Shown: one piece after another, positions 1-64,000 of the stretch
Layout: every line of letters begins with the position of its first letter
Position numbering within the stretch: the stretch's first letter is position 1
NCBI RefSeq assembly: GCF_001721645.1
Contig: NZ_CP017141.1
Location: 4,092,001 to 4,156,000 of the forward strand
Direction: 5' to 3'
From: Pedobacter steynii
Lineage (GTDB): Bacteria; Bacteroidota; Bacteroidia; Sphingobacteriales; Sphingobacteriaceae
Length of the DNA: 64,000 nt
Program-made: the position numbers and the translations under genes
The notes under the pieces: generated by a model
The model's input: the letters and a program-made list of their open reading frames with translations, nothing else
Databases searched by the model: none
Told to the model about the DNA's origin: nothing

Positions 1-485
1 TCGATAAAGACCGGCTTACAGCAGATTTAAAACCAGCGAGCCATCAGGTTTCCCTGATCAAAAGGCCAACGGCTGCTGAGTTTGAGCAGAAACTGAATGA
101 TTTTTGGTGGGACATGACTTATGTGGCAAAATGTCTGGCAAGGGATAACATCTTTTATGCAAAGTTCATGTCTGAAGATAATATGAGAACAGGTTATCTG
201 GTTCCGATCATTGAATGGTACATCGCAGTAGATCATGGCTGGAACATGACTACCAACAAGCATGGCCGGTTATTCAAAAAGTATTTGTCGCCGGAAATAT
301 GGCAGAAAATAGAGGCTACATTTTCAGGAAGTGATATACAGGATAATTGGCGGGCATTAATTGCTTATGCGGATTTAGTGCGGGAGTTGGGGACCACATT
401 AGCAGATAAATTAAGCTATAGTTATCCGGGAGAGCTCGAAAACAATATCCGGCAATATCTGGTTTTTGTAAAAGCATCGAAATAA
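1..485 (+). CDS. Aminoglycoside 6-adenylyltransferase-like protein, C-terminal part
   Basis: The reading frame is open from the left window edge (first full codon at base 3) to the TAA at 483-485, so the 5' end is missing. The visible 160 residues match my memory of the C-terminal half of streptomycin 6-adenylyltransferases (ANT(6), AadE/AadK type): a segment FWWDMTYVAK followed by a charged stretch, then an EWYIAVDHGWN helix and a KYLSPEIW motif. Such enzymes transfer AMP from ATP to the 6-hydroxyl of streptomycin in the cytoplasm; the catalytic nucleotidyltransferase motif would lie in the missing N-terminal half. Chromosomal homologues are common in soil bacteria and need not confer clinical resistance. 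The first internal Met lies at base 114, but similarity continues upstream of it, so that is not the true start. Family assignment is fairly confident; substrate is not. Confidence 0.8.
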   Translation, partial: DKDRLTADLKPASHQVSLIKRPTAAEFEQKLNDFWWDMTYVAKCLARDNIFYAKFMSEDNMRTGYLVPIIEWYIAVDHGWNMTTNKHGRLFKKYLSPEIWQKIEATFSGSDIQDNWRALIAYADLVRELGTTLADKLSYSYPGELENNIRQYLVFVKASK

Positions 486-595
486 TAAATGCGATTATGG
501 GTTTTCTTTTTTTTGACCACACTATAGCTTTAGGGAGTTTATGGAAGCATATGTCGGGTTTTTACAAACGTTGTCTTTTATAGTCTGATAATTTT

Positions 596-964
596 GTGCT
601 TAAATACTTTTTAAGCAATGGGCAAATGAAAACGATTTATAAAATGACGATTGTACTGCTATTAATTTTCTCCTTTGGTCATATGATGTATACTTTTCTT
701 GAAAATTCAGGATCATTGGAACAGCAAATGTGGTTTTTTTCGGCATCCCTGGCGATGTTGGGCAGCGTATTTCTCAACGTGCTCAATCTGGATGCTACCA
801 ATAGAAAGCTGAAATTGCTGACTGTGTTAATGAACCTTATGATGTTTTTGTTTTGCCTGGTTTTATGCTTTATCGTTCCTGAAATGCAGGTGGTGGCACT
901 TACGCTGGTTTACCTGATCTCTTTAACTGTTTCTGTAAGGTCTTCAGCCGCACTAATTCCATAA
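596..964 (+). CDS. Small four-helix integral membrane protein, unknown function
   Basis: A 122-residue ORF (GTG at 596) or 112 residues from the more usual ATG at 626. The sequence has four hydrophobic segments, roughly residues 17-35, 44-64, 74-94 and 98-115, with short polar connectors (for example DATNRKLK between segments 2 and 3). This pattern fits an inner-membrane protein with both ends on the same side. I do not recognise a family. It stands alone, 110 bp after the adenylyltransferase-like gene and convergent with the OmpW-like gene; a perfect hairpin follows its stop codon. No ribosome binding site helps choose the start, and I favour 626. Confidence 0.55.
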   Translation: MLKYFLSNGQMKTIYKMTIVLLLIFSFGHMMYTFLENSGSLEQQMWFFSASLAMLGSVFLNVLNLDATNRKLKLLTVLMNLMMFLFCLVLCFIVPEMQVVALTLVYLISLTVSVRSSAALIP

Positions 965-983
965 GCTACCAGGATTTAATATA

Positions 984-1020
984 GTCAAGTCAGTAATAAT
1001 AGAATTATTACTGACTTGAC
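984..1020. terminator. Perfect 17-bp hairpin between convergent genes
   Basis: Bases 984-1000 (GTCAAGTCAGTAATAAT) are the exact reverse complement of 1004-1020, with loop AGA. The hairpin lies 19 bp after the membrane-protein stop and 27 bp beyond the stop of the convergent OmpW-like gene. It is symmetric, so it may serve as a bidirectional terminator. There is no clean T-tract on the plus-strand side, so the terminator role is inferred from position and stem strength. Confidence 0.65.
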
Positions 1021-1047
1021 CACCGGTTTCGATGAGATTACAACAGA

Positions 1048-1737
1048 TCAAAATTTACATCCAATACCCAGGCCCAATAACCATGGTCTGATTTTTACAT
1101 CTGCTTCGATATGTTTTAATACGGGGGCCAGTTCCGGGCTTCCGGCAGGACTAAGATTTTCCGCATCAACTGTAGCATTTGTAGACAGGAAGATTTTCTT
1201 TAAATCGACATTAATAAACAACCTTTTGCTGATGTCGTAATCAAAGCCGGCCTGAGCTGCAAAAGCAAACTTATCCTTATATTTTATTCCCTTTACCACC
1301 GGTCCCTGATCTGCATTGTAAAAAATGGTGTAATTGACACCGGCGCCAAGATAGGGATTGAATTTTCCAACCGGATAGTGGTATTGTAAGGTCAGTGTAG
1401 GTGGAAGTAACCACACTTTACCTAAATCTACATTAGCGGAACTTGATGCACCTATGGCACTTAAATCGGATCCTGTTGTGCTTATCTTATGCCTGGTGGT
1501 TCCTAAAATCAGTTCTGCCGCAAAATGCCTGTTAAAGAAATAAGTGAAATCCAGTTCCGGAATAAAGGAGTTTGAGATTTTTACATCGCCACCGATGACT
1601 CCGATTGAAGCACTTTCCTGTGGAATAACAGCCAGTCCTCTAAGTCTGATCCTCCATTGCTCTTCGGTTTGGGAGGATTGAGGATACACATGAAATCCGG
1701 CCAGCATCAGTGCCATACATACCATTAACTTTTTCAT
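1048..1737 (-). CDS. OmpW-family outer membrane beta-barrel protein
   Basis: The start is placed at the ATG complementary to 1735-1737, giving MKKLMVCMALMLAGFHVYPQ, a typical signal peptide with a likely cleavage after a Gln-containing end; an upstream in-frame Met at 1761 would add eight residues before the signal and is less likely. The mature protein of about 210 residues has alternating beta strands, YFFNRHFAAELILG near the N-terminal third, a proline-rich LLPPTLTLQYHY, the glycine-rich NPYLGAGVNY segment, and ends in a terminal aromatic (GIGCKF), as expected for Bam-assembled barrels. The order and motifs are those of OmpW, an eight-stranded barrel thought to pass small hydrophobic molecules. 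It is monocistronic and convergent with its left neighbour. Confidence 0.85.
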   Translation of the reverse strand: MKKLMVCMALMLAGFHVYPQSSQTEEQWRIRLRGLAVIPQESASIGVIGGDVKISNSFIPELDFTYFFNRHFAAELILGTTRHKISTTGSDLSAIGASSSANVDLGKVWLLPPTLTLQYHYPVGKFNPYLGAGVNYTIFYNADQGPVVKGIKYKDKFAFAAQAGFDYDISKRLFINVDLKKIFLSTNATVDAENLSPAGSPELAPVLKHIEADVKIRPWLLGLGIGCKF

Positions 1738-1869
1738 ATCAGTAATATTTATTTGAAGCAAATCTATTGTGGCTGGTCAAAGAAAAAAATGCCTTTAAAC
1801 AGCTATTAAAATGATCTTGCTCAGGATGTTTTTACATTAGTTTGGCGAAATAGTCCCCGAGTCCATTTA

Positions 1870-2079
1870 ATGGAAGGAATGAAATATGTAATTTTGATCA
1901 CCATGGGTAAGCAGCCGAACAGGAAAAATCAAAAATGGATTACCACTCCCGCTAAAACAATACGTAGTTTACTTAAGGAAACAGTTTTTGCTAATGATGA
2001 GGCTTTGCAAGACGATGCCGATGACGTATTGGATCTGATTACAAGGTGGTGTCCACCAGAGTTCAGGGTTCGGGAATAA
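1870..2079 (+). CDS. Small hypothetical protein
   Basis: A 69-residue ORF with several possible starts (Met1, Met4, Met12). The N-terminal third is mildly hydrophobic (KYVILITM), then a basic stretch (KQPNRKNQK) and an acidic helix-like segment (NDEALQDDADDVLDLITR) ending in WCPPEFRVRE. I do not recognise a family. It sits alone between the divergent OmpW-like gene and the glycoside hydrolase gene. The mixed, protein-like composition and position in an otherwise empty 450-bp gap favour a real gene, but a chance ORF is possible. Confidence 0.35.
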   Translation: MEGMKYVILITMGKQPNRKNQKWITTPAKTIRSLLKETVFANDEALQDDADDVLDLITRWCPPEFRVRE

Positions 2080-2214
2080 ATAGTTTACAAAAAAAGCATT
2101 AATTTCAACTGATATAATAAATCAATAAACCAAATGGTATTAGCGGGCTATAGATCTGACCAATCGATCTGTTGATGCTGGATTTTTAACCAACAAACAC
2201 ACAAATAAACACAA

Positions 2215-4401
2215 ATGAAAAGATTTACCATTAAGTGCATCCTGCGGGGAGTATCCCTGATTGGCTGTGGATTAATTGCGTCAACACCGGTCTTGCTGGC
2301 TCAAAAACAGACAAAAAGTGACTGGCTGTTAAACTCTGCCAGTTATATGGCTATGGTTAAAACCAACGAAAACAAAAAGGAGGTTACACTTGACAATGGC
2401 CTTGTGAAAAGAACATTCAGGATAGCGCCCAGTGTGGTCTGCATTGATTACCAGAACCAGGTGAACGGGCAGCAGCTGTTACGGGCAATAAAGCCGGAAG
2501 CCAGAGTCACTATTAATGATAAAATTTATGAAATTGGCGGACTGACCGGGCAAAAGGAAAATGCTTATATCCGACCGGAATGGTTGGGTCAGTTTACTCC
2601 TGGTAATCAGGCTTTTAAAATGACTGGTTTTGAGATCAATCCGATCCGTCCACAGCTCAACTGGAAAAGCAAGTTCTGGGCTGCAAACCATAAGCAACCT
2701 ACCGGAAAAGTACTTTCATTTCATTATCGCGCTACCGCAACTGAATTATCAGGTCTGGAACTTGATGTTAATTACGAGTTATATGATGGTCTTCCTCTGA
2801 TTGTTAAGTCACTTTCTATTCGCAACAAGGGGAGTGAGTCCTTTACCATTGGCCGGGTAGTGAATGAAATCCTGGGCATGGTGGAAGAGCAGAGTGCTGT
2901 GGTGGGAGGAGTAGATCAGATGGCGAAACCGCAGGGGATTTATTTCGAAACCAATTACGCTTTTAACAATGCCATGAGGTACGATCTGAGTGACCAGACG
3001 ACCCACTGGAAAGTAGATTCCACCTATAGATCACAGGTAAATTATGATTATCAGACGCCTTGTCTGCTCGAAATCTATCCGGATAAAGTATCCGGAATCG
3101 AATTGCAAAAAGGAGATTCTTACCATTCGGTGCGCAGCTATGAATTGTTGATGGATAGTTATGATAGAGAGCGCAGGGGACTTTCCATTCGCAAAATGTA
3201 CAATACTGTTGCACCATGGACTACCGCAAACCCGATATTTATGCACCTTGTCAGTAAAAATGATGAGCAAGTACGTACGGCAATTGATCAGTGTGCTGCG
3301 ACCGGATATGAAGCTTTAATCCTGAGCTTTGGAAGTCATTGTAATGTGGAAGATACGACCGCCACAAATATTAAAAAATGGAAGGAACTTGCTGACTATG
3401 CACACAGTAAGAAGGTTTTTATCGGAAGCTATTCTTTATTCAGCTCCCGGAAAATCAGTGAAGAAGATGATGTAATTAATCCAAAGACAGGTAAAACCGG
3501 GGGTGCTTTTTTTGGCAATGCTCCTTGCTTTGGGAGTAAGTGGGGATTGGGATATCGTGATAAGATTAAGGCCTTTTACTTAAAAGCAGGTTTCGATATC
3601 TGGGAGAACGACGGTCCATATCCTGGTGATGTATGTGCCTCAACTACGCATCCCGGCCATAAAGGACTGGAAGATTCTCAATGGAAACAAATCAACATTC
3701 AAAAGGAATTGTATCATTGGTTAAACGAAAGAGGGGTGTATATCAATGCGCCAGATTGGTATTTTCTTGATGGTACACATAAAATCGGAATTGGCTACCG
3801 GGAAGTGAACTTCTCTTTGCCAAGGGAAAATCAGCTGATTCTGAACCGTCAGAATATCTTTGATGGTACCTGGGAGAAAACGTCTTCTATGAGCCGGGGT
3901 TTTGTTCCGCTTACGAGGTATCAGGGAGGTGGACCTGAAGCAGTATTGGAGCCCTTAAAAGACCATCTTAAAGATTATGAACAGTTAATGGTTCAGTATT
4001 ATGGAGCGGGGGTTCAAGCTTGTTATCGCGGACCAAGGTTGTATGACACCGAAGAAACCAGATTGATGGTATCGGGAGTGATAGATTGGTATAAGAAATA
4101 CCGCGATATCCTTAATTCGGAAATTATCCATTTACGCAGAGCGGATGGGAGAGATTGGGATGGCTTGCTCCATGTAAATCCTAAGCTTAAAAACAAAGGG
4201 ATGATGATGTTGTACAATCCATTAAAAGAGAAAATCACGAGAACGGTTAAAGTTCCTCTTTACTATACCGGTTTAACCACTGTGGCAAAAGTGACGGAAA
4301 AAGGAAAAGCTCCAAAGAGTTATGCCCTGAGCAGGAATTATGAAATTGAATATACCTGTACCCTGGAGCCGGAAAGTTATTGCTGGGTATTGATCGAATA
4401 A
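2215..4401 (+). CDS. Secreted putative glycoside hydrolase (alpha-galactosidase-like architecture)
   Basis: A 728-residue protein with an N-terminal signal peptide (basic MKRFTIK, hydrophobic core, likely cleavage near residue 29 after LLA). Residues 30-310 look like an all-beta N-terminal domain; about 340-620 alternate helix and strand as in a TIM barrel; 640-728 form a C-terminal beta domain (EYTCTLEPESYCWVLIE). In the barrel, FDIWENDGPYPGD (about 462-474) and NAPDWYFLDG (about 512-521) contain paired acidic residues at strand ends that could be catalytic. The layout resembles retaining alpha-galactosidase-type enzymes (GH27/GH36/GH31 clans), but I cannot assign the family or substrate. 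It would act in the periplasm or at the surface. It is monocistronic, with no SusC/SusD genes beside it, so a polysaccharide utilisation locus is not evident. Confidence 0.6.
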   Translation: MKRFTIKCILRGVSLIGCGLIASTPVLLAQKQTKSDWLLNSASYMAMVKTNENKKEVTLDNGLVKRTFRIAPSVVCIDYQNQVNGQQLLRAIKPEARVTINDKIYEIGGLTGQKENAYIRPEWLGQFTPGNQAFKMTGFEINPIRPQLNWKSKFWAANHKQPTGKVLSFHYRATATELSGLELDVNYELYDGLPLIVKSLSIRNKGSESFTIGRVVNEILGMVEEQSAVVGGVDQMAKPQGIYFETNYAFNNAMRYDLSDQTTHWKVDSTYRSQVNYDYQTPCLLEIYPDKVSGIELQKGDSYHSVRSYELLMDSYDRERRGLSIRKMYNTVAPWTTANPIFMHLVSKNDEQVRTAIDQCAATGYEALILSFGSHCNVEDTTATNIKKWKELADYAHSKKVFIGSYSLFSSRKISEEDDVINPKTGKTGGAFFGNAPCFGSKWGLGYRDKIKAFYLKAGFDIWENDGPYPGDVCASTTHPGHKGLEDSQWKQINIQKELYHWLNERGVYINAPDWYFLDGTHKIGIGYREVNFSLPRENQLILNRQNIFDGTWEKTSSMSRGFVPLTRYQGGGPEAVLEPLKDHLKDYEQLMVQYYGAGVQACYRGPRLYDTEETRLMVSGVIDWYKKYRDILNSEIIHLRRADGRDWDGLLHVNPKLKNKGMMMLYNPLKEKITRTVKVPLYYTGLTTVAKVTEKGKAPKSYALSRNYEIEYTCTLEPESYCWVLIE

Positions 4402-4584
4402 CAAAACAACGTAAACAATATCGGTTCTGGTTTGTTGCTGAGTCATGAGTAGGTGTCGTTCTCTGATGTAAAGTGTTTTTTCAATTCTTACCAGGTTTTT
4501 GATTTAGACATATGTTTAAAAATATATGTTGAAAAACTTTTTTTACGTGTAAATGTTTTATAATTTGGATAAGAGATATTTATA

Positions 4585-4606
4585 TTCCAAAGATTAATCT
4601 TTGGAA
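4585..4606. repeat. Perfect 22-bp palindrome
   Basis: Bases 4585-4595 (TTCCAAAGATT) are the exact reverse complement of 4596-4606. It lies 184 bp after the glycoside hydrolase stop and about 140 bp upstream of the putative nusG-like promoter. A palindrome without a loop is more typical of a dimeric regulator's operator than of a terminator. The function is inferred only from symmetry. Confidence 0.5.
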
Positions 4607-4747
4607 AAACATACATTAATTCTGTTTTCTTTTAAGAATTTTCAGTCGATCTGGATAGTAGTCCGTATATGTATAACCCATTTATAATTTAAAACAAGAT
4701 GAAAAACTATTTTAACAACTACTTTACCTATGTAATTGCGAAGTGTT

Positions 4748-4755
4748 TATCTTTG
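4748..4755 (+). promoter_or_regulatory. Candidate Bacteroidota -7 promoter element
   Basis: TATCTTTG at 4748-4755 matches the Bacteroidota sigma-ABfr -7 consensus TAnnTTTG exactly. A TTT-rich segment (ACTTTACC, 4721-4728) sits at about the distance expected for the weak -33 TTTG element but does not match it. It would start a leader of about 120 nt before the nusG-like gene. Confidence 0.4.
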
Positions 4756-4803
4756 TAATTAATAATAAAATAGCTCCTCATAATTTTAATAACTATTGTT
4801 AAA

Positions 4804-4859
4804 TAACAGGGGAGGCTTCAATTCAAGTGCTATTCATGAAGTTTTAAACTGCCCTGTTA
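4804..4859 (+). promoter_or_regulatory. Inverted repeat in the leader of the nusG-like gene
   Basis: TAACAGGG at 4804-4811 is the exact reverse complement of CCCTGTTA at 4852-4859, 22 bp before the start codon. In the mRNA it would close a 40-nt loop just ahead of the translation start. It could act as a translation or transcription control element; the 8-bp stem could also be chance. Confidence 0.35.
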
Positions 4860-4881
4860 ACTCATCCCTAATTTTTTTTAT

Positions 4882-5400
4882 ATGAATAGTATTAATGTCC
4901 CTAACTCGAAGTGGTATGTCGTTTACACATATCCAAATTATGAAAAGAAGGTTCAAAGTATTTTTTTACGCTCAAACATTCCTTGTTTTCTACCTGTTCA
5001 AACAGTAATCCGGAACTGGAGTGATAGGAAAAAAGCAGTGGAAATTCCTTTGTTTCCAAATTATATTTTTGTCTATGCAGACCATAAAACGAAATATCAG
5101 GTGCTCAATGTGTATGGTGTTTCACGATATGTTTCTTCTAATGGTGCACCTGTAACTATTTCAGAAAATGAAATAGATGTAATAAAAAAGTTAATGGTTG
5201 TTCCTGGAATTGTTGTGGAAAGGAAGGTCGATGCCGGAGATTTGGTGGAAATTACTGATGGTGCATTTGAAGGGATAAAAGGAGTGGTTTTCAAAAAGAG
5301 TAGTAAGTCGAGGCTTGGTATTAAAATCCGAGGTATCAATCAATTTCTTTCTATTGAAATTGGTATGTCCTCAATAAAAAAATGTGAAATAAAGATTTAA
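4882..5400 (+). CDS. NusG-like transcription antiterminator (UpxY/LoaP-type NusG paralogue)
   Basis: A 172-residue protein with a complete NusG N-terminal domain (about residues 9-105: KWYVVYTYPNYEKKV at the start, FLPV at 36-39, PLFPNYIFVYAD at 56-67) and a C-terminal KOW domain (119-136, GDLVEITDGAFEGIKGVV). Housekeeping NusG has a similar fold, but the short linker, the FPNYIFV motif and an isolated location away from secE/rplK are typical of specialised paralogues such as RfaH, UpxY and LoaP. These load on RNA polymerase at a leader sequence and let it transcribe long polysaccharide or antibiotic operons. The >55-kb assembly-line operon begins 3.3 kb downstream on the same strand, with a receptor gene on the opposite strand between them. 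I infer, but cannot show, that this operon is its target. Confidence 0.85.
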   Translation: MNSINVPNSKWYVVYTYPNYEKKVQSIFLRSNIPCFLPVQTVIRNWSDRKKAVEIPLFPNYIFVYADHKTKYQVLNVYGVSRYVSSNGAPVTISENEIDVIKKLMVVPGIVVERKVDAGDLVEITDGAFEGIKGVVFKKSSKSRLGIKIRGINQFLSIEIGMSSIKKCEIKI

Positions 5401-5433
5401 GTTCTCTATAGGTGTTTTGGTAAAATGAATATC

Positions 5434-5485
5434 GGTCTTCTGTCTCAAATCTGGTGTAATTAAATATTGGATTTGGGACGGGAGG
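5434..5485. terminator. Imperfect hairpin between convergent nusG-like and receptor genes
   Basis: GTCTCAAATC (5442-5451) pairs with GATTTGGGAC (5470-5479) with one G-U wobble, and the pairing extends outward with further wobbles to about 5434 and 5485. It lies 34 bp after the nusG-like stop. A second possible stem involves GGGAGGACA (about 5480-5488) and TGTCTCCCC (about 5509-5517). Position between convergent stops suggests a terminator; pairing is imperfect. Confidence 0.4.
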
Positions 5486-5543
5486 ACAGATTTATGGTTG
5501 TCTCCCCTCATTAAGGTGGTTTTTCTTATTTGTGCTGTCTATC

Positions 5544-8090
5544 TTATTGTGTTTTAACCCGGTCTTTTTCAACATCAACACTTCCTGTTTTGCGTTTTTT
5601 TGCGCCATTCTTGGATTGTGCAAAATTATAGGTGAATCCTAGTGTGAATACTTGTGAATTATATCGGTTTCTGAAAGAAGAAGTTGCATTTGGAATATAG
5701 TTCGCTATCCCATCAGTGGTGTAGGTATTGAGGAGATCTCTTGCATTTAATTTAACTGATCCATTGTTGTTTAATATTTTTTTCTGAATGCCAGCATTTA
5801 GTTGTCCGTTAGCATAATTAATAAATTGGCCATTTGCTCTGCGCGTGATATAAAACCCTCCGATTTCAGCACTCCATCCTTGAGGTAAAGTGAATTGATT
5901 GGTTAGGTTGATCTCTCCGAAGGTGGAGGATTGGTCAATGTAGCTGGAGAATAGCTGTCCTTTGAAGTTATTTCTAAAAACTTGTATGTAGGTGTTTAAG
6001 AACCACCATTTGGTTGGTTGTAACGCGAGATTAACGGATGCGCCGAGATATGTTGCTGTTCCAATATTTCCAGTGCCATTAATGAAAATATTTCCCTCTT
6101 GCCTGACGATTTCGTTCTGAATGTCGGTAATGTGATTGTAGTAGAGTGCTGCGGTAATTGTACTTTTATAACTGTAAGATAGTTTATAGTTGTCTGAATA
6201 TTGAGGTTTTAAGAATGGGTTCCCCGATGAATAGGTGAATTTATCTGAAAGGGTGATGAAAGGATTTAGGTCCTGATAATACGGTCTGCGTATTCTTCTG
6301 CCATAGGAAACAATCAGTAAATTTGTCCCTGAGCTATCAAGTTTGTAAGAAAAATATGCAGTAGGAAATAAATTGGTGTAATTTTTAACAAAAGAAGAGT
6401 CCTTTCGGGTTGGGTTTCCGGTTTGATGACCTTTCGCATTTGTATTTTCCAGGCGTAGTCCGAGTTGTAGGGAGAGTCTGTTGAAATTTTTATTCAGGTT
6501 GAGGTATATTGCGTTAACATTCTCCTTGTATGTAAAACGATTGGTTAAGTTGTAATCGATTGTACTTGTTCCATTCCGCTCATTGAAATAGTTGGCTTCA
6601 TTATCGGTGTTTACGTAGCTTCCTTTGGCACCCGCCTCCAGTTTAGCTCCTTTATTTAAGGGTAGGGTGTAATCTGCCCTGGCAGATGAGATATGGATGT
6701 TTGTCGGTAAATTATCCTTAATGATCTGGGTGTTTGTTAGGGTGCAGTCTGGTCCAAATGACTGATTTATAAAGGTTTGGTTGATGCGTGAATTGTAGTT
6801 TAAATAATCCAGATCAAATGTTAGTTGTTTTCCCAGACTGTCAAACTGATGGCTATAATTGAGGTTAATTCCTCCATTGTAAAAGCGATTTTTGCTTTTG
6901 TTGTTAGCGGTGATTAATGAGTCCAGCTGGAGTGTGTTGTTTAGTAATCTATTATCCGAGGGGTTGTCCACTTTACCTGGAGTTGCTGCGCCCGTGAAAA
7001 CGATGCCCCATGTTGTTTTGGGAGATAAGTAATAATCCATGCCGATCTTAAGGTTTGCGGCATTGGTCTTACTTTTGATGTATTGTATTTGTTCAAAAGC
7101 AGAATTGAAGTTTCCGTTGCTGTCGAAATAATTCCGGCCCAGATTTAGTTTCCGATAGCTATGGTTTAGACTATAAGCTGCATTGGAAAAAATATTTATT
7201 TTATTGATGCGATAATTTAGATTTAGGCTTTGGCTGGTTTGTGTATAATGTGCTTGTCCTAAATTGGCGGATAAGGAGCCGTTAAACCCTTTTATCTTAG
7301 ATTTTTTTGTCTTAATGTTAATCACTCCGGAGTTTCCTGCTGCGTCGTATTTTGCAGGAGGATTGTCCATTAATTCTAACTGATCTAAAACGGAGGACGG
7401 AAGTGACTTTAGATAATTGGCAAGGCTGTTTCCTGATAAGTAGCTGGGTTTGCCATCAATAAATACGGTAACACCTGATTTTCCTTTAAAGCTGATATTT
7501 CCGTTTCCGTCCACAACCACCCCCGGTGATTTTTCAAGGACTTCGAGTGCATTGGCTCCATCATTAGAAATCAGTGAACCCACATTGATTACTGTACGGT
7601 CTAGCTTCTGCTCGATATATGCTTTTTTGCCAGTTACAACAACCTCTTTTAAATTGCTAACGTTGGCTGTTAGGATGATGTCAGGAAGTTTGACCTGTTG
7701 TTGTTCTCCTAGTGTTAAGCTTATTGATAATGGAAAGGTGCCTATCGCTGAGACGCCAATCAGATATTCTCCTTTTTCTGATACATTTAATTGGAATGAG
7801 CCAATACTGTCAGTAAAGGTAGATTGTATGACTTTACCGGAGTTGATTTTTTTGATAATAATTGTGGCATAGTCTATAGCCTGATGATTGACGTTGGTTA
7901 CCTTTCCCTGAATTACGTAACCAGTTTGCCTGTTAGGCTTTTCTGCTAATGTATAGTGACTCCCCTTTAGAATAGTCCGATCCCTTAATGGAGATGCAAT
8001 TAAATTATTTAAGGACGTAATTATAAAAATAAGGGTGAAAAGAGTAGTGCGCATAGTGTTAAGTATTCTATGAATAGCAGATATTTTCAT
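5544..8090 (-). CDS. TonB-dependent outer membrane receptor with carboxypeptidase-regulatory-like N-terminus
   Basis: An 848-residue protein (836 if it starts at the second Met, complementary to 8052-8054, which directly begins the signal peptide MRTTLFTLIFIITSLNNLIAS). Order: signal peptide; carboxypeptidase regulatory-like beta-sandwich (about 58-140, GKVTNVNHQAIDYATIII); TonB-box-like LKEVVVTG (about 147-154); plug domain (about 160-265, with SPGVVVDGNGNISFKGK and GVINIKTKK); then a large beta-barrel of the Bacteroidota outer-membrane beta-barrel type (PF14905-like). The final strand (VFTLGFTYNFA) is followed by a basic tail of about 24 residues rather than ending in an aromatic. No SusD partner is adjacent. 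Its start faces the assembly-line operon across 594 bp, so shared regulation is plausible. Ligand unknown; import of the product, a siderophore or a nutrient are all possible. Confidence 0.85.
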   Translation of the reverse strand: MKISAIHRILNTMRTTLFTLIFIITSLNNLIASPLRDRTILKGSHYTLAEKPNRQTGYVIQGKVTNVNHQAIDYATIIIKKINSGKVIQSTFTDSIGSFQLNVSEKGEYLIGVSAIGTFPLSISLTLGEQQQVKLPDIILTANVSNLKEVVVTGKKAYIEQKLDRTVINVGSLISNDGANALEVLEKSPGVVVDGNGNISFKGKSGVTVFIDGKPSYLSGNSLANYLKSLPSSVLDQLELMDNPPAKYDAAGNSGVINIKTKKSKIKGFNGSLSANLGQAHYTQTSQSLNLNYRINKINIFSNAAYSLNHSYRKLNLGRNYFDSNGNFNSAFEQIQYIKSKTNAANLKIGMDYYLSPKTTWGIVFTGAATPGKVDNPSDNRLLNNTLQLDSLITANNKSKNRFYNGGINLNYSHQFDSLGKQLTFDLDYLNYNSRINQTFINQSFGPDCTLTNTQIIKDNLPTNIHISSARADYTLPLNKGAKLEAGAKGSYVNTDNEANYFNERNGTSTIDYNLTNRFTYKENVNAIYLNLNKNFNRLSLQLGLRLENTNAKGHQTGNPTRKDSSFVKNYTNLFPTAYFSYKLDSSGTNLLIVSYGRRIRRPYYQDLNPFITLSDKFTYSSGNPFLKPQYSDNYKLSYSYKSTITAALYYNHITDIQNEIVRQEGNIFINGTGNIGTATYLGASVNLALQPTKWWFLNTYIQVFRNNFKGQLFSSYIDQSSTFGEINLTNQFTLPQGWSAEIGGFYITRRANGQFINYANGQLNAGIQKKILNNNGSVKLNARDLLNTYTTDGIANYIPNATSSFRNRYNSQVFTLGFTYNFAQSKNGAKKRKTGSVDVEKDRVKTQ

Positions 8091-8684
8091 TATTTACTAA
8101 TATATATAATAAAAAAGTAACTATTGCTTGTTGTTTTTAAGATAGATGGAAAATATTTAAATATTTAATTGTAATTTTTCTCTGAATACGTGCCTGTGTA
8201 AATGTTGCTACCTGTTTAGTATATAGTTCTTTGTGGTGTTTGTGGCTAAGTGATTTAATAGATATTTGTTTTTAATTTAATAGTAGATTAATATAATTTG
8301 GATTATTTGAGGTAAATAAATAATTATTGAAATTAAAATTATTATTTATGATATCAAATATGTTAAAAAATTTGTTTTTTGCATATTAATAAATTATAAT
8401 TGTTTTATGTAAGAAAATGCCAGCAGGCACTGCCTGCTATAGCATTCAATAGCTTTAACAAAGTTGGTTTTGTGACCATCTCTAGCAGAGCTCTAACCTT
8501 TTCTGTAAGCGAGCTATTTCCATTTTATATTTATATGTTTTGATGTTATAGTCAGATTCGTTTTTTTAAGTAAAACTGATTTTGATAACTGTCCGTAATA
8601 CTTGCTTTATTCCGCTTACGTTGTGATGTCCCGCTCATTCCCGGCGCTGATATAGATTTCTCTATTTTCTAAACGGATTAAATA
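8091..8684. promoter_or_regulatory. 594-bp divergent intergenic region of receptor and assembly-line operon
   Basis: No convincing ORF lies here. The first 320 bp (8091-8410) are extremely A+T-rich; the rest is closer to average and contains a near-palindromic dyad at 8422-8438. I found no exact TAnnTTTG element on the plus strand; near matches occur around 8546-8554 (TATGTTTTG). It must hold the promoter of the >55-kb operon and that of the receptor gene, and may include a long leader for antiterminator loading. Confidence 0.5.
8422..8438. promoter_or_regulatory. 17-bp dyad in the operon's upstream region
   Basis: AGCAGGCA (8422-8429) and TGCCTGCT (8431-8438) are exact reverse complements around a single base, forming a perfect dyad with GC-rich arms inside A+T-rich DNA. 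As RNA it can form a 6-bp stem with a 5-nt loop. It may be an operator or a recruitment hairpin for the NusG-like protein; no T-tract follows, so a terminator is unlikely. Confidence 0.45.
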
Positions 8685-11600
8685 ATGCCTACCCATTGTA
8701 TGTCAGAAAGAACTCTTATTCGAATGTTGCAGCGTTGCGCCGAACTGAAATCGGTTGGCGTGACTTTTATTGAAGATAGTGTAAAGGAAGATTTCTTATC
8801 CTATCATCAACTTTATGAGGAAGCGTTGAAGGTCCTCGCTATTTTTCAGGAAAAAGGTATAGAGCCCGGTCATGAACTGGTTCTTCAGTTGGAAGATAAT
8901 AAGACATTTATAATTGTTTTTTGGGCTTGCATCCTGGGAGGAATAATTCCTGTTCCTTTATCTATTGGACAGAAAGATGATCATAAGAAAAAATTGTTCC
9001 AGGTATGGTCTGTTTTAAATCATCCTTTTATAATTTCGGGTGATCAGGTATTACAAAAACTAAATGCCTTTGCGCTTGCAGACGGATCAGATGAGCTGTT
9101 TCTTCAGATTAAGAGTAAGTGGATAGCGGTAACTGATATTTGGTCTTCTTCTTCTTCAGGTCGTATTTTTGAGGCAAAGGAAGATGATATTGCATTTCTT
9201 CAGTTCTCTTCGGGTTCAACTGGTCATCCTAAAGGAGTTATCCTTACCCATCAAAATTTGCTGGAAAATATTGAAGCTATAAGTAAGGCTTCAGCTTATT
9301 CAGCCAGTGACTCTATGTTAAGCTGGATGCCTTTAACTCATGATATGGGAATGATTGGGTTTCATATCAATCCGTTGTTTATGCAAATCAATCAGTACTT
9401 GATTCCTACTGATATGTTCGTCAGAAGACCTTCACTTTGGCTGGACAAAGCAACTAAATACGAAGTAAGTATTTTATGTTCTCCCAATTTTGGGTATAAA
9501 TATGTCCTTAAACATTGTTCAGGACTTGAGATAAATAACTGGAATCTCCAAGCTGTCCGTCTTATTTATAATGGAGCAGAACCCATATCTGAGAAACTTT
9601 GTCGAGATTTTTCGGATTTTCTTGCTGTCTATGGTTTGAGAAGAAACAGGATACGTCCGGTTTATGGTTTAGCTGAGGCGACATTGGCTGTTTCGATTTC
9701 CGATCTTGAAGATGAAGTGATTACTTGTTATCTGGATCGGGATAAGTTGAAAACCGGAGATAAGATTACGATCATTAAAAGTAGTGACCACCGGGCTATC
9801 CCAATTGTTAATGTAGGTAAAGCTATTTCTGGTTTTGGGCTCAGTATTACTGATCATGATGGCCTGCCAGTAAAAGAACAGGTAGTAGGAGAAGTCCACA
9901 TCAAGGGAGGTAGTGTTACCACTGGTTATTACAACAATACTTACGAGACAAACAAAGTTGTAATGCCAGATGGCTGGTTTAATACGGGCGATCTTGGGTT
10001 TATGATGAATGGATCATTGTATATAACCGGAAGATCTAAAGATGTGATTTTTATAAATGGTCAGAATTATTACCCTCATGATATAGAGGATGTTGCCCAT
10101 TCAGTAGAAGGGGTTGAACTAAATAAGATCGCTATTGCTGGCTTTTTTAATTACCAGGCGCAAAAAAATGAGGTGGTGGGATTTATTTTTCATCGCGGCA
10201 GTCTGAATAAATTTGTGCCACTTTGTAAGGAGGTTAAAGCATATATCAACAGTAAGACCGGTATTGAACTGGATGCCTTGATCCCTGTAAAGGACATACC
10301 TAGAACTACAAGTGGGAAGTTACAAAGATTCAGGTTGGTAGAGCTTTACCAACAGGGCGAGTACAAAGAAACTGAAACCGCATTAAATTTACTTTTAGAT
10401 GGCGAGGATGGCCAAAGAATCATTCCTGCGGAAACAGAAATTGAGCATCGTTTATTACTGATATGGAGATCATTGCTTGATAGAGTGGATTTTGGTATTG
10501 CCCATGATTTCTTCGAAATAGGAGGTAGTTCTCTAAGAGCAGCTGAAATTGGTATGCAAGTTTATAAAGAGTTTAATGTTGAGTTACCATTTGACATCAT
10601 TTATAGAGAAAGAACAATAAAAGCACTTGCCGTTGTTATTGCTTCTTCAGTAGTGAAGGAGTATCAGGCTATTCCAGTTTCTCCGGTATATCACTCTTAT
10701 CCTGTTTCACCAGCTCAAAGAAGACTTTATTTTGCCTGGGCAATGGATAAAAATTCATTGGCTTACAACCTGCCATCTGCCTTCCGTTTAGCGAACAAAC
10801 CGGATGTGAAAAGAATGGAAGCGGCCATCCGGCAATTAATAACCAGGCATGATTCACTTCGTATGACTTTCTTGTTTATTGATGAGCCGGAATTTAAGAT
10901 AAATGAACAGATCGATTTTATTTTGAAAGTCAGGGAATCGAAGAAAGAAGAAAAGACCGAAGAATTATTGAAGGACTTTGTCAGACCTTTCGATCTCACA
11001 TCAGGTCCATTATTCAGAATAGAGTTATTGAAATTAAGTACAGGATATTTATTGCTTACTGATTTTCATCATATCATTTCTGACGGATTATCTGTATATA
11101 AATTTTTAGATGAGTTATTCCATCTCTATCAGGATCATCAACTGGAAAGGCTACCCATTGGTTATAAGGACTATGCTCTCCGGGAATTTGAAAGTAAAAA
11201 TGATGAGCAGGGAGCTATACCGGAAAAGTATTGGCTCGACCATTTGAGTGGGGAAATCCCGGTGTTACAAATGGCAACTGATTTTCCTAGACCCATGATT
11301 TTTGACGCGCATGGTGGCAAGATTAAATTTCAGCTGGATGGCAGTGTTGTTTTGGCATTAAGAAAACTAGCTTTAGCTAATGAATCGACATTACATGTGC
11401 TTTTACTGGCAATGTATAGAATACTCCTTTTTAAATATTCAGGGCAGCAGGAGCTAATTGTAGGTATACCTGTTTCCGGAAGAGATCATCCGGATCTGCG
11501 GAATTTACAGGGAATGTTTGTTAATAATTTAGCACTGAAAGGCCCGCTATTATCAGGGAAAAGTTTTAGAGATTACCTGATAAGTGTAAGAGATTCAACC

Positions 11601-14600
11601 AATGCCGGATTAAATCATCGGAATTATTCATTTGATCGACTAATAAATAAAATACAAGCAACTCAAAATGCGAGCAGAAACCCACTGTTTGATACCATGT
11701 TTTTATTCCAGGAAATTAATCTACAAAAGATTGGTGGCGGTGTAGAGCTAACAGATACTTATTTCTTTGATCCTGAGATTTCAAAATTTGATATTTCAAT
11801 GGAGATTCATGACCTGGCTGAAAATGAGATTACCTGTTTTCTTGAATATTCGAAGAGTCTCTTTAAAAAAGAAACGATTTTGCGCATTGCCAGTCATTTC
11901 CGAAACCTTATTTCCGAAATTTTACAGGATCCGTTAAAGCAGGTCACTGCCTTACAAATGATCAGTACAGAGGAGCAACAGAAAAGCAGGAATAATGATT
12001 ATTTTTATAGAGAAGGACTTCCTGAAGGCGAGAATATCTGGTCTTTAATCGAGGCACAGATAAGCGCTAAACCTGACCAGGTGGCTATAGTAGATCATCA
12101 ATGTAAGGTGACCTATGCAGCATTAAATGATGGAATTAATAGGCTGGTGTCTGAACTGAAGCAGCAGGGGTTTAGAGCAAATGATATTATTGGTATCCAG
12201 TTACCGAGATCATCGGAATTTGTGATCAGTCTATTAGCTGTAATGAAAGCTGGCGGAGTATTTTTATTAATAGATCCGGAGCTTCCTGAGGAAAGAATAA
12301 AATATCTGCTGAGCAATAGTAAAGCACGCTTTCTTATTGACAAGTTGCATGGACTAGTAGTTAATAAACCTATCTATAGTGAGAACCTGACAGCTGCTGA
12401 AAATCTTGCCTACATTCTTTATACTTCTGGAACAACGGGAAATCCTAAGGGAGTGATGATTGCTCATGATTCTTTATTCAATTATATCACATGGGCAGCT
12501 GAGACCTATGTTGGTGAAGAAAAACTGGATTTCGCTTTATTTACTTCTGTCTCCTTTGATCTCACTTTAACTTCAATTTTCGTCCCTTTAGTTACCGGTA
12601 ATCAGATGATTATTTATCAGGAAGGAGAAGCAGCAGGGCTAATTGAAAAAATCATTAATGATAATATGGCTGGTGTAGTGAAATTGACACCCTCACATCT
12701 TCGTATTTTAAGAGAGCTTCCTTTTCAGGAATCCTTAATGAATGCTAAGCTCAAAAAAATCATTGTGGGAGGGGAGGCCTTCGATAGTCAGCTGGCAAGT
12801 GACATATTTCATAAATTTAAAGGAAATGTTGAATTGTTTAATGAATATGGGCCTACAGAAGCAACTGTTGGATGCATGATTCATCGTTATAATCCGAAAG
12901 AACAGTATTTATCTGTACCTATAGGAGTCCCTATTCCCAATACCCAATTATATGTTCTTGATCCATATTTAATGCCTGTACCAGAAGGGGTGATTGGCGA
13001 ACTTTATATTTCCGGTAAGGGCCTGGCCCAGGGATATTTATTCAATGAGCAGTTAACCAACGAAAAATTTATTCCCAGTCCCTTTGTCAGCAATGTTTTA
13101 ATGTATAAAACCGGCGATCTTGTCAAAAGTATTAATGGAAGATATCTGGAATACATAAGTAGGACAGATTCACAGTTTAAAATTAACGGATACAGAATAG
13201 AACCTGCGGAGATAGAATTTCATTTATCAGCTCATGAAGATATCAGTGATGTCGTGGTTGCGCTAATTAACAACGATGCGGGAAAAATTTTAAGTGCTTT
13301 TTTTGTTTATAGGAACATTGACCTGCCTGTAGAGGCTTCTGTACTCAGAAATTTTCTGTCGGCAAGGCTACCGCATTATATGTTGCCTGCACGCTTTATA
13401 TCCCTTGAAACCATTCCTTTAACAAAAAATGGTAAGGTTGATTACCTGGCATTGCAATATGTTGGGAATCAGGAGCAGGTACTGAGGGTGAAACATGAAG
13501 CAAAAACCCCAATAGAAAGATCCACATTGGAAGTCTGGGAGAAAGTACTTCGTCAGAACGATCTTTCGATAAGAGATAATTTCTTTGAAGCAGGAGGTGA
13601 TTCTATCAAAGCTGTTCAGATCGCTTCCCGTTTATTGGAAAAGGGAATCAAGGTAGAGGTTAAAAAAATCCTCACCTATCAGACTATTGAAGAAATAAGC
13701 AGGCACAGTGAACAGGTTGAGGTGGCTGTCCGTCAGAATCATAAAAATAACATTGATATGGCAGAAGGGTTCTCTCCGATAGCTGCCTGGTTCTTTAGTC
13801 ATCAATTTAAGAAAGCTGAGTTTTTTAATCAATCAGTTGTATTGAAATTCAAGCTGGAAGTGAATATCGGACTGTTGGAACAGGCATTTCAGAAACTGAT
13901 TGCTCATCATGATGCCCTGAGGTTAAATTACAATACAAAAAGAAAGCTGCTCTTTATTAATGAAAAACACCTGAGTCATTCTTTTTCTGTGACACAGTTG
14001 ACAGGACCTGAATTATTGCCAGATTTAAAATGTAGCTTCAATCTGGAAAGCTCTTTACTCTTAAAAGCTGCAGTTTTTAGCAACGATCAGGCTTCTGATT
14101 TTTTATTTATTACTGCGCATCACTTAATCACTGATGGCGTATCCTGGCGAATTCTTCTGGAAGATCTGTTTACTGCTTACATGCAACTGAGTGCTCAACA
14201 AAGCATAGCATTGCCTGCGAAAACAGCTGTTTTTATAGATTGGGATAAGATTAGAAGGATCAAAAAATACCAATGGCAGGAAGAGTACTGGAAAAAACAA
14301 GAATCCCAGAATTTTTCTATACCTCTGGATTTTGAAACCGTTAACTGGACGGTGGGTAATAAAGGTAAAGTTTACGGTCTCCTGTCCCAGGATAAAACCG
14401 ATTTTCTAACTGGAAAGGCGAATAAACCTTATCGGACAGATGCTCAGATACTTTTGTTGACCGCTCTAGCACTTGCATTAAAAGACTGGACCGGTTCTGA
14501 GCGGCCTGTGATAGAGATGGAAAATCATGGGAGGAATCTTGAATTTGCTGATGTCTCCAGGACAATAGGCTGGTTTACGGCGATTTATCCTTTGTTGTTA

Positions 14601-15074
14601 CGAGTAGGTGATTTAGGAATCGGAAGTCAGATTAAAAATATTAAAGAACAGGTAAAGGCTGTGCCCGATGATGGGGTTGGATATGGAGTGTTAAAGTACA
14701 CTACCGATCACGGTCAAAATAATTCAATTGCAGAAGTAAGATTTAATTACCTGGGACATTTTGATTCAGAGTTCAATAATGATCTTTTTTCTTATACGGG
14801 AATTTATGATACTGAAGATGTTGCAGCTGAAAATCAGCTGACAGCTAAACTTGATTTAAACATGATGGTTATCGGAGGTCAGCTTCAATTAGAAATTGCC
14901 TTTAATAAAGAAGCTCATAAGATGTCTACCATGACGACGTTACTAAATTCTTTTATTCAGCACCTGAATATGATTCTGGATCATGTAAGAAATGAAGACG
15001 ATATACATTTTAGCCCATCTGATTTTGATTCTGTTGAAATTGATCAAAACGAACTTGATTCCCTTTTTGATTAA
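8685..15074 (+). CDS. NRPS loading subunit: FAAL-ACP-C-A(Asn)-T-E
   Basis: A 2129-residue first subunit. Order with approximate residues: fatty acyl-AMP ligase 6-565 (SSGSTGHPKG at about 176; MPLTHDMGM motif of FAALs); acyl carrier 585-655 (GGSSL, attachment Ser near 615); condensation 665-1105 (HHIISDG near 795); adenylation 1115-1590 (SGTTGNPKG near 1247; code DLTKIGEVGK, Asn); carrier 1610-1685 (GGDSIK near 1636); epimerisation 1695-2120 (HHLITDGVSW near 1812, NYLGHFD near 2022). It activates a fatty acid as acyl-AMP, loads it on the ACP, joins it to Asn and epimerises this to D-Asn. The first C therefore acts as a starter condensation domain. This is the first gene of the operon; the next starts 23 bp later. 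Confidence 0.93.
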   Translation: MPTHCMSERTLIRMLQRCAELKSVGVTFIEDSVKEDFLSYHQLYEEALKVLAIFQEKGIEPGHELVLQLEDNKTFIIVFWACILGGIIPVPLSIGQKDDHKKKLFQVWSVLNHPFIISGDQVLQKLNAFALADGSDELFLQIKSKWIAVTDIWSSSSSGRIFEAKEDDIAFLQFSSGSTGHPKGVILTHQNLLENIEAISKASAYSASDSMLSWMPLTHDMGMIGFHINPLFMQINQYLIPTDMFVRRPSLWLDKATKYEVSILCSPNFGYKYVLKHCSGLEINNWNLQAVRLIYNGAEPISEKLCRDFSDFLAVYGLRRNRIRPVYGLAEATLAVSISDLEDEVITCYLDRDKLKTGDKITIIKSSDHRAIPIVNVGKAISGFGLSITDHDGLPVKEQVVGEVHIKGGSVTTGYYNNTYETNKVVMPDGWFNTGDLGFMMNGSLYITGRSKDVIFINGQNYYPHDIEDVAHSVEGVELNKIAIAGFFNYQAQKNEVVGFIFHRGSLNKFVPLCKEVKAYINSKTGIELDALIPVKDIPRTTSGKLQRFRLVELYQQGEYKETETALNLLLDGEDGQRIIPAETEIEHRLLLIWRSLLDRVDFGIAHDFFEIGGSSLRAAEIGMQVYKEFNVELPFDIIYRERTIKALAVVIASSVVKEYQAIPVSPVYHSYPVSPAQRRLYFAWAMDKNSLAYNLPSAFRLANKPDVKRMEAAIRQLITRHDSLRMTFLFIDEPEFKINEQIDFILKVRESKKEEKTEELLKDFVRPFDLTSGPLFRIELLKLSTGYLLLTDFHHIISDGLSVYKFLDELFHLYQDHQLERLPIGYKDYALREFESKNDEQGAIPEKYWLDHLSGEIPVLQMATDFPRPMIFDAHGGKIKFQLDGSVVLALRKLALANESTLHVLLLAMYRILLFKYSGQQELIVGIPVSGRDHPDLRNLQGMFVNNLALKGPLLSGKSFRDYLISVRDSTNAGLNHRNYSFDRLINKIQATQNASRNPLFDTMFLFQEINLQKIGGGVELTDTYFFDPEISKFDISMEIHDLAENEITCFLEYSKSLFKKETILRIASHFRNLISEILQDPLKQVTALQMISTEEQQKSRNNDYFYREGLPEGENIWSLIEAQISAKPDQVAIVDHQCKVTYAALNDGINRLVSELKQQGFRANDIIGIQLPRSSEFVISLLAVMKAGGVFLLIDPELPEERIKYLLSNSKARFLIDKLHGLVVNKPIYSENLTAAENLAYILYTSGTTGNPKGVMIAHDSLFNYITWAAETYVGEEKLDFALFTSVSFDLTLTSIFVPLVTGNQMIIYQEGEAAGLIEKIINDNMAGVVKLTPSHLRILRELPFQESLMNAKLKKIIVGGEAFDSQLASDIFHKFKGNVELFNEYGPTEATVGCMIHRYNPKEQYLSVPIGVPIPNTQLYVLDPYLMPVPEGVIGELYISGKGLAQGYLFNEQLTNEKFIPSPFVSNVLMYKTGDLVKSINGRYLEYISRTDSQFKINGYRIEPAEIEFHLSAHEDISDVVVALINNDAGKILSAFFVYRNIDLPVEASVLRNFLSARLPHYMLPARFISLETIPLTKNGKVDYLALQYVGNQEQVLRVKHEAKTPIERSTLEVWEKVLRQNDLSIRDNFFEAGGDSIKAVQIASRLLEKGIKVEVKKILTYQTIEEISRHSEQVEVAVRQNHKNNIDMAEGFSPIAAWFFSHQFKKAEFFNQSVVLKFKLEVNIGLLEQAFQKLIAHHDALRLNYNTKRKLLFINEKHLSHSFSVTQLTGPELLPDLKCSFNLESSLLLKAAVFSNDQASDFLFITAHHLITDGVSWRILLEDLFTAYMQLSAQQSIALPAKTAVFIDWDKIRRIKKYQWQEEYWKKQESQNFSIPLDFETVNWTVGNKGKVYGLLSQDKTDFLTGKANKPYRTDAQILLLTALALALKDWTGSERPVIEMENHGRNLEFADVSRTIGWFTAIYPLLLRVGDLGIGSQIKNIKEQVKAVPDDGVGYGVLKYTTDHGQNNSIAEVRFNYLGHFDSEFNNDLFSYTGIYDTEDVAAENQLTAKLDLNMMVIGGQLQLEIAFNKEAHKMSTMTTLLNSFIQHLNMILDHVRNEDDIHFSPSDFDSVEIDQNELDSLFD
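8700..10380 (+). other. FAAL domain (lipid starter activation)
   Basis: Adenylate-forming domain of FAAL type rather than an amino-acid A domain. It has WMPLTHDMGMIGF after the phosphate-binding loop, RPVYGLAEATLAVS as core A5, and is followed directly by an ACP. Known FAALs activate free medium or long fatty acids as acyl-AMP and transfer them to the adjacent ACP without CoA. Confidence 0.9.
12030..13458 (+). other. Adenylation domain A1, predicted Asn
   Basis: Binding-pocket residues read by alignment to GrsA: D, L, T (FDLTLTS), K (before LTPS), I and G (IIVGGE), E, V, G (NEYGPTEATVG), plus the A10 Lys: DLTKIGEVGK. This differs from the textbook Asn code DLTKLGEVGK only at position 299. 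The module ends in an E domain, giving D-Asn. Confidence 0.8.
13765..15070 (+). other. Epimerisation domain E1
   Basis: Condensation-like fold with the E-type signature HHLITDGVSW, the downstream ENHGR motif and NYLGHFD. It converts carrier-bound L-Asn to D-Asn, and the next subunit opens with a DCL-type condensation domain (DIQKGMLFH), which is consistent. Confidence 0.88.
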
Positions 15075-15097
15075 AATAATCCCTAACTGAGCTTATA

Positions 15098-18000
15098 ATG
15101 GAAGGAAAAATTAAAAAAACAAATGTCCAGGATATTTTGGAACTGAGTGATATCCAGAAAGGAATGCTATTTCATTTCCTTCATGATACCGGGCAGAATT
15201 TGTACAATATTCAATTGTCTTTTAATATTCTGGGACAATTAGATGCAGACAGGTTAAAAAGTGCATTTAAGCAAGTGCAGAGGAACCATGATGTGCTCAG
15301 ATCAGTCTTTGAATGGGAGAAATCGAAAGTACCTCTACAGATTATTCTTAAAGAATCTGATTTAAATTTTAGTTATCAGGATATTTCCTCTTATGAAGGT
15401 ACTTTGATCAGGCAATGGTCTGCTGATGCTATAGCTAAAGATAGACAGGAGAAATTTGATTTGAGAAACACTCCCTTCAGGGTTAGTCTGATTAAAATTT
15501 CAGCGACAGAATTTATACTTAATATCACCCATCATCATATTCTGTACGACGGATGGAGTACCGGAATCTTACTTAAAGAACTATTTAGCACTTATAATAA
15601 TTTTGAAGCTGAGACGGTAGATAAAGTATCTTATAAACAAGTTTTTCAGGAGCTAAAAGGAAAGTATGACAAAAGTTCATCCGAATCCTTCTGGATCGAT
15701 TATCTAAGTTTATATGAAGTTACTCCGGTATTTGGCCTTAAACCTTTATCTGGAGAATTCACTGAAAAATTAAAAACATATCACTCTGAGTATCCTATTG
15801 ATGCACTGAATGAGTTTTCTACTTCCTCCCGAATTACAAAAGCAGCTGTAATTTATACTGCTTACGGATTATTGTTGCAACGATACAGAGATACTACGGA
15901 TATCGTTTTTGGCACACCTGTTTCTAATAGAAGCTCATCGGTTAAAGGGAGCGGAGATGTAATGGGGAATTTTATCAATACTATTCCGCTAAGAGTATGT
16001 GCTGCAAAGGAAGAATCTTTATCAGATATACTCAAAAAGGTAAATAATGAATTGTTGGATAGGGCAGAATATAGCAGCACTTCCTATAGTGATATCAAAG
16101 GCCTACTTTCTCTGAATCCTGCAGATACCTTGTTTGATTCTATTCTTGTTATTGAAAATTATCCGCTAGATATTGAAGCTATAAATTATAACTCTGCGTT
16201 TGATATTAATCTCAGGTCTGCCTATGGTGATACCGGGATACCAGTTGTGGTTCATGTGTTCTTTAGAGAGAAGCTGGAAATAGAAGTGATTTATCAAACC
16301 CGCTTAGTTAGTGAAGAATTCGTAGAAAGATTTGCGTTTCATTTTAGTCAGGTTATTGAAGCCATTATAAATAGGCCAGATGAGAATGCATTAACCTTTA
16401 ACTATCTGACAGAGGAGGAGACGCAAAACCTGCTTTACGATTATAATGATACAAAAGTAACTGAAAATCAGAAGAATACTGTTTTAGAGTTGTTTAGCGA
16501 CCAGGTCGTTTCGAATCCGGATGCCATAGCGGTTTGTGCCGATAGTAGGGTGTTGACCTATAAAGAGCTTAATACTCTGTCAGACGTTTTTGCAAATCAC
16601 CTCAATGAGGATCATGGTATAGGAACAAATGATATGGTTGGTGTTATTTTGGAAAGAAATGACTGGCTTGTTATTGCTATTCTTGGAATCTTAAAATCGG
16701 GTGCAGCTTTTATACCTATTGATCCAGAGTATCCTGCAGACAGGAAGGCCGCTATACTTGCCGGTTCCGGCAGTAAATTATTGGTCTCAGAAGCATATTA
16801 TGTTTTTGAAAATGATTTTTATGACGGCCCTATATTTATTGCTGATCTGGAATTTGACGAACATAAATACCAGTCCGTGCCACTGAAACATCAGGTTGGT
16901 TGTAATGATCTGGCTTATGTGATTTATACTTCCGGTTCTACAGGTAACCCTAAGGGAGTAATGATAGAACATGGTTCGCTATTGAATTATGTCTCTTGGG
17001 CAGCAAAAAAATATGTCCGTAAAGGAAGGAGTAATTGCCCCTTATATACCTCTATTTCCTTTGATTTAACCATCACTTCTATTTTTATCCCATTGATAAC
17101 GGGAGGGAAAATCCTGGTATATAAGGATGAAAGTATAGATGTTCTGATAAAAAAAGTAATCAATAATCAAGAGTGTGACATCATCAAATTTACTCCATCC
17201 CATCTGAAATTGATAAAGGATGGGGAATTCGATTTGGACGACATTAACCCAAAAGTTATTATCGTAGGTGGGGAGCAGCTGGAAAGCCGACTGGCCATGG
17301 ATATTTATATGCGGTTTAAAGGTAATGCTGATATTTTCAATGAGTATGGGCCAACAGAAGCAACTGTTGGTTGTATGATTTATCAGTTTCATCCTGCTGT
17401 CTTGTCTGAAGTTGTTCCAATCGGAAGACCAATTGACAATACAAAGATTTATTTGTTTGACCAACAGATGAATCCGGTGCCAAAGGGAGTTGCCGGAGCA
17501 CTATTTGTTGCTGGAGCAGGTCTGGCAAGAGGTTATCTTCATCGTGAAGATTTAACAAATGAAAAATTTGTAATGAACCCCTTTGTTGAAGGGGAGCGAC
17601 TGTATAAGACAGGTGATTTAGCTATAAGGATGCCGTCAGGAGACCTCGAATATATAGGCAGGATTGATAGTCAGGTTAAAATCAGAGGATATCGTATTGA
17701 ACTTGGAGATATTGAGCACCATGTAGGGGCCTACCCTTCGATAAAGAATGCCGTTGTAGTAGTATATGATTATCCGGACGGAAAGAATTTATGTTGCTAT
17801 TATACTTCAGAACGTGAAATTGATCAGGAGAAATTAAGATATTTCTTATCGCAAAGGTTGCCTGGTTATATGGTGCCTTTCAATTATATTTTTGTCGAAA
17901 GAATTCCGCTTACGATTAATGGAAAACCAGCTTTAAAATTACTTCCTGATCCTAGAATACCTATAAAATTGCAAAGTTATGTGCCGCCCACTACGGAACT

Positions 18001-21000
18001 GGAGCAGACGTTGGTCAGTATTTGGGAGGAAGTATTAGACATCGAGAAAGTTGGGTTAAACGATGACTTTTTTGTGCTTGGAGGTCATTCCCTTACTGCT
18101 ATACGTCTGATTAGTAAATTGAAGAATGTACTGGCAGTTTCTGTCTCCATTAACGCTTTCTTTGAATATAAAACTATTGGATCCCTTGCCGTTTATATCG
18201 GTAATCTGGAGAAGAATAAAGATGCTCAAATCTTAAAAAAGAGAGATAAGCCTGTTCGATTACCCTTGTCATTTGGACAAGAAAGGCTGTGGTTTTTAGA
18301 TCAAATGGACGGCTCTGTACATTATCATTTGCCTTTAGTTTTAAAGTTGGAGGGAGAATTGGATCCAGATGTGTTGCTGACCGCATTGCAGGCCTTAATC
18401 AACCGTCATGAGCCCTTACGAACAGTAATCAGATCTTCTGGAGGTATCCCATTTCAGGTTGTGCTTCCAATTGATTCATGGAATGATTTTATCATAAAAG
18501 ATATTGAAGGATTTATGACTCAGGAAACGGGTCAGTTGATAGAAACATATTCCAAAGCATCTTTTGATCTTTCGAAGGACCATATGATCAGAGCAAGATT
18601 GTTGAGGAACGTTGCTGGATTTCAGAAATTGATTCTAGTTATTCATCATATTGCTTTTGACGGATGGTCAACTCCAATCTTTTTAAAGGAACTTGCGTCT
18701 CTATATGGGACCCTTAAATTAAATGTTCCAGACCAGCTCCCAGGACTTCCAATTACCTATTCAGATTACAGTTCATGGCAGCAGTCTGATTTGCAAGGAG
18801 ATTTATTGGAAGAAGGTCTTCGTTACTGGGAAAGTAAATTGGGCGGCGTACAGCCATTGAATCTGGCCGCAGATTTTGCCAGACCGGGTCAAATCTCTTA
18901 CAGGGGCAGGACACATCGTGTTTTAGTAGATAAATCTCTAAGCCAGGAGCTGACTGATCTTGCCCATGCTCAGGGGTGTTCTTTATTCATGACTTTTTTA
19001 ACTGTGTTGAAGGTATTACTGTTTCGTTACACTGCTCAAAATGATATTTGCATCGGTACTCCCGTAGCTAACCGTCAGCAGTCTGAGACAGAACATATGA
19101 TTGGCTTTTTTGCAAATACAATCGCTTTGCGATCAGAACTTAACGGAGATATGTCATTTGTTGAGCTTATCGGGCAGGTCAAAAAAACGATGTTAGAAGC
19201 CTACGAATATCAGCAGGTGCCTTTTGAGAAAGTAATTGACAGGTTGGTTAAAGAGCGGGATTTTAGTCATAGTCCATTGTTCCAGGTCATGTTTATTCTT
19301 GAAAATGAACCTTTAAAACAGCTGGAATTTGAAGGATGGAATGGAACCCCTGAGTGGCTGGAACGTGACCGTGCAAAATTTGAACTTACTTTTGAGGTTA
19401 TTCAAGGTGCCGATGGTACAGAGGTCCTGATTAACTATTTCAGTGACCTTTTTAACGAGGATACCATAAAACGAATGTTAGTTCATTATGTTCAGTTAAT
19501 GAAAGCGGTAGTTGCCGAACCCGATAGTAAGATAAAAGACCTGAATATTTTACACGAAGAGGAGCATAGGGAATTGCTTGGTATAGGCAAGGGTGTTCGG
19601 ACAAATTACAGGAGTGAAAATACAGTCATTGACTTGTTCCGGAAGCAGGTGAAAAGAACTCCTGATGCTACGGCTTTGATTTTTGAAAAAGAGTCACTCA
19701 GTTATCAGGAACTGGACAGGAGATCCAATCAGCTTGCAAGACTCCTGATTGAAAAAGGAGTTCTAACTAATATACTTGTTCCCATTTGTCTGGAACGTTC
19801 TTTTGAAATGGTTATCGGGATTTTAGGCATTTTGAAGATTGGGGCAGCCTATGTTCCAATAGACCCAGAATTTCCTGAAAACAGAATCAATTTTATTCTC
19901 GAAGACACCGGGGCTGAAATTTTGCTGAGTAGTACTGCTGTGGCCGAAAAATTGAAACTGGAGTCAAACGTTAAGTGTTTTACAATTGATGACCCTAAAC
20001 TGTTCGCTAGCTGCTCAGAAGAAGAGATCGTTGCGACTGTATTGCCTGAAGACCTGGCCTATACAATTTATACATCGGGGACCACCGGAAGACCTAAAGG
20101 AGTACAAAACCAACATTCAGGATTACTAAACAGGTTGTTGTGGATGCAGGATTATTTAGATCTGAATCAGAGAGATGTGGTTTTGCAAAAGACGACATTT
20201 TGTTTTGATGTATCCGTATGGGAGCTGTTGTCTTCTCTTATCTGTGGTGGGGTTATGGTTCTGGCGAGGCCAGAGGGACATAAAGATGCAGATTACCTAC
20301 AGGAACTTATTCAAAGACACCAGGTAACTACCATTCATTTTGTACCTTCTATGCTAGCCGTATTTCTATTAAGAGCGGACGCCGGAAAATGTAGCAGCCT
20401 CAGATCAGTTATCTGCAGTGGAGAAGAGCTCAAACTCAATACCGTATCTGCTTTCCAGGAACTATTTAATGATATTGACCTTTACAATTTTTACGGGCCT
20501 ACTGAAGCAGCTATAGATGTTACTGCCATCAAACTGGATCGCACAGCAAATTTCGTTAATCGTATTCCGATAGGTAAACCTGTTGCGAATACTTACTTAT
20601 ATATTGTCGATCAGAATGGGCGGTTACAGCCAAGGGGAGTTACAGGAGAATTACTTATTGGCGGTGTTCAGGTCGCATTAAGATATTTGAACCGGGTAGA
20701 ATTGACTGCACAAAAGTTCATTCCAAATCAAATCAGTCCTTTTTTAGAAGGGTGTCCTGTTTTATATCGGACCGGAGATCTTGTACGCTGGTTACCTGAT
20801 GGAAATATTGAATTTCTAGGACGGATTGACGATCAGGTGAAGATTAGAGGGTATAGAATAGAGCCTGCCGAAATCGAGGCTACTTTAGGTCAGCTTTCAG
20901 GAGTGAAGCATGCTGTTGTATTGATTAAAGAACGTGGGGAAGATAAGTATCTGGTAGCTTTCGTAAAACTTGAAAACGGGGTGGATATTGATTCATTAAG

Positions 21001-21424
21001 TAATCAGCTGAAAAGTATCCTTCCACAATACATGGTGCCTGCGGTAATGGTCAAGGTAGATGAATTCCCTTTAACTATAAACGGTAAAATCGACCGGAAT
21101 CAGTTGAATGTAACTACTCTGCCATTGATAGCCGAAACCTATGTAGCGCCAAGGAATGAAGTGGAATTAAAGCTGACAAAAATATGGCAGGATTTACTGA
21201 AAACTGATAGAGTAGGTGTTCTGAATGATTTCTTTGCTCTTGGTGGGCATTCCCTTCTAGCTATCCGTGTATTATCGGAAATCAGCAATGAGTTTTCTGT
21301 GAACATTTCCATAACCTTATTCTTTCAGCTGAGAACTATAGAAAAATTGAGTGCGTATCTGGAAGTATTACAGTCAGCAAAAGAATTGAGTGTACAGGAA
21401 AATGTAAATACTATTGAGCTTTAA
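15098..21424 (+). CDS. NRPS subunit: C-A(Asn)-T-C-A(Ser)-T
   Basis: A 2108-residue dimodular subunit. Approximate residues: DCL-type condensation 10-430 (opening DIQKGMLFH; HHHILYDG near 145); adenylation 455-950 (SGSTGNPKG near 612; Asn code); carrier 970-1040 (GGHSL near 995); LCL-type condensation 1052-1480 (SFGQERLWFLDQ; HHIAFDG near 1183); adenylation 1505-2005 (SGTTGRPKG near 1660; Ser code); carrier 2020-2090 (GGHSLL near 2048). It adds Asn and Ser to the acyl-D-Asn chain. The A10 motif of the first A domain reads NGKPALKL: the Lys is kept but the usual Asp after it is Ala. The subunit ends in a carrier, so chain transfer to the next protein depends on docking; the next gene follows within about 10 bp. 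Confidence 0.93.
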   Translation: MEGKIKKTNVQDILELSDIQKGMLFHFLHDTGQNLYNIQLSFNILGQLDADRLKSAFKQVQRNHDVLRSVFEWEKSKVPLQIILKESDLNFSYQDISSYEGTLIRQWSADAIAKDRQEKFDLRNTPFRVSLIKISATEFILNITHHHILYDGWSTGILLKELFSTYNNFEAETVDKVSYKQVFQELKGKYDKSSSESFWIDYLSLYEVTPVFGLKPLSGEFTEKLKTYHSEYPIDALNEFSTSSRITKAAVIYTAYGLLLQRYRDTTDIVFGTPVSNRSSSVKGSGDVMGNFINTIPLRVCAAKEESLSDILKKVNNELLDRAEYSSTSYSDIKGLLSLNPADTLFDSILVIENYPLDIEAINYNSAFDINLRSAYGDTGIPVVVHVFFREKLEIEVIYQTRLVSEEFVERFAFHFSQVIEAIINRPDENALTFNYLTEEETQNLLYDYNDTKVTENQKNTVLELFSDQVVSNPDAIAVCADSRVLTYKELNTLSDVFANHLNEDHGIGTNDMVGVILERNDWLVIAILGILKSGAAFIPIDPEYPADRKAAILAGSGSKLLVSEAYYVFENDFYDGPIFIADLEFDEHKYQSVPLKHQVGCNDLAYVIYTSGSTGNPKGVMIEHGSLLNYVSWAAKKYVRKGRSNCPLYTSISFDLTITSIFIPLITGGKILVYKDESIDVLIKKVINNQECDIIKFTPSHLKLIKDGEFDLDDINPKVIIVGGEQLESRLAMDIYMRFKGNADIFNEYGPTEATVGCMIYQFHPAVLSEVVPIGRPIDNTKIYLFDQQMNPVPKGVAGALFVAGAGLARGYLHREDLTNEKFVMNPFVEGERLYKTGDLAIRMPSGDLEYIGRIDSQVKIRGYRIELGDIEHHVGAYPSIKNAVVVVYDYPDGKNLCCYYTSEREIDQEKLRYFLSQRLPGYMVPFNYIFVERIPLTINGKPALKLLPDPRIPIKLQSYVPPTTELEQTLVSIWEEVLDIEKVGLNDDFFVLGGHSLTAIRLISKLKNVLAVSVSINAFFEYKTIGSLAVYIGNLEKNKDAQILKKRDKPVRLPLSFGQERLWFLDQMDGSVHYHLPLVLKLEGELDPDVLLTALQALINRHEPLRTVIRSSGGIPFQVVLPIDSWNDFIIKDIEGFMTQETGQLIETYSKASFDLSKDHMIRARLLRNVAGFQKLILVIHHIAFDGWSTPIFLKELASLYGTLKLNVPDQLPGLPITYSDYSSWQQSDLQGDLLEEGLRYWESKLGGVQPLNLAADFARPGQISYRGRTHRVLVDKSLSQELTDLAHAQGCSLFMTFLTVLKVLLFRYTAQNDICIGTPVANRQQSETEHMIGFFANTIALRSELNGDMSFVELIGQVKKTMLEAYEYQQVPFEKVIDRLVKERDFSHSPLFQVMFILENEPLKQLEFEGWNGTPEWLERDRAKFELTFEVIQGADGTEVLINYFSDLFNEDTIKRMLVHYVQLMKAVVAEPDSKIKDLNILHEEEHRELLGIGKGVRTNYRSENTVIDLFRKQVKRTPDATALIFEKESLSYQELDRRSNQLARLLIEKGVLTNILVPICLERSFEMVIGILGILKIGAAYVPIDPEFPENRINFILEDTGAEILLSSTAVAEKLKLESNVKCFTIDDPKLFASCSEEEIVATVLPEDLAYTIYTSGTTGRPKGVQNQHSGLLNRLLWMQDYLDLNQRDVVLQKTTFCFDVSVWELLSSLICGGVMVLARPEGHKDADYLQELIQRHQVTTIHFVPSMLAVFLLRADAGKCSSLRSVICSGEELKLNTVSAFQELFNDIDLYNFYGPTEAAIDVTAIKLDRTANFVNRIPIGKPVANTYLYIVDQNGRLQPRGVTGELLIGGVQVALRYLNRVELTAQKFIPNQISPFLEGCPVLYRTGDLVRWLPDGNIEFLGRIDDQVKIRGYRIEPAEIEATLGQLSGVKHAVVLIKERGEDKYLVAFVKLENGVDIDSLSNQLKSILPQYMVPAVMVKVDEFPLTINGKIDRNQLNVTTLPLIAETYVAPRNEVELKLTKIWQDLLKTDRVGVLNDFFALGGHSLLAIRVLSEISNEFSVNISITLFFQLRTIEKLSAYLEVLQSAKELSVQENVNTIEL
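16475..17952 (+). other. Adenylation domain A2, predicted Asn
   Basis: Code D, L, T (FDLTITS), K (before FTPS), I, G (IIVGGE), E, V, G (NEYGPTEATVG), K: DLTKIGEVGK, identical to A1. No E domain in the module, so L-Asn is expected. Confidence 0.8.
19618..21120 (+). other. Adenylation domain A3, predicted Ser
   Basis: Code D, V, W (FDVSVWE), H (before FVPS), I, S (VICSGE), F, I, D (NFYGPTEAAID), K: DVWHISFIDK, close to the Ser codes DVWHLSLIDK and DVWHFSLVDK (from memory). Confidence 0.8.
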
Positions 21425-21434
21425 AAATCTGAAA

Positions 21435-24400
21435 ATGATAAAAGAATTAAATATTAGTTCCGACAAGACCGAAAATATTATTTCACTGCTCGGTAAAGCT
21501 GGTAAGCTAGGGATTTCTATCTTTTTAAAAGAAGATAAACTGATGATTTCTACTGCTAAAGATACCATAATTGATCAGGCATTTCTGGGGCTTATCAGAA
21601 GTCATAAAGAAGAAATCAAGGCATTTTTATCTGCTGAGTCCAATAGTTTTCAAAATGATACTTCTGCTGAAAAGATTGAGTTGATAAACAGGGCAGAGGG
21701 TTATCAGTTTCCCCTTTCTTTTGCTCAGGAAGACCTCTGGTTTATTGATCATTTTGAAAGTAGCTCACATTATCATATTCCTCTGGTTTTCAGACTTAGT
21801 GGAGAGCCGGTTATCGAGACAATAGCCTATGCCCTTAACCTGATTGTGAATCGTCATGAAAGCCTAAGGACTATATTTATTGAGAAGGACGGCATTCCGC
21901 ATCAGGAGTTACTTCCTGAAGATTGCTGGAAACTTTATCTCGATCATGATCAGACAGCGAATCTGCCGAAGGATTATCTTGAAACTTTCATTCAAGCGCC
22001 TTTTGATTTAAGTAGCGAGCATATGCTCAGGGCTGCTTTGTGCCAAGTTAAACCAGAAGAATATTTCCTAACCATAGTTATTCATCACATCGCCTGCGAT
22101 GGTTGGTCTATTCCATTGTTAATCCAGGAATTGACAGAAATATATACCGCAAAGACAGGAGGAAGATTACCCTTATTACCGGAACTGAAGGTACAGTATG
22201 CCGATTATGCCGCCTGGCAAAGGCAAACACTTACTACGGAAAAGATTGGGGCTAAACTTACCTATTGGGAAACGCAACTTAAAAGTTTAAGCACACTTAA
22301 GCTCCCTGAGGATTTTCCACGTCCGGCTGAACAAAGCACGAAGGGTGCCAAATTATTTTTGAAGACTGACAAAGTTTTAACAGATAAACTTCGTGTATTG
22401 GCAAAAGAGCAAGGGGTAACGATGAATATGTTGCTGCTGAGCGTTTTTAATGTTCTGCTTTACCGTCATACACATCAGACTGATATTGCTGTTGGAACTC
22501 CTGTTGCAAACAGGGAGCAACGAGAGTTGAATACGCTGATTGGCTTTTTTGTAAATACTATTGTTCTGAGAACCAGGTTAAATGGCGAAATGGTTTTTGA
22601 AGAACTATTAAATGAGGTTAAATCCTTAACGCTTCAGGCTTATAGAAACCAGGATGTACCATTTGCGAAAGTAGTTAGAAAAATCCAGAAACAACGTGAT
22701 AAAAGCCGTAGCCCTTTGTTTCAGGTGATGTTTGTTTTTCAGCAGCAGGAAGATATGAAGGATCTCCAAATGGGGGATCTGAATTGCTCCATGGTGCCCT
22801 ATGCCTATCCAGTTTCCAGATTCGATCTGACTCTATCTGTGAATGAGTTACCGAACAATCTGGAAGTAGTTTTAGAATACTGTACTGATTTGTTTCTGCC
22901 CTCTACTATTGCGGGGATGGGAGCACATTATCTAAGACTCCTATCCGCTGTCAGTGAAAGGACCGATATACCAATTGGGCAATTGGAGATGTTATCCGTT
23001 TCCGAAAAAGTTCAGTTACTTACGGAATTTAATGATACAGCGGTCAATTATAGCAGCACTGAAACCGTTGTTGATCTTTTTCAACAACAGGTAAATGCGA
23101 ACCCTCAAGCTATTGCTTTGGTTTACGAGCAAACGATTTTGAGCTATATCGATCTAGATGTATTATCCAGTCAATTTGCCCATTATCTGCTTGCTGACAA
23201 CCGTTTTAAAAAGGAAGGGCTAATTGCAGTGAAATTGCCAAGGAGTGAATGGTTAATCACCGTAATAATGGCTATTCTAAAAGGAGGGGCAGCTTATGTG
23301 CCGATCGATCCTGACTTTCCTGAAGAAAGAGTTGATTATATATTATCAGATAGTAAGTGTGATATTATAATCGATGAATCAGTAATCAAAGATTTTATTA
23401 TTCGTAAAAATGATTATTCAGACAAGAGGCCTGGTGCCGGTGTTAGTCAGTCAGATTTAGCCTATATTATTTATACTTCAGGAACCACGGGGAAGCCTAA
23501 GGGAGTAATGATCGAGCATGGGGGTATTTACAATCTGGCAGTTGGACAGATTTCATTTTTAAAGCTGACTGACGACGATCATGTTTTACAGTTTGCAGCG
23601 GCAACTTTTGATATTTTTTGTGCTGAGCTATTTTCAACTTTAGCCGCGGGTGCGAAGCTTTGTATTCCAACCCGAAGTATGCAGTTGTCGATGGACGATA
23701 TGAAAGATTTTATTCGTAGTCATGAAATCACTGTCGCAACTATTCCTCCTTCTTATCAAGTATTGTTAGTTGATCATCTTTCCTCTTTAAAGACAGTCAT
23801 TTCTGCTGGTGAAATTATCAATATTAAATTAACGGAGCTGTTACAGCAAAGAGGGGTCAACGTAATTAATGGATATGGGCCTACAGAGAGTTCTGTTTAT
23901 GTTACGATGTCCTCTGATCCTATAATCGAGGGTTATAAAAGTACAATTGGGAAACCTCTTGAAAATGTGAAAATTTATATACTGGATGAAAATAATCAGC
24001 TTGCTCCTGTGGGAGTTATCGGAGAATTGTGTGCAGGTGGGATACAGGTAGCACGGGGTTATCTTAACCGGCCGGACTTAACTGCTGAAAAATTTATTCC
24101 AAATCCATTTGACAATGAAGGGGGAAATTGTCCTGTTTTATACCGTACAGGTGATCTCGCGCGGTGGCTTCCAGATGGTAATATTGAATATGCCGGGCGG
24201 ATTGATCATCAGGTGAAAATAAGGGGATATAGAATCGAACTTGGTGAGATAGAGGCTGCCCTAGAGCGATATGAACCGATCAAACAAGCCGTTGTTAAGA
24301 TTTACGCTGATGAACAGGAGAATAAAAAAATTGTAGCTTATGTAATTGCCGAAAATGAACTGAATGAAAGTGCTTTATATAGTCACTTGAAATCAATATT

Positions 24401-27400
24401 GCCTCAATATATGTTACCTTCATTGTATGTGAGGTTGGAAGAATTCCCCCTAACATCCAGTAATAAGGTTGATCGGTTAGCCCTTCCTGATCCGGACATG
24501 TCCTCTTTTTCGACGAAAGGTTATGCTGCGCCGACAAATCCCACAGAAGAAAAACTGGCGCAATTATGGAGCGTCCTGCTAAATATTAAAGAAGTCGGTA
24601 TTCACACTAATTTTTTTGAAATTGGAGGGGATTCAATAATTGCTATTCAATTTGTAAGCAGAGCTAAAGAACTCGGCTTAACATTTAGGGTTAAAGATGT
24701 TTTTGACCATCAGACAATTTCCAGATTAGCAGAACAATTACAACAGAGCAATACGACATTAAATGAACAAGGGGTGCTGGAAGGTCATGCTTTTCTGCTT
24801 CCTGTCCAAAAGTGGTTTTTCGAAGCAGACTTCAAGTGTAATGATCATTTTAATCAGTCCATTCTGTTAAATTTAAATAAGAATATTGACCACTCTTTTT
24901 TAACGGAATGCTTTGATCATCTGCTTAATCAGCACGATGCGCTGAGGTTCAGGTATGAGGATTCTGAACATTCCGGAACGATTCAGTCCTATGGTAATAA
25001 CAGGCTGGTTCCGGACATCAGGGATTTATCTGGCAGCAATAATTTTAGCGATGACGTTTTATCCGTTTGTGAATTTTATCAGCAGAAGTTGTCTCTAGAA
25101 GAGGGCATACTTATCCGTATGGTATTTATCAAAACGCCGGATCAGGAGGAATTTAACCGTTTATTTTTGGTGACGCATCATTTAGTGATAGACGGGGTTT
25201 CCTGGCGCATCCTTATTGATGATTTATGTACCTTTTTAAGAGATATAGTATCTGGGAAAAGAGTCGATCCAGGATTAAAAACCACCTCTTACCGCCAATG
25301 GGGGAATCTGCTCCATGATTATGCAAAATCTGCTGCGATCCATACTGAGTTTGGTTATTGGAAGGATGCTTTAGCGGGATTTGTTCCTTTATCAACAGTT
25401 CAGCCTGATCATAATCTGAATACGCATTTACGTAGCGATATCAGATTACAGCTTTCCAAATCACAGACACATCGTTTGTTGCAAAAGTCCAATTCAGCTT
25501 ATCATACTGAAATAAATGATTTACTTCTTTGCGCGCTGACACAGGTTATTTGTGACTGGGCTGAACGTAAAGAATTTGTACTTGCCCTGGAGGGCCATGG
25601 CCGGGAACTATTATTTGAACATGCTGATCTAAGTAAGACTGTCGGATGGTTTACCACAATATTCCCTGTTAAGTTGAGCATGGAGGACGATGAATCTTTG
25701 TCTGGTTTAATAATCAGGCTAAAAGAACAGATGCGTAGTGTTCCGAATAAAGGTATCGGATATGGAGTACTTCGTTACCTGAGTGAGGATGCTGAAAAAA
25801 GGAAATGCCTTGAAGTTGATTTCGGACAGATAATTTTTAACTATCTGGGAAACTTTGATGCAGCAATGAACGGAAATGAGTTCGTTAATCTTGCTTCAGA
25901 ATATGCAGGGTCAAATAATAGTCCTGCCAACCATAACGTTAATGCAATGGAGGTCAGCATAAATATTGCTGAAGGGCATCTTAATCTGGTATGGACTTAT
26001 GATGTAGCGATTTATAGTCAATCTACCATTGAATTTCTGGTTAATAGATATCATGAATATCTGAATGAAATTATAGACCACTGCTGTTCTCTGAGTCTGC
26101 CAATAAAAACCCCATCAGATTACGGACTCACTGGTGTCGCAAACCATTCCAGTCTTGATGTCTTTATGAAGGACAAGTTGAATTTAGAAGATATCTACAC
26201 GCTTAGTCCTTTACAAAATGGTATGCTCTTCCATAGTTTATATCAGAAAGATTCTGGCGCTTATATTGTTCAGTTTGCTTGCGATTTTATTAATGGACTG
26301 GTTATAGACGATTTCAGAAATGCCTGGAAACAACTCATTGCTACACATAGTATATTGAGAACAGGTTTCTTTTATGAGGTATTTGAATCTCCTGTACAAT
26401 GTGTTTTCGGTGATGTTGAACTTCCATTAACAATAGTTGATTACAGTGGTTTAAAAGGAGGAGCTCTTGAGCTGGCACTAACTAATTTTCTGAAAGATGA
26501 CAGTCAGAGAGTTTTTGATCTTGAACAGCCGCCATTAATGCGTATCAGCCTTATTTTACTTGCTGAGCACCGTGTAAAAATGGTGTGGACCAATCATCAT
26601 ATCATATTAGACGGATGGTCTATGTCCGTTTTAATCAGAGAATTCCTTGTTTTGTATAAACGATTGAGATCTGGCAGATCATTATCCGATGTGGACAAGG
26701 TAGATTATTTTAAGGATCTGATCGCTTATCAGAGAAAAGTAAGCAAAGCTGATTCAGAGCGACACTGGTCGCAGTATCTGGCTCAATTGAAGTCGCCAAC
26801 TTTACTTCCCTTTATTCATCAAAGGGTTCCTAGAAATAAGCAGTTGGGCAATCAGGTCACTCAATTTGTCGCAGAAGAACATCTGACCAGAGGACTTCAT
26901 GATTTTGCTAAACAGCAGCACCTGACTTTAAACACCATTATACAGGGAGCCTGGGCTTATCTTCTTTCCAGATATACGGGAACAACTCAGGTAGTTTTTG
27001 GAACAACTGTTTCCGGCCGGATGGCTGCAATTCATCATGTTGAAGATCGTGTTGGTTTGTACATTAATACCATACCAGTTTGTATAGGGGTAGAAAATGA
27101 TTTAAATATCATCAGCTGGCTTAGGAAAATACAAGAAGATCATGCTGTTTCCACAGAATATAGTCATACACCTCTAGCGGATATCAGAGTTATTACCGGA
27201 TTTGATGAGGATTTCTTTGACAGTTTAGTTGTTTTTGAAAACTATCCTGTGAGTTCTATAACTGAAGCGGAGACCGATCTCAAAATTGAAAATGTACATA
27301 GCCAGGAACAAACTCATTATTCTTTGTTGTTATGTGTTAAAACAGATGAGAATCTAACAATAGATTTTAGTTATCATTCGGAATTGCTGGCATTGGAAAC

Positions 27401-30400
27401 TGTTCAGTTGATGATCACTCACTTAACTGTACTGCTTGACGCTATCGTAAACCCTCATCATGAGACGATTGCTGATTTGAACTATATGACTGCCGTTGAG
27501 GAGGAAAGGTTACTCTTCGGATTAAATCATTCTTTGGTATCTTATCCTGAAAATCGTACTGTGGTTAGCTATTTCGAGGAGCAGGTAAAGCTTTATCCGG
27601 ATCGCATAGCTCTGGTAGATCAGGATGTTTCGCTAAGTTATCAGGTACTAGATGGTTTGAGTAACCGGCTTGCCCGTGTTCTTCGTAATGCTGGGGTAGG
27701 ACGGAATAGTATTGTCGGTTTATTAACCGGACGGACACAGGAGACTGTGATAGGGATGCTTGGTATCCTGAAAGCTGGTGGGGCTTACCTTCCTATGGAC
27801 CTGGATTATCCACAGGACCGGATCAGTTATCTGCTGGAAGACAGTCAGGCTGTGTTGCTTCTGGTGACTGCAACTGACTACCTGGTATCGTATGATATAA
27901 CTACGATGGTTGTTCAGCAGGTTCTTGAACAGGATGAGATCAGCCTTGAAGCTTTACCTTCGGAGAATCTTGCCGAAGATCTTTGTTATGTGATCTATAC
28001 CTCCGGTACCACTGGTTATCCAAAAGGTGTACTGGTAGAACACCGGAATGTTGTGCGTTTATTTTTCCATTCAGATCCTTTGTTTGATTTCGGAGCAGAA
28101 GATGTCTGGACGATGTTCCATAATCCTTATTTTGATTTTAGTGTCTGGGAAATGTATGGGGCGTTATTGTATGGCGGAAAACTGGTGATGATCCCCAAAA
28201 TGGTAGCCCGTGACCCGGGTTCCTATCTTTCCTTACTGGTTTCTCATGGTGTTACGGTATTGAACCAGACCCCTTCGGCATTTTATAACCTGATCGAAGC
28301 AGAATCGTATGCGGGGTTATCACCCGATGCATTGAAGTTAAGGTATGTTATTTTTGGTGGTGAAGCTCTTAAACCTTTAAAGCTATCTGGCTGGTATGCC
28401 AGGTATCCGGATATCGCGCTGATCAATATGTTCGGGATTACCGAGACGACAGTGCATGTGACTTATAAATTAATTACAGAACAGGAGATCGGTGGGAATG
28501 TGAGCAATATTGGTACACCTATTCCGACACTATCTGCCTATATTTTTGATCCTTACCAGCGTTTGGTTCCTCAGGGCGTTACCGGAGAACTGTATGTTGG
28601 TGGAGCAGGTGTTTCCCGTGGTTATCTTAACCGTCCGGAGCTTAATGCATCTCGTTTTGTGCCCAATCCCTACCGTGCTGAAGAACGTCTTTACCGGACC
28701 GGGGATTTGTGCCGTCAGCAGGCAAACGGAGAACTGGAATATATCGGCCGGATTGACCATCAGGTTAAAATCCGTGGTTATCGGATTGAACTTGGGGAGA
28801 TCGAAAGCCGTTTGCTGGAGCATGACCAGATTTCAGATGTGGTGGTGCTGGTCCGAGAGGATCATGAAAATAACAGTTCGTTGTGTGCTTACCTGGTTAG
28901 TACAGAAGAACTGGAGTTGTCCGTGATTCGGAGTTATCTTTCGGGGGTATTGCCAGATTATATGGTTCCCTCACACTTTGTTCAGGTTCCTTTCCTTCCT
29001 CAGACCGGAAACGGGAAAGTAGACCGTGATGCACTACCAGCACCTGTTCCTCAGGATGGATCTGCTTATGTAGCTGCGGAAAGTGACCTTGATATTGCCC
29101 TAAGTAAGCTTTGGTCTTCTGTACTTCAGGTTGCTGAGGTCGGCTTGACCAGTAACTTTTTCAGTTTAGGTGGAGATTCTATGCTTGCACTGAAACTGGT
29201 TAGCCGGATCAACCGGGATCTGGGTTTGAAGATGAGCATTGCCGATCTGTTTACCTATCAGTGTATTGGAGAGTTGAGCCCACGGTTAGTGGCTGTTTCT
29301 CCGTTGTCAGATGAAAAAGAAGTAGTTGCCGGTTTACTGGCCTCTTATGATATTTTACGGTCGTCGTTCCTGGAGTCACATCCTTCAGTGAATGGGGATG
29401 ATGTAAGTGCTGTTTATCCGGCAAGTGACATTCAGAAGGGGATGCTTTATCATTCGATGAAAGAGCGGGGACTTTATCATGACCAGATGGTTCATGTGGT
29501 CCGTTATCCGGATCATTACCTTTCGTTGCTTGATCAGGCGATGGGCCTTCTGATCGAGAAACATTCGATTCTTCGGACAGGTTTTTACCAGGGAGAGGAA
29601 GAGCTGTTACAGGTTGTTTTTACCGAGGGTGTTGCCGATATCCGTTACCAGGATTTGAGTGAGCTGTCTAGCTCAGCTCAGGAGGCTTTTATCCGGGAAT
29701 CGCTGGAACAGGATAAGGATGAGCCTTTCGGTCTTGGTGAGCCCGGCTTATTCCGATTGCTGGTTTTCCGTTTGGAAGAGGGTCGGAGTTGTGTATGTCT
29801 GGTTTGTCACCATGCGATTATTGACGGCTGGAGTGAGGCCTCTTTGAATACAGAGCTTCACAATACGCTGATGAGTCTTTCTGCCGATCCTGAATTCCGT
29901 CCTGCCGGACTGCGCCATAGCTATCTGGACTTTGTTATTGATCAGCATCTGGCCTCGATGGACGGGAGATTACAGACTTACTGGCAGGAAGCACTGAAGG
30001 ATTATAAACGTTTTGTTTTTTCCTCAGTAGAGGAAGTATCTGAGTACCGGACCCACCAATCGAGTTTGGACGGGGCTTTACTTTCGGGGTTAAATTCCTG
30101 GAATTTATCTTCAGAAGTGAGTGTTCGCAGCCTTTGTTTTTCAGCTTTTGTTTACGCCCTTTATATGTTGAGTTACGAGAATGACCTGACGGTTGGATTG
30201 GTGACCAATAACCGTCCTGCTTTGGAGGATGGGGATCAGATTCTGGGTTGCTTTTTGAATACTGTACCTTTTCGGACTTCTGTACCTGAGCAAGGGAGCT
30301 GGCTTTCTTTTGTGCAGGGGATCAATACAAAGCTGAATGGACAGAAGGAGTATGAGCGTTTGTCTTTTTCGAAGATTGTATCCGGGCTGCATGAGGCTTC

Positions 30401-33400
30401 AGGAGATCAGAATCCGATCACTGATGTGCTGTTCAACTATGTAGATTTTCATGTTTACGATGCTTTACAGGGTGCTGAACTGAATGAGGGTGGAGGGGCA
30501 GTTTTGTCAGATGGACCAGTTGCTGATCAGGGAGAAGGAGTTTCAGGAGAAACGCGGAACAACTCCTTATTTAACCTGAATGTAGACCGGACCGGCGGAG
30601 AACTGAAGCTTTCCTTATGTTACCAGAGTAATTTTGTGAGTGGAAGTACCGTGGAGCAGTTCATGAGTTATTACCATCGGGTACTGGAACTGATCTTAAG
30701 CAGTCCGGATTCTCCTATTGGTATGGGTTCAGTTTTATCTGTTCAGGAGCAGGAGCAATTGTTGTATGGGTTTAACGCTACAGCCGCTGTTTATCCGGCA
30801 GATCAAACAATTCTGGACTTATTTGTGGAACAGGTAGGGCGAAATCCAGAAGCAGTGGCATTGAGTGATGAGCAACGGAGCATGACTTATGAAGAACTTG
30901 ATCAGCACAGTTCTCAGTTGGCCAATTATCTCAGAAATCATGAGGTGACCTCAGGAAACCTAGTGCCGGTATATATGGATAGATCTGCAGAATTGATCGT
31001 TGTATTACTGGGCGTGATGAAAGCCGGGTGTGCTTATATTCCTATAGATCCCAGCCATCCAAAAGAACGGATTGAATATATTCTGGAAGACATCAGCGCC
31101 CCTCTGGTGATTACGGCTAATAGCACAGCAGCAGCTTTTGAAGACAGTACAATTAGAGTAATTAACATCGATCAGATTGAGGATAAGATTAGAAAAGAAG
31201 CTGCATTTTTAGCGTGTGAACTCCCCACTTCGAAAGCGCTGGTGTATATTATGTATACATCAGGCACTACCGGAAAACCAAAAGGGGTAATGATCGCTCA
31301 TCAGGCATTGTATAACTTTATCCTTTCAATGACTAGTCTGCTTGAGGCTTCTCGTAATGACTTGTTCTTAAGCCTGACAACTTTTAGTTTTGATATATCA
31401 TGCCTTGAGTTTTATCTGCCTTTATGTACTGGCGGACAGTTGGTCATTGCTTCAGTGCAAGCTTTATCAGATCCACAAATATTAATTGCAGACCTGGAAA
31501 AATTGCGTCCTGCTTATGTTCAGGCAACGCCATCGAGATGGCAGATGTTATTGGATGCGGGTTTGAAGTGTACAGGGAATACAAAGATACTTTCGGGCGG
31601 AGAAGCACTTACGGATAGGTTAAAGGACCAACTAGTACTAATAGCCAAGCAGCCAATCTGGAATTTATATGGTCCTACAGAAACGACCATCTGGTCCTCG
31701 TCGGCTCTGCTTAATTTGCAGGATAGAGTTAACATCGGTAAACCAATTGCTAATACCAGATTATACATTCTAGATAAAGACATGAATCTCCTGCCTCCCG
31801 GCGTGAACGGTGATTTGTATATTGGTGGAGATGGACTATCTCAGGGATACTATGGGAAGCCGGAGCTAACAAGGGAAAAGTTTATTAATTACCAGTTTTC
31901 AGCAGAGAAGGAAGAATTAATTTATAAAACCGGCGACATAGGGAAATGGCTTTCAAGCGGAAATATACAGCTTAGCGGCAGGGCAGATAACCAAATAAAA
32001 ATAGACGGATACCGAATGGAGGCCGCTGAAATAGAATATCAGCTTTTAGCGCTGGATCAGCTTAAAGAAGCTGTGGTGATGGCAAAGGAACACAATGGCA
32101 ATAAATTACTGGTTGCTTATCTGGTTACATCCCGGGAGATTGAAGATGAAGAAATCAGAACTCAATTGTTAAGATCATTGCCAATCTATATGGTACCTTC
32201 TTTGTTTATCCGATTAGAAGAGATGCCACAGACTGCAAATGGAAAAATCGATAGAAAATTACTTCCCGAACCGGTTTTAATGCTTTCCGGTTCGAGAGCA
32301 CACATTTCCCCAATTGATCAGATCGAAGAAAAGTTACTAGTGATATGGGGCGAAATATTAAGCATTGATTTACAGTTAATCAGCACTGATCGTAATTTCT
32401 TTGAAATGGGCGGGAACTCTGTTAAAGCAGTTCACCTGATGATTAGGATTCAGAAAGAATTTTCAAAGAAAATAGAGCTGAGGGAAATATTTACGTACAG
32501 TTCTATCTCGAAATTAGCTACCCTGATTAGGGAAAGTCTGACTATCAAAGATACCGGTATTCCAGTATTGGTAAAAGAAGGACCTTTCCTGGCATCAGCG
32601 GCACAAGAGAGAATATTCTATAAATACATAAGCCATAAAGAAAGCCTTGCCTATAATATTTCTGGCGCTTATTATCTGGAAGGACAGCCTGATCCGGCAA
32701 AGATTGAGCAGGTTCTACAGTTGCTCACCGATAGACATGAAGGCTTGAAAACGAGTTTCTATATGACAGTAGATGGTCTTATGCAACGAATAAATAAAGC
32801 TGTATCCGTTGGCTTACAATTCTTAAATGCAGCTAACATACATGAAGGTTTTGCAAAGTTTATAAAGCCATTTGATTTATCAGAAGGACCATTGGTTCGT
32901 TTTGGTCTTTTAAATCTGAAAGGAAGTGGTCAGGCTTTACTCTTTGACGTCCATCATATCGTTGCTGATGGCATTTCACTAAATATCCTAATGCAGGACT
33001 TTAAAACTATTTTTCAGGGTAATCCTTTAGATAAATTGAAATATAGTTACGTAGATTACGCCGCATGGCAACGTAGTAGCACTAGTACATTATCAAAACA
33101 ACGGGAATTCTGGAGGGATATGCTTTCAGGAGATCTTCCCTGGGTTGAACTGGCAGAGCATAATCATGATGTTCCGGATGAACTTACGGTGGCGAGAGTA
33201 CAGCTATTAACTGTTGACAATGAACTTTATACGGCGATAAAGAACTTTACAGTGTCAGCAAAGGTTTCTGATTTTATGTTTTTATTATCAGTGTATTACA
33301 TCTTGATATATAAAATGTCTGATCAAACCGATCTCATTATAGGTAGCGATTCGATCGGGAGAACGGATAGTGATCTCAGGAACGTGGTGGGAACTTTCGT

Positions 33401-33845
33401 AAACATTCTACCATTGCGAATAAATCTCGATGATGAAGAGCAATATCGTGAGTTTTTAAACAGACTAAGGGAAGTTGTCCTGGGAGCATTTGAAAACCAG
33501 GATTTTCAGTATGATGATATGGTGAGTATGATCAATTCCGGTAATCCGAATCCAAGGCCTTTGGTGAATATTCATTTTGCCTTTGCAAATTATATGGAAG
33601 GTAAAGCTGATTTCGAACTAGATGGCTTGAAATTTAAATCCGCTCAAATAGAGCGGGAAAAAACAACCCAGTACGATTTTAAATTAGAAGTTACGGAAAG
33701 AGATGACCAATTCCTGATTGAGTTCATTTACAGCAAGGCAATATACGATGACGAAATGATTGGGCTTCTCCTGAACTATTATCAGGCAATACTGAAGATA
33801 GTGCTGGAAAACGATCAGTTGAATATCGGAGATATTGAAATTTAA
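21435..33845 (+). CDS. NRPS subunit: dock-C-A-T-E-C-A(Thr)-T-C-A(Gly)-T-C
   Basis: A 4136-residue subunit, the largest here. The start is placed at ATG 21435, ten bases after the previous stop; a TTG at 21414 would overlap that gene and is less likely. Approximate residues: TubC-type docking domain 10-67; LCL condensation 85-515 (HHIACDG near 217); adenylation 540-1020 (code DIATIAGVYK); carrier (GGDSI near 1066); epimerisation 1115-1555 (HHLVIDGVSW near 1249); DCL condensation 1575-2010 (HHIILDG near 1720); adenylation 2041-2540 (Thr); carrier (GGDSM near 2580); condensation 2655-3095 (HHAIIDG near 2792); adenylation 3124-3614 (Gly); carrier (GGNSV near 3660); terminal condensation 3715-4130 (HHIVADG near 3841). 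It ends in a C domain whose A-T partners start the NRPS gene at 37564. Codon use is distinctive from about 27.5 to 30.8 kb. Confidence 0.93.
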   Translation: MIKELNISSDKTENIISLLGKAGKLGISIFLKEDKLMISTAKDTIIDQAFLGLIRSHKEEIKAFLSAESNSFQNDTSAEKIELINRAEGYQFPLSFAQEDLWFIDHFESSSHYHIPLVFRLSGEPVIETIAYALNLIVNRHESLRTIFIEKDGIPHQELLPEDCWKLYLDHDQTANLPKDYLETFIQAPFDLSSEHMLRAALCQVKPEEYFLTIVIHHIACDGWSIPLLIQELTEIYTAKTGGRLPLLPELKVQYADYAAWQRQTLTTEKIGAKLTYWETQLKSLSTLKLPEDFPRPAEQSTKGAKLFLKTDKVLTDKLRVLAKEQGVTMNMLLLSVFNVLLYRHTHQTDIAVGTPVANREQRELNTLIGFFVNTIVLRTRLNGEMVFEELLNEVKSLTLQAYRNQDVPFAKVVRKIQKQRDKSRSPLFQVMFVFQQQEDMKDLQMGDLNCSMVPYAYPVSRFDLTLSVNELPNNLEVVLEYCTDLFLPSTIAGMGAHYLRLLSAVSERTDIPIGQLEMLSVSEKVQLLTEFNDTAVNYSSTETVVDLFQQQVNANPQAIALVYEQTILSYIDLDVLSSQFAHYLLADNRFKKEGLIAVKLPRSEWLITVIMAILKGGAAYVPIDPDFPEERVDYILSDSKCDIIIDESVIKDFIIRKNDYSDKRPGAGVSQSDLAYIIYTSGTTGKPKGVMIEHGGIYNLAVGQISFLKLTDDDHVLQFAAATFDIFCAELFSTLAAGAKLCIPTRSMQLSMDDMKDFIRSHEITVATIPPSYQVLLVDHLSSLKTVISAGEIINIKLTELLQQRGVNVINGYGPTESSVYVTMSSDPIIEGYKSTIGKPLENVKIYILDENNQLAPVGVIGELCAGGIQVARGYLNRPDLTAEKFIPNPFDNEGGNCPVLYRTGDLARWLPDGNIEYAGRIDHQVKIRGYRIELGEIEAALERYEPIKQAVVKIYADEQENKKIVAYVIAENELNESALYSHLKSILPQYMLPSLYVRLEEFPLTSSNKVDRLALPDPDMSSFSTKGYAAPTNPTEEKLAQLWSVLLNIKEVGIHTNFFEIGGDSIIAIQFVSRAKELGLTFRVKDVFDHQTISRLAEQLQQSNTTLNEQGVLEGHAFLLPVQKWFFEADFKCNDHFNQSILLNLNKNIDHSFLTECFDHLLNQHDALRFRYEDSEHSGTIQSYGNNRLVPDIRDLSGSNNFSDDVLSVCEFYQQKLSLEEGILIRMVFIKTPDQEEFNRLFLVTHHLVIDGVSWRILIDDLCTFLRDIVSGKRVDPGLKTTSYRQWGNLLHDYAKSAAIHTEFGYWKDALAGFVPLSTVQPDHNLNTHLRSDIRLQLSKSQTHRLLQKSNSAYHTEINDLLLCALTQVICDWAERKEFVLALEGHGRELLFEHADLSKTVGWFTTIFPVKLSMEDDESLSGLIIRLKEQMRSVPNKGIGYGVLRYLSEDAEKRKCLEVDFGQIIFNYLGNFDAAMNGNEFVNLASEYAGSNNSPANHNVNAMEVSINIAEGHLNLVWTYDVAIYSQSTIEFLVNRYHEYLNEIIDHCCSLSLPIKTPSDYGLTGVANHSSLDVFMKDKLNLEDIYTLSPLQNGMLFHSLYQKDSGAYIVQFACDFINGLVIDDFRNAWKQLIATHSILRTGFFYEVFESPVQCVFGDVELPLTIVDYSGLKGGALELALTNFLKDDSQRVFDLEQPPLMRISLILLAEHRVKMVWTNHHIILDGWSMSVLIREFLVLYKRLRSGRSLSDVDKVDYFKDLIAYQRKVSKADSERHWSQYLAQLKSPTLLPFIHQRVPRNKQLGNQVTQFVAEEHLTRGLHDFAKQQHLTLNTIIQGAWAYLLSRYTGTTQVVFGTTVSGRMAAIHHVEDRVGLYINTIPVCIGVENDLNIISWLRKIQEDHAVSTEYSHTPLADIRVITGFDEDFFDSLVVFENYPVSSITEAETDLKIENVHSQEQTHYSLLLCVKTDENLTIDFSYHSELLALETVQLMITHLTVLLDAIVNPHHETIADLNYMTAVEEERLLFGLNHSLVSYPENRTVVSYFEEQVKLYPDRIALVDQDVSLSYQVLDGLSNRLARVLRNAGVGRNSIVGLLTGRTQETVIGMLGILKAGGAYLPMDLDYPQDRISYLLEDSQAVLLLVTATDYLVSYDITTMVVQQVLEQDEISLEALPSENLAEDLCYVIYTSGTTGYPKGVLVEHRNVVRLFFHSDPLFDFGAEDVWTMFHNPYFDFSVWEMYGALLYGGKLVMIPKMVARDPGSYLSLLVSHGVTVLNQTPSAFYNLIEAESYAGLSPDALKLRYVIFGGEALKPLKLSGWYARYPDIALINMFGITETTVHVTYKLITEQEIGGNVSNIGTPIPTLSAYIFDPYQRLVPQGVTGELYVGGAGVSRGYLNRPELNASRFVPNPYRAEERLYRTGDLCRQQANGELEYIGRIDHQVKIRGYRIELGEIESRLLEHDQISDVVVLVREDHENNSSLCAYLVSTEELELSVIRSYLSGVLPDYMVPSHFVQVPFLPQTGNGKVDRDALPAPVPQDGSAYVAAESDLDIALSKLWSSVLQVAEVGLTSNFFSLGGDSMLALKLVSRINRDLGLKMSIADLFTYQCIGELSPRLVAVSPLSDEKEVVAGLLASYDILRSSFLESHPSVNGDDVSAVYPASDIQKGMLYHSMKERGLYHDQMVHVVRYPDHYLSLLDQAMGLLIEKHSILRTGFYQGEEELLQVVFTEGVADIRYQDLSELSSSAQEAFIRESLEQDKDEPFGLGEPGLFRLLVFRLEEGRSCVCLVCHHAIIDGWSEASLNTELHNTLMSLSADPEFRPAGLRHSYLDFVIDQHLASMDGRLQTYWQEALKDYKRFVFSSVEEVSEYRTHQSSLDGALLSGLNSWNLSSEVSVRSLCFSAFVYALYMLSYENDLTVGLVTNNRPALEDGDQILGCFLNTVPFRTSVPEQGSWLSFVQGINTKLNGQKEYERLSFSKIVSGLHEASGDQNPITDVLFNYVDFHVYDALQGAELNEGGGAVLSDGPVADQGEGVSGETRNNSLFNLNVDRTGGELKLSLCYQSNFVSGSTVEQFMSYYHRVLELILSSPDSPIGMGSVLSVQEQEQLLYGFNATAAVYPADQTILDLFVEQVGRNPEAVALSDEQRSMTYEELDQHSSQLANYLRNHEVTSGNLVPVYMDRSAELIVVLLGVMKAGCAYIPIDPSHPKERIEYILEDISAPLVITANSTAAAFEDSTIRVINIDQIEDKIRKEAAFLACELPTSKALVYIMYTSGTTGKPKGVMIAHQALYNFILSMTSLLEASRNDLFLSLTTFSFDISCLEFYLPLCTGGQLVIASVQALSDPQILIADLEKLRPAYVQATPSRWQMLLDAGLKCTGNTKILSGGEALTDRLKDQLVLIAKQPIWNLYGPTETTIWSSSALLNLQDRVNIGKPIANTRLYILDKDMNLLPPGVNGDLYIGGDGLSQGYYGKPELTREKFINYQFSAEKEELIYKTGDIGKWLSSGNIQLSGRADNQIKIDGYRMEAAEIEYQLLALDQLKEAVVMAKEHNGNKLLVAYLVTSREIEDEEIRTQLLRSLPIYMVPSLFIRLEEMPQTANGKIDRKLLPEPVLMLSGSRAHISPIDQIEEKLLVIWGEILSIDLQLISTDRNFFEMGGNSVKAVHLMIRIQKEFSKKIELREIFTYSSISKLATLIRESLTIKDTGIPVLVKEGPFLASAAQERIFYKYISHKESLAYNISGAYYLEGQPDPAKIEQVLQLLTDRHEGLKTSFYMTVDGLMQRINKAVSVGLQFLNAANIHEGFAKFIKPFDLSEGPLVRFGLLNLKGSGQALLFDVHHIVADGISLNILMQDFKTIFQGNPLDKLKYSYVDYAAWQRSSTSTLSKQREFWRDMLSGDLPWVELAEHNHDVPDELTVARVQLLTVDNELYTAIKNFTVSAKVSDFMFLLSVYYILIYKMSDQTDLIIGSDSIGRTDSDLRNVVGTFVNILPLRINLDDEEQYREFLNRLREVVLGAFENQDFQYDDMVSMINSGNPNPRPLVNIHFAFANYMEGKADFELDGLKFKSAQIEREKTTQYDFKLEVTERDDQFLIEFIYSKAIYDDEMIGLLLNYYQAILKIVLENDQLNIGDIEI
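21465..21635 (+). other. TubC-type N-terminal docking domain
   Basis: About 57 residues with the pattern LLGKAGKLGISIFLKEDKL followed by a helix ending SHKEEIKAFL. It matches TubC-type docking domains, which bind the C-terminal tail of the upstream subunit. It fits ordered transfer from the Ser carrier of the preceding protein. Confidence 0.75.
23059..24500 (+). other. Adenylation domain A4, unassigned (possibly aromatic)
   Basis: Code D, I, A (FDIFCAE), T (before IPPS), I, A (VISAGE), G, V, Y (NGYGPTESSVY), K: DIATIAGVYK. It shares T, I, A, V and K with the GrsA Phe code DAWTIAAVCK, but I do not recall an exact match. The A10 motif reads SSNKVDR (Gly replaced by Asn, Lys kept). The E domain that follows predicts a D residue. 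Confidence 0.5.
24790..26090 (+). other. Epimerisation domain E2
   Basis: Signature HHLVIDGVSW, EGHGRE and NYLGNFD mark an E domain. It is followed by a DCL-type condensation domain (SPLQNGMLFHS), consistent with a D residue from A4. Confidence 0.88.
27524..28274 (+). repeat. Copy 1 of a ~750-bp near-identical repeat (Thr A-domain first half)
   Basis: It aligns without gaps to 63250-64000 at a constant offset of 35726. Counting from 27536/63262, I find about 30 mismatches in 739 bases (about 96% identity), most at third codon positions, and none in the last 200 bases. The left edge falls in the C-A linker. Other A domains here are far less similar in DNA, so this pair reflects recent duplication or gene conversion. 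Confidence 0.9.
27556..29052 (+). other. Adenylation domain A5, predicted Thr
   Basis: Code D, F, W (FDFSVWE), N (before QTPS), I, G (VIFGGE), M, V, H (NMFGITETTVH), K: DFWNIGMVHK, the textbook Thr code exactly. The DNA of its first half is nearly identical to A12. Confidence 0.92.
30805..32277 (+). other. Adenylation domain A6, predicted Gly
   Basis: Code D, I, L (FDISCLE), Q (before ATPS), L, G (ILSGGE), L, I, W (NLYGPTETTIW), K: DILQLGLIWK, a known Gly code. Confidence 0.85.
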
Positions 33846-33929
33846 TGTTTCCTTAAAATTTACCAGTATAGAATATCCCTTCTTTTTAATGAATAACTAT
33901 TTTTTAGTAAACCTAGAATAAGCAGTGAC

Positions 33930-35558
33930 ATGGAAAAATTTTTGTTAAAACCCAATGTAGTTATAGAACCGTTATTTGACAGATGGTACGCCTGGCCACA
34001 TCTGATTTCTCCTGCAACAAGTGCAATGAACATTGTTGGAAGGCATTTGAAAATCATGAATTCCTATCTTCAATCTCCTAAAATGCACGAGGCAGCGGTC
34101 AAGAACCCAAAAATGCTGGGAGGGCCCTTTATGGATTTCCCTACAGAAAGAGTAGAGGATATTGCGCTGCTGAAAGCAAAAACCCTGGAAAAACAAAGTA
34201 AATCAATTCTGTTTGCAGAGGCGGTCCAGGAGTTGGACAGTATGCTGAAAACCAATGTTAGCGGAGGCTCTCTTGAACCATTGTATGAAAAAGTTCCTGA
34301 AATTCTCAAAGGATATGTTGAATTGGTTTATGATCTAAATAATAATCCTTCATTCCGTTTTTTTGAGCCACTGCTTTATCAAAGCGAGTTTTATAATAAA
34401 TCATCTCAAAGTATTGCCCTGTGGTCAACTTCAAATGATGAACGGCCTTTCTGTTTGAGCACTCCGCGTCTTGATGAACCAGGTGTTCTGCACCTCGATA
34501 TTCCGTTTGATCATCCCGGGATTGATCAGTTGAGTAAAATGAAAAGAGAACCAGGTTCCATTGATGAAATAGCTAAGGTGCTTGGGATAAATGATAAAGA
34601 CAGGGAACTGTTCGATTCTTTTTTTACCACCGAACCCTGTCAACCTTACGAAAAGTATAAAGGTTCAAAGGCGCGAATGAGGTATTTTGGGCATGCATGT
34701 ATCATGATAGAGACGGAAGATGTATGTGTCCTTACTGATCCGGTAATCAGTTATTATGGATACGAATCCAGCGTGGCCCATTTTTCTGATATTGATATTC
34801 CTGATGTGATCGATTATGTATTGATTACACACAACCATCAGGACCATATTTTATTTGAAACATTACTACCCCTACGTCATAAAATCAAAAATATAGTTGT
34901 TCCAAGAACTTCAAGTGGTGCATTACAGGATCCTAATCTTAAACTGATGTTTAAGAGTGCAGGATTTCATAATGTTATTGAAATAGATGAAATGGAAGAG
35001 ATTCAGTTGAAAAATGTAAAGATTACCGGGCTTCCATTTACCGGGGAACATAGTGATTTAAATATTAAATCGAAAGCATGTTTTCATGTAGCGATAGACC
35101 AGTTTACTTTTCTATTTGTTGCTGATTCCAGAATTCTGGAAGCAAAAATTTATGAGCATATACAAGCAATAATAGGAGATGTAGATGTTATTTTTCTGGG
35201 AATGGAATGTGATGGTGCCCCACTATCATGGTTATATGGTCCATTGCTGACGGAGAAGATTTCAAGAGAAAATGATCAATCAAGAAGACTTTCCGGCTGC
35301 GATTGTGAAAGAGGAATGCATCTGATCGATATTTTCAATCCGAAAGAAGCTTACGTATATGCTATGGGGCAGGAACCCTGGCTGGAATTTATAAGCAGTA
35401 TCAAATATACCGCTACCTCACATCCGATTGTTCAATCAGATATGCTGGTAGAATACTGTAAAAACAAAAATATCGTTGCGGAAAGATTATTTGGAGAGAA
35501 GGAACTATTTTATACTTATGATGAGCTTCAATTGAAAGAAAGCTATCAGTCAATTTAA
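33930..35558 (+). CDS. CmlA-type diiron beta-hydroxylase (metallo-beta-lactamase fold)
   Basis: A 542-residue protein. The N-terminal 240 residues form the family-specific helical domain (NVVIEPLFDRWYAWPHLISP at 9-28); the C-terminal part is a metallo-beta-lactamase fold with the metal motif HNHQDH (His301, His303, Asp305, His306), Glu373 in TGEHSDL and Asp399 in VADS. From memory, CmlA of chloramphenicol biosynthesis has ligands His305, His307, Asp309, His310, Glu377 and Asp403: the same spacing with a constant offset of four. CmlA's further ligand His432 has no His at the matching offset here (Asp428). CmlA uses a diiron centre and O2 to beta-hydroxylate an aminoacyl group bound to an NRPS carrier. 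The gene lies in the operon between NRPS subunits, so a beta-hydroxy residue in the product is expected. It is not an antibiotic-degrading lactamase. Confidence 0.85.
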   Translation: MEKFLLKPNVVIEPLFDRWYAWPHLISPATSAMNIVGRHLKIMNSYLQSPKMHEAAVKNPKMLGGPFMDFPTERVEDIALLKAKTLEKQSKSILFAEAVQELDSMLKTNVSGGSLEPLYEKVPEILKGYVELVYDLNNNPSFRFFEPLLYQSEFYNKSSQSIALWSTSNDERPFCLSTPRLDEPGVLHLDIPFDHPGIDQLSKMKREPGSIDEIAKVLGINDKDRELFDSFFTTEPCQPYEKYKGSKARMRYFGHACIMIETEDVCVLTDPVISYYGYESSVAHFSDIDIPDVIDYVLITHNHQDHILFETLLPLRHKIKNIVVPRTSSGALQDPNLKLMFKSAGFHNVIEIDEMEEIQLKNVKITGLPFTGEHSDLNIKSKACFHVAIDQFTFLFVADSRILEAKIYEHIQAIIGDVDVIFLGMECDGAPLSWLYGPLLTEKISRENDQSRRLSGCDCERGMHLIDIFNPKEAYVYAMGQEPWLEFISSIKYTATSHPIVQSDMLVEYCKNKNIVAERLFGEKELFYTYDELQLKESYQSI

Positions 35559-35621
35559 CATTGGCTTCCTATCGACCTACTATCCTGTTTTTTATATTAT
35601 CAATTTAACTAAAATAACCAT

Positions 35622-37478
35622 ATGTGTGGTATTTGTGGCTTTTTAAAATATGATGCGCGTGCAGACGGTAATGACAAAGAGATTATAGAAAGAATGACTC
35701 ATAAGCTCATTCATCGTGGTCCGGATGCTCAGGACACTTTGCTTTTTGAAAATGTAGTGTTTGGCTTTACGAGGTTAAGTATCATTGGTTTACAGGATGG
35801 GATGCAACCGTTGTACAATGAGGATGAATCTTTAGTGTTGATTTGCAATGGAGAGATTTTCAATTATATTGAACTCAAGGAGCAATTAGTCAAAAAAGGA
35901 CACCATTTTAGAACAACTACTGACATCGAAGTAATTCTTCATTTGTATGAAGAAAAAGGTGCAGATTTTTTAAATGAACTCAATGGTCAGTTTGCCTTTG
36001 CCCTATATGACAGGAAAAGAAAACTCCTGTTCTGCGCCAGAGATCAAATGGGAATCATCCCCTTCTTCTATACCCGCGTCAATCATACTTTTATTTTTGG
36101 TTCAGAAATAAAGGCGATTCTGGAACATCCCGAAGTGGCACGTGAAATCGATACCGTGGGGCTGGATCAGGTATTCACGTTTGCCGGGCTCATAAGTCCG
36201 AGAACTATGTTTAAGAATATTCACAGCCTGGAAAACGGACATTATCTGATTCTTGATGATAACGGAAATTTAAAAGATGTTGAATATTGGGATTTGATCT
36301 ATCCGGAAGGCGAAACCACATTTAATGGAAAAACAGAACATGATTATATCAGTGAACTGGAAGAGTTGTTTAATGAATCAGTTAAATTGAGGTTGAGGGC
36401 AGACGTTCCCAGTGGATTTTATTTAAGTGGTGGTCTGGATTCGTCTATGATTGCTATGAAGGTGAAGCAACAGGCTCCGGGGATCCTTAGGAAGGCTTTT
36501 TCAATTGATTTCGAAGATGCATTGTATTCTGAAGCAAAGTATCAAGACATTATTTCAAGGGAATGTGGATCTGTTCTGACAAAAAATATGTTTCCTTACA
36601 GTGATATCATTGAGCGGTTGAAGTTGTCAGTTTATCATAGTGAATGTCCGATTAAAGAAACTTATAATACGGCTTCTATGGCGCTATCAGAAAGTGTCAG
36701 GTCACATGACTTAAAAGTAATCTTATCAGGAGAAGGAGCCGATGAATTTTTTGCTGGTTACGTTGGGTACCGATTTGATAAGATGCGTTCAATGAACCTG
36801 ATAGGAAATGAAAGTACTGCAGCAGAGAAGGTAGTCAGAAACAAACTTTGGGGAGACGAAGATTTTTTCTATGAGCGAAATTTTACAGATTTTGACCTAT
36901 TGAAGAGAAACCTTTATTCAAAGGATTTAAACGACAGATACGATGAAACCAACTGTCTTAATTATCCGGTAGTAAATAAAGATCGCATTAAAAATAGAGA
37001 TGTGCTCAACAAAAGAGCTTACATAGATTATAAATTAAGACTAGTAGACCATCTTGTTGGCGATCACGGAGACCGGATGGCTATGGCAAATTCCGTTGAG
37101 GTCAGATACCCTTTTCTGGATAAAAATCTGGTTGAATATTCGGCTAAAATTCCGTCGGAATTAAAACTTAACGACTTTACAGAAAAATACATTTTACGAA
37201 AAATAGGAGAAAGCATCCTTCCGAAAAGTATTATGGAAAGAGAAAAATTTCATTTTATTGCACCTGGGAGTCCCTATTTGTTACAACAGAACTCCGCATA
37301 TATCAATGATCTTTTGTCTTATGACCTGATTAAAAGACAAGGATATTTTAATCCGGATGAAATTGAAAAACTTAAAGCCATATATAGCACCCCGGGCTTT
37401 GTTGTAAATGCCCCGTATGAAAGTGATTTGTTATCCACTGTCATCACTTTCGGAATGTTGCTGGAAACATTTATCTAA
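35622..37478 (+). CDS. asnB: Asparagine synthetase (glutamine-hydrolysing)
   Basis: A 618-residue protein starting MCGICGF, with Cys2 as the N-terminal amidotransferase nucleophile, LIHRGPDAQD and CNGEIFNY of the glutaminase domain, and the ATP-pyrophosphatase loop SGGLDSS at about 269-275 in the C-terminal synthetase domain; LSGEGADEFFAGY completes the synthetase signature. It makes Asn from Asp, Gln and ATP in the cytoplasm. The gene lies 63 bp after the hydroxylase gene and 85 bp before the next NRPS gene. With four Asn-type A domains on the same transcript, its likely role is precursor supply. Some cluster-borne AsnB homologues amidate carboxylates on other substrates, so tailoring is the alternative. 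Confidence 0.92.
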   Translation: MCGICGFLKYDARADGNDKEIIERMTHKLIHRGPDAQDTLLFENVVFGFTRLSIIGLQDGMQPLYNEDESLVLICNGEIFNYIELKEQLVKKGHHFRTTTDIEVILHLYEEKGADFLNELNGQFAFALYDRKRKLLFCARDQMGIIPFFYTRVNHTFIFGSEIKAILEHPEVAREIDTVGLDQVFTFAGLISPRTMFKNIHSLENGHYLILDDNGNLKDVEYWDLIYPEGETTFNGKTEHDYISELEELFNESVKLRLRADVPSGFYLSGGLDSSMIAMKVKQQAPGILRKAFSIDFEDALYSEAKYQDIISRECGSVLTKNMFPYSDIIERLKLSVYHSECPIKETYNTASMALSESVRSHDLKVILSGEGADEFFAGYVGYRFDKMRSMNLIGNESTAAEKVVRNKLWGDEDFFYERNFTDFDLLKRNLYSKDLNDRYDETNCLNYPVVNKDRIKNRDVLNKRAYIDYKLRLVDHLVGDHGDRMAMANSVEVRYPFLDKNLVEYSAKIPSELKLNDFTEKYILRKIGESILPKSIMEREKFHFIAPGSPYLLQQNSAYINDLLSYDLIKRQGYFNPDEIEKLKAIYSTPGFVVNAPYESDLLSTVITFGMLLETFI

Positions 37479-37563
37479 ATCAGTTCAAGAACATACTACT
37501 TGATTTTCCAGCCTTAAAACAAAAACAACGCAGTTCAAGCGATTACACTTTAATAAAAGAACC

Positions 37564-39120
37564 ATGATATTTCAGCATAAACTAATTGAAAGTCTCAACC
37601 GTGGAAAAGAAACTATAGCCATTGAGTATCAAGATAGAAAAGTATCTTATGCTCAATTAATAGCGGATGCCAACCGCATAACGAAGAGGTTACTTGATGA
37701 TCAGATACCGCATGGTACCTATATCGGAATAATTTTAGATGACAAAGCGGATCTGATTAAAGCTATAATAGGAATTGCCAATGCAAGATGTGTGTTTGTT
37801 CCTATAGATCGTTCCTGGCCTGCTGGTAGGTTGGAAGCTATTAAGACAAATTTGAAGCTGAGCCACATCATTACTTCGGGATCTCTAGTGGAATCCAGGA
37901 TTTCCGTATCAAATATATACCACCTGGAAGATTTGATAGGGGAATCTGTTCCTACGGAGACTTCTTCTCTTATTTATCCTGGTTTCGAAGAAGAAGATAG
38001 CCTGTATATTTATTTTACTTCTGGTTCAACCGGTATTCCTAAAGCTATTATTGGAAAAAATTCTAGTTTGACTCAGTTTTTGAACTGGGAAGCAGAAGAA
38101 TTTGAAATTGATAATTCATTTAGAGTAAGTCAGCTGATCAGTCCATATTTTGATGCATTTTTAAGAGATGTTTTTCTACCCCTGTTTACTGGTGGAGTAC
38201 TTTGTATACCTCCGGATCACGAAGATTTCTTTACTCCTGAAAGAATGTTCGACTGGTTAGAACAGTCGAACATTTCATTGATTCATTGTGTGCCGAGTGT
38301 TTTCAGATTAATAAAAGACCATAAAGGACTTAGGGAAGACAGTTTTAAACATTTGAAGTATATTCTTTTATCAGGTGAGAAGATCGTTCCCGATGAATTT
38401 AGAAACTGGTACCAGATCTTTAAGGATAGGATTCAGTTATGTAATTTATATGGCACTACGGAAACAACACTGATCAGGGCATTTTATAGAATTAAGCCTG
38501 CAGATGTTTCCAAGAACAGGATACCAATCGGTAAACCTATCGCTGATACGGAACTGTTGGTTACAAATAAGGACTTCAAACCATGTAATGTTTTAATATC
38601 AGGTGAATTGTACATTATTTCCGATTTCCTTAGTAAAGGATATCTTAATGCAGCAGAACTGACTGCCGAAAAATTCATTCTGATTCATTCTGGACCTTTC
38701 GAGGGAAGAATGGCATTTAGAACGGGGGATAAGGCTAAAATATTACCTGATGGCAATTATGAACTTCTTGGAAGAGAAGATCGTCAGGTAAAATTAAGAG
38801 GAATCAGGATTGAACTGGATGAAATTGAAAATGTATTGATACAATCAGCATTGGTAAAGAATGCCGTTGTCATTAAATGGACAAGGTCGAATGATACTGA
38901 AGGAAGTCAGGATATCGGAAACCAGGAATCGATTATTGCATTTGTTATTAAAGCGGAAAATCTAGCACATACTTCTTCTCTCGAGGACAAAATTCACAAC
39001 TATCTAATGGCTATTTTACCGGCGTATATGATGCCTGCCGGTATTTTGTTGATGACTGAATTTCCGCTATTGGGGAATGGGAAAATTGATCATAAAAGAC
39101 TAGCAGAAGCGTATGAATTA
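37564..39120 (+). other. Adenylation domain A7, unassigned atypical clade
   Basis: Code by alignment: D, A, R (FDAFLRD), H (before CVPS), L, S (ILLSGE), L, L, I (NLYGTTETTLI), K: DARHLSLLIK. I do not recognise it. GTTETT replaces the usual GPTExT. It is the A domain nearest to the CmlA-type hydroxylase gene. Confidence 0.5.
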
Positions 39121-40722
39121 AGTCATGAATCAATATTGGTAGCTCCTGTCAACGATATAGAAAGAGCTCTGCTGATTATCTGGAGAGAGACTTTGGGTGT
39201 GTCGGAAATATCAACCGAGGATAATTTTCATAAAATAGGTGGGAACTCTTTAAGCATGATGAAATTAATCGCCAAAATATATGCCCGTTTTAAGGTGCGG
39301 TTTCCGCTGAGCGATCTTTTTAAAATGTTGACGATCACAAGTCAGGCTACTTATATTAAAAATGCGATCAGAAATGAGTTGTTTGAAATTAAAAAAGCAC
39401 CGGAAAAGGAAACTTATTATTTGTCCTCAGCTCAGGAGCGGTTATATTTCCTTTATGAACTCCATAAGCAGAGTACAGCTTATAATTTACCTGTTGCATT
39501 TGAAATTACCGGTAAAGCAGATACAGATAAAATCCAACAGACTTTTATCGCTTTAATTGAAAGACATGAGATTTTAAGGACTAAATTTGTAACAGGCCTT
39601 GATACTGTTTATCAGGAAATTGCTCCGGGACTTGATTTTGAGTTGGAAAACATATCAGGCGAATCAATAGCCGAAGCCATTGATTCTTTTATAAGACCTT
39701 TTGACTTAAATAAGGGACCTTTGTTCAGAGCTGCCCAGCTGACAGCTGAGGGTAGAAATTTTCTTGTTTTCGATATTCATCATATCGCTTGTGACGGGCT
39801 TTCTCAAATTAATATCTTTTCTGATTTTCTAGACCTGTATGCGGATAAAGAACTTAAGCCATTGATTTTTAGGTATGTGGACTATAGCGAATGGGAGAAA
39901 AACTTCCGGGAAACTTCAGAATATAATTTGCAAAAAGGTTTTTGGACGGAGATGTTCAGCGGAAGAGTTCCCAAACTGGAGCTGCCCGTAAGTGCATCAT
40001 TGCAAGAACGAAATGAAGAGTCGGGGGCTCAGGCAAATTTTGAAATAGAAAGCAGTCTGATATCGGATTTGGTTACAAAAACCGGAACAGACGGTATCAC
40101 CGCTTTCTCCGCTTTACACTCCGTTTTCTTCTTGTTTATGACCCAGTTAACGGGGCAGGACGACCTGGTAGTTGGTACCATGTCTTCCGGAAGGTTACAA
40201 CAGGGACTCGAACCATTAGTTGGCATGTTTTCAAGAACGCTTCCTGTAAGATATAAGGTGGATGCAAGGAAATCGTTTAATGATCTGGTAAAAGAAGTGA
40301 ATCAGCTTTTGATTCAGATACAGAGTCATCAACTATATGATCTCGCGGATATTCTGATCGAAGTAAATAAGAATAATGGTGTTTCGGAAACGCAACTGTT
40401 TGATGTGATGTTTGTTTATCAAAACTATGATAAGAACAGATTAGGCCTGGAAAATACCAGTTTTTCTTATCATGAATTTGAGCATAAAGCGACCAAGTAC
40501 CCTCTTTCTTTAGTTGTCAGCGAATCTGCCAGTGTGTTTAACTTTAGAATGGAGTATGCAACCCGGTACTTTTCTCCATCTGATATTGAACGGTTGATTG
40601 CAGAATTCCAAACATTGGTGATCACACTTTCTGAAAGGCCAGATACTGAATTAATTGATCTGATCAGTAATACTGAACAGTCTTCTGAATTTATAGAAGA
40701 TGATATTTCATTTAATGTCTGA
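37564..40722 (+). CDS. NRPS subunit: A-T-C
   Basis: A 1052-residue protein that starts directly with an adenylation domain (1-519), then carrier (525-595, KIGGNSLS near 560) and condensation (605-1035, SSAQERLYFLYEL, HHIACDG near 739). It has no N-terminal C domain: the C at the end of the 21435-33845 subunit must serve this A-T, so the module is split between proteins with two accessory genes between them. The A domain is atypical: its core A3 reads SGSTGIPKA (Gly to Ala), and it has PYFDAFLRD where others have FDxxxxE. Its terminal C presumably condenses onto the first carrier of the next subunit. No docking domain is obvious at its N-terminus. Confidence 0.9.
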   Translation: MIFQHKLIESLNRGKETIAIEYQDRKVSYAQLIADANRITKRLLDDQIPHGTYIGIILDDKADLIKAIIGIANARCVFVPIDRSWPAGRLEAIKTNLKLSHIITSGSLVESRISVSNIYHLEDLIGESVPTETSSLIYPGFEEEDSLYIYFTSGSTGIPKAIIGKNSSLTQFLNWEAEEFEIDNSFRVSQLISPYFDAFLRDVFLPLFTGGVLCIPPDHEDFFTPERMFDWLEQSNISLIHCVPSVFRLIKDHKGLREDSFKHLKYILLSGEKIVPDEFRNWYQIFKDRIQLCNLYGTTETTLIRAFYRIKPADVSKNRIPIGKPIADTELLVTNKDFKPCNVLISGELYIISDFLSKGYLNAAELTAEKFILIHSGPFEGRMAFRTGDKAKILPDGNYELLGREDRQVKLRGIRIELDEIENVLIQSALVKNAVVIKWTRSNDTEGSQDIGNQESIIAFVIKAENLAHTSSLEDKIHNYLMAILPAYMMPAGILLMTEFPLLGNGKIDHKRLAEAYELSHESILVAPVNDIERALLIIWRETLGVSEISTEDNFHKIGGNSLSMMKLIAKIYARFKVRFPLSDLFKMLTITSQATYIKNAIRNELFEIKKAPEKETYYLSSAQERLYFLYELHKQSTAYNLPVAFEITGKADTDKIQQTFIALIERHEILRTKFVTGLDTVYQEIAPGLDFELENISGESIAEAIDSFIRPFDLNKGPLFRAAQLTAEGRNFLVFDIHHIACDGLSQINIFSDFLDLYADKELKPLIFRYVDYSEWEKNFRETSEYNLQKGFWTEMFSGRVPKLELPVSASLQERNEESGAQANFEIESSLISDLVTKTGTDGITAFSALHSVFFLFMTQLTGQDDLVVGTMSSGRLQQGLEPLVGMFSRTLPVRYKVDARKSFNDLVKEVNQLLIQIQSHQLYDLADILIEVNKNNGVSETQLFDVMFVYQNYDKNRLGLENTSFSYHEFEHKATKYPLSLVVSESASVFNFRMEYATRYFSPSDIERLIAEFQTLVITLSERPDTELIDLISNTEQSSEFIEDDISFNV

Positions 40723-40849
40723 ACATCTTCGTCTCTAATTAGTCAGCCTTAGTAGACCAACCTTATTCCAAATTTTAACTAAACATATAGCCCATGGTTG
40801 TTTGTCTCTATGATTAGCAATCGTGGTTCTATTAGAACCACTGAATAAT

Positions 40850-41560
40850 ATGTCTGATAAATCTAAATTGAATATTAAAGCAATTGAAGCCAATAGAAAT
40901 ATTGGTGCAAGATATTATTGGGAGGCCAGATTAGATGGTTTCGAATCCGAGTCTTATTTTAGCAATCCCGATCCGATCAGTAAACTAAATCATAGCGGAC
41001 AGCATGAATGTTTGTTGTCGGTTCCTTTAAATGTTCTTGCAGAATTGGATAAGGTTGCTCCCTCAGCAAAGAGTAAGCACGTCGTGTTTCTTTCCATTTT
41101 AACTGTTTTAGGTTATAAGTTTTCAGGCAAAGATGATGTTTGCATTTTGACTCCTTTTTATAAGGCTGAGATTGCAGAAATGACGAATGAAGTTATTCCA
41201 TTCAGGAGCAGCGATTTTTCTCAGCTTAAATTTCTGGAATTGCTTATTCATACAAAAAGCACACTTCTAAAAGATTTACATCAGGGCAATTACCCAATCG
41301 AGAAAATGTTCAGGCAGGGTTATGATCTACAGTCAGAACCTTCAATTGGATTGCTGGTTGAAGGTCTGCACACTGCCCAGGCATTTCAGGGATTAAATCC
41401 TGATCTCTTGTTTTCTTTCCATATCAGTGATCAGCTCCTGAAAATTAAATATAACAGTAAGCAGTATACGTTATCTTATATTGAATATATCGGAAATTGC
41501 TTTTTAAACCTTCTTTCTAAAGTACTTCTTAACATTCATATCCCTATCCGGGAGATCGAA
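40850..41560 (+). other. C-terminal lobe of a condensation domain (no catalytic motif)
   Basis: The sequence starts at the RYYWEARLDGF motif that normally follows the HHxxxDG half, and continues through HVVFLSILTVLGYKF and VIPFR to the C-A linker. The donor lobe with the catalytic His is absent, and no such sequence lies in the preceding 127 bp. It may be a remnant, or a docking or structural platform for the A domain. Confidence 0.75.
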
Positions 41561-44500
41561 GCGATCACTGAGGAAGAGAAAGAACAGATTTTGTACACCG
41601 CTAATGTTATAGAAAGCACTATTTCAAATCACACCACAGTGATTTCCTTATTCAGAAATCAGGCTCAACGTACTCCTCAGCATATCGCTTTTTCCGCTGG
41701 AGATCAAATTTGTACTTATCAGGAGCTAGATCAATGGTCTGATAAAATTGCAGGTTATCTTAACCAAAATTACGATATTAAGAAGGGAGATAGGGTCGGG
41801 TTATTTTTAGCACATGAAGCATGGTTGATTCCAGTGATTCTTGGTGTTTTAAAAGCCGGAGGGGTGTATGTACCAGTTGATCCGGCATATCCAATTCCTA
41901 AAATCAAGGCGATCACCAATGAAGCTGATCTAAAGTTAGTTATTGCCAGAGGAGGCGATGTAGCAGATTTATCAGACACCGTGATTCTGGACCTGGATAT
42001 ACATGAGCAGCTGATTCAGACATTTTCATTTGAAAATTCTTTAAGCATACCTGGAAGTGAGGATTTAGCTTACATTATTTTTACTTCGGGTTCCACAGGA
42101 AAGCCTAAGGGAGTGGTCATTCAGCATAGCTCTTTATTGAATTATATTTCCTGGGCGTCAGATTTTTACATTGGTAGTTCGAAGGCAACCTTTCCACTTT
42201 ATACTTCAATTTCATTTGATCTAACAATTACTTCAATTTTTACTCCACTGATATCCGGTAATAAGATCATTGTTTACCAGGATGCAGGTCCTGAGTTGAT
42301 CAATGCACTTTTTGTTGATGATGAAATCGATATTATTAAGTTAACGCCCTCGCATTTAAATATCGTCAGACATCTTGATCCTGTTTCGTGCGAGCATTCC
42401 AAAAAGAATAAGAAACTGATTGTTGGTGGTGAAGAATTATCCAGTCAGCTGGCTGCTGAAATTTATTTGCAGTTTGATAAACAGATCGATATTTATAATG
42501 AGTATGGACCTACTGAAGCCACAGTTGGTTGTATGATTTATAAATATGATCCATTGGATCAGTCATTTTCAGTCCCTATAGGTTATCCAATAAGAAATAC
42601 GGCAGTCTATCTTCTGGATAGTAATTTTAATCATGTTCCTGCAGGAAGCATTGGAGAGCTTTACATTGCCGGAGAAGGACTGGCAGCAGGATATTTCCGT
42701 CAGGAAGAATTGAGCAACCAGAAATTTATTGATAACCCTTTTGTACCTGAGTTGAAAATGTATAAAACAGGCGATCTTGCTATTCGTGATCTTGCCAATA
42801 GAATCGTATTCAGAGGGAGAACTGATGAGCAATTCAAAATTCGTGGTTATCGTATTGAGCCGGCTGAGATTGAGCGTAGTTTATTGCAGTTTGAAGGTGT
42901 AAACCAGGCTTTGGTTACGGTGATGATGCGTGAGGGAGAGAAATATCTGGTTGCCTATTACACTGCTGAAAATGAAATTTTTTCTCTTAGGGAATACCTT
43001 CTTGGAATTCTGCCTGCTTATATGGTTCCATCTTATTATGTTTGGCTCTCTGTATTCCCATTAAGTGCAAATGGGAAAATAGATAAAAAACTTCTTCCTG
43101 AAGCTGGGCCGGACCAGAAACAAAATTTCCAGGAACCAAGAACAGCGGGAGAAAAGGAACTGGCTCAGATCTGGGCGGAAATACTTCACCTGGATGCTGA
43201 AAAAATCAGCGTGAACAGAAGCTTCTTTGAACTTGGTGGTCATTCTCTCAAAGCGGTAAATCTGATGAACAGAATCAGGAAACAGTTGGGAACTGAAGTG
43301 CCACTTAAAGAAATATTTAACTGTGACACTATCAGTAGTTTATCCGTGTATATCAATGATATTGCTATCCGTTCAACTCAGGCTGCGATACAGGTCTCAG
43401 CAAATCACAGCTTTTATCGCCTATCTTCTGCACAGCAGCGGTTATATTTTTTATACGAATTAGACAAAGATTCGTTGGCATATAATATGCCTCAACTGGT
43501 TAGAATCAGCGGAGGAGTTGATCGTGAAAAGCTGATTAATGTCTTCTGTACTTTAATTTCCCGTCATGAAAGTCTGCGGACTAGTTTTGTGCAGGTGGAT
43601 GGGAGGGTATTTCAGACCATTGGGGATGGTTCCGATTTTCAGGTAGAAGAGTATACGGCTGTTGAGTCTGATCTGAATGAAGTAATCAATCAATTTATCC
43701 GCCCATTTGAGCTGGACAGTGCCCCTCTTATCCGTGTAGGGCTAGTTTCTGTTTCAAAAGACGAGGATGTGTTACTTGTGGACATGCATCATATTATTAC
43801 TGATGGGGTTTCTCAAGACTTATTAATCCGCGATTTTATAAAACTATATAGAGGGGAAGAGCTGCCAGTACTTCGTCTGCAGTATAAGGATTATTCGGAA
43901 TGGCAGCAAAGTGAAGAGGAAAAGGTCCATATCACTCAACAAAAAGATTTTTGGCTTGCAGAGTATGAGGAGTTGCCAGAAGTGCTTGACTTGCCGGTTG
44001 ATTATGCAAGACCAAAACAAAGAAGCTATAAAGGGGACAGTTATACTTTTGAAATTAGTGCACAGACGACAAATGCATTGAGGGAATTGGCCAGTCGTGA
44101 AGGAGCTACCTTGTATATGGTACTTTTATCGGTTTACAATATTTTCCTTGGGCATTTATCCGGCAAGGAAGATATTGTGGTTGGAAGTCCTGTTGCTGGA
44201 AGACGTCATGCTGATTTGGAAGATATAATTGGAATGTTCGTGAATACACTGGCTTTGCGTAATTATCCTAAAGGCGGATTAAATTTCAGGGAATTTCTAG
44301 GTGATTTACGTTCAGGGACACTCTCTTGTCTTGATCATCAGGATTTTCAATATGAGGAATTAGTGGAAGAATTAAAACTGACACGTGAGATGAATCGTAA
44401 TCCTCTTTTTGACGTAATATTTTCTTATGAAAATTTCAGTACTGAAGTGCTGGATATTTCCGGTCTAACAATGACTCCGTATAATCATCAGGAAAGGAGT

Positions 44501-47500
44501 TCAAAATTTGATCTGACTTTGGCGGTAAGAGAGGGGTTAGAAAGTTTATCATTTGCTTTTAATTATTCTACCGATCTGTTTACCACGGAACGCATCGTTC
44601 GATTTGGTGTTTATCTGGAACACATCATCGAAATGATATTGGAGAATCCGGATATTCGGTTGAGTGATATTAAATTATCAGGAGAAGATGAGGAGGCCTT
44701 TTTACTGGCATTAGGTCAGGGTGCAGTAAGGTCGTACAGTGAAGATCAAACTGTGGTTCATCTTTTTGCCGAGCAGGTGGTGAGCAGGCCTGACGCTATT
44801 GCACTGACTTTTAACGATCATCATATCAGCTATGTGGAATTGCATAAAAAGTCGGATTATATTGCAAATCTGTTAAAGGAACAAGGCGTCAAAAAAGGGA
44901 CACTGGTTCCGGTATTTACGGAACGTTCGTCAGCGCTGATTATTGGTATTTTAGGAATACTGAAGGCTGGAGGAGCCTATGTGCCGATTGATCCGGAATA
45001 TCCTGAAAGCCGGGTTACTTTTATGCTTAATGACCTAAATGCGAAAGTTATTTTAGCCGGGGCGACCTTCAAATCAGAAGAAGACCTCATCGTGTTGGAT
45101 CTGAATAAACTTCTTGAAAATTATGCGCCAAGCTCTGATTCTTTTTTAAGGGAATCCGTTGGGGGAGGAGACGTCGCTTATATAAATTACACTTCTGGCA
45201 GTACCGGTTATCCAAAGGGGGTTATGGTACCGCATAGGGCAATTCTAAGGCTCCTGGACTTGGAAAACATCATTTTTAGCAGAGATACCGTAACGCTCCA
45301 GCTATCCTCTGCGTCATTTGATGCCGCAACATTTGAAATATGGCCGGCACTCTTAAGTGGAGGCCGTATCGTAATTTACTCTGAAAAGCATGTTGATGTA
45401 AAGAAAATCAACCAACTGATCAGCAAACAGCAAATTAACACTTTATGGTTAACCTCTGGACTGCTTGATCAATGGGTAGATAGTAATATTGAAGATTTGC
45501 CGTTAAAATATTTATTATCTGGAGGAGATGTAGTACATGCTTCATCGGTGGTTAAAGTTTATGCTGCATTACCTGGTGTGACGGTCTATAACGGATATGG
45601 TCCGACAGAAAACACCACTTTCACCTGTTGCCATAAGATACCCCGTGACATAAGGGGAGATCAGCATATACCAATAGGTCGGCCAGTGTCTGGAACAAGC
45701 GTATACATTTTGAATAAGTATCAGCGGTTAAGTCCTTATGGTACTGTCGGAGAACTTTGTATCTCAGGAATTGGTTTATCTCATGGATATATTAACAATC
45801 AGGTATTAACCGATGAGAAATTTATACTAAACCCATACCTGGATGGCGCTTTAATGTATAGGACAGGAGATCTGGCTCGCTGGTCAGCGAATGGCTTTAT
45901 CGAATTTTTAGGAAGAACGGATGATCAGGTTAAGATTCGAGGATATAGGATAGAACCCAGGGAGATTGAAAAGAACTTGCTGCAATTAGGTGGAGTAAAG
46001 CAAGTATTAGTGGTATTAAAGGAGGGCGAGGCTGATAAGTATCTTGTCGCTTATTATGTTGCTGAGGTAGAAATAGAAGATGCCTCAATCCGAAAATTTC
46101 TACTGGAAATTCTTCCTGATTATATGATTCCCACTGGTTTTGTTTATCTGGACAGCTTTCCTTTAACCGTAAACGGAAAGATAGACCGGAGATCTCTGCC
46201 TGAAGTCGTGTTTTCTAAGGGGAAATATGAGGGGCCGGTTACGACTACCGAGCAGCAATTGATGAAAATCTGGTCAGAAGTATTACCTCTGAATATAGAG
46301 GAAATAGATATTCGCAGTAGTTTTTTCGATTTGGGCGGCCATTCTTTGAAAGCAGTAAGTGTGGTCAATCAGATCTGGAAAGAAATGGAAGTAGAGGTCC
46401 CACTTTCCGCAATTTTCGGTTATCAAGATATTCGAAGTCTTTGTGCTTATATTAATGATTCCGCCAGACATTCAGGGTATACTGAGATCTCGGCTTCAAC
46501 AAGGCATTCTTTTTATCATTTATCTTCTGCCCAGCAACGGTTGTATTTTTTACATGAACTTGATAAACATTCCATTGCTTACAATATGCCTCATCTCATC
46601 AGGATCAGTGGAAAAACTGACCGGACAAAGGTCAGCGCTACTTTCGCGCTGCTTATCGCCAGGCATGAGAGCTTACGTACCAATTTCATATGGAAAGATG
46701 GGGAAGCATTTCAGGTAATCGGAGACGGTTCAAATTTTTCAATGGAAGAGTATAATGCCATCGAATCTGAATTGAACGGAATAATAAATAGATTCATTCG
46801 TCCCTTTGATCTTAGTGAGGGGTCCCTAATTCGTGCCGGATTGGTTTCTATTTCTGAAGGAGAAGAATTGCTGATGATTGATATGCACCATATCATTAAC
46901 GACGGGATTTCTCAGGATATTCTGATCCGAGATTTTATGAAATTATATAAGGATGAAAAACTACCCTCATTACGCTTACAGTACAAAGATTATTCGGAAT
47001 GGCAGTTGAGTGATAAGGAACGGTTACGGATAAGTCAACAGAAAAAGTTCTGGCTGGAGGAATATCAGGATTTACCTGAGGTGATGGATTTACCTTCAGA
47101 TTTTGTGCGACCTAAAAAGCGAAACCATCAAGGTGGCGTTTATGCATTTGAATTGAACGAACAAACAACCCAGGATCTACGTGATTTAGGAGCAGAAGAA
47201 GGTGCAACATTATTTATGGTATTATTATCGGCATTCAATGTTTTGCTTGGTCGTTTGGGAAACAGGGAAGATATCGTGGTTGGAAGTCCTGTAGCCGGGA
47301 GGCGTCATGCTGATCTTGAAGGTCTGATCGGGATGTTCGTTAATACATTAGCATTGCGGAACTCCCCAGCAGGAAGTTTAAGTTTTAGAGAATTCCTAAG
47401 AAATCTGCGTTCTCGTACTTTATCTTGCTTTGAACATCAGGATTTTCAATATGAGGATCTTGTAGAAGAGCTAAAGTTAACACGTGATGTTAGCCGTAAC

Positions 47501-49675
47501 CCTTTGTTTGAAGTCATGTTTTCTTATGGAAATTTTGATAATGAAAGATTGGAGATTCCTGGTTTAACACTTAGTGCTTATAATTATAAGGAACACAGCT
47601 CAAAGTTTGATCTTTCACTGTCGGTTGTGGAAACTCCGGAACGCCTATACCTAAGCTTCGATTACGCTACCGATTTATTTACAGCAGAACGTATCGGCAG
47701 TTTTGCAGAATATCTGCTGCAAATTATTAATACAGTAATTTCCAATCCGGATATCCTGCTTGGAGATATTAGTCTGCTTGGAGAAAAAGAACAGCAGTAT
47801 TTAACCATGCTTGGTCAGGGAACTAGTAAAGTTTATTCCGAAAAAAGAACAATTATAGATCTTTTTGCTGAGCAGGTAAAAATGGTGCCAGATGCAGTCG
47901 CTGTTGTTTTTAAAGAAAAGCAGCTGAGTTATCGTGAACTCGATGAAAAAGCAAATGCCTTATCTGAATTAATAAAAAATTCAGGAGTTAAGTCAGGTGA
48001 GCGTATTGGTGTATTGATCGATCACTCTCTAGAATTATTGATATCGTTTCTGGCAATCATGAAAAGTGCTTGTACATTTGTCCCGATTGATGTACACTGG
48101 CCTCTATCACGTCAGAATCAAAGTATTGCTTTGACAACTGCTGCAATGGTACTGTGTCAGGATGATATTGAAGGTCTTGAAGCGCCACTCAGTTTAAAAG
48201 TAAGGCATGAGGAACTTCTAAATACATCCGGTACAAAGAGAGTCATACTAAGTATGGAGGATCCGATGTATATCATTTTTACTTCGGGATCCACAGGAAT
48301 ACCTAAAGGAGTCGAGGTGCCTTACAAAGGAATCATGAACAGACTGTTCTGGATGAATGATTTTTTTGGTCATAGTACTGCCACATCCGTTCTTCAAACC
48401 ACCAGATATGTTTATGACAGCATGGTCTGGCAGCTATTCTGGCCATTGATTAATGGTGGAAAGACGATAATACTGCCCCCACACTTCGAGATGAGTTGCG
48501 AAAACATTTGTAAGCTGATTAGGTTACATGACATCAAACTAGTAGATTTTGCGCCTTCGGTGTTTAATACCGTATTTGAATATTCTAAGAATCCCGAGTA
48601 TGAAATCAGTTCTCAATTGGCTTCGTTAAGGTATATAATTCAGGGAGGAGAGGAGATCTCTGTCAAGTTTACACATCAATTTCTTCTTGATTATCCGTCG
48701 ATATCAATTGTAAATTTATATGGACCAACAGAAGCAAGTATTGGTTGTATTTATCATTTGGTTAATCCGGATGGAATGGGGAAAATACCTATTGGTAAAC
48801 CCATAAATAATGTTCGGGTTCGGATAACAGACCGGTATGGAAATTTAGTTCCCCAAGGAGTGAGTGGCGAAATCCGTCTTTCGGGAGTCTGTCTAGCTAC
48901 AGGATATTTCAACAATAAGAAACAGACTGAAGAAAGGTTTGTGAATACCTCCGAGAAGGGTTTAAGGGAATACCTCACTGGAGATCTTGCCAGACAGGAT
49001 AAAGATGGTAATATAGAATTCCTGGGCAGGATAGATGATCAGGTCAAAATCCGGGGCCATCGTATTGAACCGGGAGAAATTGCCGGCCGATTGCTGGAAT
49101 TGTCAGCGATAAGAGAAGCAATTATACAGGTCAAGGAGAATGAGGGAGACAAATACCTCGTCGCTTTTTATGTAGCTGAAACGGCTATTCCCATACAAAT
49201 TTTACAGACTTATCTTCATGAGCTTTTACCGGCCTATATGGTTCCTTCCTATTATGTCCACTTAACAGAGTTTCCATTAACTGCGAATGGTAAAGTAAAT
49301 AGGAAAGCACTCCCGGAGCCAAAGCTGATTAATGATGATGAAATTAACATCAAAGCGGTTGATCAAACCGAAAAAGATCTCGTAAAGATATGGGCTGAGG
49401 TATTGAAGACGAGAGAAGAAAATATCGGAGTGAACAGGAACTTTTTTGATTTAGGTGGAAATTCTCTCAAACTGATTGGCTTAGTTGGGAAGATAAATCA
49501 GCATTTTAATGCCAGTTTATCGGTGGCTAGTTTATTCGAATTATCAACGATCCGTCTGCAGGCTGGGCGCATCCATCAGGTTAAGGAAATAGATCAGGAT
49601 GCTGAAGAGGAAAATCTTTCAGCTTCGGAACTGGAAAGTATGGTAAGTCTTTTCAATACGGACGAAGGGGATTAG
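40850..49675 (+). CDS. NRPS subunit: (half C)-A(Asn)-T-C-A(Val)-T-C-A-T
   Basis: A 2941-residue subunit; ATG 40850 is chosen, with a GTG nine codons upstream as alternative. Residues 1-237 correspond only to the C-terminal lobe of a condensation domain and lack HHxxxDG. Then: adenylation 261-753 (Asn); carrier (GGHSL near 796); condensation 850-1285 (HHIITDG near 980); adenylation 1300-1787 (Val); carrier (GGHSLK near 1830); condensation 1880-2310 (HHIINDG near 2014); adenylation 2332-2826 (code DSWDIGLIGK); carrier (GGNSL near 2870); acidic tail ending FNTDEGD. It adds Asn, Val and an unassigned residue. The preceding subunit already ends in a complete C domain, so the half domain is probably not the catalyst. 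The next gene starts with a ketosynthase. Confidence 0.92.
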   Translation: MSDKSKLNIKAIEANRNIGARYYWEARLDGFESESYFSNPDPISKLNHSGQHECLLSVPLNVLAELDKVAPSAKSKHVVFLSILTVLGYKFSGKDDVCILTPFYKAEIAEMTNEVIPFRSSDFSQLKFLELLIHTKSTLLKDLHQGNYPIEKMFRQGYDLQSEPSIGLLVEGLHTAQAFQGLNPDLLFSFHISDQLLKIKYNSKQYTLSYIEYIGNCFLNLLSKVLLNIHIPIREIEAITEEEKEQILYTANVIESTISNHTTVISLFRNQAQRTPQHIAFSAGDQICTYQELDQWSDKIAGYLNQNYDIKKGDRVGLFLAHEAWLIPVILGVLKAGGVYVPVDPAYPIPKIKAITNEADLKLVIARGGDVADLSDTVILDLDIHEQLIQTFSFENSLSIPGSEDLAYIIFTSGSTGKPKGVVIQHSSLLNYISWASDFYIGSSKATFPLYTSISFDLTITSIFTPLISGNKIIVYQDAGPELINALFVDDEIDIIKLTPSHLNIVRHLDPVSCEHSKKNKKLIVGGEELSSQLAAEIYLQFDKQIDIYNEYGPTEATVGCMIYKYDPLDQSFSVPIGYPIRNTAVYLLDSNFNHVPAGSIGELYIAGEGLAAGYFRQEELSNQKFIDNPFVPELKMYKTGDLAIRDLANRIVFRGRTDEQFKIRGYRIEPAEIERSLLQFEGVNQALVTVMMREGEKYLVAYYTAENEIFSLREYLLGILPAYMVPSYYVWLSVFPLSANGKIDKKLLPEAGPDQKQNFQEPRTAGEKELAQIWAEILHLDAEKISVNRSFFELGGHSLKAVNLMNRIRKQLGTEVPLKEIFNCDTISSLSVYINDIAIRSTQAAIQVSANHSFYRLSSAQQRLYFLYELDKDSLAYNMPQLVRISGGVDREKLINVFCTLISRHESLRTSFVQVDGRVFQTIGDGSDFQVEEYTAVESDLNEVINQFIRPFELDSAPLIRVGLVSVSKDEDVLLVDMHHIITDGVSQDLLIRDFIKLYRGEELPVLRLQYKDYSEWQQSEEEKVHITQQKDFWLAEYEELPEVLDLPVDYARPKQRSYKGDSYTFEISAQTTNALRELASREGATLYMVLLSVYNIFLGHLSGKEDIVVGSPVAGRRHADLEDIIGMFVNTLALRNYPKGGLNFREFLGDLRSGTLSCLDHQDFQYEELVEELKLTREMNRNPLFDVIFSYENFSTEVLDISGLTMTPYNHQERSSKFDLTLAVREGLESLSFAFNYSTDLFTTERIVRFGVYLEHIIEMILENPDIRLSDIKLSGEDEEAFLLALGQGAVRSYSEDQTVVHLFAEQVVSRPDAIALTFNDHHISYVELHKKSDYIANLLKEQGVKKGTLVPVFTERSSALIIGILGILKAGGAYVPIDPEYPESRVTFMLNDLNAKVILAGATFKSEEDLIVLDLNKLLENYAPSSDSFLRESVGGGDVAYINYTSGSTGYPKGVMVPHRAILRLLDLENIIFSRDTVTLQLSSASFDAATFEIWPALLSGGRIVIYSEKHVDVKKINQLISKQQINTLWLTSGLLDQWVDSNIEDLPLKYLLSGGDVVHASSVVKVYAALPGVTVYNGYGPTENTTFTCCHKIPRDIRGDQHIPIGRPVSGTSVYILNKYQRLSPYGTVGELCISGIGLSHGYINNQVLTDEKFILNPYLDGALMYRTGDLARWSANGFIEFLGRTDDQVKIRGYRIEPREIEKNLLQLGGVKQVLVVLKEGEADKYLVAYYVAEVEIEDASIRKFLLEILPDYMIPTGFVYLDSFPLTVNGKIDRRSLPEVVFSKGKYEGPVTTTEQQLMKIWSEVLPLNIEEIDIRSSFFDLGGHSLKAVSVVNQIWKEMEVEVPLSAIFGYQDIRSLCAYINDSARHSGYTEISASTRHSFYHLSSAQQRLYFLHELDKHSIAYNMPHLIRISGKTDRTKVSATFALLIARHESLRTNFIWKDGEAFQVIGDGSNFSMEEYNAIESELNGIINRFIRPFDLSEGSLIRAGLVSISEGEELLMIDMHHIINDGISQDILIRDFMKLYKDEKLPSLRLQYKDYSEWQLSDKERLRISQQKKFWLEEYQDLPEVMDLPSDFVRPKKRNHQGGVYAFELNEQTTQDLRDLGAEEGATLFMVLLSAFNVLLGRLGNREDIVVGSPVAGRRHADLEGLIGMFVNTLALRNSPAGSLSFREFLRNLRSRTLSCFEHQDFQYEDLVEELKLTRDVSRNPLFEVMFSYGNFDNERLEIPGLTLSAYNYKEHSSKFDLSLSVVETPERLYLSFDYATDLFTAERIGSFAEYLLQIINTVISNPDILLGDISLLGEKEQQYLTMLGQGTSKVYSEKRTIIDLFAEQVKMVPDAVAVVFKEKQLSYRELDEKANALSELIKNSGVKSGERIGVLIDHSLELLISFLAIMKSACTFVPIDVHWPLSRQNQSIALTTAAMVLCQDDIEGLEAPLSLKVRHEELLNTSGTKRVILSMEDPMYIIFTSGSTGIPKGVEVPYKGIMNRLFWMNDFFGHSTATSVLQTTRYVYDSMVWQLFWPLINGGKTIILPPHFEMSCENICKLIRLHDIKLVDFAPSVFNTVFEYSKNPEYEISSQLASLRYIIQGGEEISVKFTHQFLLDYPSISIVNLYGPTEASIGCIYHLVNPDGMGKIPIGKPINNVRVRITDRYGNLVPQGVSGEIRLSGVCLATGYFNNKKQTEERFVNTSEKGLREYLTGDLARQDKDGNIEFLGRIDDQVKIRGHRIEPGEIAGRLLELSAIREAIIQVKENEGDKYLVAFYVAETAIPIQILQTYLHELLPAYMVPSYYVHLTEFPLTANGKVNRKALPEPKLINDDEINIKAVDQTEKDLVKIWAEVLKTREENIGVNRNFFDLGGNSLKLIGLVGKINQHFNASLSVASLFELSTIRLQAGRIHQVKEIDQDAEEENLSASELESMVSLFNTDEGD
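41631..43107 (+). other. Adenylation domain A8, predicted Asn
   Basis: Code D, L, T (FDLTITS), K (before LTPS), I, G (LIVGGE), E, V, G (NEYGPTEATVG), K: DLTKIGEVGK, as in A1 and A2. Confidence 0.8.
44748..46209 (+). other. Adenylation domain A9, predicted Val
   Basis: Code D, A, F (FDAATFE), W (before LTSG), L, G (LLSGGD), G, T, F (NGYGPTENTTF), K: DAFWLGGTFK, one change from the Val code DAFWIGGTFK. Confidence 0.85.
47845..49327 (+). other. Adenylation domain A10, unassigned
   Basis: Code D, S, W (YDSMVWQ), D (before FAPS), I, G (IIQGGE), L, I, G (NLYGPTEASIG), K: DSWDIGLIGK. I recall no exact match. Asp at position 278 could favour a polar or basic side chain. Core A4 has YD instead of FD. 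The residue loaded here is extended by the first PKS module. Confidence 0.5.
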
Positions 49676-49763
49676 TTAAACTAACCCGTAATAATTTAAT
49701 GTATCCCATCTAACAATCGGGATATTTCAAGAGCTGAATTAATAAAAATTTATTTAAATACAG

Positions 49764-52700
49764 ATGGCAAAGTCAGACGTTAATGGATTGGAAATTGCAA
49801 TTATCGGGTATTCCGGAAAGTTTAATAATTGCGTGAATGCTGAAGAGTACTGGAATAAACTTTTCAATGGAGAAGAGACCTTTCATAACTATAGTAATGA
49901 AGAATTGGCCGAGTCTGGTATTGCTGAGGATATATATAATAGCTCCAGCTATGTTAAAGTAAAGGGAGTACTCCAAGATAAAGAATGTTTTGATCCTCAG
50001 TTTTTTGGATACACCCCTGCAGAAGCAAATATTATGGATCCCCAGATCCGGATATTTCATGAAATCGTATGGAGTGGGTTGGAAATGGCAGGTTGTAGTC
50101 CTGAAAAGACTAATAAAAGAATTGGTTTGTACGCCTCTGCAAGTGATAATAATTTATGGCAGTCTATCATGTCTTTAAGTGGAAACCCTGATTCAGGAGA
50201 ACTGGAAACGTCTTATCTTTCAAATAAGGATCATTTATGTTCTTTGGTCTCCTATAAGTTAAATTTGAAAGGGCCGGCTATATTTACGCAGACCGCCTGT
50301 TCCTCGTCTTTAGTAGCCGTACATCAGGCAGTCAGAGCATTGTTGACTGGAGATTGTGAAATTGCTGTCGCTGGTGGAGTTTCAGCATCTCTGCTGGATA
50401 AGGGGGGATATCAGTATCAGGAAAATTTAATCTTTTCTTCCGACGGTCATTGCAGGGCATTTGACAGTGGGGCTGATGGAACCTTAAAAGGTGAAGGCGG
50501 AGGAGTGGTTATACTAAAAAAATATAAAGATGCCGTAAAAGATGGAGATACAATTCATGCTATCATCAAAGGAACCTCGGTTAATAATGATGGAAGCGAT
50601 AAGATTGGATTCACTGCTCCCGGTATTCAGGGACAAAGAAGAGTCATCAAAAGTGCCCTGCAGCTTGCTGGTGTTGATCCAAACTCAATTACCTATATCG
50701 AAACCCATGGAACAGCGACAAGATTAGGTGATCCCATTGAGTTTAAAGCTTTGAATGATGGGTATGGTCAGACAGGAAGTCATCGCAGCCCGATAGGTTC
50801 TGTAAAAACCAATATCGGACATCTGGATAGTGCTGCCGGAATTGCTTCTTTAATTAAGGTGATCCTGATGATGAAGTACAGAAAAATTCCTGCGAGTTTA
50901 CATTTCAAATCTCCGAATCCTGAAATTGATTTTGAAAATTCTTCTTTTTATGTTAACCAGGAATTGCAGGATTGGGAAAGCCCATATGCTAAACTCAGAG
51001 CTGGAATAAGCTCTTTTGGCATAGGGGGAACAAATTGCCACATTATCGTAGAAGAGGCGGTTCAGATATCTGAGGCAAGCAATAATGCATCAAGCTCTTG
51101 TACTATCAATTTATCTGCAAAATCTTCAAAAAAATTACATGATGCTGGGTTGCTTCTTGCCGATCATTTGAGAAATCATCCCAGTATTAGACTTTCGGAT
51201 TTATCATATACACTTAATTGCGGAAGGACTGATTTTAACTACCGAACATCGATTACTGCTTCTGGTACGGAAGAATTTGTTCAAAAATTAAGTGAGAAAC
51301 TAGTGGTTAGTAATATACAGGAAAAAAGCCCTGGAAGACCTCATTGTGTTTTTATGTTTAGCGGGCAGGGTGCTCAATATGTGGAGATGGGTAGGGATTT
51401 ATATGAGAAATATCCATTTTTCCGCCAACAGATGGATGAATGTTTTGAATTGATAAAACGTCACCATGGAATTTTGCTAAAAGAGGAGATTTACAGAAAT
51501 GGAAATAGTGCAGAACTAAAAATCAATGATACCTTATACACTCAGCTGAGTTTGTTTACGGTGAGTTATGCGATGGCAAAATTTCTGATAGCAATTGGGA
51601 TTAAGCCGGATGCCCTAATAGGACACAGTATCGGCGAGTATGCCGGAGCAGTCATTTCGGAGATGATTAGTTTAGATGAAGCCATTCAAATTATAGGAAA
51701 ACGAGCATTATTAATGCAAAATACCGAAAGGGGGGAGATGTATGTGGTATTTACCAATGAAAAAGAATTAAAAGATCTGCTTCCTCCGGATTTATCCATT
51801 GCAGCTATAAATGGAGAAGAGGTAGTCGTCATTTCTGGAAATAAGATTTCTATGAGCGAATTTATAGAAACCTTAAATTCAAAACATATCATCGCTAAAA
51901 AATTAAATACTTCTCATGCATTTCATTCCTCAATGATGGATGAAATCCTGGAGGAATACCGCTTATTTTTAGAAAACTATAATTTCAAAAGAGGGAAGAT
52001 ACCTTTGATTTCTAATATTTCGGGAAAATTTCTAGATACTGGCAGAGATGCCACCTATTGGAGCAAACATTTGCGTGATACTGTTCTTTTTGGTGATGGA
52101 TTAAAAACGTTAATTGCCGCAGGTAATACTCATTTTGTTGAAGTTGGTCCCGGAAATCAGTTGGTTAAATTGGTTGAGCAGTTAATGGTAACAGAAACTG
52201 TTATGCCGGTTAATACGTTAAGAACCGCTTCTCAGACGGTACAGGATGACGATTTACTGCATCAAAATATAGCGAAGCTTTGGATGAATGGATGGCCTGT
52301 TGAGTGGTCTAGATGCTACGAAGGCATGGCCGTAAAAAAGATTCCATTGCCAATATACGCGTTTGAAAGAATGAGATTCCCCCTACAGATTGATCTGCAG
52401 AAATTAGTTGGGAATTTGTATTTCTCTTATTTAACGCCTGCAGAAAATAGTAAAAACTGGTTGTATGAATCAACCTGGACAAAAGATGAGTCTGATATAC
52501 AGATTTTGAATCCAAAGTCAGAAAAGAAAAATCTGATGGTTTTTTGTGATGATAAGGGAGTTGCTGAACTTGCATTGGAAAAATCAGGTATTGACTTTAA
52601 TGCTCTAATTAAGATTCGCATTGGAGATAGGTATGAAAAAATTAACCCTCTTTCTTATGTGGTCAATTGCCATAACCTGGATGAATATAGCCGGTTGGTT

Positions 52701-55700
52701 GAAGATCTAAAATCCGATGGTTATGAGAAAGCAGATGTTATTCACGCATTTGGATTGGACGACTTCCCGGTCTCTTTGGATGACGGGATGTTTCGGGGAT
52801 ATTTAAGTCTTGTTTTCCTAATTAAAAGCTTGTCCGATCATCAGCTTGAGCATGAAAGGAATGTGATGGTTTTGGCTAGCGAAATAGTTAGGATAAATCC
52901 GGATGATCAAATCAATCCAGTAAAGGCCATGCTACTTGGCGCGCTGAAAATTATTTCAGTGGAACACGATAACTTAAACTGTAAGCTCATTGATTTCGAT
53001 AAGAATGATACTCCAGTTAGCTCAATGATTAGAGAAGTATGGTCAAAAAAAGATGGTCAAATTAGCGTTGCTTATCGCAAAAACTCAAGATTTATACCGT
53101 CCATTGCAGCAATAAAGGTAAATGGAGCATTTAAAGACCCACTAAAAAATCAAGGATGTTATTTGATTACCGGTGGTTTAGGAGGAATGGGTTTATCAAT
53201 TGCTCATGACCTTGCTTTAAAAGAAAAAGCAAAACTTACGCTAATTTCCAGACGTGATTTTCCAATCGAAAGTGAAAGAAAAGCATGGGTAGATAAATAC
53301 GGAAAAGAAGATGTCATCAGCAGAATTATTTATCAGATCTGGGATATGGAAAGGAATGGTGCTGAAGTTCTTGTAATTTGTGCTAATGTGGCTGACAAAT
53401 TACAGATGCAGCATGCAATTCGTTTGGCTGAGGGGAGATTTGGAAAGATTAATGGTCTGATTTGGTCAGCTGGAGTGATAGATTACGATGGCGTTATACG
53501 GAGAAGAACCCGGGACCAATTTATTGATAATATAAAGTTGAAGGTTCATGGACTTTTGATTGCTGAACAATTGTTGAACTTTGATGAACTTGATTTTATT
53601 GTACTATTTTCTTCTGCGGGAAACTTGTATTATAAAGAGAAGTTTGGACAGGTTGCTTATAATGTTGCTAATGAGTTTACCGACGCTTTTGCAAGAAGTA
53701 ATGATGCCAAATACAGGATATCGGTCATTAACTGGTGTGACTGGAAAAATGCGGGGATGACTGTCGATGGGCTTAAAAAGAGGGATGCGGGTATTACTCA
53801 GGAAGATATCAATACTTTTCTTAAAGATGGACTTACGAATGAAGAAGGTGTTAAGGTTTTCCGCCATTGCCTGACAAATCCTGAATCTGCCTACATCATT
53901 AGTAAAAAAAATCTCACCGGTTTTTATAACCAAAAAAATGAAGAACAAACTGAAAAAGTTGAGGTTGTCGATCTTATTGAAAATTCATTTGAAAGACCTG
54001 AACTCATTACACCGTTTATAGCGCCTTCTACAAAAACAGAAATCCTTTTATCAAACCTATGCTGTACTCTTTTCGGTTTGAATAGAGTGGGGATCAATGA
54101 TGACTTTCTTGAATTAGGTGGTGATTCTTTAAAAGCAGTAAAATACATCAATCAAATAAAAAAGGAACTGAATGTAAGAATCTCTTTGGGAGACTTCTTT
54201 AGTAATCCAACAATCCTGCTGCTTTCAAAGGTGATTAATTTAAAACTTGATCCTGGAGAAATATCTGAAACAGATCAGCAACAAGCGGATTTATCTGATA
54301 ATTGTCTCTTACTACCTGCTCAAAACAGGATATTCATTCTAGACAGATTGAATCCATTACAGACCATACACAATCAGATTTTTACTTTTAAAACCAAACC
54401 TATTTCTAAAGCAAAATTGAATTATGCCATTGGCTTACTGATTGAAAAACATGACGTTCTTCGCGCCTCTTTTGATTTGGAGGGAGCGTATCCAAGTCAA
54501 TCTTTCGGGAATCATATCACAGCTGAAATAGAAAATTACTCTATTCTGCAGGAAGATGAACTTGATGCAATTATGAAGCAGTTTGAGCGTCCTTTCAATT
54601 TATCAGTGCCCCCTCTTTTCAGAATCGGATATGTTACAAATACTTCCGGAGATGATTTTTTGTTAGTTGATATTCATCATATTATATCAGATGGTGTCTC
54701 CAACAAAGTCTTTCTGACTGATTTATTCTGTTCTTTAGATGGTGTAAAATCAACGGAAAAAAGTAGCGACTTCAGATCTTATATTCATCAGTTTTATGCT
54801 GCTGAAATGCAGGAGGAAATAAAAGCCGAGGAACAGCATTGGTTAAATAAATTTAAAGATTATAGTCAACTCAATGGACTGATGCTCGATCATCCCCGAA
54901 AAGCAAATGATCAGAAGACAGGAAAAAGACACAGATTTACAATTCCTGCCGATCTATCACTGCTCGCCATCAACGCAGCTAAGAATGAAGGCGTAACTTT
55001 ATTTACTTATACCTTGTCTGCTTTGTACGTATTGTTGAGGAAGCTGACCGGAGAGTCCGAAGTGATCATTGGTACCACTCATTTTGGCCGGGATATTATT
55101 GGATTTGAAAATACAATGGGGATGTTTATTGAAACTATCCCACTCAGAAATACGATTGATGATGAAATGGTATTCCAGGTCTTCCTGAATCAGATAAAAA
55201 ATAATACTTATGAGGACTTTGACAACAGAAAGTTTCCATTTGAAGAGCTGATCGCCAAGCTAGAATTGCCAAAAGACAGAAAAAGAAATCCTCTTTTTGA
55301 CGTCGTATTTTCTTCTGATAATATTGGAGAAACCGTGGTTGAGCAGCCTGATCATCACACCGTATTGAACTACGTTGAACATGGTAATGTCAAAGTAGGA
55401 TTTGATTTATTATTCACTTTTAGTTTGCACCAAAACGAACTGAGTTTCTGTTTCGAATATAACTCAAGTTTGTTTGAAGAACAAACAATATCACTTTACA
55501 GCGCTTATTATAGGCATATTTTACATCAGATTTTAGAAAAACCCAATCTTCAGATTAAAGAGGTTAACCTATTGTTGCCCAACAATGAGGAAAGTTATCC
55601 TGATATGGTATTAAGAGGTAAAGAAACCGTTCAAACCAGCGCATCTCTTATTTTTTCTGAATTCTGTAAAGTTGCAGAGGAAGCAAAAGATAATATCGCT

Positions 55701-57416
55701 ATTCACTTCGATGGAAGACAAATGACTTACGGCCAGTTAATCAAAGAAGTCAATAAGCTTTCTGATTATCTGATTGATAGTTGTAACATCAAAGAAGGAG
55801 ATCGTGTTGCCATATATCTGCCTAAATCAGCTTACCTCATTATAGCAATCCTGGCTTCCATTAAAAGTCGGGCTGTCTTTGTTCCAATTGATATCTCCTT
55901 ACCGGAGGAACGGGTAAAATATATAATGGAAAACTCAGCTGCAAGCGTTGCACTTACGTTGGCTGATTATATGTTTGACCTGACTTATTTCCAGGGGACT
56001 GTATTTTGCATGGATATTCAGTTAGCGGAATTACCGGTCAATGATGAACGTGTATATCAAGGAGAGTTAACCGATGGCGCTTATATTTTATTCACCTCAG
56101 GTTCAACTGGTTATCCAAAAGGCGTGAAGGTTGCTCAAAATAGTCTTGCTAATTATATCAGTTGGGCCAATGAGTTTTACTTTGATCAGCAGCAGTTTGA
56201 CCTCCCTTTATTTACCTCAATTTCTTTTGATTTTACACTAACCAGTATTTTTTCTCCATTATTAAGGGGAGCTGCGGTGTATGTATTTAGTGATGACCAC
56301 GCTGTTGACGATTGTTTGAAAAAGATATTTCAGTCCGATATAAAAGCTGTTAAGGCAACGCCTGCACACATCGATATGCTGAGTTCTTTAAACCTTACCA
56401 GTACTTCTTTAGATATTGTTATTCTAGGAGGAGAGGAACTTTTGCCGAAACAAATTTCATTCCTGAAACAGCTGAATAGGAATATCCGGATATTTAACGA
56501 GTATGGCCCTACAGAAGCTACCGTGGCCTGTACTGCTATTTTAATAGAGGATGAGAATGAATTAATTACGGTAGGTTCTCCTGTTGATAATACACAGATT
56601 TATATTCTTGATGAACAGTATAATTTGTTGCCGTCAAATGTTCCTGGCGAAATTTTTATTGCCGGAGGATGTCTGGCGGAAGGGTATTTGAATGAAGAAA
56701 ATACCCGTATGAGTTTCATTGAGCTTCCTACCGATCCTAAAGTAAGAGTTTACAAGTCCGGAGATAAGGGGCTTTTAAATTCCGCCAACAGATTAGTATA
56801 TATGGGTAGAATCGTTAAGAATGATCAGGTAAAGATTCGTGGATATAGGATTGAACTGAAGGAAATTGAAAAAATATTCTCTGAAATTGAAAATGTTGAC
56901 AGAGCGATTGCTTTGGTAAAAAAGCTAAATAATGAAGATACGTTAGTCGCTTATTATTTAGCAAAAGAGCGTCTGGATGAAAGAAAGATAAAAGCAGTGT
57001 TGACAAGGTACCTGCCAAACCAAATGATTCCCGGAATAATCATCTGGTTAAAAGAGTTTCCGATTAATATTAACGGAAAGGTCGATTATAATTTATTTCC
57101 CGATCCGGTGATCAAGAAGAGCAGTTCTTATATCCCTCCTGTGTATGAAATAGAAATAAGACTCGTGGAGATCTGGTCTGATGTCCTGAATATTGAAAAA
57201 GAGAATATCGGAGTAAATGACGGTTTTTTTGCGATGGGAGGTAATTCACTGAAGGTTGTTCTGTTGAGTCAGAAAATAGAAGATGCATTTGGTATATCCA
57301 TTCAGGTCGCTGAACTATTTGACCATGACACGATAAACACTTTTATCAATAAGTTTCTGAAAGACTTCAACAAAAATAATGCAACTGTTAACGCGCTTGA
57401 TAACCTAGAAAGTTAA
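49764..57416 (+). CDS. Hybrid PKS-NRPS subunit: KS-AT-KR-ACP-C-A(Asn-like)-T
   Basis: A 2550-residue hybrid. Approximate residues: ketosynthase 5-430 with the full Cys-His-His triad (TACSSSL near 179, ETHGTAT near 314, KTNIGHL near 354); acyltransferase 515-830 (GHSIGEY near 621; HAFH near 719, the malonyl-type motif); ketoreductase 1120-1315 (TGGLGGMG near 1136; catalytic Tyr-Asn in AYNVAN near 1300); ACP 1415-1490 (GGDSLK near 1453); condensation 1505-1940 (HHIISDG near 1638); adenylation 1959-2450 (Asn-like code); carrier 2465-2535 (GGNSLK near 2492). It extends the peptidyl chain by one malonate, reduces the ketone to a beta-hydroxyl, and adds an Asn-like residue. There is no dehydratase, enoylreductase or methyltransferase, so a statine-like unit results. 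Confidence 0.92.
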   Translation: MAKSDVNGLEIAIIGYSGKFNNCVNAEEYWNKLFNGEETFHNYSNEELAESGIAEDIYNSSSYVKVKGVLQDKECFDPQFFGYTPAEANIMDPQIRIFHEIVWSGLEMAGCSPEKTNKRIGLYASASDNNLWQSIMSLSGNPDSGELETSYLSNKDHLCSLVSYKLNLKGPAIFTQTACSSSLVAVHQAVRALLTGDCEIAVAGGVSASLLDKGGYQYQENLIFSSDGHCRAFDSGADGTLKGEGGGVVILKKYKDAVKDGDTIHAIIKGTSVNNDGSDKIGFTAPGIQGQRRVIKSALQLAGVDPNSITYIETHGTATRLGDPIEFKALNDGYGQTGSHRSPIGSVKTNIGHLDSAAGIASLIKVILMMKYRKIPASLHFKSPNPEIDFENSSFYVNQELQDWESPYAKLRAGISSFGIGGTNCHIIVEEAVQISEASNNASSSCTINLSAKSSKKLHDAGLLLADHLRNHPSIRLSDLSYTLNCGRTDFNYRTSITASGTEEFVQKLSEKLVVSNIQEKSPGRPHCVFMFSGQGAQYVEMGRDLYEKYPFFRQQMDECFELIKRHHGILLKEEIYRNGNSAELKINDTLYTQLSLFTVSYAMAKFLIAIGIKPDALIGHSIGEYAGAVISEMISLDEAIQIIGKRALLMQNTERGEMYVVFTNEKELKDLLPPDLSIAAINGEEVVVISGNKISMSEFIETLNSKHIIAKKLNTSHAFHSSMMDEILEEYRLFLENYNFKRGKIPLISNISGKFLDTGRDATYWSKHLRDTVLFGDGLKTLIAAGNTHFVEVGPGNQLVKLVEQLMVTETVMPVNTLRTASQTVQDDDLLHQNIAKLWMNGWPVEWSRCYEGMAVKKIPLPIYAFERMRFPLQIDLQKLVGNLYFSYLTPAENSKNWLYESTWTKDESDIQILNPKSEKKNLMVFCDDKGVAELALEKSGIDFNALIKIRIGDRYEKINPLSYVVNCHNLDEYSRLVEDLKSDGYEKADVIHAFGLDDFPVSLDDGMFRGYLSLVFLIKSLSDHQLEHERNVMVLASEIVRINPDDQINPVKAMLLGALKIISVEHDNLNCKLIDFDKNDTPVSSMIREVWSKKDGQISVAYRKNSRFIPSIAAIKVNGAFKDPLKNQGCYLITGGLGGMGLSIAHDLALKEKAKLTLISRRDFPIESERKAWVDKYGKEDVISRIIYQIWDMERNGAEVLVICANVADKLQMQHAIRLAEGRFGKINGLIWSAGVIDYDGVIRRRTRDQFIDNIKLKVHGLLIAEQLLNFDELDFIVLFSSAGNLYYKEKFGQVAYNVANEFTDAFARSNDAKYRISVINWCDWKNAGMTVDGLKKRDAGITQEDINTFLKDGLTNEEGVKVFRHCLTNPESAYIISKKNLTGFYNQKNEEQTEKVEVVDLIENSFERPELITPFIAPSTKTEILLSNLCCTLFGLNRVGINDDFLELGGDSLKAVKYINQIKKELNVRISLGDFFSNPTILLLSKVINLKLDPGEISETDQQQADLSDNCLLLPAQNRIFILDRLNPLQTIHNQIFTFKTKPISKAKLNYAIGLLIEKHDVLRASFDLEGAYPSQSFGNHITAEIENYSILQEDELDAIMKQFERPFNLSVPPLFRIGYVTNTSGDDFLLVDIHHIISDGVSNKVFLTDLFCSLDGVKSTEKSSDFRSYIHQFYAAEMQEEIKAEEQHWLNKFKDYSQLNGLMLDHPRKANDQKTGKRHRFTIPADLSLLAINAAKNEGVTLFTYTLSALYVLLRKLTGESEVIIGTTHFGRDIIGFENTMGMFIETIPLRNTIDDEMVFQVFLNQIKNNTYEDFDNRKFPFEELIAKLELPKDRKRNPLFDVVFSSDNIGETVVEQPDHHTVLNYVEHGNVKVGFDLLFTFSLHQNELSFCFEYNSSLFEEQTISLYSAYYRHILHQILEKPNLQIKEVNLLLPNNEESYPDMVLRGKETVQTSASLIFSEFCKVAEEAKDNIAIHFDGRQMTYGQLIKEVNKLSDYLIDSCNIKEGDRVAIYLPKSAYLIIAILASIKSRAVFVPIDISLPEERVKYIMENSAASVALTLADYMFDLTYFQGTVFCMDIQLAELPVNDERVYQGELTDGAYILFTSGSTGYPKGVKVAQNSLANYISWANEFYFDQQQFDLPLFTSISFDFTLTSIFSPLLRGAAVYVFSDDHAVDDCLKKIFQSDIKAVKATPAHIDMLSSLNLTSTSLDIVILGGEELLPKQISFLKQLNRNIRIFNEYGPTEATVACTAILIEDENELITVGSPVDNTQIYILDEQYNLLPSNVPGEIFIAGGCLAEGYLNEENTRMSFIELPTDPKVRVYKSGDKGLLNSANRLVYMGRIVKNDQVKIRGYRIELKEIEKIFSEIENVDRAIALVKKLNNEDTLVAYYLAKERLDERKIKAVLTRYLPNQMIPGIIIWLKEFPININGKVDYNLFPDPVIKKSSSYIPPVYEIEIRLVEIWSDVLNIEKENIGVNDGFFAMGGNSLKVVLLSQKIEDAFGISIQVAELFDHDTINTFINKFLKDFNKNNATVNALDNLES
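49770..54240 (+). other. PKS module 1 (KS-AT-KR-ACP)
   Basis: The cis-AT module has a malonyl-type AT (HAFH) and a KR with cofactor loop and catalytic residues intact; no LDD motif marks a B-type KR. Extending an aminoacyl chain by one reduced ketide gives a gamma-amino-beta-hydroxy acid. Confidence 0.85.
55637..57113 (+). other. Adenylation domain A11, Asn-like
   Basis: Code D, F, T (FDFTLTS), K (before ATPA), I, G (VILGGE), E, V, A (NEYGPTEATVA), K: DFTKIGEVAK. It differs from A1, A2 and A8 at two positions (L to F, G to A), so Asn is the best guess and a modified Asn is possible. Confidence 0.6.
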
Positions 57417-57466
57417 GCCGAAAACCTATTTACAAATTCACTCAATTAAAAATAATAGTCGATAAA

Positions 57467-60400
57467 ATGGATTTAGATTCTAATACAAATTTTACCGGAT
57501 TGGAAGTTGCAGTTGTTGGTATGGCTTGCAAGTTTCCGGATGCTGAAAATATAAATACTTATTGGGAGAATATTCAGAGAGGCAAGGAATCTGTCAGATT
57601 TTATACCACTGAAGAAGTAATGGAATCTGGGGTAAAATCTGAACTCCTAAACGACCCCAACTACATTAAATCGAATGGTTGTGAGATTGCAGACAGGTAC
57701 GGTTTTGATGCAGAGTTTTTTAATTATACTGCTGATGAAGCGATTTTACTGGATCCACAAATCCGGCTGATGCACGAGTGTATATATAATGCTCTAACCG
57801 ATGCCGGTTATGCTCCTTCTGATTTCAAAGGTAATATTGGCTTGTTTGCCGGATGTTCAGCAAATCCATTATGGGAAGTATTGTGTAATGTTTCCGGTAT
57901 CTCCTCAGAAATCGGAAACTGGTCGGCCAACCATTTTATGAATAAAGATTTCGGGCCAACATTGGTGTCTTATAAGCTTGGACTGAAGGGCCCAAGTGTC
58001 AATGTTGATACGGCTTGTTCTACTTCGTTGGTTGCAGTACATATGGCATTGAAGTCTATTTTATCAGGAGAGTCTGACCTGGCCATTGCAGGTGGAACCT
58101 CGGTCAGCGTAAACAGAAGCATAGGCTATTTATATAAAGAGGGATACATTAATTCGCCGGATGGGCATTGCCGGACCTTTGATGAAAATGCCAATGGCAT
58201 TATTGGAGGAGAGGGTTCAGGAATGATTGTACTTAAATTGTTAAGTAAGGCGATAGCAGATAACGATCATATTTATGCGACGATCAAAGGAAGTGCGATT
58301 AATAATGACGGGAACAGAAAGGGTGGTTTTACTGCTCCCAGTGTACAGGGGCAGATTGAGGTCATTAGAAATGCGCTGAAATTATCGGGACTTGAAGCAG
58401 AGCACATTGGTTTTGTGGAAACTCATGGAACGGGTACTAATCTGGGGGATCAGATAGAAATAGAAGCGTTAAAAAAGGCCTTTGATACTGACAAAAAGAA
58501 TTATTGTTATCTCGGGGCTACCAAGACTAATATCGGACATCTGGATGCTGCTTCCGGTATTGCCGGACTAATTAAAACGATACTTGTCCTTAAGCATAAA
58601 GTGATTCCACCTCTTGTTAATTTTCAAACTGAAAATCCAAAATTAGGAATTGGTAAATCCCCTTTTATCCTTACCAATAAACAAGAAGACTGGGTTTCTG
58701 AGCAACCCAGAAGAGCGGGAATTAGTTCCTTTGGAATTGGCGGGACCAACATACATATGGTATTGGAAGAGCACCTCAGTACTGTTTCAGATAAGGAGGC
58801 CTCTGACGATGAAAAAATACTGATTCTATCGGCAAAAAATAAGATTGCACTGGAATTGATGAAAGAAAATCTCTATGAATATATCCAGAAAAATGAGAAT
58901 CTGGATATGTCTGCCCTGGTTCATACTCTTCAAACCGGAAGGGATCATATGGCCTGCAGATTGAGTGCGGTATTCAGATCCAGGGAAGAATTACTTGATA
59001 TTTTTAAACTAAACGCCTTTAAGAGCGGGCTAGCCATCTCAAAAAATAAGAAAATAATATTTGCATTCCCCGGTCAGGGTATGCAGTATGCAAACATGGG
59101 TAAAGAGCTGTACGCAGAAGAAGTCCTATTCTCTACTGTTCTGGATGAATGTTTTGGTATATTAAAAAGAATCACAGGAACAGATTTCAGTACCGTACTT
59201 TATCCAGATGCAGACGAAAACAGTGAAAAAATCAATGAAACTATAAATAGTCAGCCCATATTATTCAGTTTTCAATATGCACTGGCAAAATTAATGATCT
59301 CCAGAGGCATTCAACCAGACGCATTTATCGGACATAGTATAGGGGAATATGTTGCTGCCTGTTTATCAGGGGTGATTTCATTAGAGGACGCGCTCCGTTT
59401 AGTTTCAAAGCGGGCTGAGTTTATGCAGAATATGAAACCTGGTAAAATGCTTGCTGTAAACTTAAATTGGAAAGAGGTGGTCAAATTTACCTCTCCTTCG
59501 ATTTCATTTGCATCGATAAACAGCCCATTGCACTGTGTATTGTCCGGCACGACGGAAGAGATCATTAAACTGCATGGCATATTTACCGAGTTAAACATCA
59601 ATGCCGGTATTTTAAAAACATCACATGCTTTTCATTCTTTTATGATGCGGGATGCAGCAGAAATGCTGGAAAACGAAATGGAAGATGTCGTATTTCATGA
59701 GCCTCAGATTCCATTTATTTCTAATGTAACAGGAGATTGGATTAAAACTGAAGATTGTCAGACTGCAGTATATTGGGCTAAACAGTTAAAGAGCCCAGTA
59801 CAGCTTGAGAAAGGAATAAGCAAAATACTTGAAGCGAAAGAAGTGATCATTCTGGAGCTGGGACCTGGAAATTCTATAGGGTCATTTGTTGAAAAAAATA
59901 AAGAATTTAAAGAGAGTCATCACGTTCATAGTATTGTAAGACATGTAAATAATCATTCTTCTCCAGATTTAAGATATTTACTGAATAAACTTCGTGACAT
60001 CTGGTTGTCTGGAGTAGACATTAACTGGTCTTCATTTTATAAAAGTCAGGCGAAAATTTCCTTGCCAGGATATGGTTTTACTCATAAAGAATTTAAAATT
60101 GATCCACAAATACTGGATGATTTATTAAGCGGACGTAAGTTAAATGGAGAGACCAATAAAAATGAAGTAGAAAAATGGTTCTATATCCCTGGATGGAAAA
60201 AAAGCACAGCTCATTATAAGCAAAAAAAATTAGATGGAAAATGGTTGATCATAGGTTTCGATGAGCAGCTGATCCGTAATTTTATAAGTCATATCGACGT
60301 TCCTGTGGACAAAGTATACAGCCTGGTGCCAGGTTTATCAGACACGGTCAGCCTGGACAATCATAATGGCTTCAAAATTAATATAGATAATCCAGAACAT

Positions 60401-63400
60401 TACCTTGAATTTGTCGAGCATTTTAATAAGCTAAGTGAGCCGTTAACAATTATTGATCTTTCCTTTTTTACTCCTGAGGATACTTTACCTGCGGCATATG
60501 TGGTTGATTTTGTCTCTTATCATCATTTATTGCATTTAGGGAAAGCATTTGGCCGGTTGACACGCGTACCTGAGGTGTTTTTAAATTGTTTAACTATAGA
60601 TAACTATGATGTTTATGGTTCAGAGCAATTAACATTACGTGCTTCGTATCTTGCCAGTACATTAAAAGTAATCTCTCAGGAGTATTTCTATGTGAAATCT
60701 AAAAATATTGATGTTTCCGCTGCTGAACTATCCGATCTACCAGGGCTTTATAAAAGGATAGGTAAGGAGGTGTCAATTGACTCCAATGAAACTGTCATTG
60801 CCTTGAGAAATTATACGCGATGGATTCCCGCTTATGAGCAATTGAATAAAAATGAGCTGGCTCCTGATTCCAAATTTGAAATTCAGGAGAATTCAGTTTA
60901 CCTGATTACCGGAGGTCTTGGAAATGTAGGTTTTGTTCTGGCAAAATATCTCTGCAGGAAAGGAGCAAGAGTGGCGATCATCGGGAGAACTGAAATCAGT
61001 TCCGGCATCAATAGCTCAGATAGTGAAAAGTTGAAGCGATTCAACCAGCTTAAAGAAATTAAATCTGACGTTTTTTATGTTTCGACTAATGTGGCGGATG
61101 AAAAATTGCTTAATGAAGCAGTTCAGCAGATTGAACAGGAGCTAGGGAACATAGTGGGAGTATTTCATCTTTCGACAGCTGGTTTTTCGCATCATGAAGA
61201 TCATTTGATTAAAGAATTAAGCATAGCTACCTGCAGAGAACAGTTCAATGCAAAATTGAAAGGTGCTGAAAATATTCGTCAGGTTTTTAAGCATCATCAG
61301 GTTGACTTTGTGGTGTTATTTTCTTCTATAGCATCAGTTTTAGGCGGAATCGGTTATTTTGCGTATGCCGCTGCAAATGCTTGTCTGGACCGTATGGCTG
61401 AAATAAATGATGGTGTTGATGCCGTACGGTGGGTTTCCATCAATTGGGATGCATGGGGAACGGAGAATAATGGAGCTGCTGATCTGGCTATTACTGAAAA
61501 TGAGGGTAACCAGGTATTTTCTCAAATGGAGTTATTACTGGGACATGGTCGTCTTGTCGTGTCAGTTCATGATTTGAAGGACAGAATGGACCGTTGGGTT
61601 TTGAAAAAACAGGATTTACCCGATCATAATATTAAAATGCCAGAATTGGAAAGGCCACAGCTTTCCGGTGACATTGACCTTCCTGAAAATCAAATAGAAA
61701 CTGAATTAGCTGCAATCTGGAAGAGCCTATTTGGTTACGATACCATTGGCGTTAACGATGATTTTTTTGAACTCGGAGGAGACTCACTCAAAGCCTTAGG
61801 TCTATTGAATTCAATAAGGCGGAAATTTGAAAAAGAAATTTCATTGGCTGAGTTCTTTAACGCTCCCTCTATCCGGGCGATTGCTTCTCTCATTTCCTTG
61901 TTGGCCGTGAATTCAACCGGGATTAATAAGGCTACTGAAAAGGAAACTTATGCATTGTCCTCTGCGCAACAACGTTTGTATTTTTTATATGAACTTGATA
62001 AAAGTTCATTGGCTTATAATATGCCGCAGGTGGTGAGAATTAGCGGTGGACTCGACCTCATCAGATTCGGCAATACTTTTAAAGAACTCATTTCTCGTCA
62101 TGAGAGTTTACGTACCAGCTTTATCCTAAAAGATGGAGAGGCTTGTCAGCTAGTTGGTGATGGGGCCGGTTTTTCTATAGAAGAGTACAGGATTTCAACG
62201 CTTGAGCTGAAAGAAGTTATCCGTCAGTTTATCCGTCCATTTGATCTGGATAAAGGACCACTCATCCGTATAGGGATAGTTTCGATCGCAGAGGAAGAAC
62301 ATTTGTTGTTGGTGGATATGCACCATATCATTACAGATGGAATTTCTCAGGGAATTTTGATCCGCGATTTCATGCAGCTGTATGAAGGAGAAGAATTACC
62401 ATCCCTGAAATTGCAATATAAAGATTATTCAGAGTGGCAACAAGGTGAAGGTGAGCAGTTACGTATCCGCGAACAGAAAGAATTCTGGTTGGCAGAATAT
62501 AAGGTCTTGCCAGATATTCTTGAGCTGCCTGCTGATTATGCCCGCCCTAAAAAACGCAGTTATCAGGGAGGGACCTATAAGTTTGAACTGGATGAAAAGA
62601 CTACTGCTGCCTTGCGCTATTTAGGCGAGCAGGAAAAGTCAACCTTATTTATGGTCTTGTTGTCAGTATACAATATCTTCCTTGGTCGGCTTGGTAATCG
62701 GGAGGATATCGTTGTAGGAACCCCTTTAGCGGGTCGTCAGCATCCTGAAATTGAAGGTATTATCGGCATGTTTGTGAATACCCTTGCATTACGGAATTAT
62801 CCGGAAGGGGATTTGAAATTTCGTGACTTTTTGAGGAAAGTACGTTCAAAAACACTCTCCTGCTTCGATAATCAAGATTTTCAATATGAAGAACTTATTG
62901 AAGAGCTGAAACTGACACGTGATATGAGTCGGAATCCTTTATTTGAGACCGTATTTTCCTATGAAAATTTTGAAACGGAAGCACTTGAGATTTCCGGGTT
63001 GAAACTCGATGCCTACGATCATGGACTTGGAAGTGCTAAATTTGATTTGTCTTTATCGGCTGTAGAAGGTGCTGACCGTTTATATTTCGGATTTAGTTAT
63101 TCTACCGACCTGTTTACTGAGTCTACAATCGGACGTTTTGCACATTATCTACAGCGTGTGATTAGTGCTATCGTATCAGATCATGATATTCGTATTGCAG
63201 ATATAGATATCTTATCAGAAGAAGAGAAATATCAGCTTTTAAATCAGCATAATCATTCCTCGGTATCTTATCCTGAAGATCGTACTGTGGTCAGCTATTT
63301 TGAGGAGCAGGTAAAGCTTTACCCGGATCGCATTGCTCTGGTAGATCAGGATGTTTCGCTAAGTTATCAGGTACTTGATGGTTTAAGCAACCGGCTTGCC

Positions 63401-64000
63401 CGTGTTCTGCGTAAAGCGGGGGTAGGGCGGAATAGTATTGTCGGTTTGTTAACCGGACGGACACAAGAGACTGTGATAGGGATGCTCGGCATTCTGAAAG
63501 CCGGCGGGGCTTACCTTCCTATGGACCTGGATTATCCTCATGACCGGATCAGTTATCTGCTGGAAGACAGTCAAGCTGTGTTGCTTCTGGTGACTGCAAC
63601 TGACTACCTGGTATCCCATGAGCTAAATACGATGGTTGTTCAGCAGGTTCTTGAACAGGATGAGATCAGCCTTGAAGCTTTACCTTCGGAGAATCTTGCC
63701 GAAGATCTTTGTTATGTGATCTATACCTCCGGTACCACTGGTTATCCAAAAGGTGTACTGGTAGAGCACCGGAATGTTGTGCGTTTATTTTTCCATTCGG
63801 AGCCTTTGTTTGATTTCGGAGCAGAAGATGTCTGGACGATGTTCCATAATCCTTATTTTGATTTTAGTGTCTGGGAAATGTATGGGGCGTTATTGTATGG
63901 CGGAAAACTGGTGATGATCCCCAAAATGGTAGCCCGTGACCCGGGTTCCTATCTTTCCTTACTGGTTTCTCATGGTGTTACGGTATTGAACCAGACCCCT
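57467..64000 (+). CDS. Hybrid PKS-NRPS subunit, 3' truncated: KS-AT-KR-ACP-C-A(Thr)...
   Basis: Open from ATG 57467 to the window end (2178 codons, no stop seen). Approximate residues: ketosynthase 8-430 (DTACSTSL near 182, ETHGTGT, KTNIGHL); acyltransferase 525-830 (GHSIGEY near 623; HAFH near 721, malonyl type); an extended structural region 850-1130; ketoreductase 1140-1320 (TGGLGNVG near 1148; YAAAN near 1300); ACP 1405-1480 (GGDSLK near 1439); condensation 1490-1925 (HHIITDG near 1619); adenylation from about 1938 (SGTTGYPKG near 2089; FDFSVWE near 2132). It repeats the logic of the preceding subunit: one reduced malonate unit, then an amino acid, here Thr by near identity to A5. The start lies 50 bp after the previous stop. 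The ending, including any further modules or release domain, lies outside the window. Confidence 0.92.
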   Translation, partial: MDLDSNTNFTGLEVAVVGMACKFPDAENINTYWENIQRGKESVRFYTTEEVMESGVKSELLNDPNYIKSNGCEIADRYGFDAEFFNYTADEAILLDPQIRLMHECIYNALTDAGYAPSDFKGNIGLFAGCSANPLWEVLCNVSGISSEIGNWSANHFMNKDFGPTLVSYKLGLKGPSVNVDTACSTSLVAVHMALKSILSGESDLAIAGGTSVSVNRSIGYLYKEGYINSPDGHCRTFDENANGIIGGEGSGMIVLKLLSKAIADNDHIYATIKGSAINNDGNRKGGFTAPSVQGQIEVIRNALKLSGLEAEHIGFVETHGTGTNLGDQIEIEALKKAFDTDKKNYCYLGATKTNIGHLDAASGIAGLIKTILVLKHKVIPPLVNFQTENPKLGIGKSPFILTNKQEDWVSEQPRRAGISSFGIGGTNIHMVLEEHLSTVSDKEASDDEKILILSAKNKIALELMKENLYEYIQKNENLDMSALVHTLQTGRDHMACRLSAVFRSREELLDIFKLNAFKSGLAISKNKKIIFAFPGQGMQYANMGKELYAEEVLFSTVLDECFGILKRITGTDFSTVLYPDADENSEKINETINSQPILFSFQYALAKLMISRGIQPDAFIGHSIGEYVAACLSGVISLEDALRLVSKRAEFMQNMKPGKMLAVNLNWKEVVKFTSPSISFASINSPLHCVLSGTTEEIIKLHGIFTELNINAGILKTSHAFHSFMMRDAAEMLENEMEDVVFHEPQIPFISNVTGDWIKTEDCQTAVYWAKQLKSPVQLEKGISKILEAKEVIILELGPGNSIGSFVEKNKEFKESHHVHSIVRHVNNHSSPDLRYLLNKLRDIWLSGVDINWSSFYKSQAKISLPGYGFTHKEFKIDPQILDDLLSGRKLNGETNKNEVEKWFYIPGWKKSTAHYKQKKLDGKWLIIGFDEQLIRNFISHIDVPVDKVYSLVPGLSDTVSLDNHNGFKINIDNPEHYLEFVEHFNKLSEPLTIIDLSFFTPEDTLPAAYVVDFVSYHHLLHLGKAFGRLTRVPEVFLNCLTIDNYDVYGSEQLTLRASYLASTLKVISQEYFYVKSKNIDVSAAELSDLPGLYKRIGKEVSIDSNETVIALRNYTRWIPAYEQLNKNELAPDSKFEIQENSVYLITGGLGNVGFVLAKYLCRKGARVAIIGRTEISSGINSSDSEKLKRFNQLKEIKSDVFYVSTNVADEKLLNEAVQQIEQELGNIVGVFHLSTAGFSHHEDHLIKELSIATCREQFNAKLKGAENIRQVFKHHQVDFVVLFSSIASVLGGIGYFAYAAANACLDRMAEINDGVDAVRWVSINWDAWGTENNGAADLAITENEGNQVFSQMELLLGHGRLVVSVHDLKDRMDRWVLKKQDLPDHNIKMPELERPQLSGDIDLPENQIETELAAIWKSLFGYDTIGVNDDFFELGGDSLKALGLLNSIRRKFEKEISLAEFFNAPSIRAIASLISLLAVNSTGINKATEKETYALSSAQQRLYFLYELDKSSLAYNMPQVVRISGGLDLIRFGNTFKELISRHESLRTSFILKDGEACQLVGDGAGFSIEEYRISTLELKEVIRQFIRPFDLDKGPLIRIGIVSIAEEEHLLLVDMHHIITDGISQGILIRDFMQLYEGEELPSLKLQYKDYSEWQQGEGEQLRIREQKEFWLAEYKVLPDILELPADYARPKKRSYQGGTYKFELDEKTTAALRYLGEQEKSTLFMVLLSVYNIFLGRLGNREDIVVGTPLAGRQHPEIEGIIGMFVNTLALRNYPEGDLKFRDFLRKVRSKTLSCFDNQDFQYEELIEELKLTRDMSRNPLFETVFSYENFETEALEISGLKLDAYDHGLGSAKFDLSLSAVEGADRLYFGFSYSTDLFTESTIGRFAHYLQRVISAIVSDHDIRIADIDILSEEEKYQLLNQHNHSSVSYPEDRTVVSYFEEQVKLYPDRIALVDQDVSLSYQVLDGLSNRLARVLRKAGVGRNSIVGLLTGRTQETVIGMLGILKAGGAYLPMDLDYPHDRISYLLEDSQAVLLLVTATDYLVSHELNTMVVQQVLEQDEISLEALPSENLAEDLCYVIYTSGTTGYPKGVLVEHRNVVRLFFHSEPLFDFGAEDVWTMFHNPYFDFSVWEMYGALLYGGKLVMIPKMVARDPGSYLSLLVSHGVTVLNQTP
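57490..61900 (+). other. PKS module 2 (KS-AT-KR-ACP)
   Basis: All catalytic residues of KS, AT and KR are visible; the AT is malonyl type. It extends the Asn-like residue from the preceding subunit, predicting a second gamma-amino-beta-hydroxy unit. No dehydratase motif is seen between AT and KR. Confidence 0.85.
63250..64000 (+). repeat. Copy 2 of the ~750-bp near-identical repeat (Thr A-domain first half)
   Basis: Partner of 27524-28274 (constant offset 35726, no gaps). It is still identical at the window edge, so the repeat certainly continues to the right. It starts in the C-A linker. Confidence 0.9.
63278..64000 (+). other. Adenylation domain A12 (partial), predicted Thr
   Basis: The visible code residues are D, F, W (FDFSVWE) and N (before QTP), as in the Thr domain A5, and DNA identity to A5 is about 96% over the visible part. 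The later pocket residues lie beyond the window. Confidence 0.8.

What the first reader, a model, noticed from the sequence alone, without database searches (positions are those of the whole stretch)
8685..64000. FAAL-started NRPS/PKS line for an Asn-rich acylated peptide-polyketide not matching any product I know
Seven colinear subunits with 12 A domains and two PKS modules are visible. Hand-read codes give acyl - D-Asn - Asn - Ser - D-(aromatic?) - Thr - Gly - X - Asn - Val - X - [C2, beta-OH] - Asn-like - [C2, beta-OH] - Thr - and more. The domains and their order are seen directly; specificities follow from the Stachelhaus codes; colinearity is assumed. I know of no Bacteroidota product with this sequence and two statine-like units.
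Basis: partly seen in the sequence, partly recalled or inferred. Interest (0 to 1): 0.82.

Follow-up and report, generated by a model that had tools for sequence, protein, structure and literature searches.

The report
Masked-peptide assembly line with prodrug leader
This Bacteroidota genome carries a giant, intact enzyme assembly line that probably builds an unknown peptide-polyketide in a masked form and cuts the mask (a fatty acid plus D-asparagine) off during export, a self-protection trick known from colibactin and zwittermicin that my literature searches did not find reported for this group of bacteria.

Summary
The line runs 16 kb past it (8 subunits, 16 amino-acid modules, TE). Beyond the window lies the key gene: a ClbP/ZmaM-type peptidase fused to an ABC half-transporter, with the catalytic S/K/Y, the D-Asn pocket (T188, N257, N331) and the W-x5-W of prodrug peptidases. 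So the acyl-D-Asn start is most likely a removable leader, and the mature product probably not an acylated peptide. The same genome holds a second such cluster; six other genomes of the genus hold relatives, one with the same order except near the end. All eight share FAAL-C-A(Asn)-T-E, AsnB, an Asp racemase, the peptidase and an A-T(-C) unit of code DARHxSxxxK. The next subunit starts with a half C domain at 8 of 8 such junctions. From recalled microcystin codes I read this unit as side-chain-linked D-Asp (not proved). C domains after both Thr modules group with the McyA/AmbE type, so dehydrobutyrine is likely. New variant of a known kind; product unknown.

The parts
4882..5400 (+). NusG paralogue, UpxY-family antiterminator, candidate read-through factor for the long operon
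   Evidence: NF033644 133.4 bits, cut-off 100; one of four NusG-family genes in the genome, two of which sit at the two prodrug clusters
5544..8090 (-). TonB-dependent-receptor-like outer-membrane protein beside the cluster (role unknown)
   Evidence: PF14905, PF00593
8685..15074 (+). Subunit 1 (2129 aa): FAAL-ACP-C(starter)-A(Asn)-T-E, makes the N-acyl-D-Asn leader
   Evidence: best NCBIfam hits are fatty-acyl-AMP ligases, though below their cut-offs; starter C clade 8 of 8
15098..21424 (+). Subunit 2 (2108 aa): C-A(Asn)-T-C-A(Ser)-T; first C in the clade that follows D-Asn
21414..33845 (+). Subunit 3 (4143 aa): C-A(DIATIAGVYK)-T-E-C-A(Thr)-T-C(McyA/AmbE type)-A(Gly)-T-C(pre-DARH type)
33930..35558 (+). 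CmlA-family di-iron beta-hydroxylase
   Evidence: PF18456 3e-97; CmlA 4jo0 4e-114; HNHQDH metal motif
35622..37478 (+). AsnB-type glutamine amidotransferase with N-terminal Cys (MCGICGF)
   Evidence: TIGR01536 466 bits, cut-off 267; nearest PDB 7ylz 'hydroxyamidotransferase', then AsnB 1ct9; present in 8 of 8 clusters
37564..40722 (+). Subunit 4 (1052 aa): A(DARHLSLLIK)-T-C, the constant unit of the family; probably D-Asp through its side-chain carboxyl
40823..49675 (+). Subunit 5 (2950 aa): half C domain-A(Asn)-T-C-A(Val)-T-C-A(DSWDIGLIGK)-T
40823..41650 (+). C-lobe-only condensation-like domain at the subunit's N-terminus
   Evidence: PF00668 positions 194-456 only, 30.1 bits, cut-off 30.6; model pLDDT 74.9 matches C domains; same at 8 of 8 DARH junctions
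49764..57416 (+). Subunit 6 (2550 aa): KS-AT-KR-ACP-C-A(DFTKIGEVAK, Asn-like)-T
57467..64000 (+). Subunit 7, first 2178 of 6163 aa: KS-AT-KR-ACP-C-A(Thr)...; continues to relative 75958 with C(McyA/AmbE type)-A(DVANFAVVYK)-T-E-C-A(DAEHIGKISK)-T-C-A(Val)-T. After it: subunit 8 C-A(Leu-like)-T-TE 75959-80071; peptidase-ABC 80435-83530; second S12 hydrolase 83572-85083; TauD 85121-86059; Asp racemase 86083-86838; type II TE 86867-87574
27525..30929 (+). Duplicated Thr module block, 98.7% identical over 3,405 bp to window-relative 63251-66655
   Evidence: local GC 0.452 in 28001-32000 against 0.359-0.408 elsewhere in the window

Best explanation
It is an N-acyl-D-Asn 'prodrug' NRPS-PKS line. The FAAL loads a fatty acid on the ACP; module 1 adds Asn and epimerises it, giving an acyl-D-Asn leader. 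The line then adds Asn, Ser, D-X (DIATIAGVYK), Thr (probably dehydrated to Dhb), Gly, the DARH unit (probably D-Asp joined through its side chain, D-Asp from the racemase), Asn, Val, X + malonyl C2 reduced by KR, Asn-like + malonyl C2 reduced by KR, Thr (probably Dhb), D-X, X, Val and a Leu-like residue, and the TE releases it. The inactive precursor is moved across the inner membrane by the ABC half of the fused exporter, and its periplasmic S12 peptidase cuts after D-Asn, setting the mature peptide free and leaving acyl-D-Asn behind. Shown here: genes, domains, order, codes, conserved active-site and pocket residues, conservation across clusters. Inferred: leader cleavage, dehydration, D-Asp linkage, hydroxylation sites, bioactivity.
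For: FAAL-ACP-C-A(Asn)-T-E start in 8 of 8 clusters with one starter-C clade (8 of 8) and one C clade after the D-Asn module (8 of 8), SH-aLRT 100 each. Peptidase fused to ABC transporter in 8 of 8 clusters, with ClbP S95/K98/Y186 and T188/N257/N331 and W-x5-W in 8 of 8 and in 4 of 4 distant fusions; three other S12 proteins differ at 188 and 331. PMC9889268 (passages) reports N331 strictly conserved, 188 S/T and 257 H/N in prodrug-activating peptidases, unlike the wider S12 family. E domain directly after the first Asn module. McyA 143.6 and AmbE 99.9 bits are the two best PDB hits of a post-Thr C domain; for an ordinary C domain of the line they rank 37th and 39th of 60. Asp racemase in 8 of 8 clusters. 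Purifying selection against G068.
Against: By whole-domain score the closest PDB relative of the peptidase is Flp (4gdn, 1e-54), ahead of ClbP (1e-47). Position 92, Glu in ClbP and highly conserved there, is Gln in 5 of 8 peptidases including this one; in ClbP E92Q also admits D-Asp, so leader specificity may be looser. N331 is also Asn in the two second S12 hydrolases tested, so that residue alone does not discriminate here. The DARH assignment rests on a recalled code: none of three spellings was found in print. No chemistry, expression or MIBiG comparison was possible.
Confidence: 0.8

Rival explanations
1. A true lipopeptide: the acyl-D-Asn stays in the final product and the peptidase-ABC protein serves export, immunity or another cut.
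For: Characterised Pedobacter products linked to NRPS clusters are lipopeptides (cryopeptins; abstract of PMC12181424), and chitinopeptins of Chitinophaga are lipodepsipeptides (PMC9248904). A second periplasmic-looking S12 hydrolase is also conserved (8 of 8). Position 92 is Gln.
Against: Leader module and pocket residues both match the prodrug type, and both are constant in 8 of 8 clusters while the middle of the lines varies.
Confidence: 0.13
2. The DARH unit is not D-Asp: it is another acidic or polar residue, and AsnB with its neighbours converts it on the carrier (for instance to an amide or hydroxamate).
For: AsnB lies directly before the DARH gene in 7 of 8 clusters and one gene away in cluster B; its best PDB hit is a 'hydroxyamidotransferase' (7ylz).
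Against: AsnB also passes the general asparagine-synthase model TIGR01536 and may only supply Asn; the Asp racemase is found in 8 of 8 clusters.
Confidence: 0.4
3. The cluster makes an already described compound whose gene cluster I failed to find.
For: No MIBiG or antiSMASH comparison could be run; subscription journals are largely missing from the paper library.
Against: PMC12181424 (section 5 part 1) states that none of 34 multimodular Pedobacter NRPS clusters matched MIBiG 2.1 (pedopeptin being added by hand); the genus of this window is, however, only inferred. Searches listed no such Bacteroidota product.
Confidence: 0.06
4. Decayed or silent relic.
For: No expression data.
Against: No frame break in 15 genes, catalytic motifs intact, dN/dS 0.028-0.117 against G068 for 12 genes.
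Confidence: 0.03

Closest known systems
N-acyl-D-Asn prodrug NRPS/PKS pathways with ZmaM-type peptidase-ABC fusions (zwittermicin ZmaM, edeine EdeA, paenilamicin PamJ)
   Same: Acyl-Asn-E start, ClbP-like S12 peptidase fused to an ABC half-transporter, same pocket residues
   Different: Different core module order; constant DARH A-T(-C) unit, AsnB, Asp racemase and half C domain (that the known clusters lack these is recalled, not tested); the phyla named in PMC9889268 are Firmicutes, Proteobacteria and Actinobacteria (passages)
Colibactin (ClbN/ClbP) and xenocoumacin/amicoumacin (XcnG/AmiB)
   Same: Same leader-peptidase logic and catalytic residues
   Different: Their peptidase lacks the fused ABC transporter (passages of PMC9889268); product chemistry unrelated as far as modules show
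Microcystin synthetase (McyA dehydrating C domain; D-MeAsp/D-Glu modules; McyF racemase)
   Same: Post-Thr C domains score best against McyA; recalled codes of the side-chain-linked D-MeAsp and D-Glu modules share D-A/P-R-H; an Asp/Glu-type racemase is present
   Different: No prodrug start in microcystin (recalled); the A-T-C unit is a free-standing subunit here; codes recalled only
Chitinopeptin clusters of Chitinophaga
   Same: Large Bacteroidota NRPS line with a CmlA-like hydroxylase and ABC transporter (PMC9248904 section 8)
   Different: Chitinopeptins are lipodepsipeptides with Dap and beta-OH-Asp, with C-starter or PKSI start; no FAAL, statine-like units or prodrug peptidase is mentioned in what I read

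Membership tests
N-acyl-D-Asn prodrug NRPS/PKS pathway (ClbP/XcnG/ZmaM/EdeA type) | First module acylates Asn and epimerises it | tested here: met
   FAAL-ACP-C-A(DLTKIGEVGK)-T-E; code-to-Asn assignment recalled
N-acyl-D-Asn prodrug NRPS/PKS pathway (ClbP/XcnG/ZmaM/EdeA type) | S12 peptidase with catalytic Ser, Lys, Tyr | tested here: met
   S95, K98, Y186 equivalents, 8 of 8
N-acyl-D-Asn prodrug NRPS/PKS pathway (ClbP/XcnG/ZmaM/EdeA type) | D-Asn pocket: N331, S/T188, H/N257 | tested here: met
   N, T, N in 8 of 8; three unrelated S12 proteins lack it; the second S12 hydrolases keep N331 only or N331 plus S188
N-acyl-D-Asn prodrug NRPS/PKS pathway (ClbP/XcnG/ZmaM/EdeA type) | E92 orienting N331 | tested here: not met
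   Gln in this peptidase and in 5 of 8 overall; Glu in 3 of 8 including cluster B. PMC9889268 calls E92 highly, not strictly, conserved, and E92Q ClbP keeps D-Asn cleavage
N-acyl-D-Asn prodrug NRPS/PKS pathway (ClbP/XcnG/ZmaM/EdeA type) | Membrane helices with W460 and W466 | tested here: met
   W-x5-W in the membrane region in 8 of 8 by motif; not confirmed on a structure
N-acyl-D-Asn prodrug NRPS/PKS pathway (ClbP/XcnG/ZmaM/EdeA type) | Leader is cut off and product is active only then | not testable with these tools
   needs deletion and mass spectrometry
CmlA-family beta-hydroxylase | CmlA_N domain and di-iron motif | tested here: met
   PF18456 3e-97; HNHQDH; CmlA structures matched; present in 2 of 8 clusters
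Dehydrating (modified-AA) C domain | Groups with McyA/AmbE C domains and lies just after a Ser/Thr module | tested here: met
   (control); dehydration itself not testable; three other post-Thr C domains (clusters B, G013, G066) group with ordinary C domains
Side-chain-linked D-Asp/D-Glu module (microcystin type) | Code of the D-A/P-R-H type plus D-amino-acid supply | tested here: inconclusive
   DARH code in nine modules of eight clusters, racemase TIGR00035 152 bits, cut-off 93; reference codes recalled and not found in print
Chitinopeptin gene cluster family | Same residue set (Dap, N-Me-Val, beta-OH-Asp) and start | not tested
   only the paper's description was read; sequences not compared
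UpxY antiterminator | NF033644 above its cut-off | tested here: met
   133.4 against 100 bits

The most novel reading that the evidence does not exclude
A family of self-masking megapeptides in one Bacteroidota genus is built around a constant warhead: a carrier-bound D-Asp unit joined through its side chain and modified by AsnB (and TauD where present), installed by a plug-in A-T-C subunit with its own specialised C domains on both sides and a half C domain as its docking or recruiting partner, while the rest of the peptide varies from cluster to cluster and the acyl-D-Asn mask and export peptidase stay fixed.
Probability: 0.3. Interest if true: 0.75.

Novelty: new variant of a known kind. 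Interest (0 to 1): 0.58.

Why it matters
If right, export-coupled prodrug activation, described by PMC9889268 for Firmicutes, Proteobacteria and Actinobacteria, also drives a family of very large peptide-polyketides in Bacteroidota, with two such clusters in one genome. It changes what a chemist should look for: a de-acylated peptide outside the cell and free acyl-D-Asn, not a lipopeptide. The conserved leader, DARH/AsnB unit and half C domain give handles to mine the family and to test how a split module junction works.

Tried and rejected
Pedobacter is my guess from GC, genome size, a genus of 145 held genomes and the rarity of large NRPS clusters; not proved.

Considered and dropped: an ordinary acylated lipopeptide as end product (pocket residues and leader module argue against); the second S12 protein as a cytosolic releasing enzyme (its N-terminus looks like a signal peptide by eye); a siderophore role from the nearby TonB receptor (no evidence). 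Printed-code search for the microcystin MeAsp/D-Glu signatures found nothing. PDB similarity of the DARH A domain does not single out a substrate, nor do plasmid records. Plasmid records hold no full-length relative of the peptidase-ABC protein (0 of 4 records cover 80%). The model of the half C domain was built on an alignment of C-domain lobes, so its match to C domains is biased and says nothing about function. In the C-domain tree my script mislabelled rows: two of 11 'before DARH' labels are an E domain of cluster B and a domain at a contig end, and two E domains missed the E motif test; the counts in the text are corrected by reading the tree.

Searches on distribution: peptidase query was the first 789 of 1031 residues, E <= 1e-60: 6 of 198 relatives and 1 of 395 genomes drawn evenly from the phylum, that one being this genome. 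DARH query E <= 1e-110: 7 of 145 genomes of the genus, this one included.

Full report
What is there. The window is G000:C1:4092001-4156000 of an unnamed 6.58-Mb single-contig genome. Seven colinear NRPS/PKS subunits start at 8685. Pfam, genome-wide domain searches and my own domain map give FAAL-ACP-C-A-T-E | C-A-T-C-A-T | C-A-T-E-C-A-T-C-A-T-C | (CmlA-type hydroxylase, AsnB) | A-T-C | half C-A-T-C-A-T-C-A-T | KS-AT-KR-ACP-C-A-T | KS-AT-KR-ACP-C-A-T..., the last one cut by the window end. The continuation (L032, L033) adds C-A-T-E-C-A-T-C-A-T to subunit 7 and an eighth subunit C-A-T-TE: 16 amino-acid A domains, three E domains and two PKS modules in all. Both KS carry Cys and two His, both AT GHSIGE and HAFH, both KR Tyr and Asn, and the TE a GWSLG motif.

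Codes. Ten-letter codes were read on an alignment to GrsA, whose recalled sequence returns DAWTIAAICK at the ten positions. In order: DLTKIGEVGK (Asn, E), DLTKIGEVGK (Asn), DVWHISFIDK (Ser), DIATIAGVYK (unassigned, E), DFWNIGMVHK (Thr), DILQLGLIWK (Gly), DARHLSLLIK, DLTKIGEVGK (Asn), DAFWLGGTFK (Val), DSWDIGLIGK (unassigned) + C2, DFTKIGEVAK (Asn-like) + C2, DFWNIGMVHK (Thr), DVANFAVVYK (unassigned, E), DAEHIGKISK (unassigned), DAFWLGGTFK (Val), DAWYLGNVVK (Leu-like). The amino-acid names are from recalled reference codes.

The leader. Downstream of the TE lies a 1031-aa protein with an S12 peptidase domain (PF00144), membrane segments and an ABC half-transporter. Its best PDB match is Flp (1e-54), then ClbP (1e-47). 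On an alignment with ClbP the catalytic Ser, Lys and Tyr are kept, position 188 is Thr, 257 Asn and 331 Asn; a W-x5-W pair in the membrane region matches the spacing of W460/W466. Passages of PMC9889268 state that N331 is strictly conserved in prodrug-activating peptidases and not in the wider S12 family, that 188 is Ser/Thr and 257 His/Asn there, and that ZmaM-like members carry a fused ABC half-transporter. The same residues stand in 8 of 8 peptidases of this family and in 4 of 4 distant fusions (Fulvivirga imtechensis, two Aminicenantes and one Acidobacteriota record). Three other S12 proteins (one of this genome, L042, L043) have Asn at 188 and Tyr, Ala or Ile at 331. Against: position 92 is Gln here (Glu in ClbP), as in 5 of 8; and the second S12 hydrolases of clusters A and B also have Asn at 331. 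The chain start FAAL-C-A(Asn)-T-E fits the leader exactly. I therefore read acyl-D-Asn as a leader that is removed on export.

A family of clusters. The genome holds a second cluster at 6.056-6.109 Mb (cluster B), with FAAL start, AsnB, two DARH A-T-C subunits, a second S12 hydrolase, TauD, peptidase-ABC and Asp racemase. Relatives are rare: peptidase-ABC in 6 of 198 relatives and 1 of 395 phylum genomes, DARH unit in 7 of 145 genus genomes, this genome counted each time. Clusters from G068, G023, G013, G066, G115 and G598 were read. In all eight clusters: FAAL-C-A(Asn)-T-E, AsnB with MCGICGF start, at least one DARH[LF]S[LF][LM][IV]K unit (nine in total), peptidase-ABC, second S12 hydrolase and racemase. 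TauD was found in 6 of 8 (not in G013 and G066 at E 1e-8), CmlA in 2 of 8. The cores differ, except that G068, on five contigs, has the same order as cluster A through DAEH and then Thr where A has Val.

Tests of colinearity. A maximum-likelihood tree of 116 C and E domains from these clusters sorts them by their predicted job: starter C 8 of 8 in one clade, C after D-Asn 8 of 8, C after DARH 8 of 8, C before DARH 9 of 9 (support 100 each), E domains 16 in one clade, C after E with C after D-Asn in one clade (support 87). All labels together need 32 changes against a shuffled mean of 82.0 (0 of 200 as low). Near-copies between related clusters inflate such counts. Twelve of 15 genes compared with G068 give dN/dS 0.028-0.117, with saturated dS.

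Dehydration. A C domain that follows Thr (window 29409-30764) has McyA (143.6 bits) and AmbE (99.9) as its best PDB matches; an ordinary C domain of the line has TycC first (385.9 bits) with McyA 37th and AmbE 39th of 60. The four such domains of clusters A and G068 form one clade; the post-Thr C domains of B, G013 and G066 do not join it. That McyA and AmbE C domains dehydrate Ser/Thr is recalled. Both Thr of this line thus probably become dehydrobutyrine.

The DARH unit. It is a free-standing A-T-C subunit (A-T only in G066, where it is last). AsnB lies directly before it in 7 of 8 clusters, one gene away in cluster B. R239 and H278 are constant in nine of nine codes. From memory, the side-chain-activated D-MeAsp and D-Glu modules of microcystin have codes of the same D-A/P-R-H type and depend on an Asp/Glu-type racemase; I could not find the codes in print. 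With an Asp racemase (TIGR00035, 152 against 93 bits) in 8 of 8 clusters, side-chain-linked D-Asp is my leading reading; AsnB may amidate it or merely supply Asn. The next subunit begins with about 250 residues that match only the C-terminal lobe of a C domain at 8 of 8 DARH junctions and in none of the other 75 ORFs over 800 aa examined. Docking or recruitment is a guess.

What I could not show: substrate of four A domains, site of hydroxylation, linear or cyclic release, activity, the species, and whether MIBiG holds the cluster. Literature: searches listed no prodrug-type NRPS from Bacteroidota (I saw listings and abstract openings; 25 of 36, 1 of 1, 1 of 1, 2 of 3 and 10 of 258 papers listed). 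PMC12181424 (abstract, section 5 part 1, passages) describes 34 multimodular Pedobacter NRPS clusters without a MIBiG 2.1 match and does not contain the word prodrug in its main text.

Verdict. A new variant of a known kind: a prodrug-type NRPS-PKS whose mature product is probably a non-acylated, Asn-rich peptide with two statine-like units, two dehydrobutyrines and a D-Asp-type unit.

Noticed in passing
window 27525-30929 and window-relative 63251-66655; cluster B 6065531-6069123 and 6087174-6090766: Near-identical module blocks inside each cluster (3,405 bp at 98.7%; 3,593 bp at 99.8%, plus 1,732 bp at 98.6% in B). The two post-Thr C domains are almost identical within this genome and identical within G068 but clearly different between the two, which looks like gene conversion within each genome.
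   Followed up: partly
window 4882-5400; G000:C1:6108069-6108578: Two of the genome's four NusG-family genes sit at the two prodrug clusters; the one here passes the UpxY model. A NusG homologue lies in the fetched stretch of 8 of 8 clusters, in some upstream, in some downstream.
   Followed up: partly
G000:C1:6056000-6109000 (L034-L037): Second prodrug-type NRPS cluster of the same genome, with two DARH units and a last subunit that ends at the carrier without TE; a cupin/JmjC-type oxygenase sits where cluster A has CmlA.
   Followed up: partly
window 40823-41650 and seven equivalent places: C-lobe-only condensation-like domain at the start of the subunit after each DARH A-T-C.
   Followed up: partly
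L033:572-2083 (window-relative 83572-85083): Second conserved S12 hydrolase with an apparent signal peptide; keeps S, K, Y and the Asn equivalent to ClbP N331 but not the rest of the pocket. Role unknown.
   Followed up: no
L038, L039, L040, L041: Peptidase-ABC fusions with the full D-Asn pocket in Fulvivirga imtechensis, two Candidatus Aminicenantes MAGs and an Acidobacteriota MAG; L039 has NRPS domains next to it.
   Followed up: partly
G000:C1:3767703-3773635 and 6277137-6286156: Further KS and NRPS domains elsewhere in the genome suggest two more PKS or NRPS-PKS loci.
   Followed up: no
window 1-485: Streptomycin-adenylyltransferase-family gene (PF04439) just upstream of the region, one of several unrelated genes there.
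   Followed up: no
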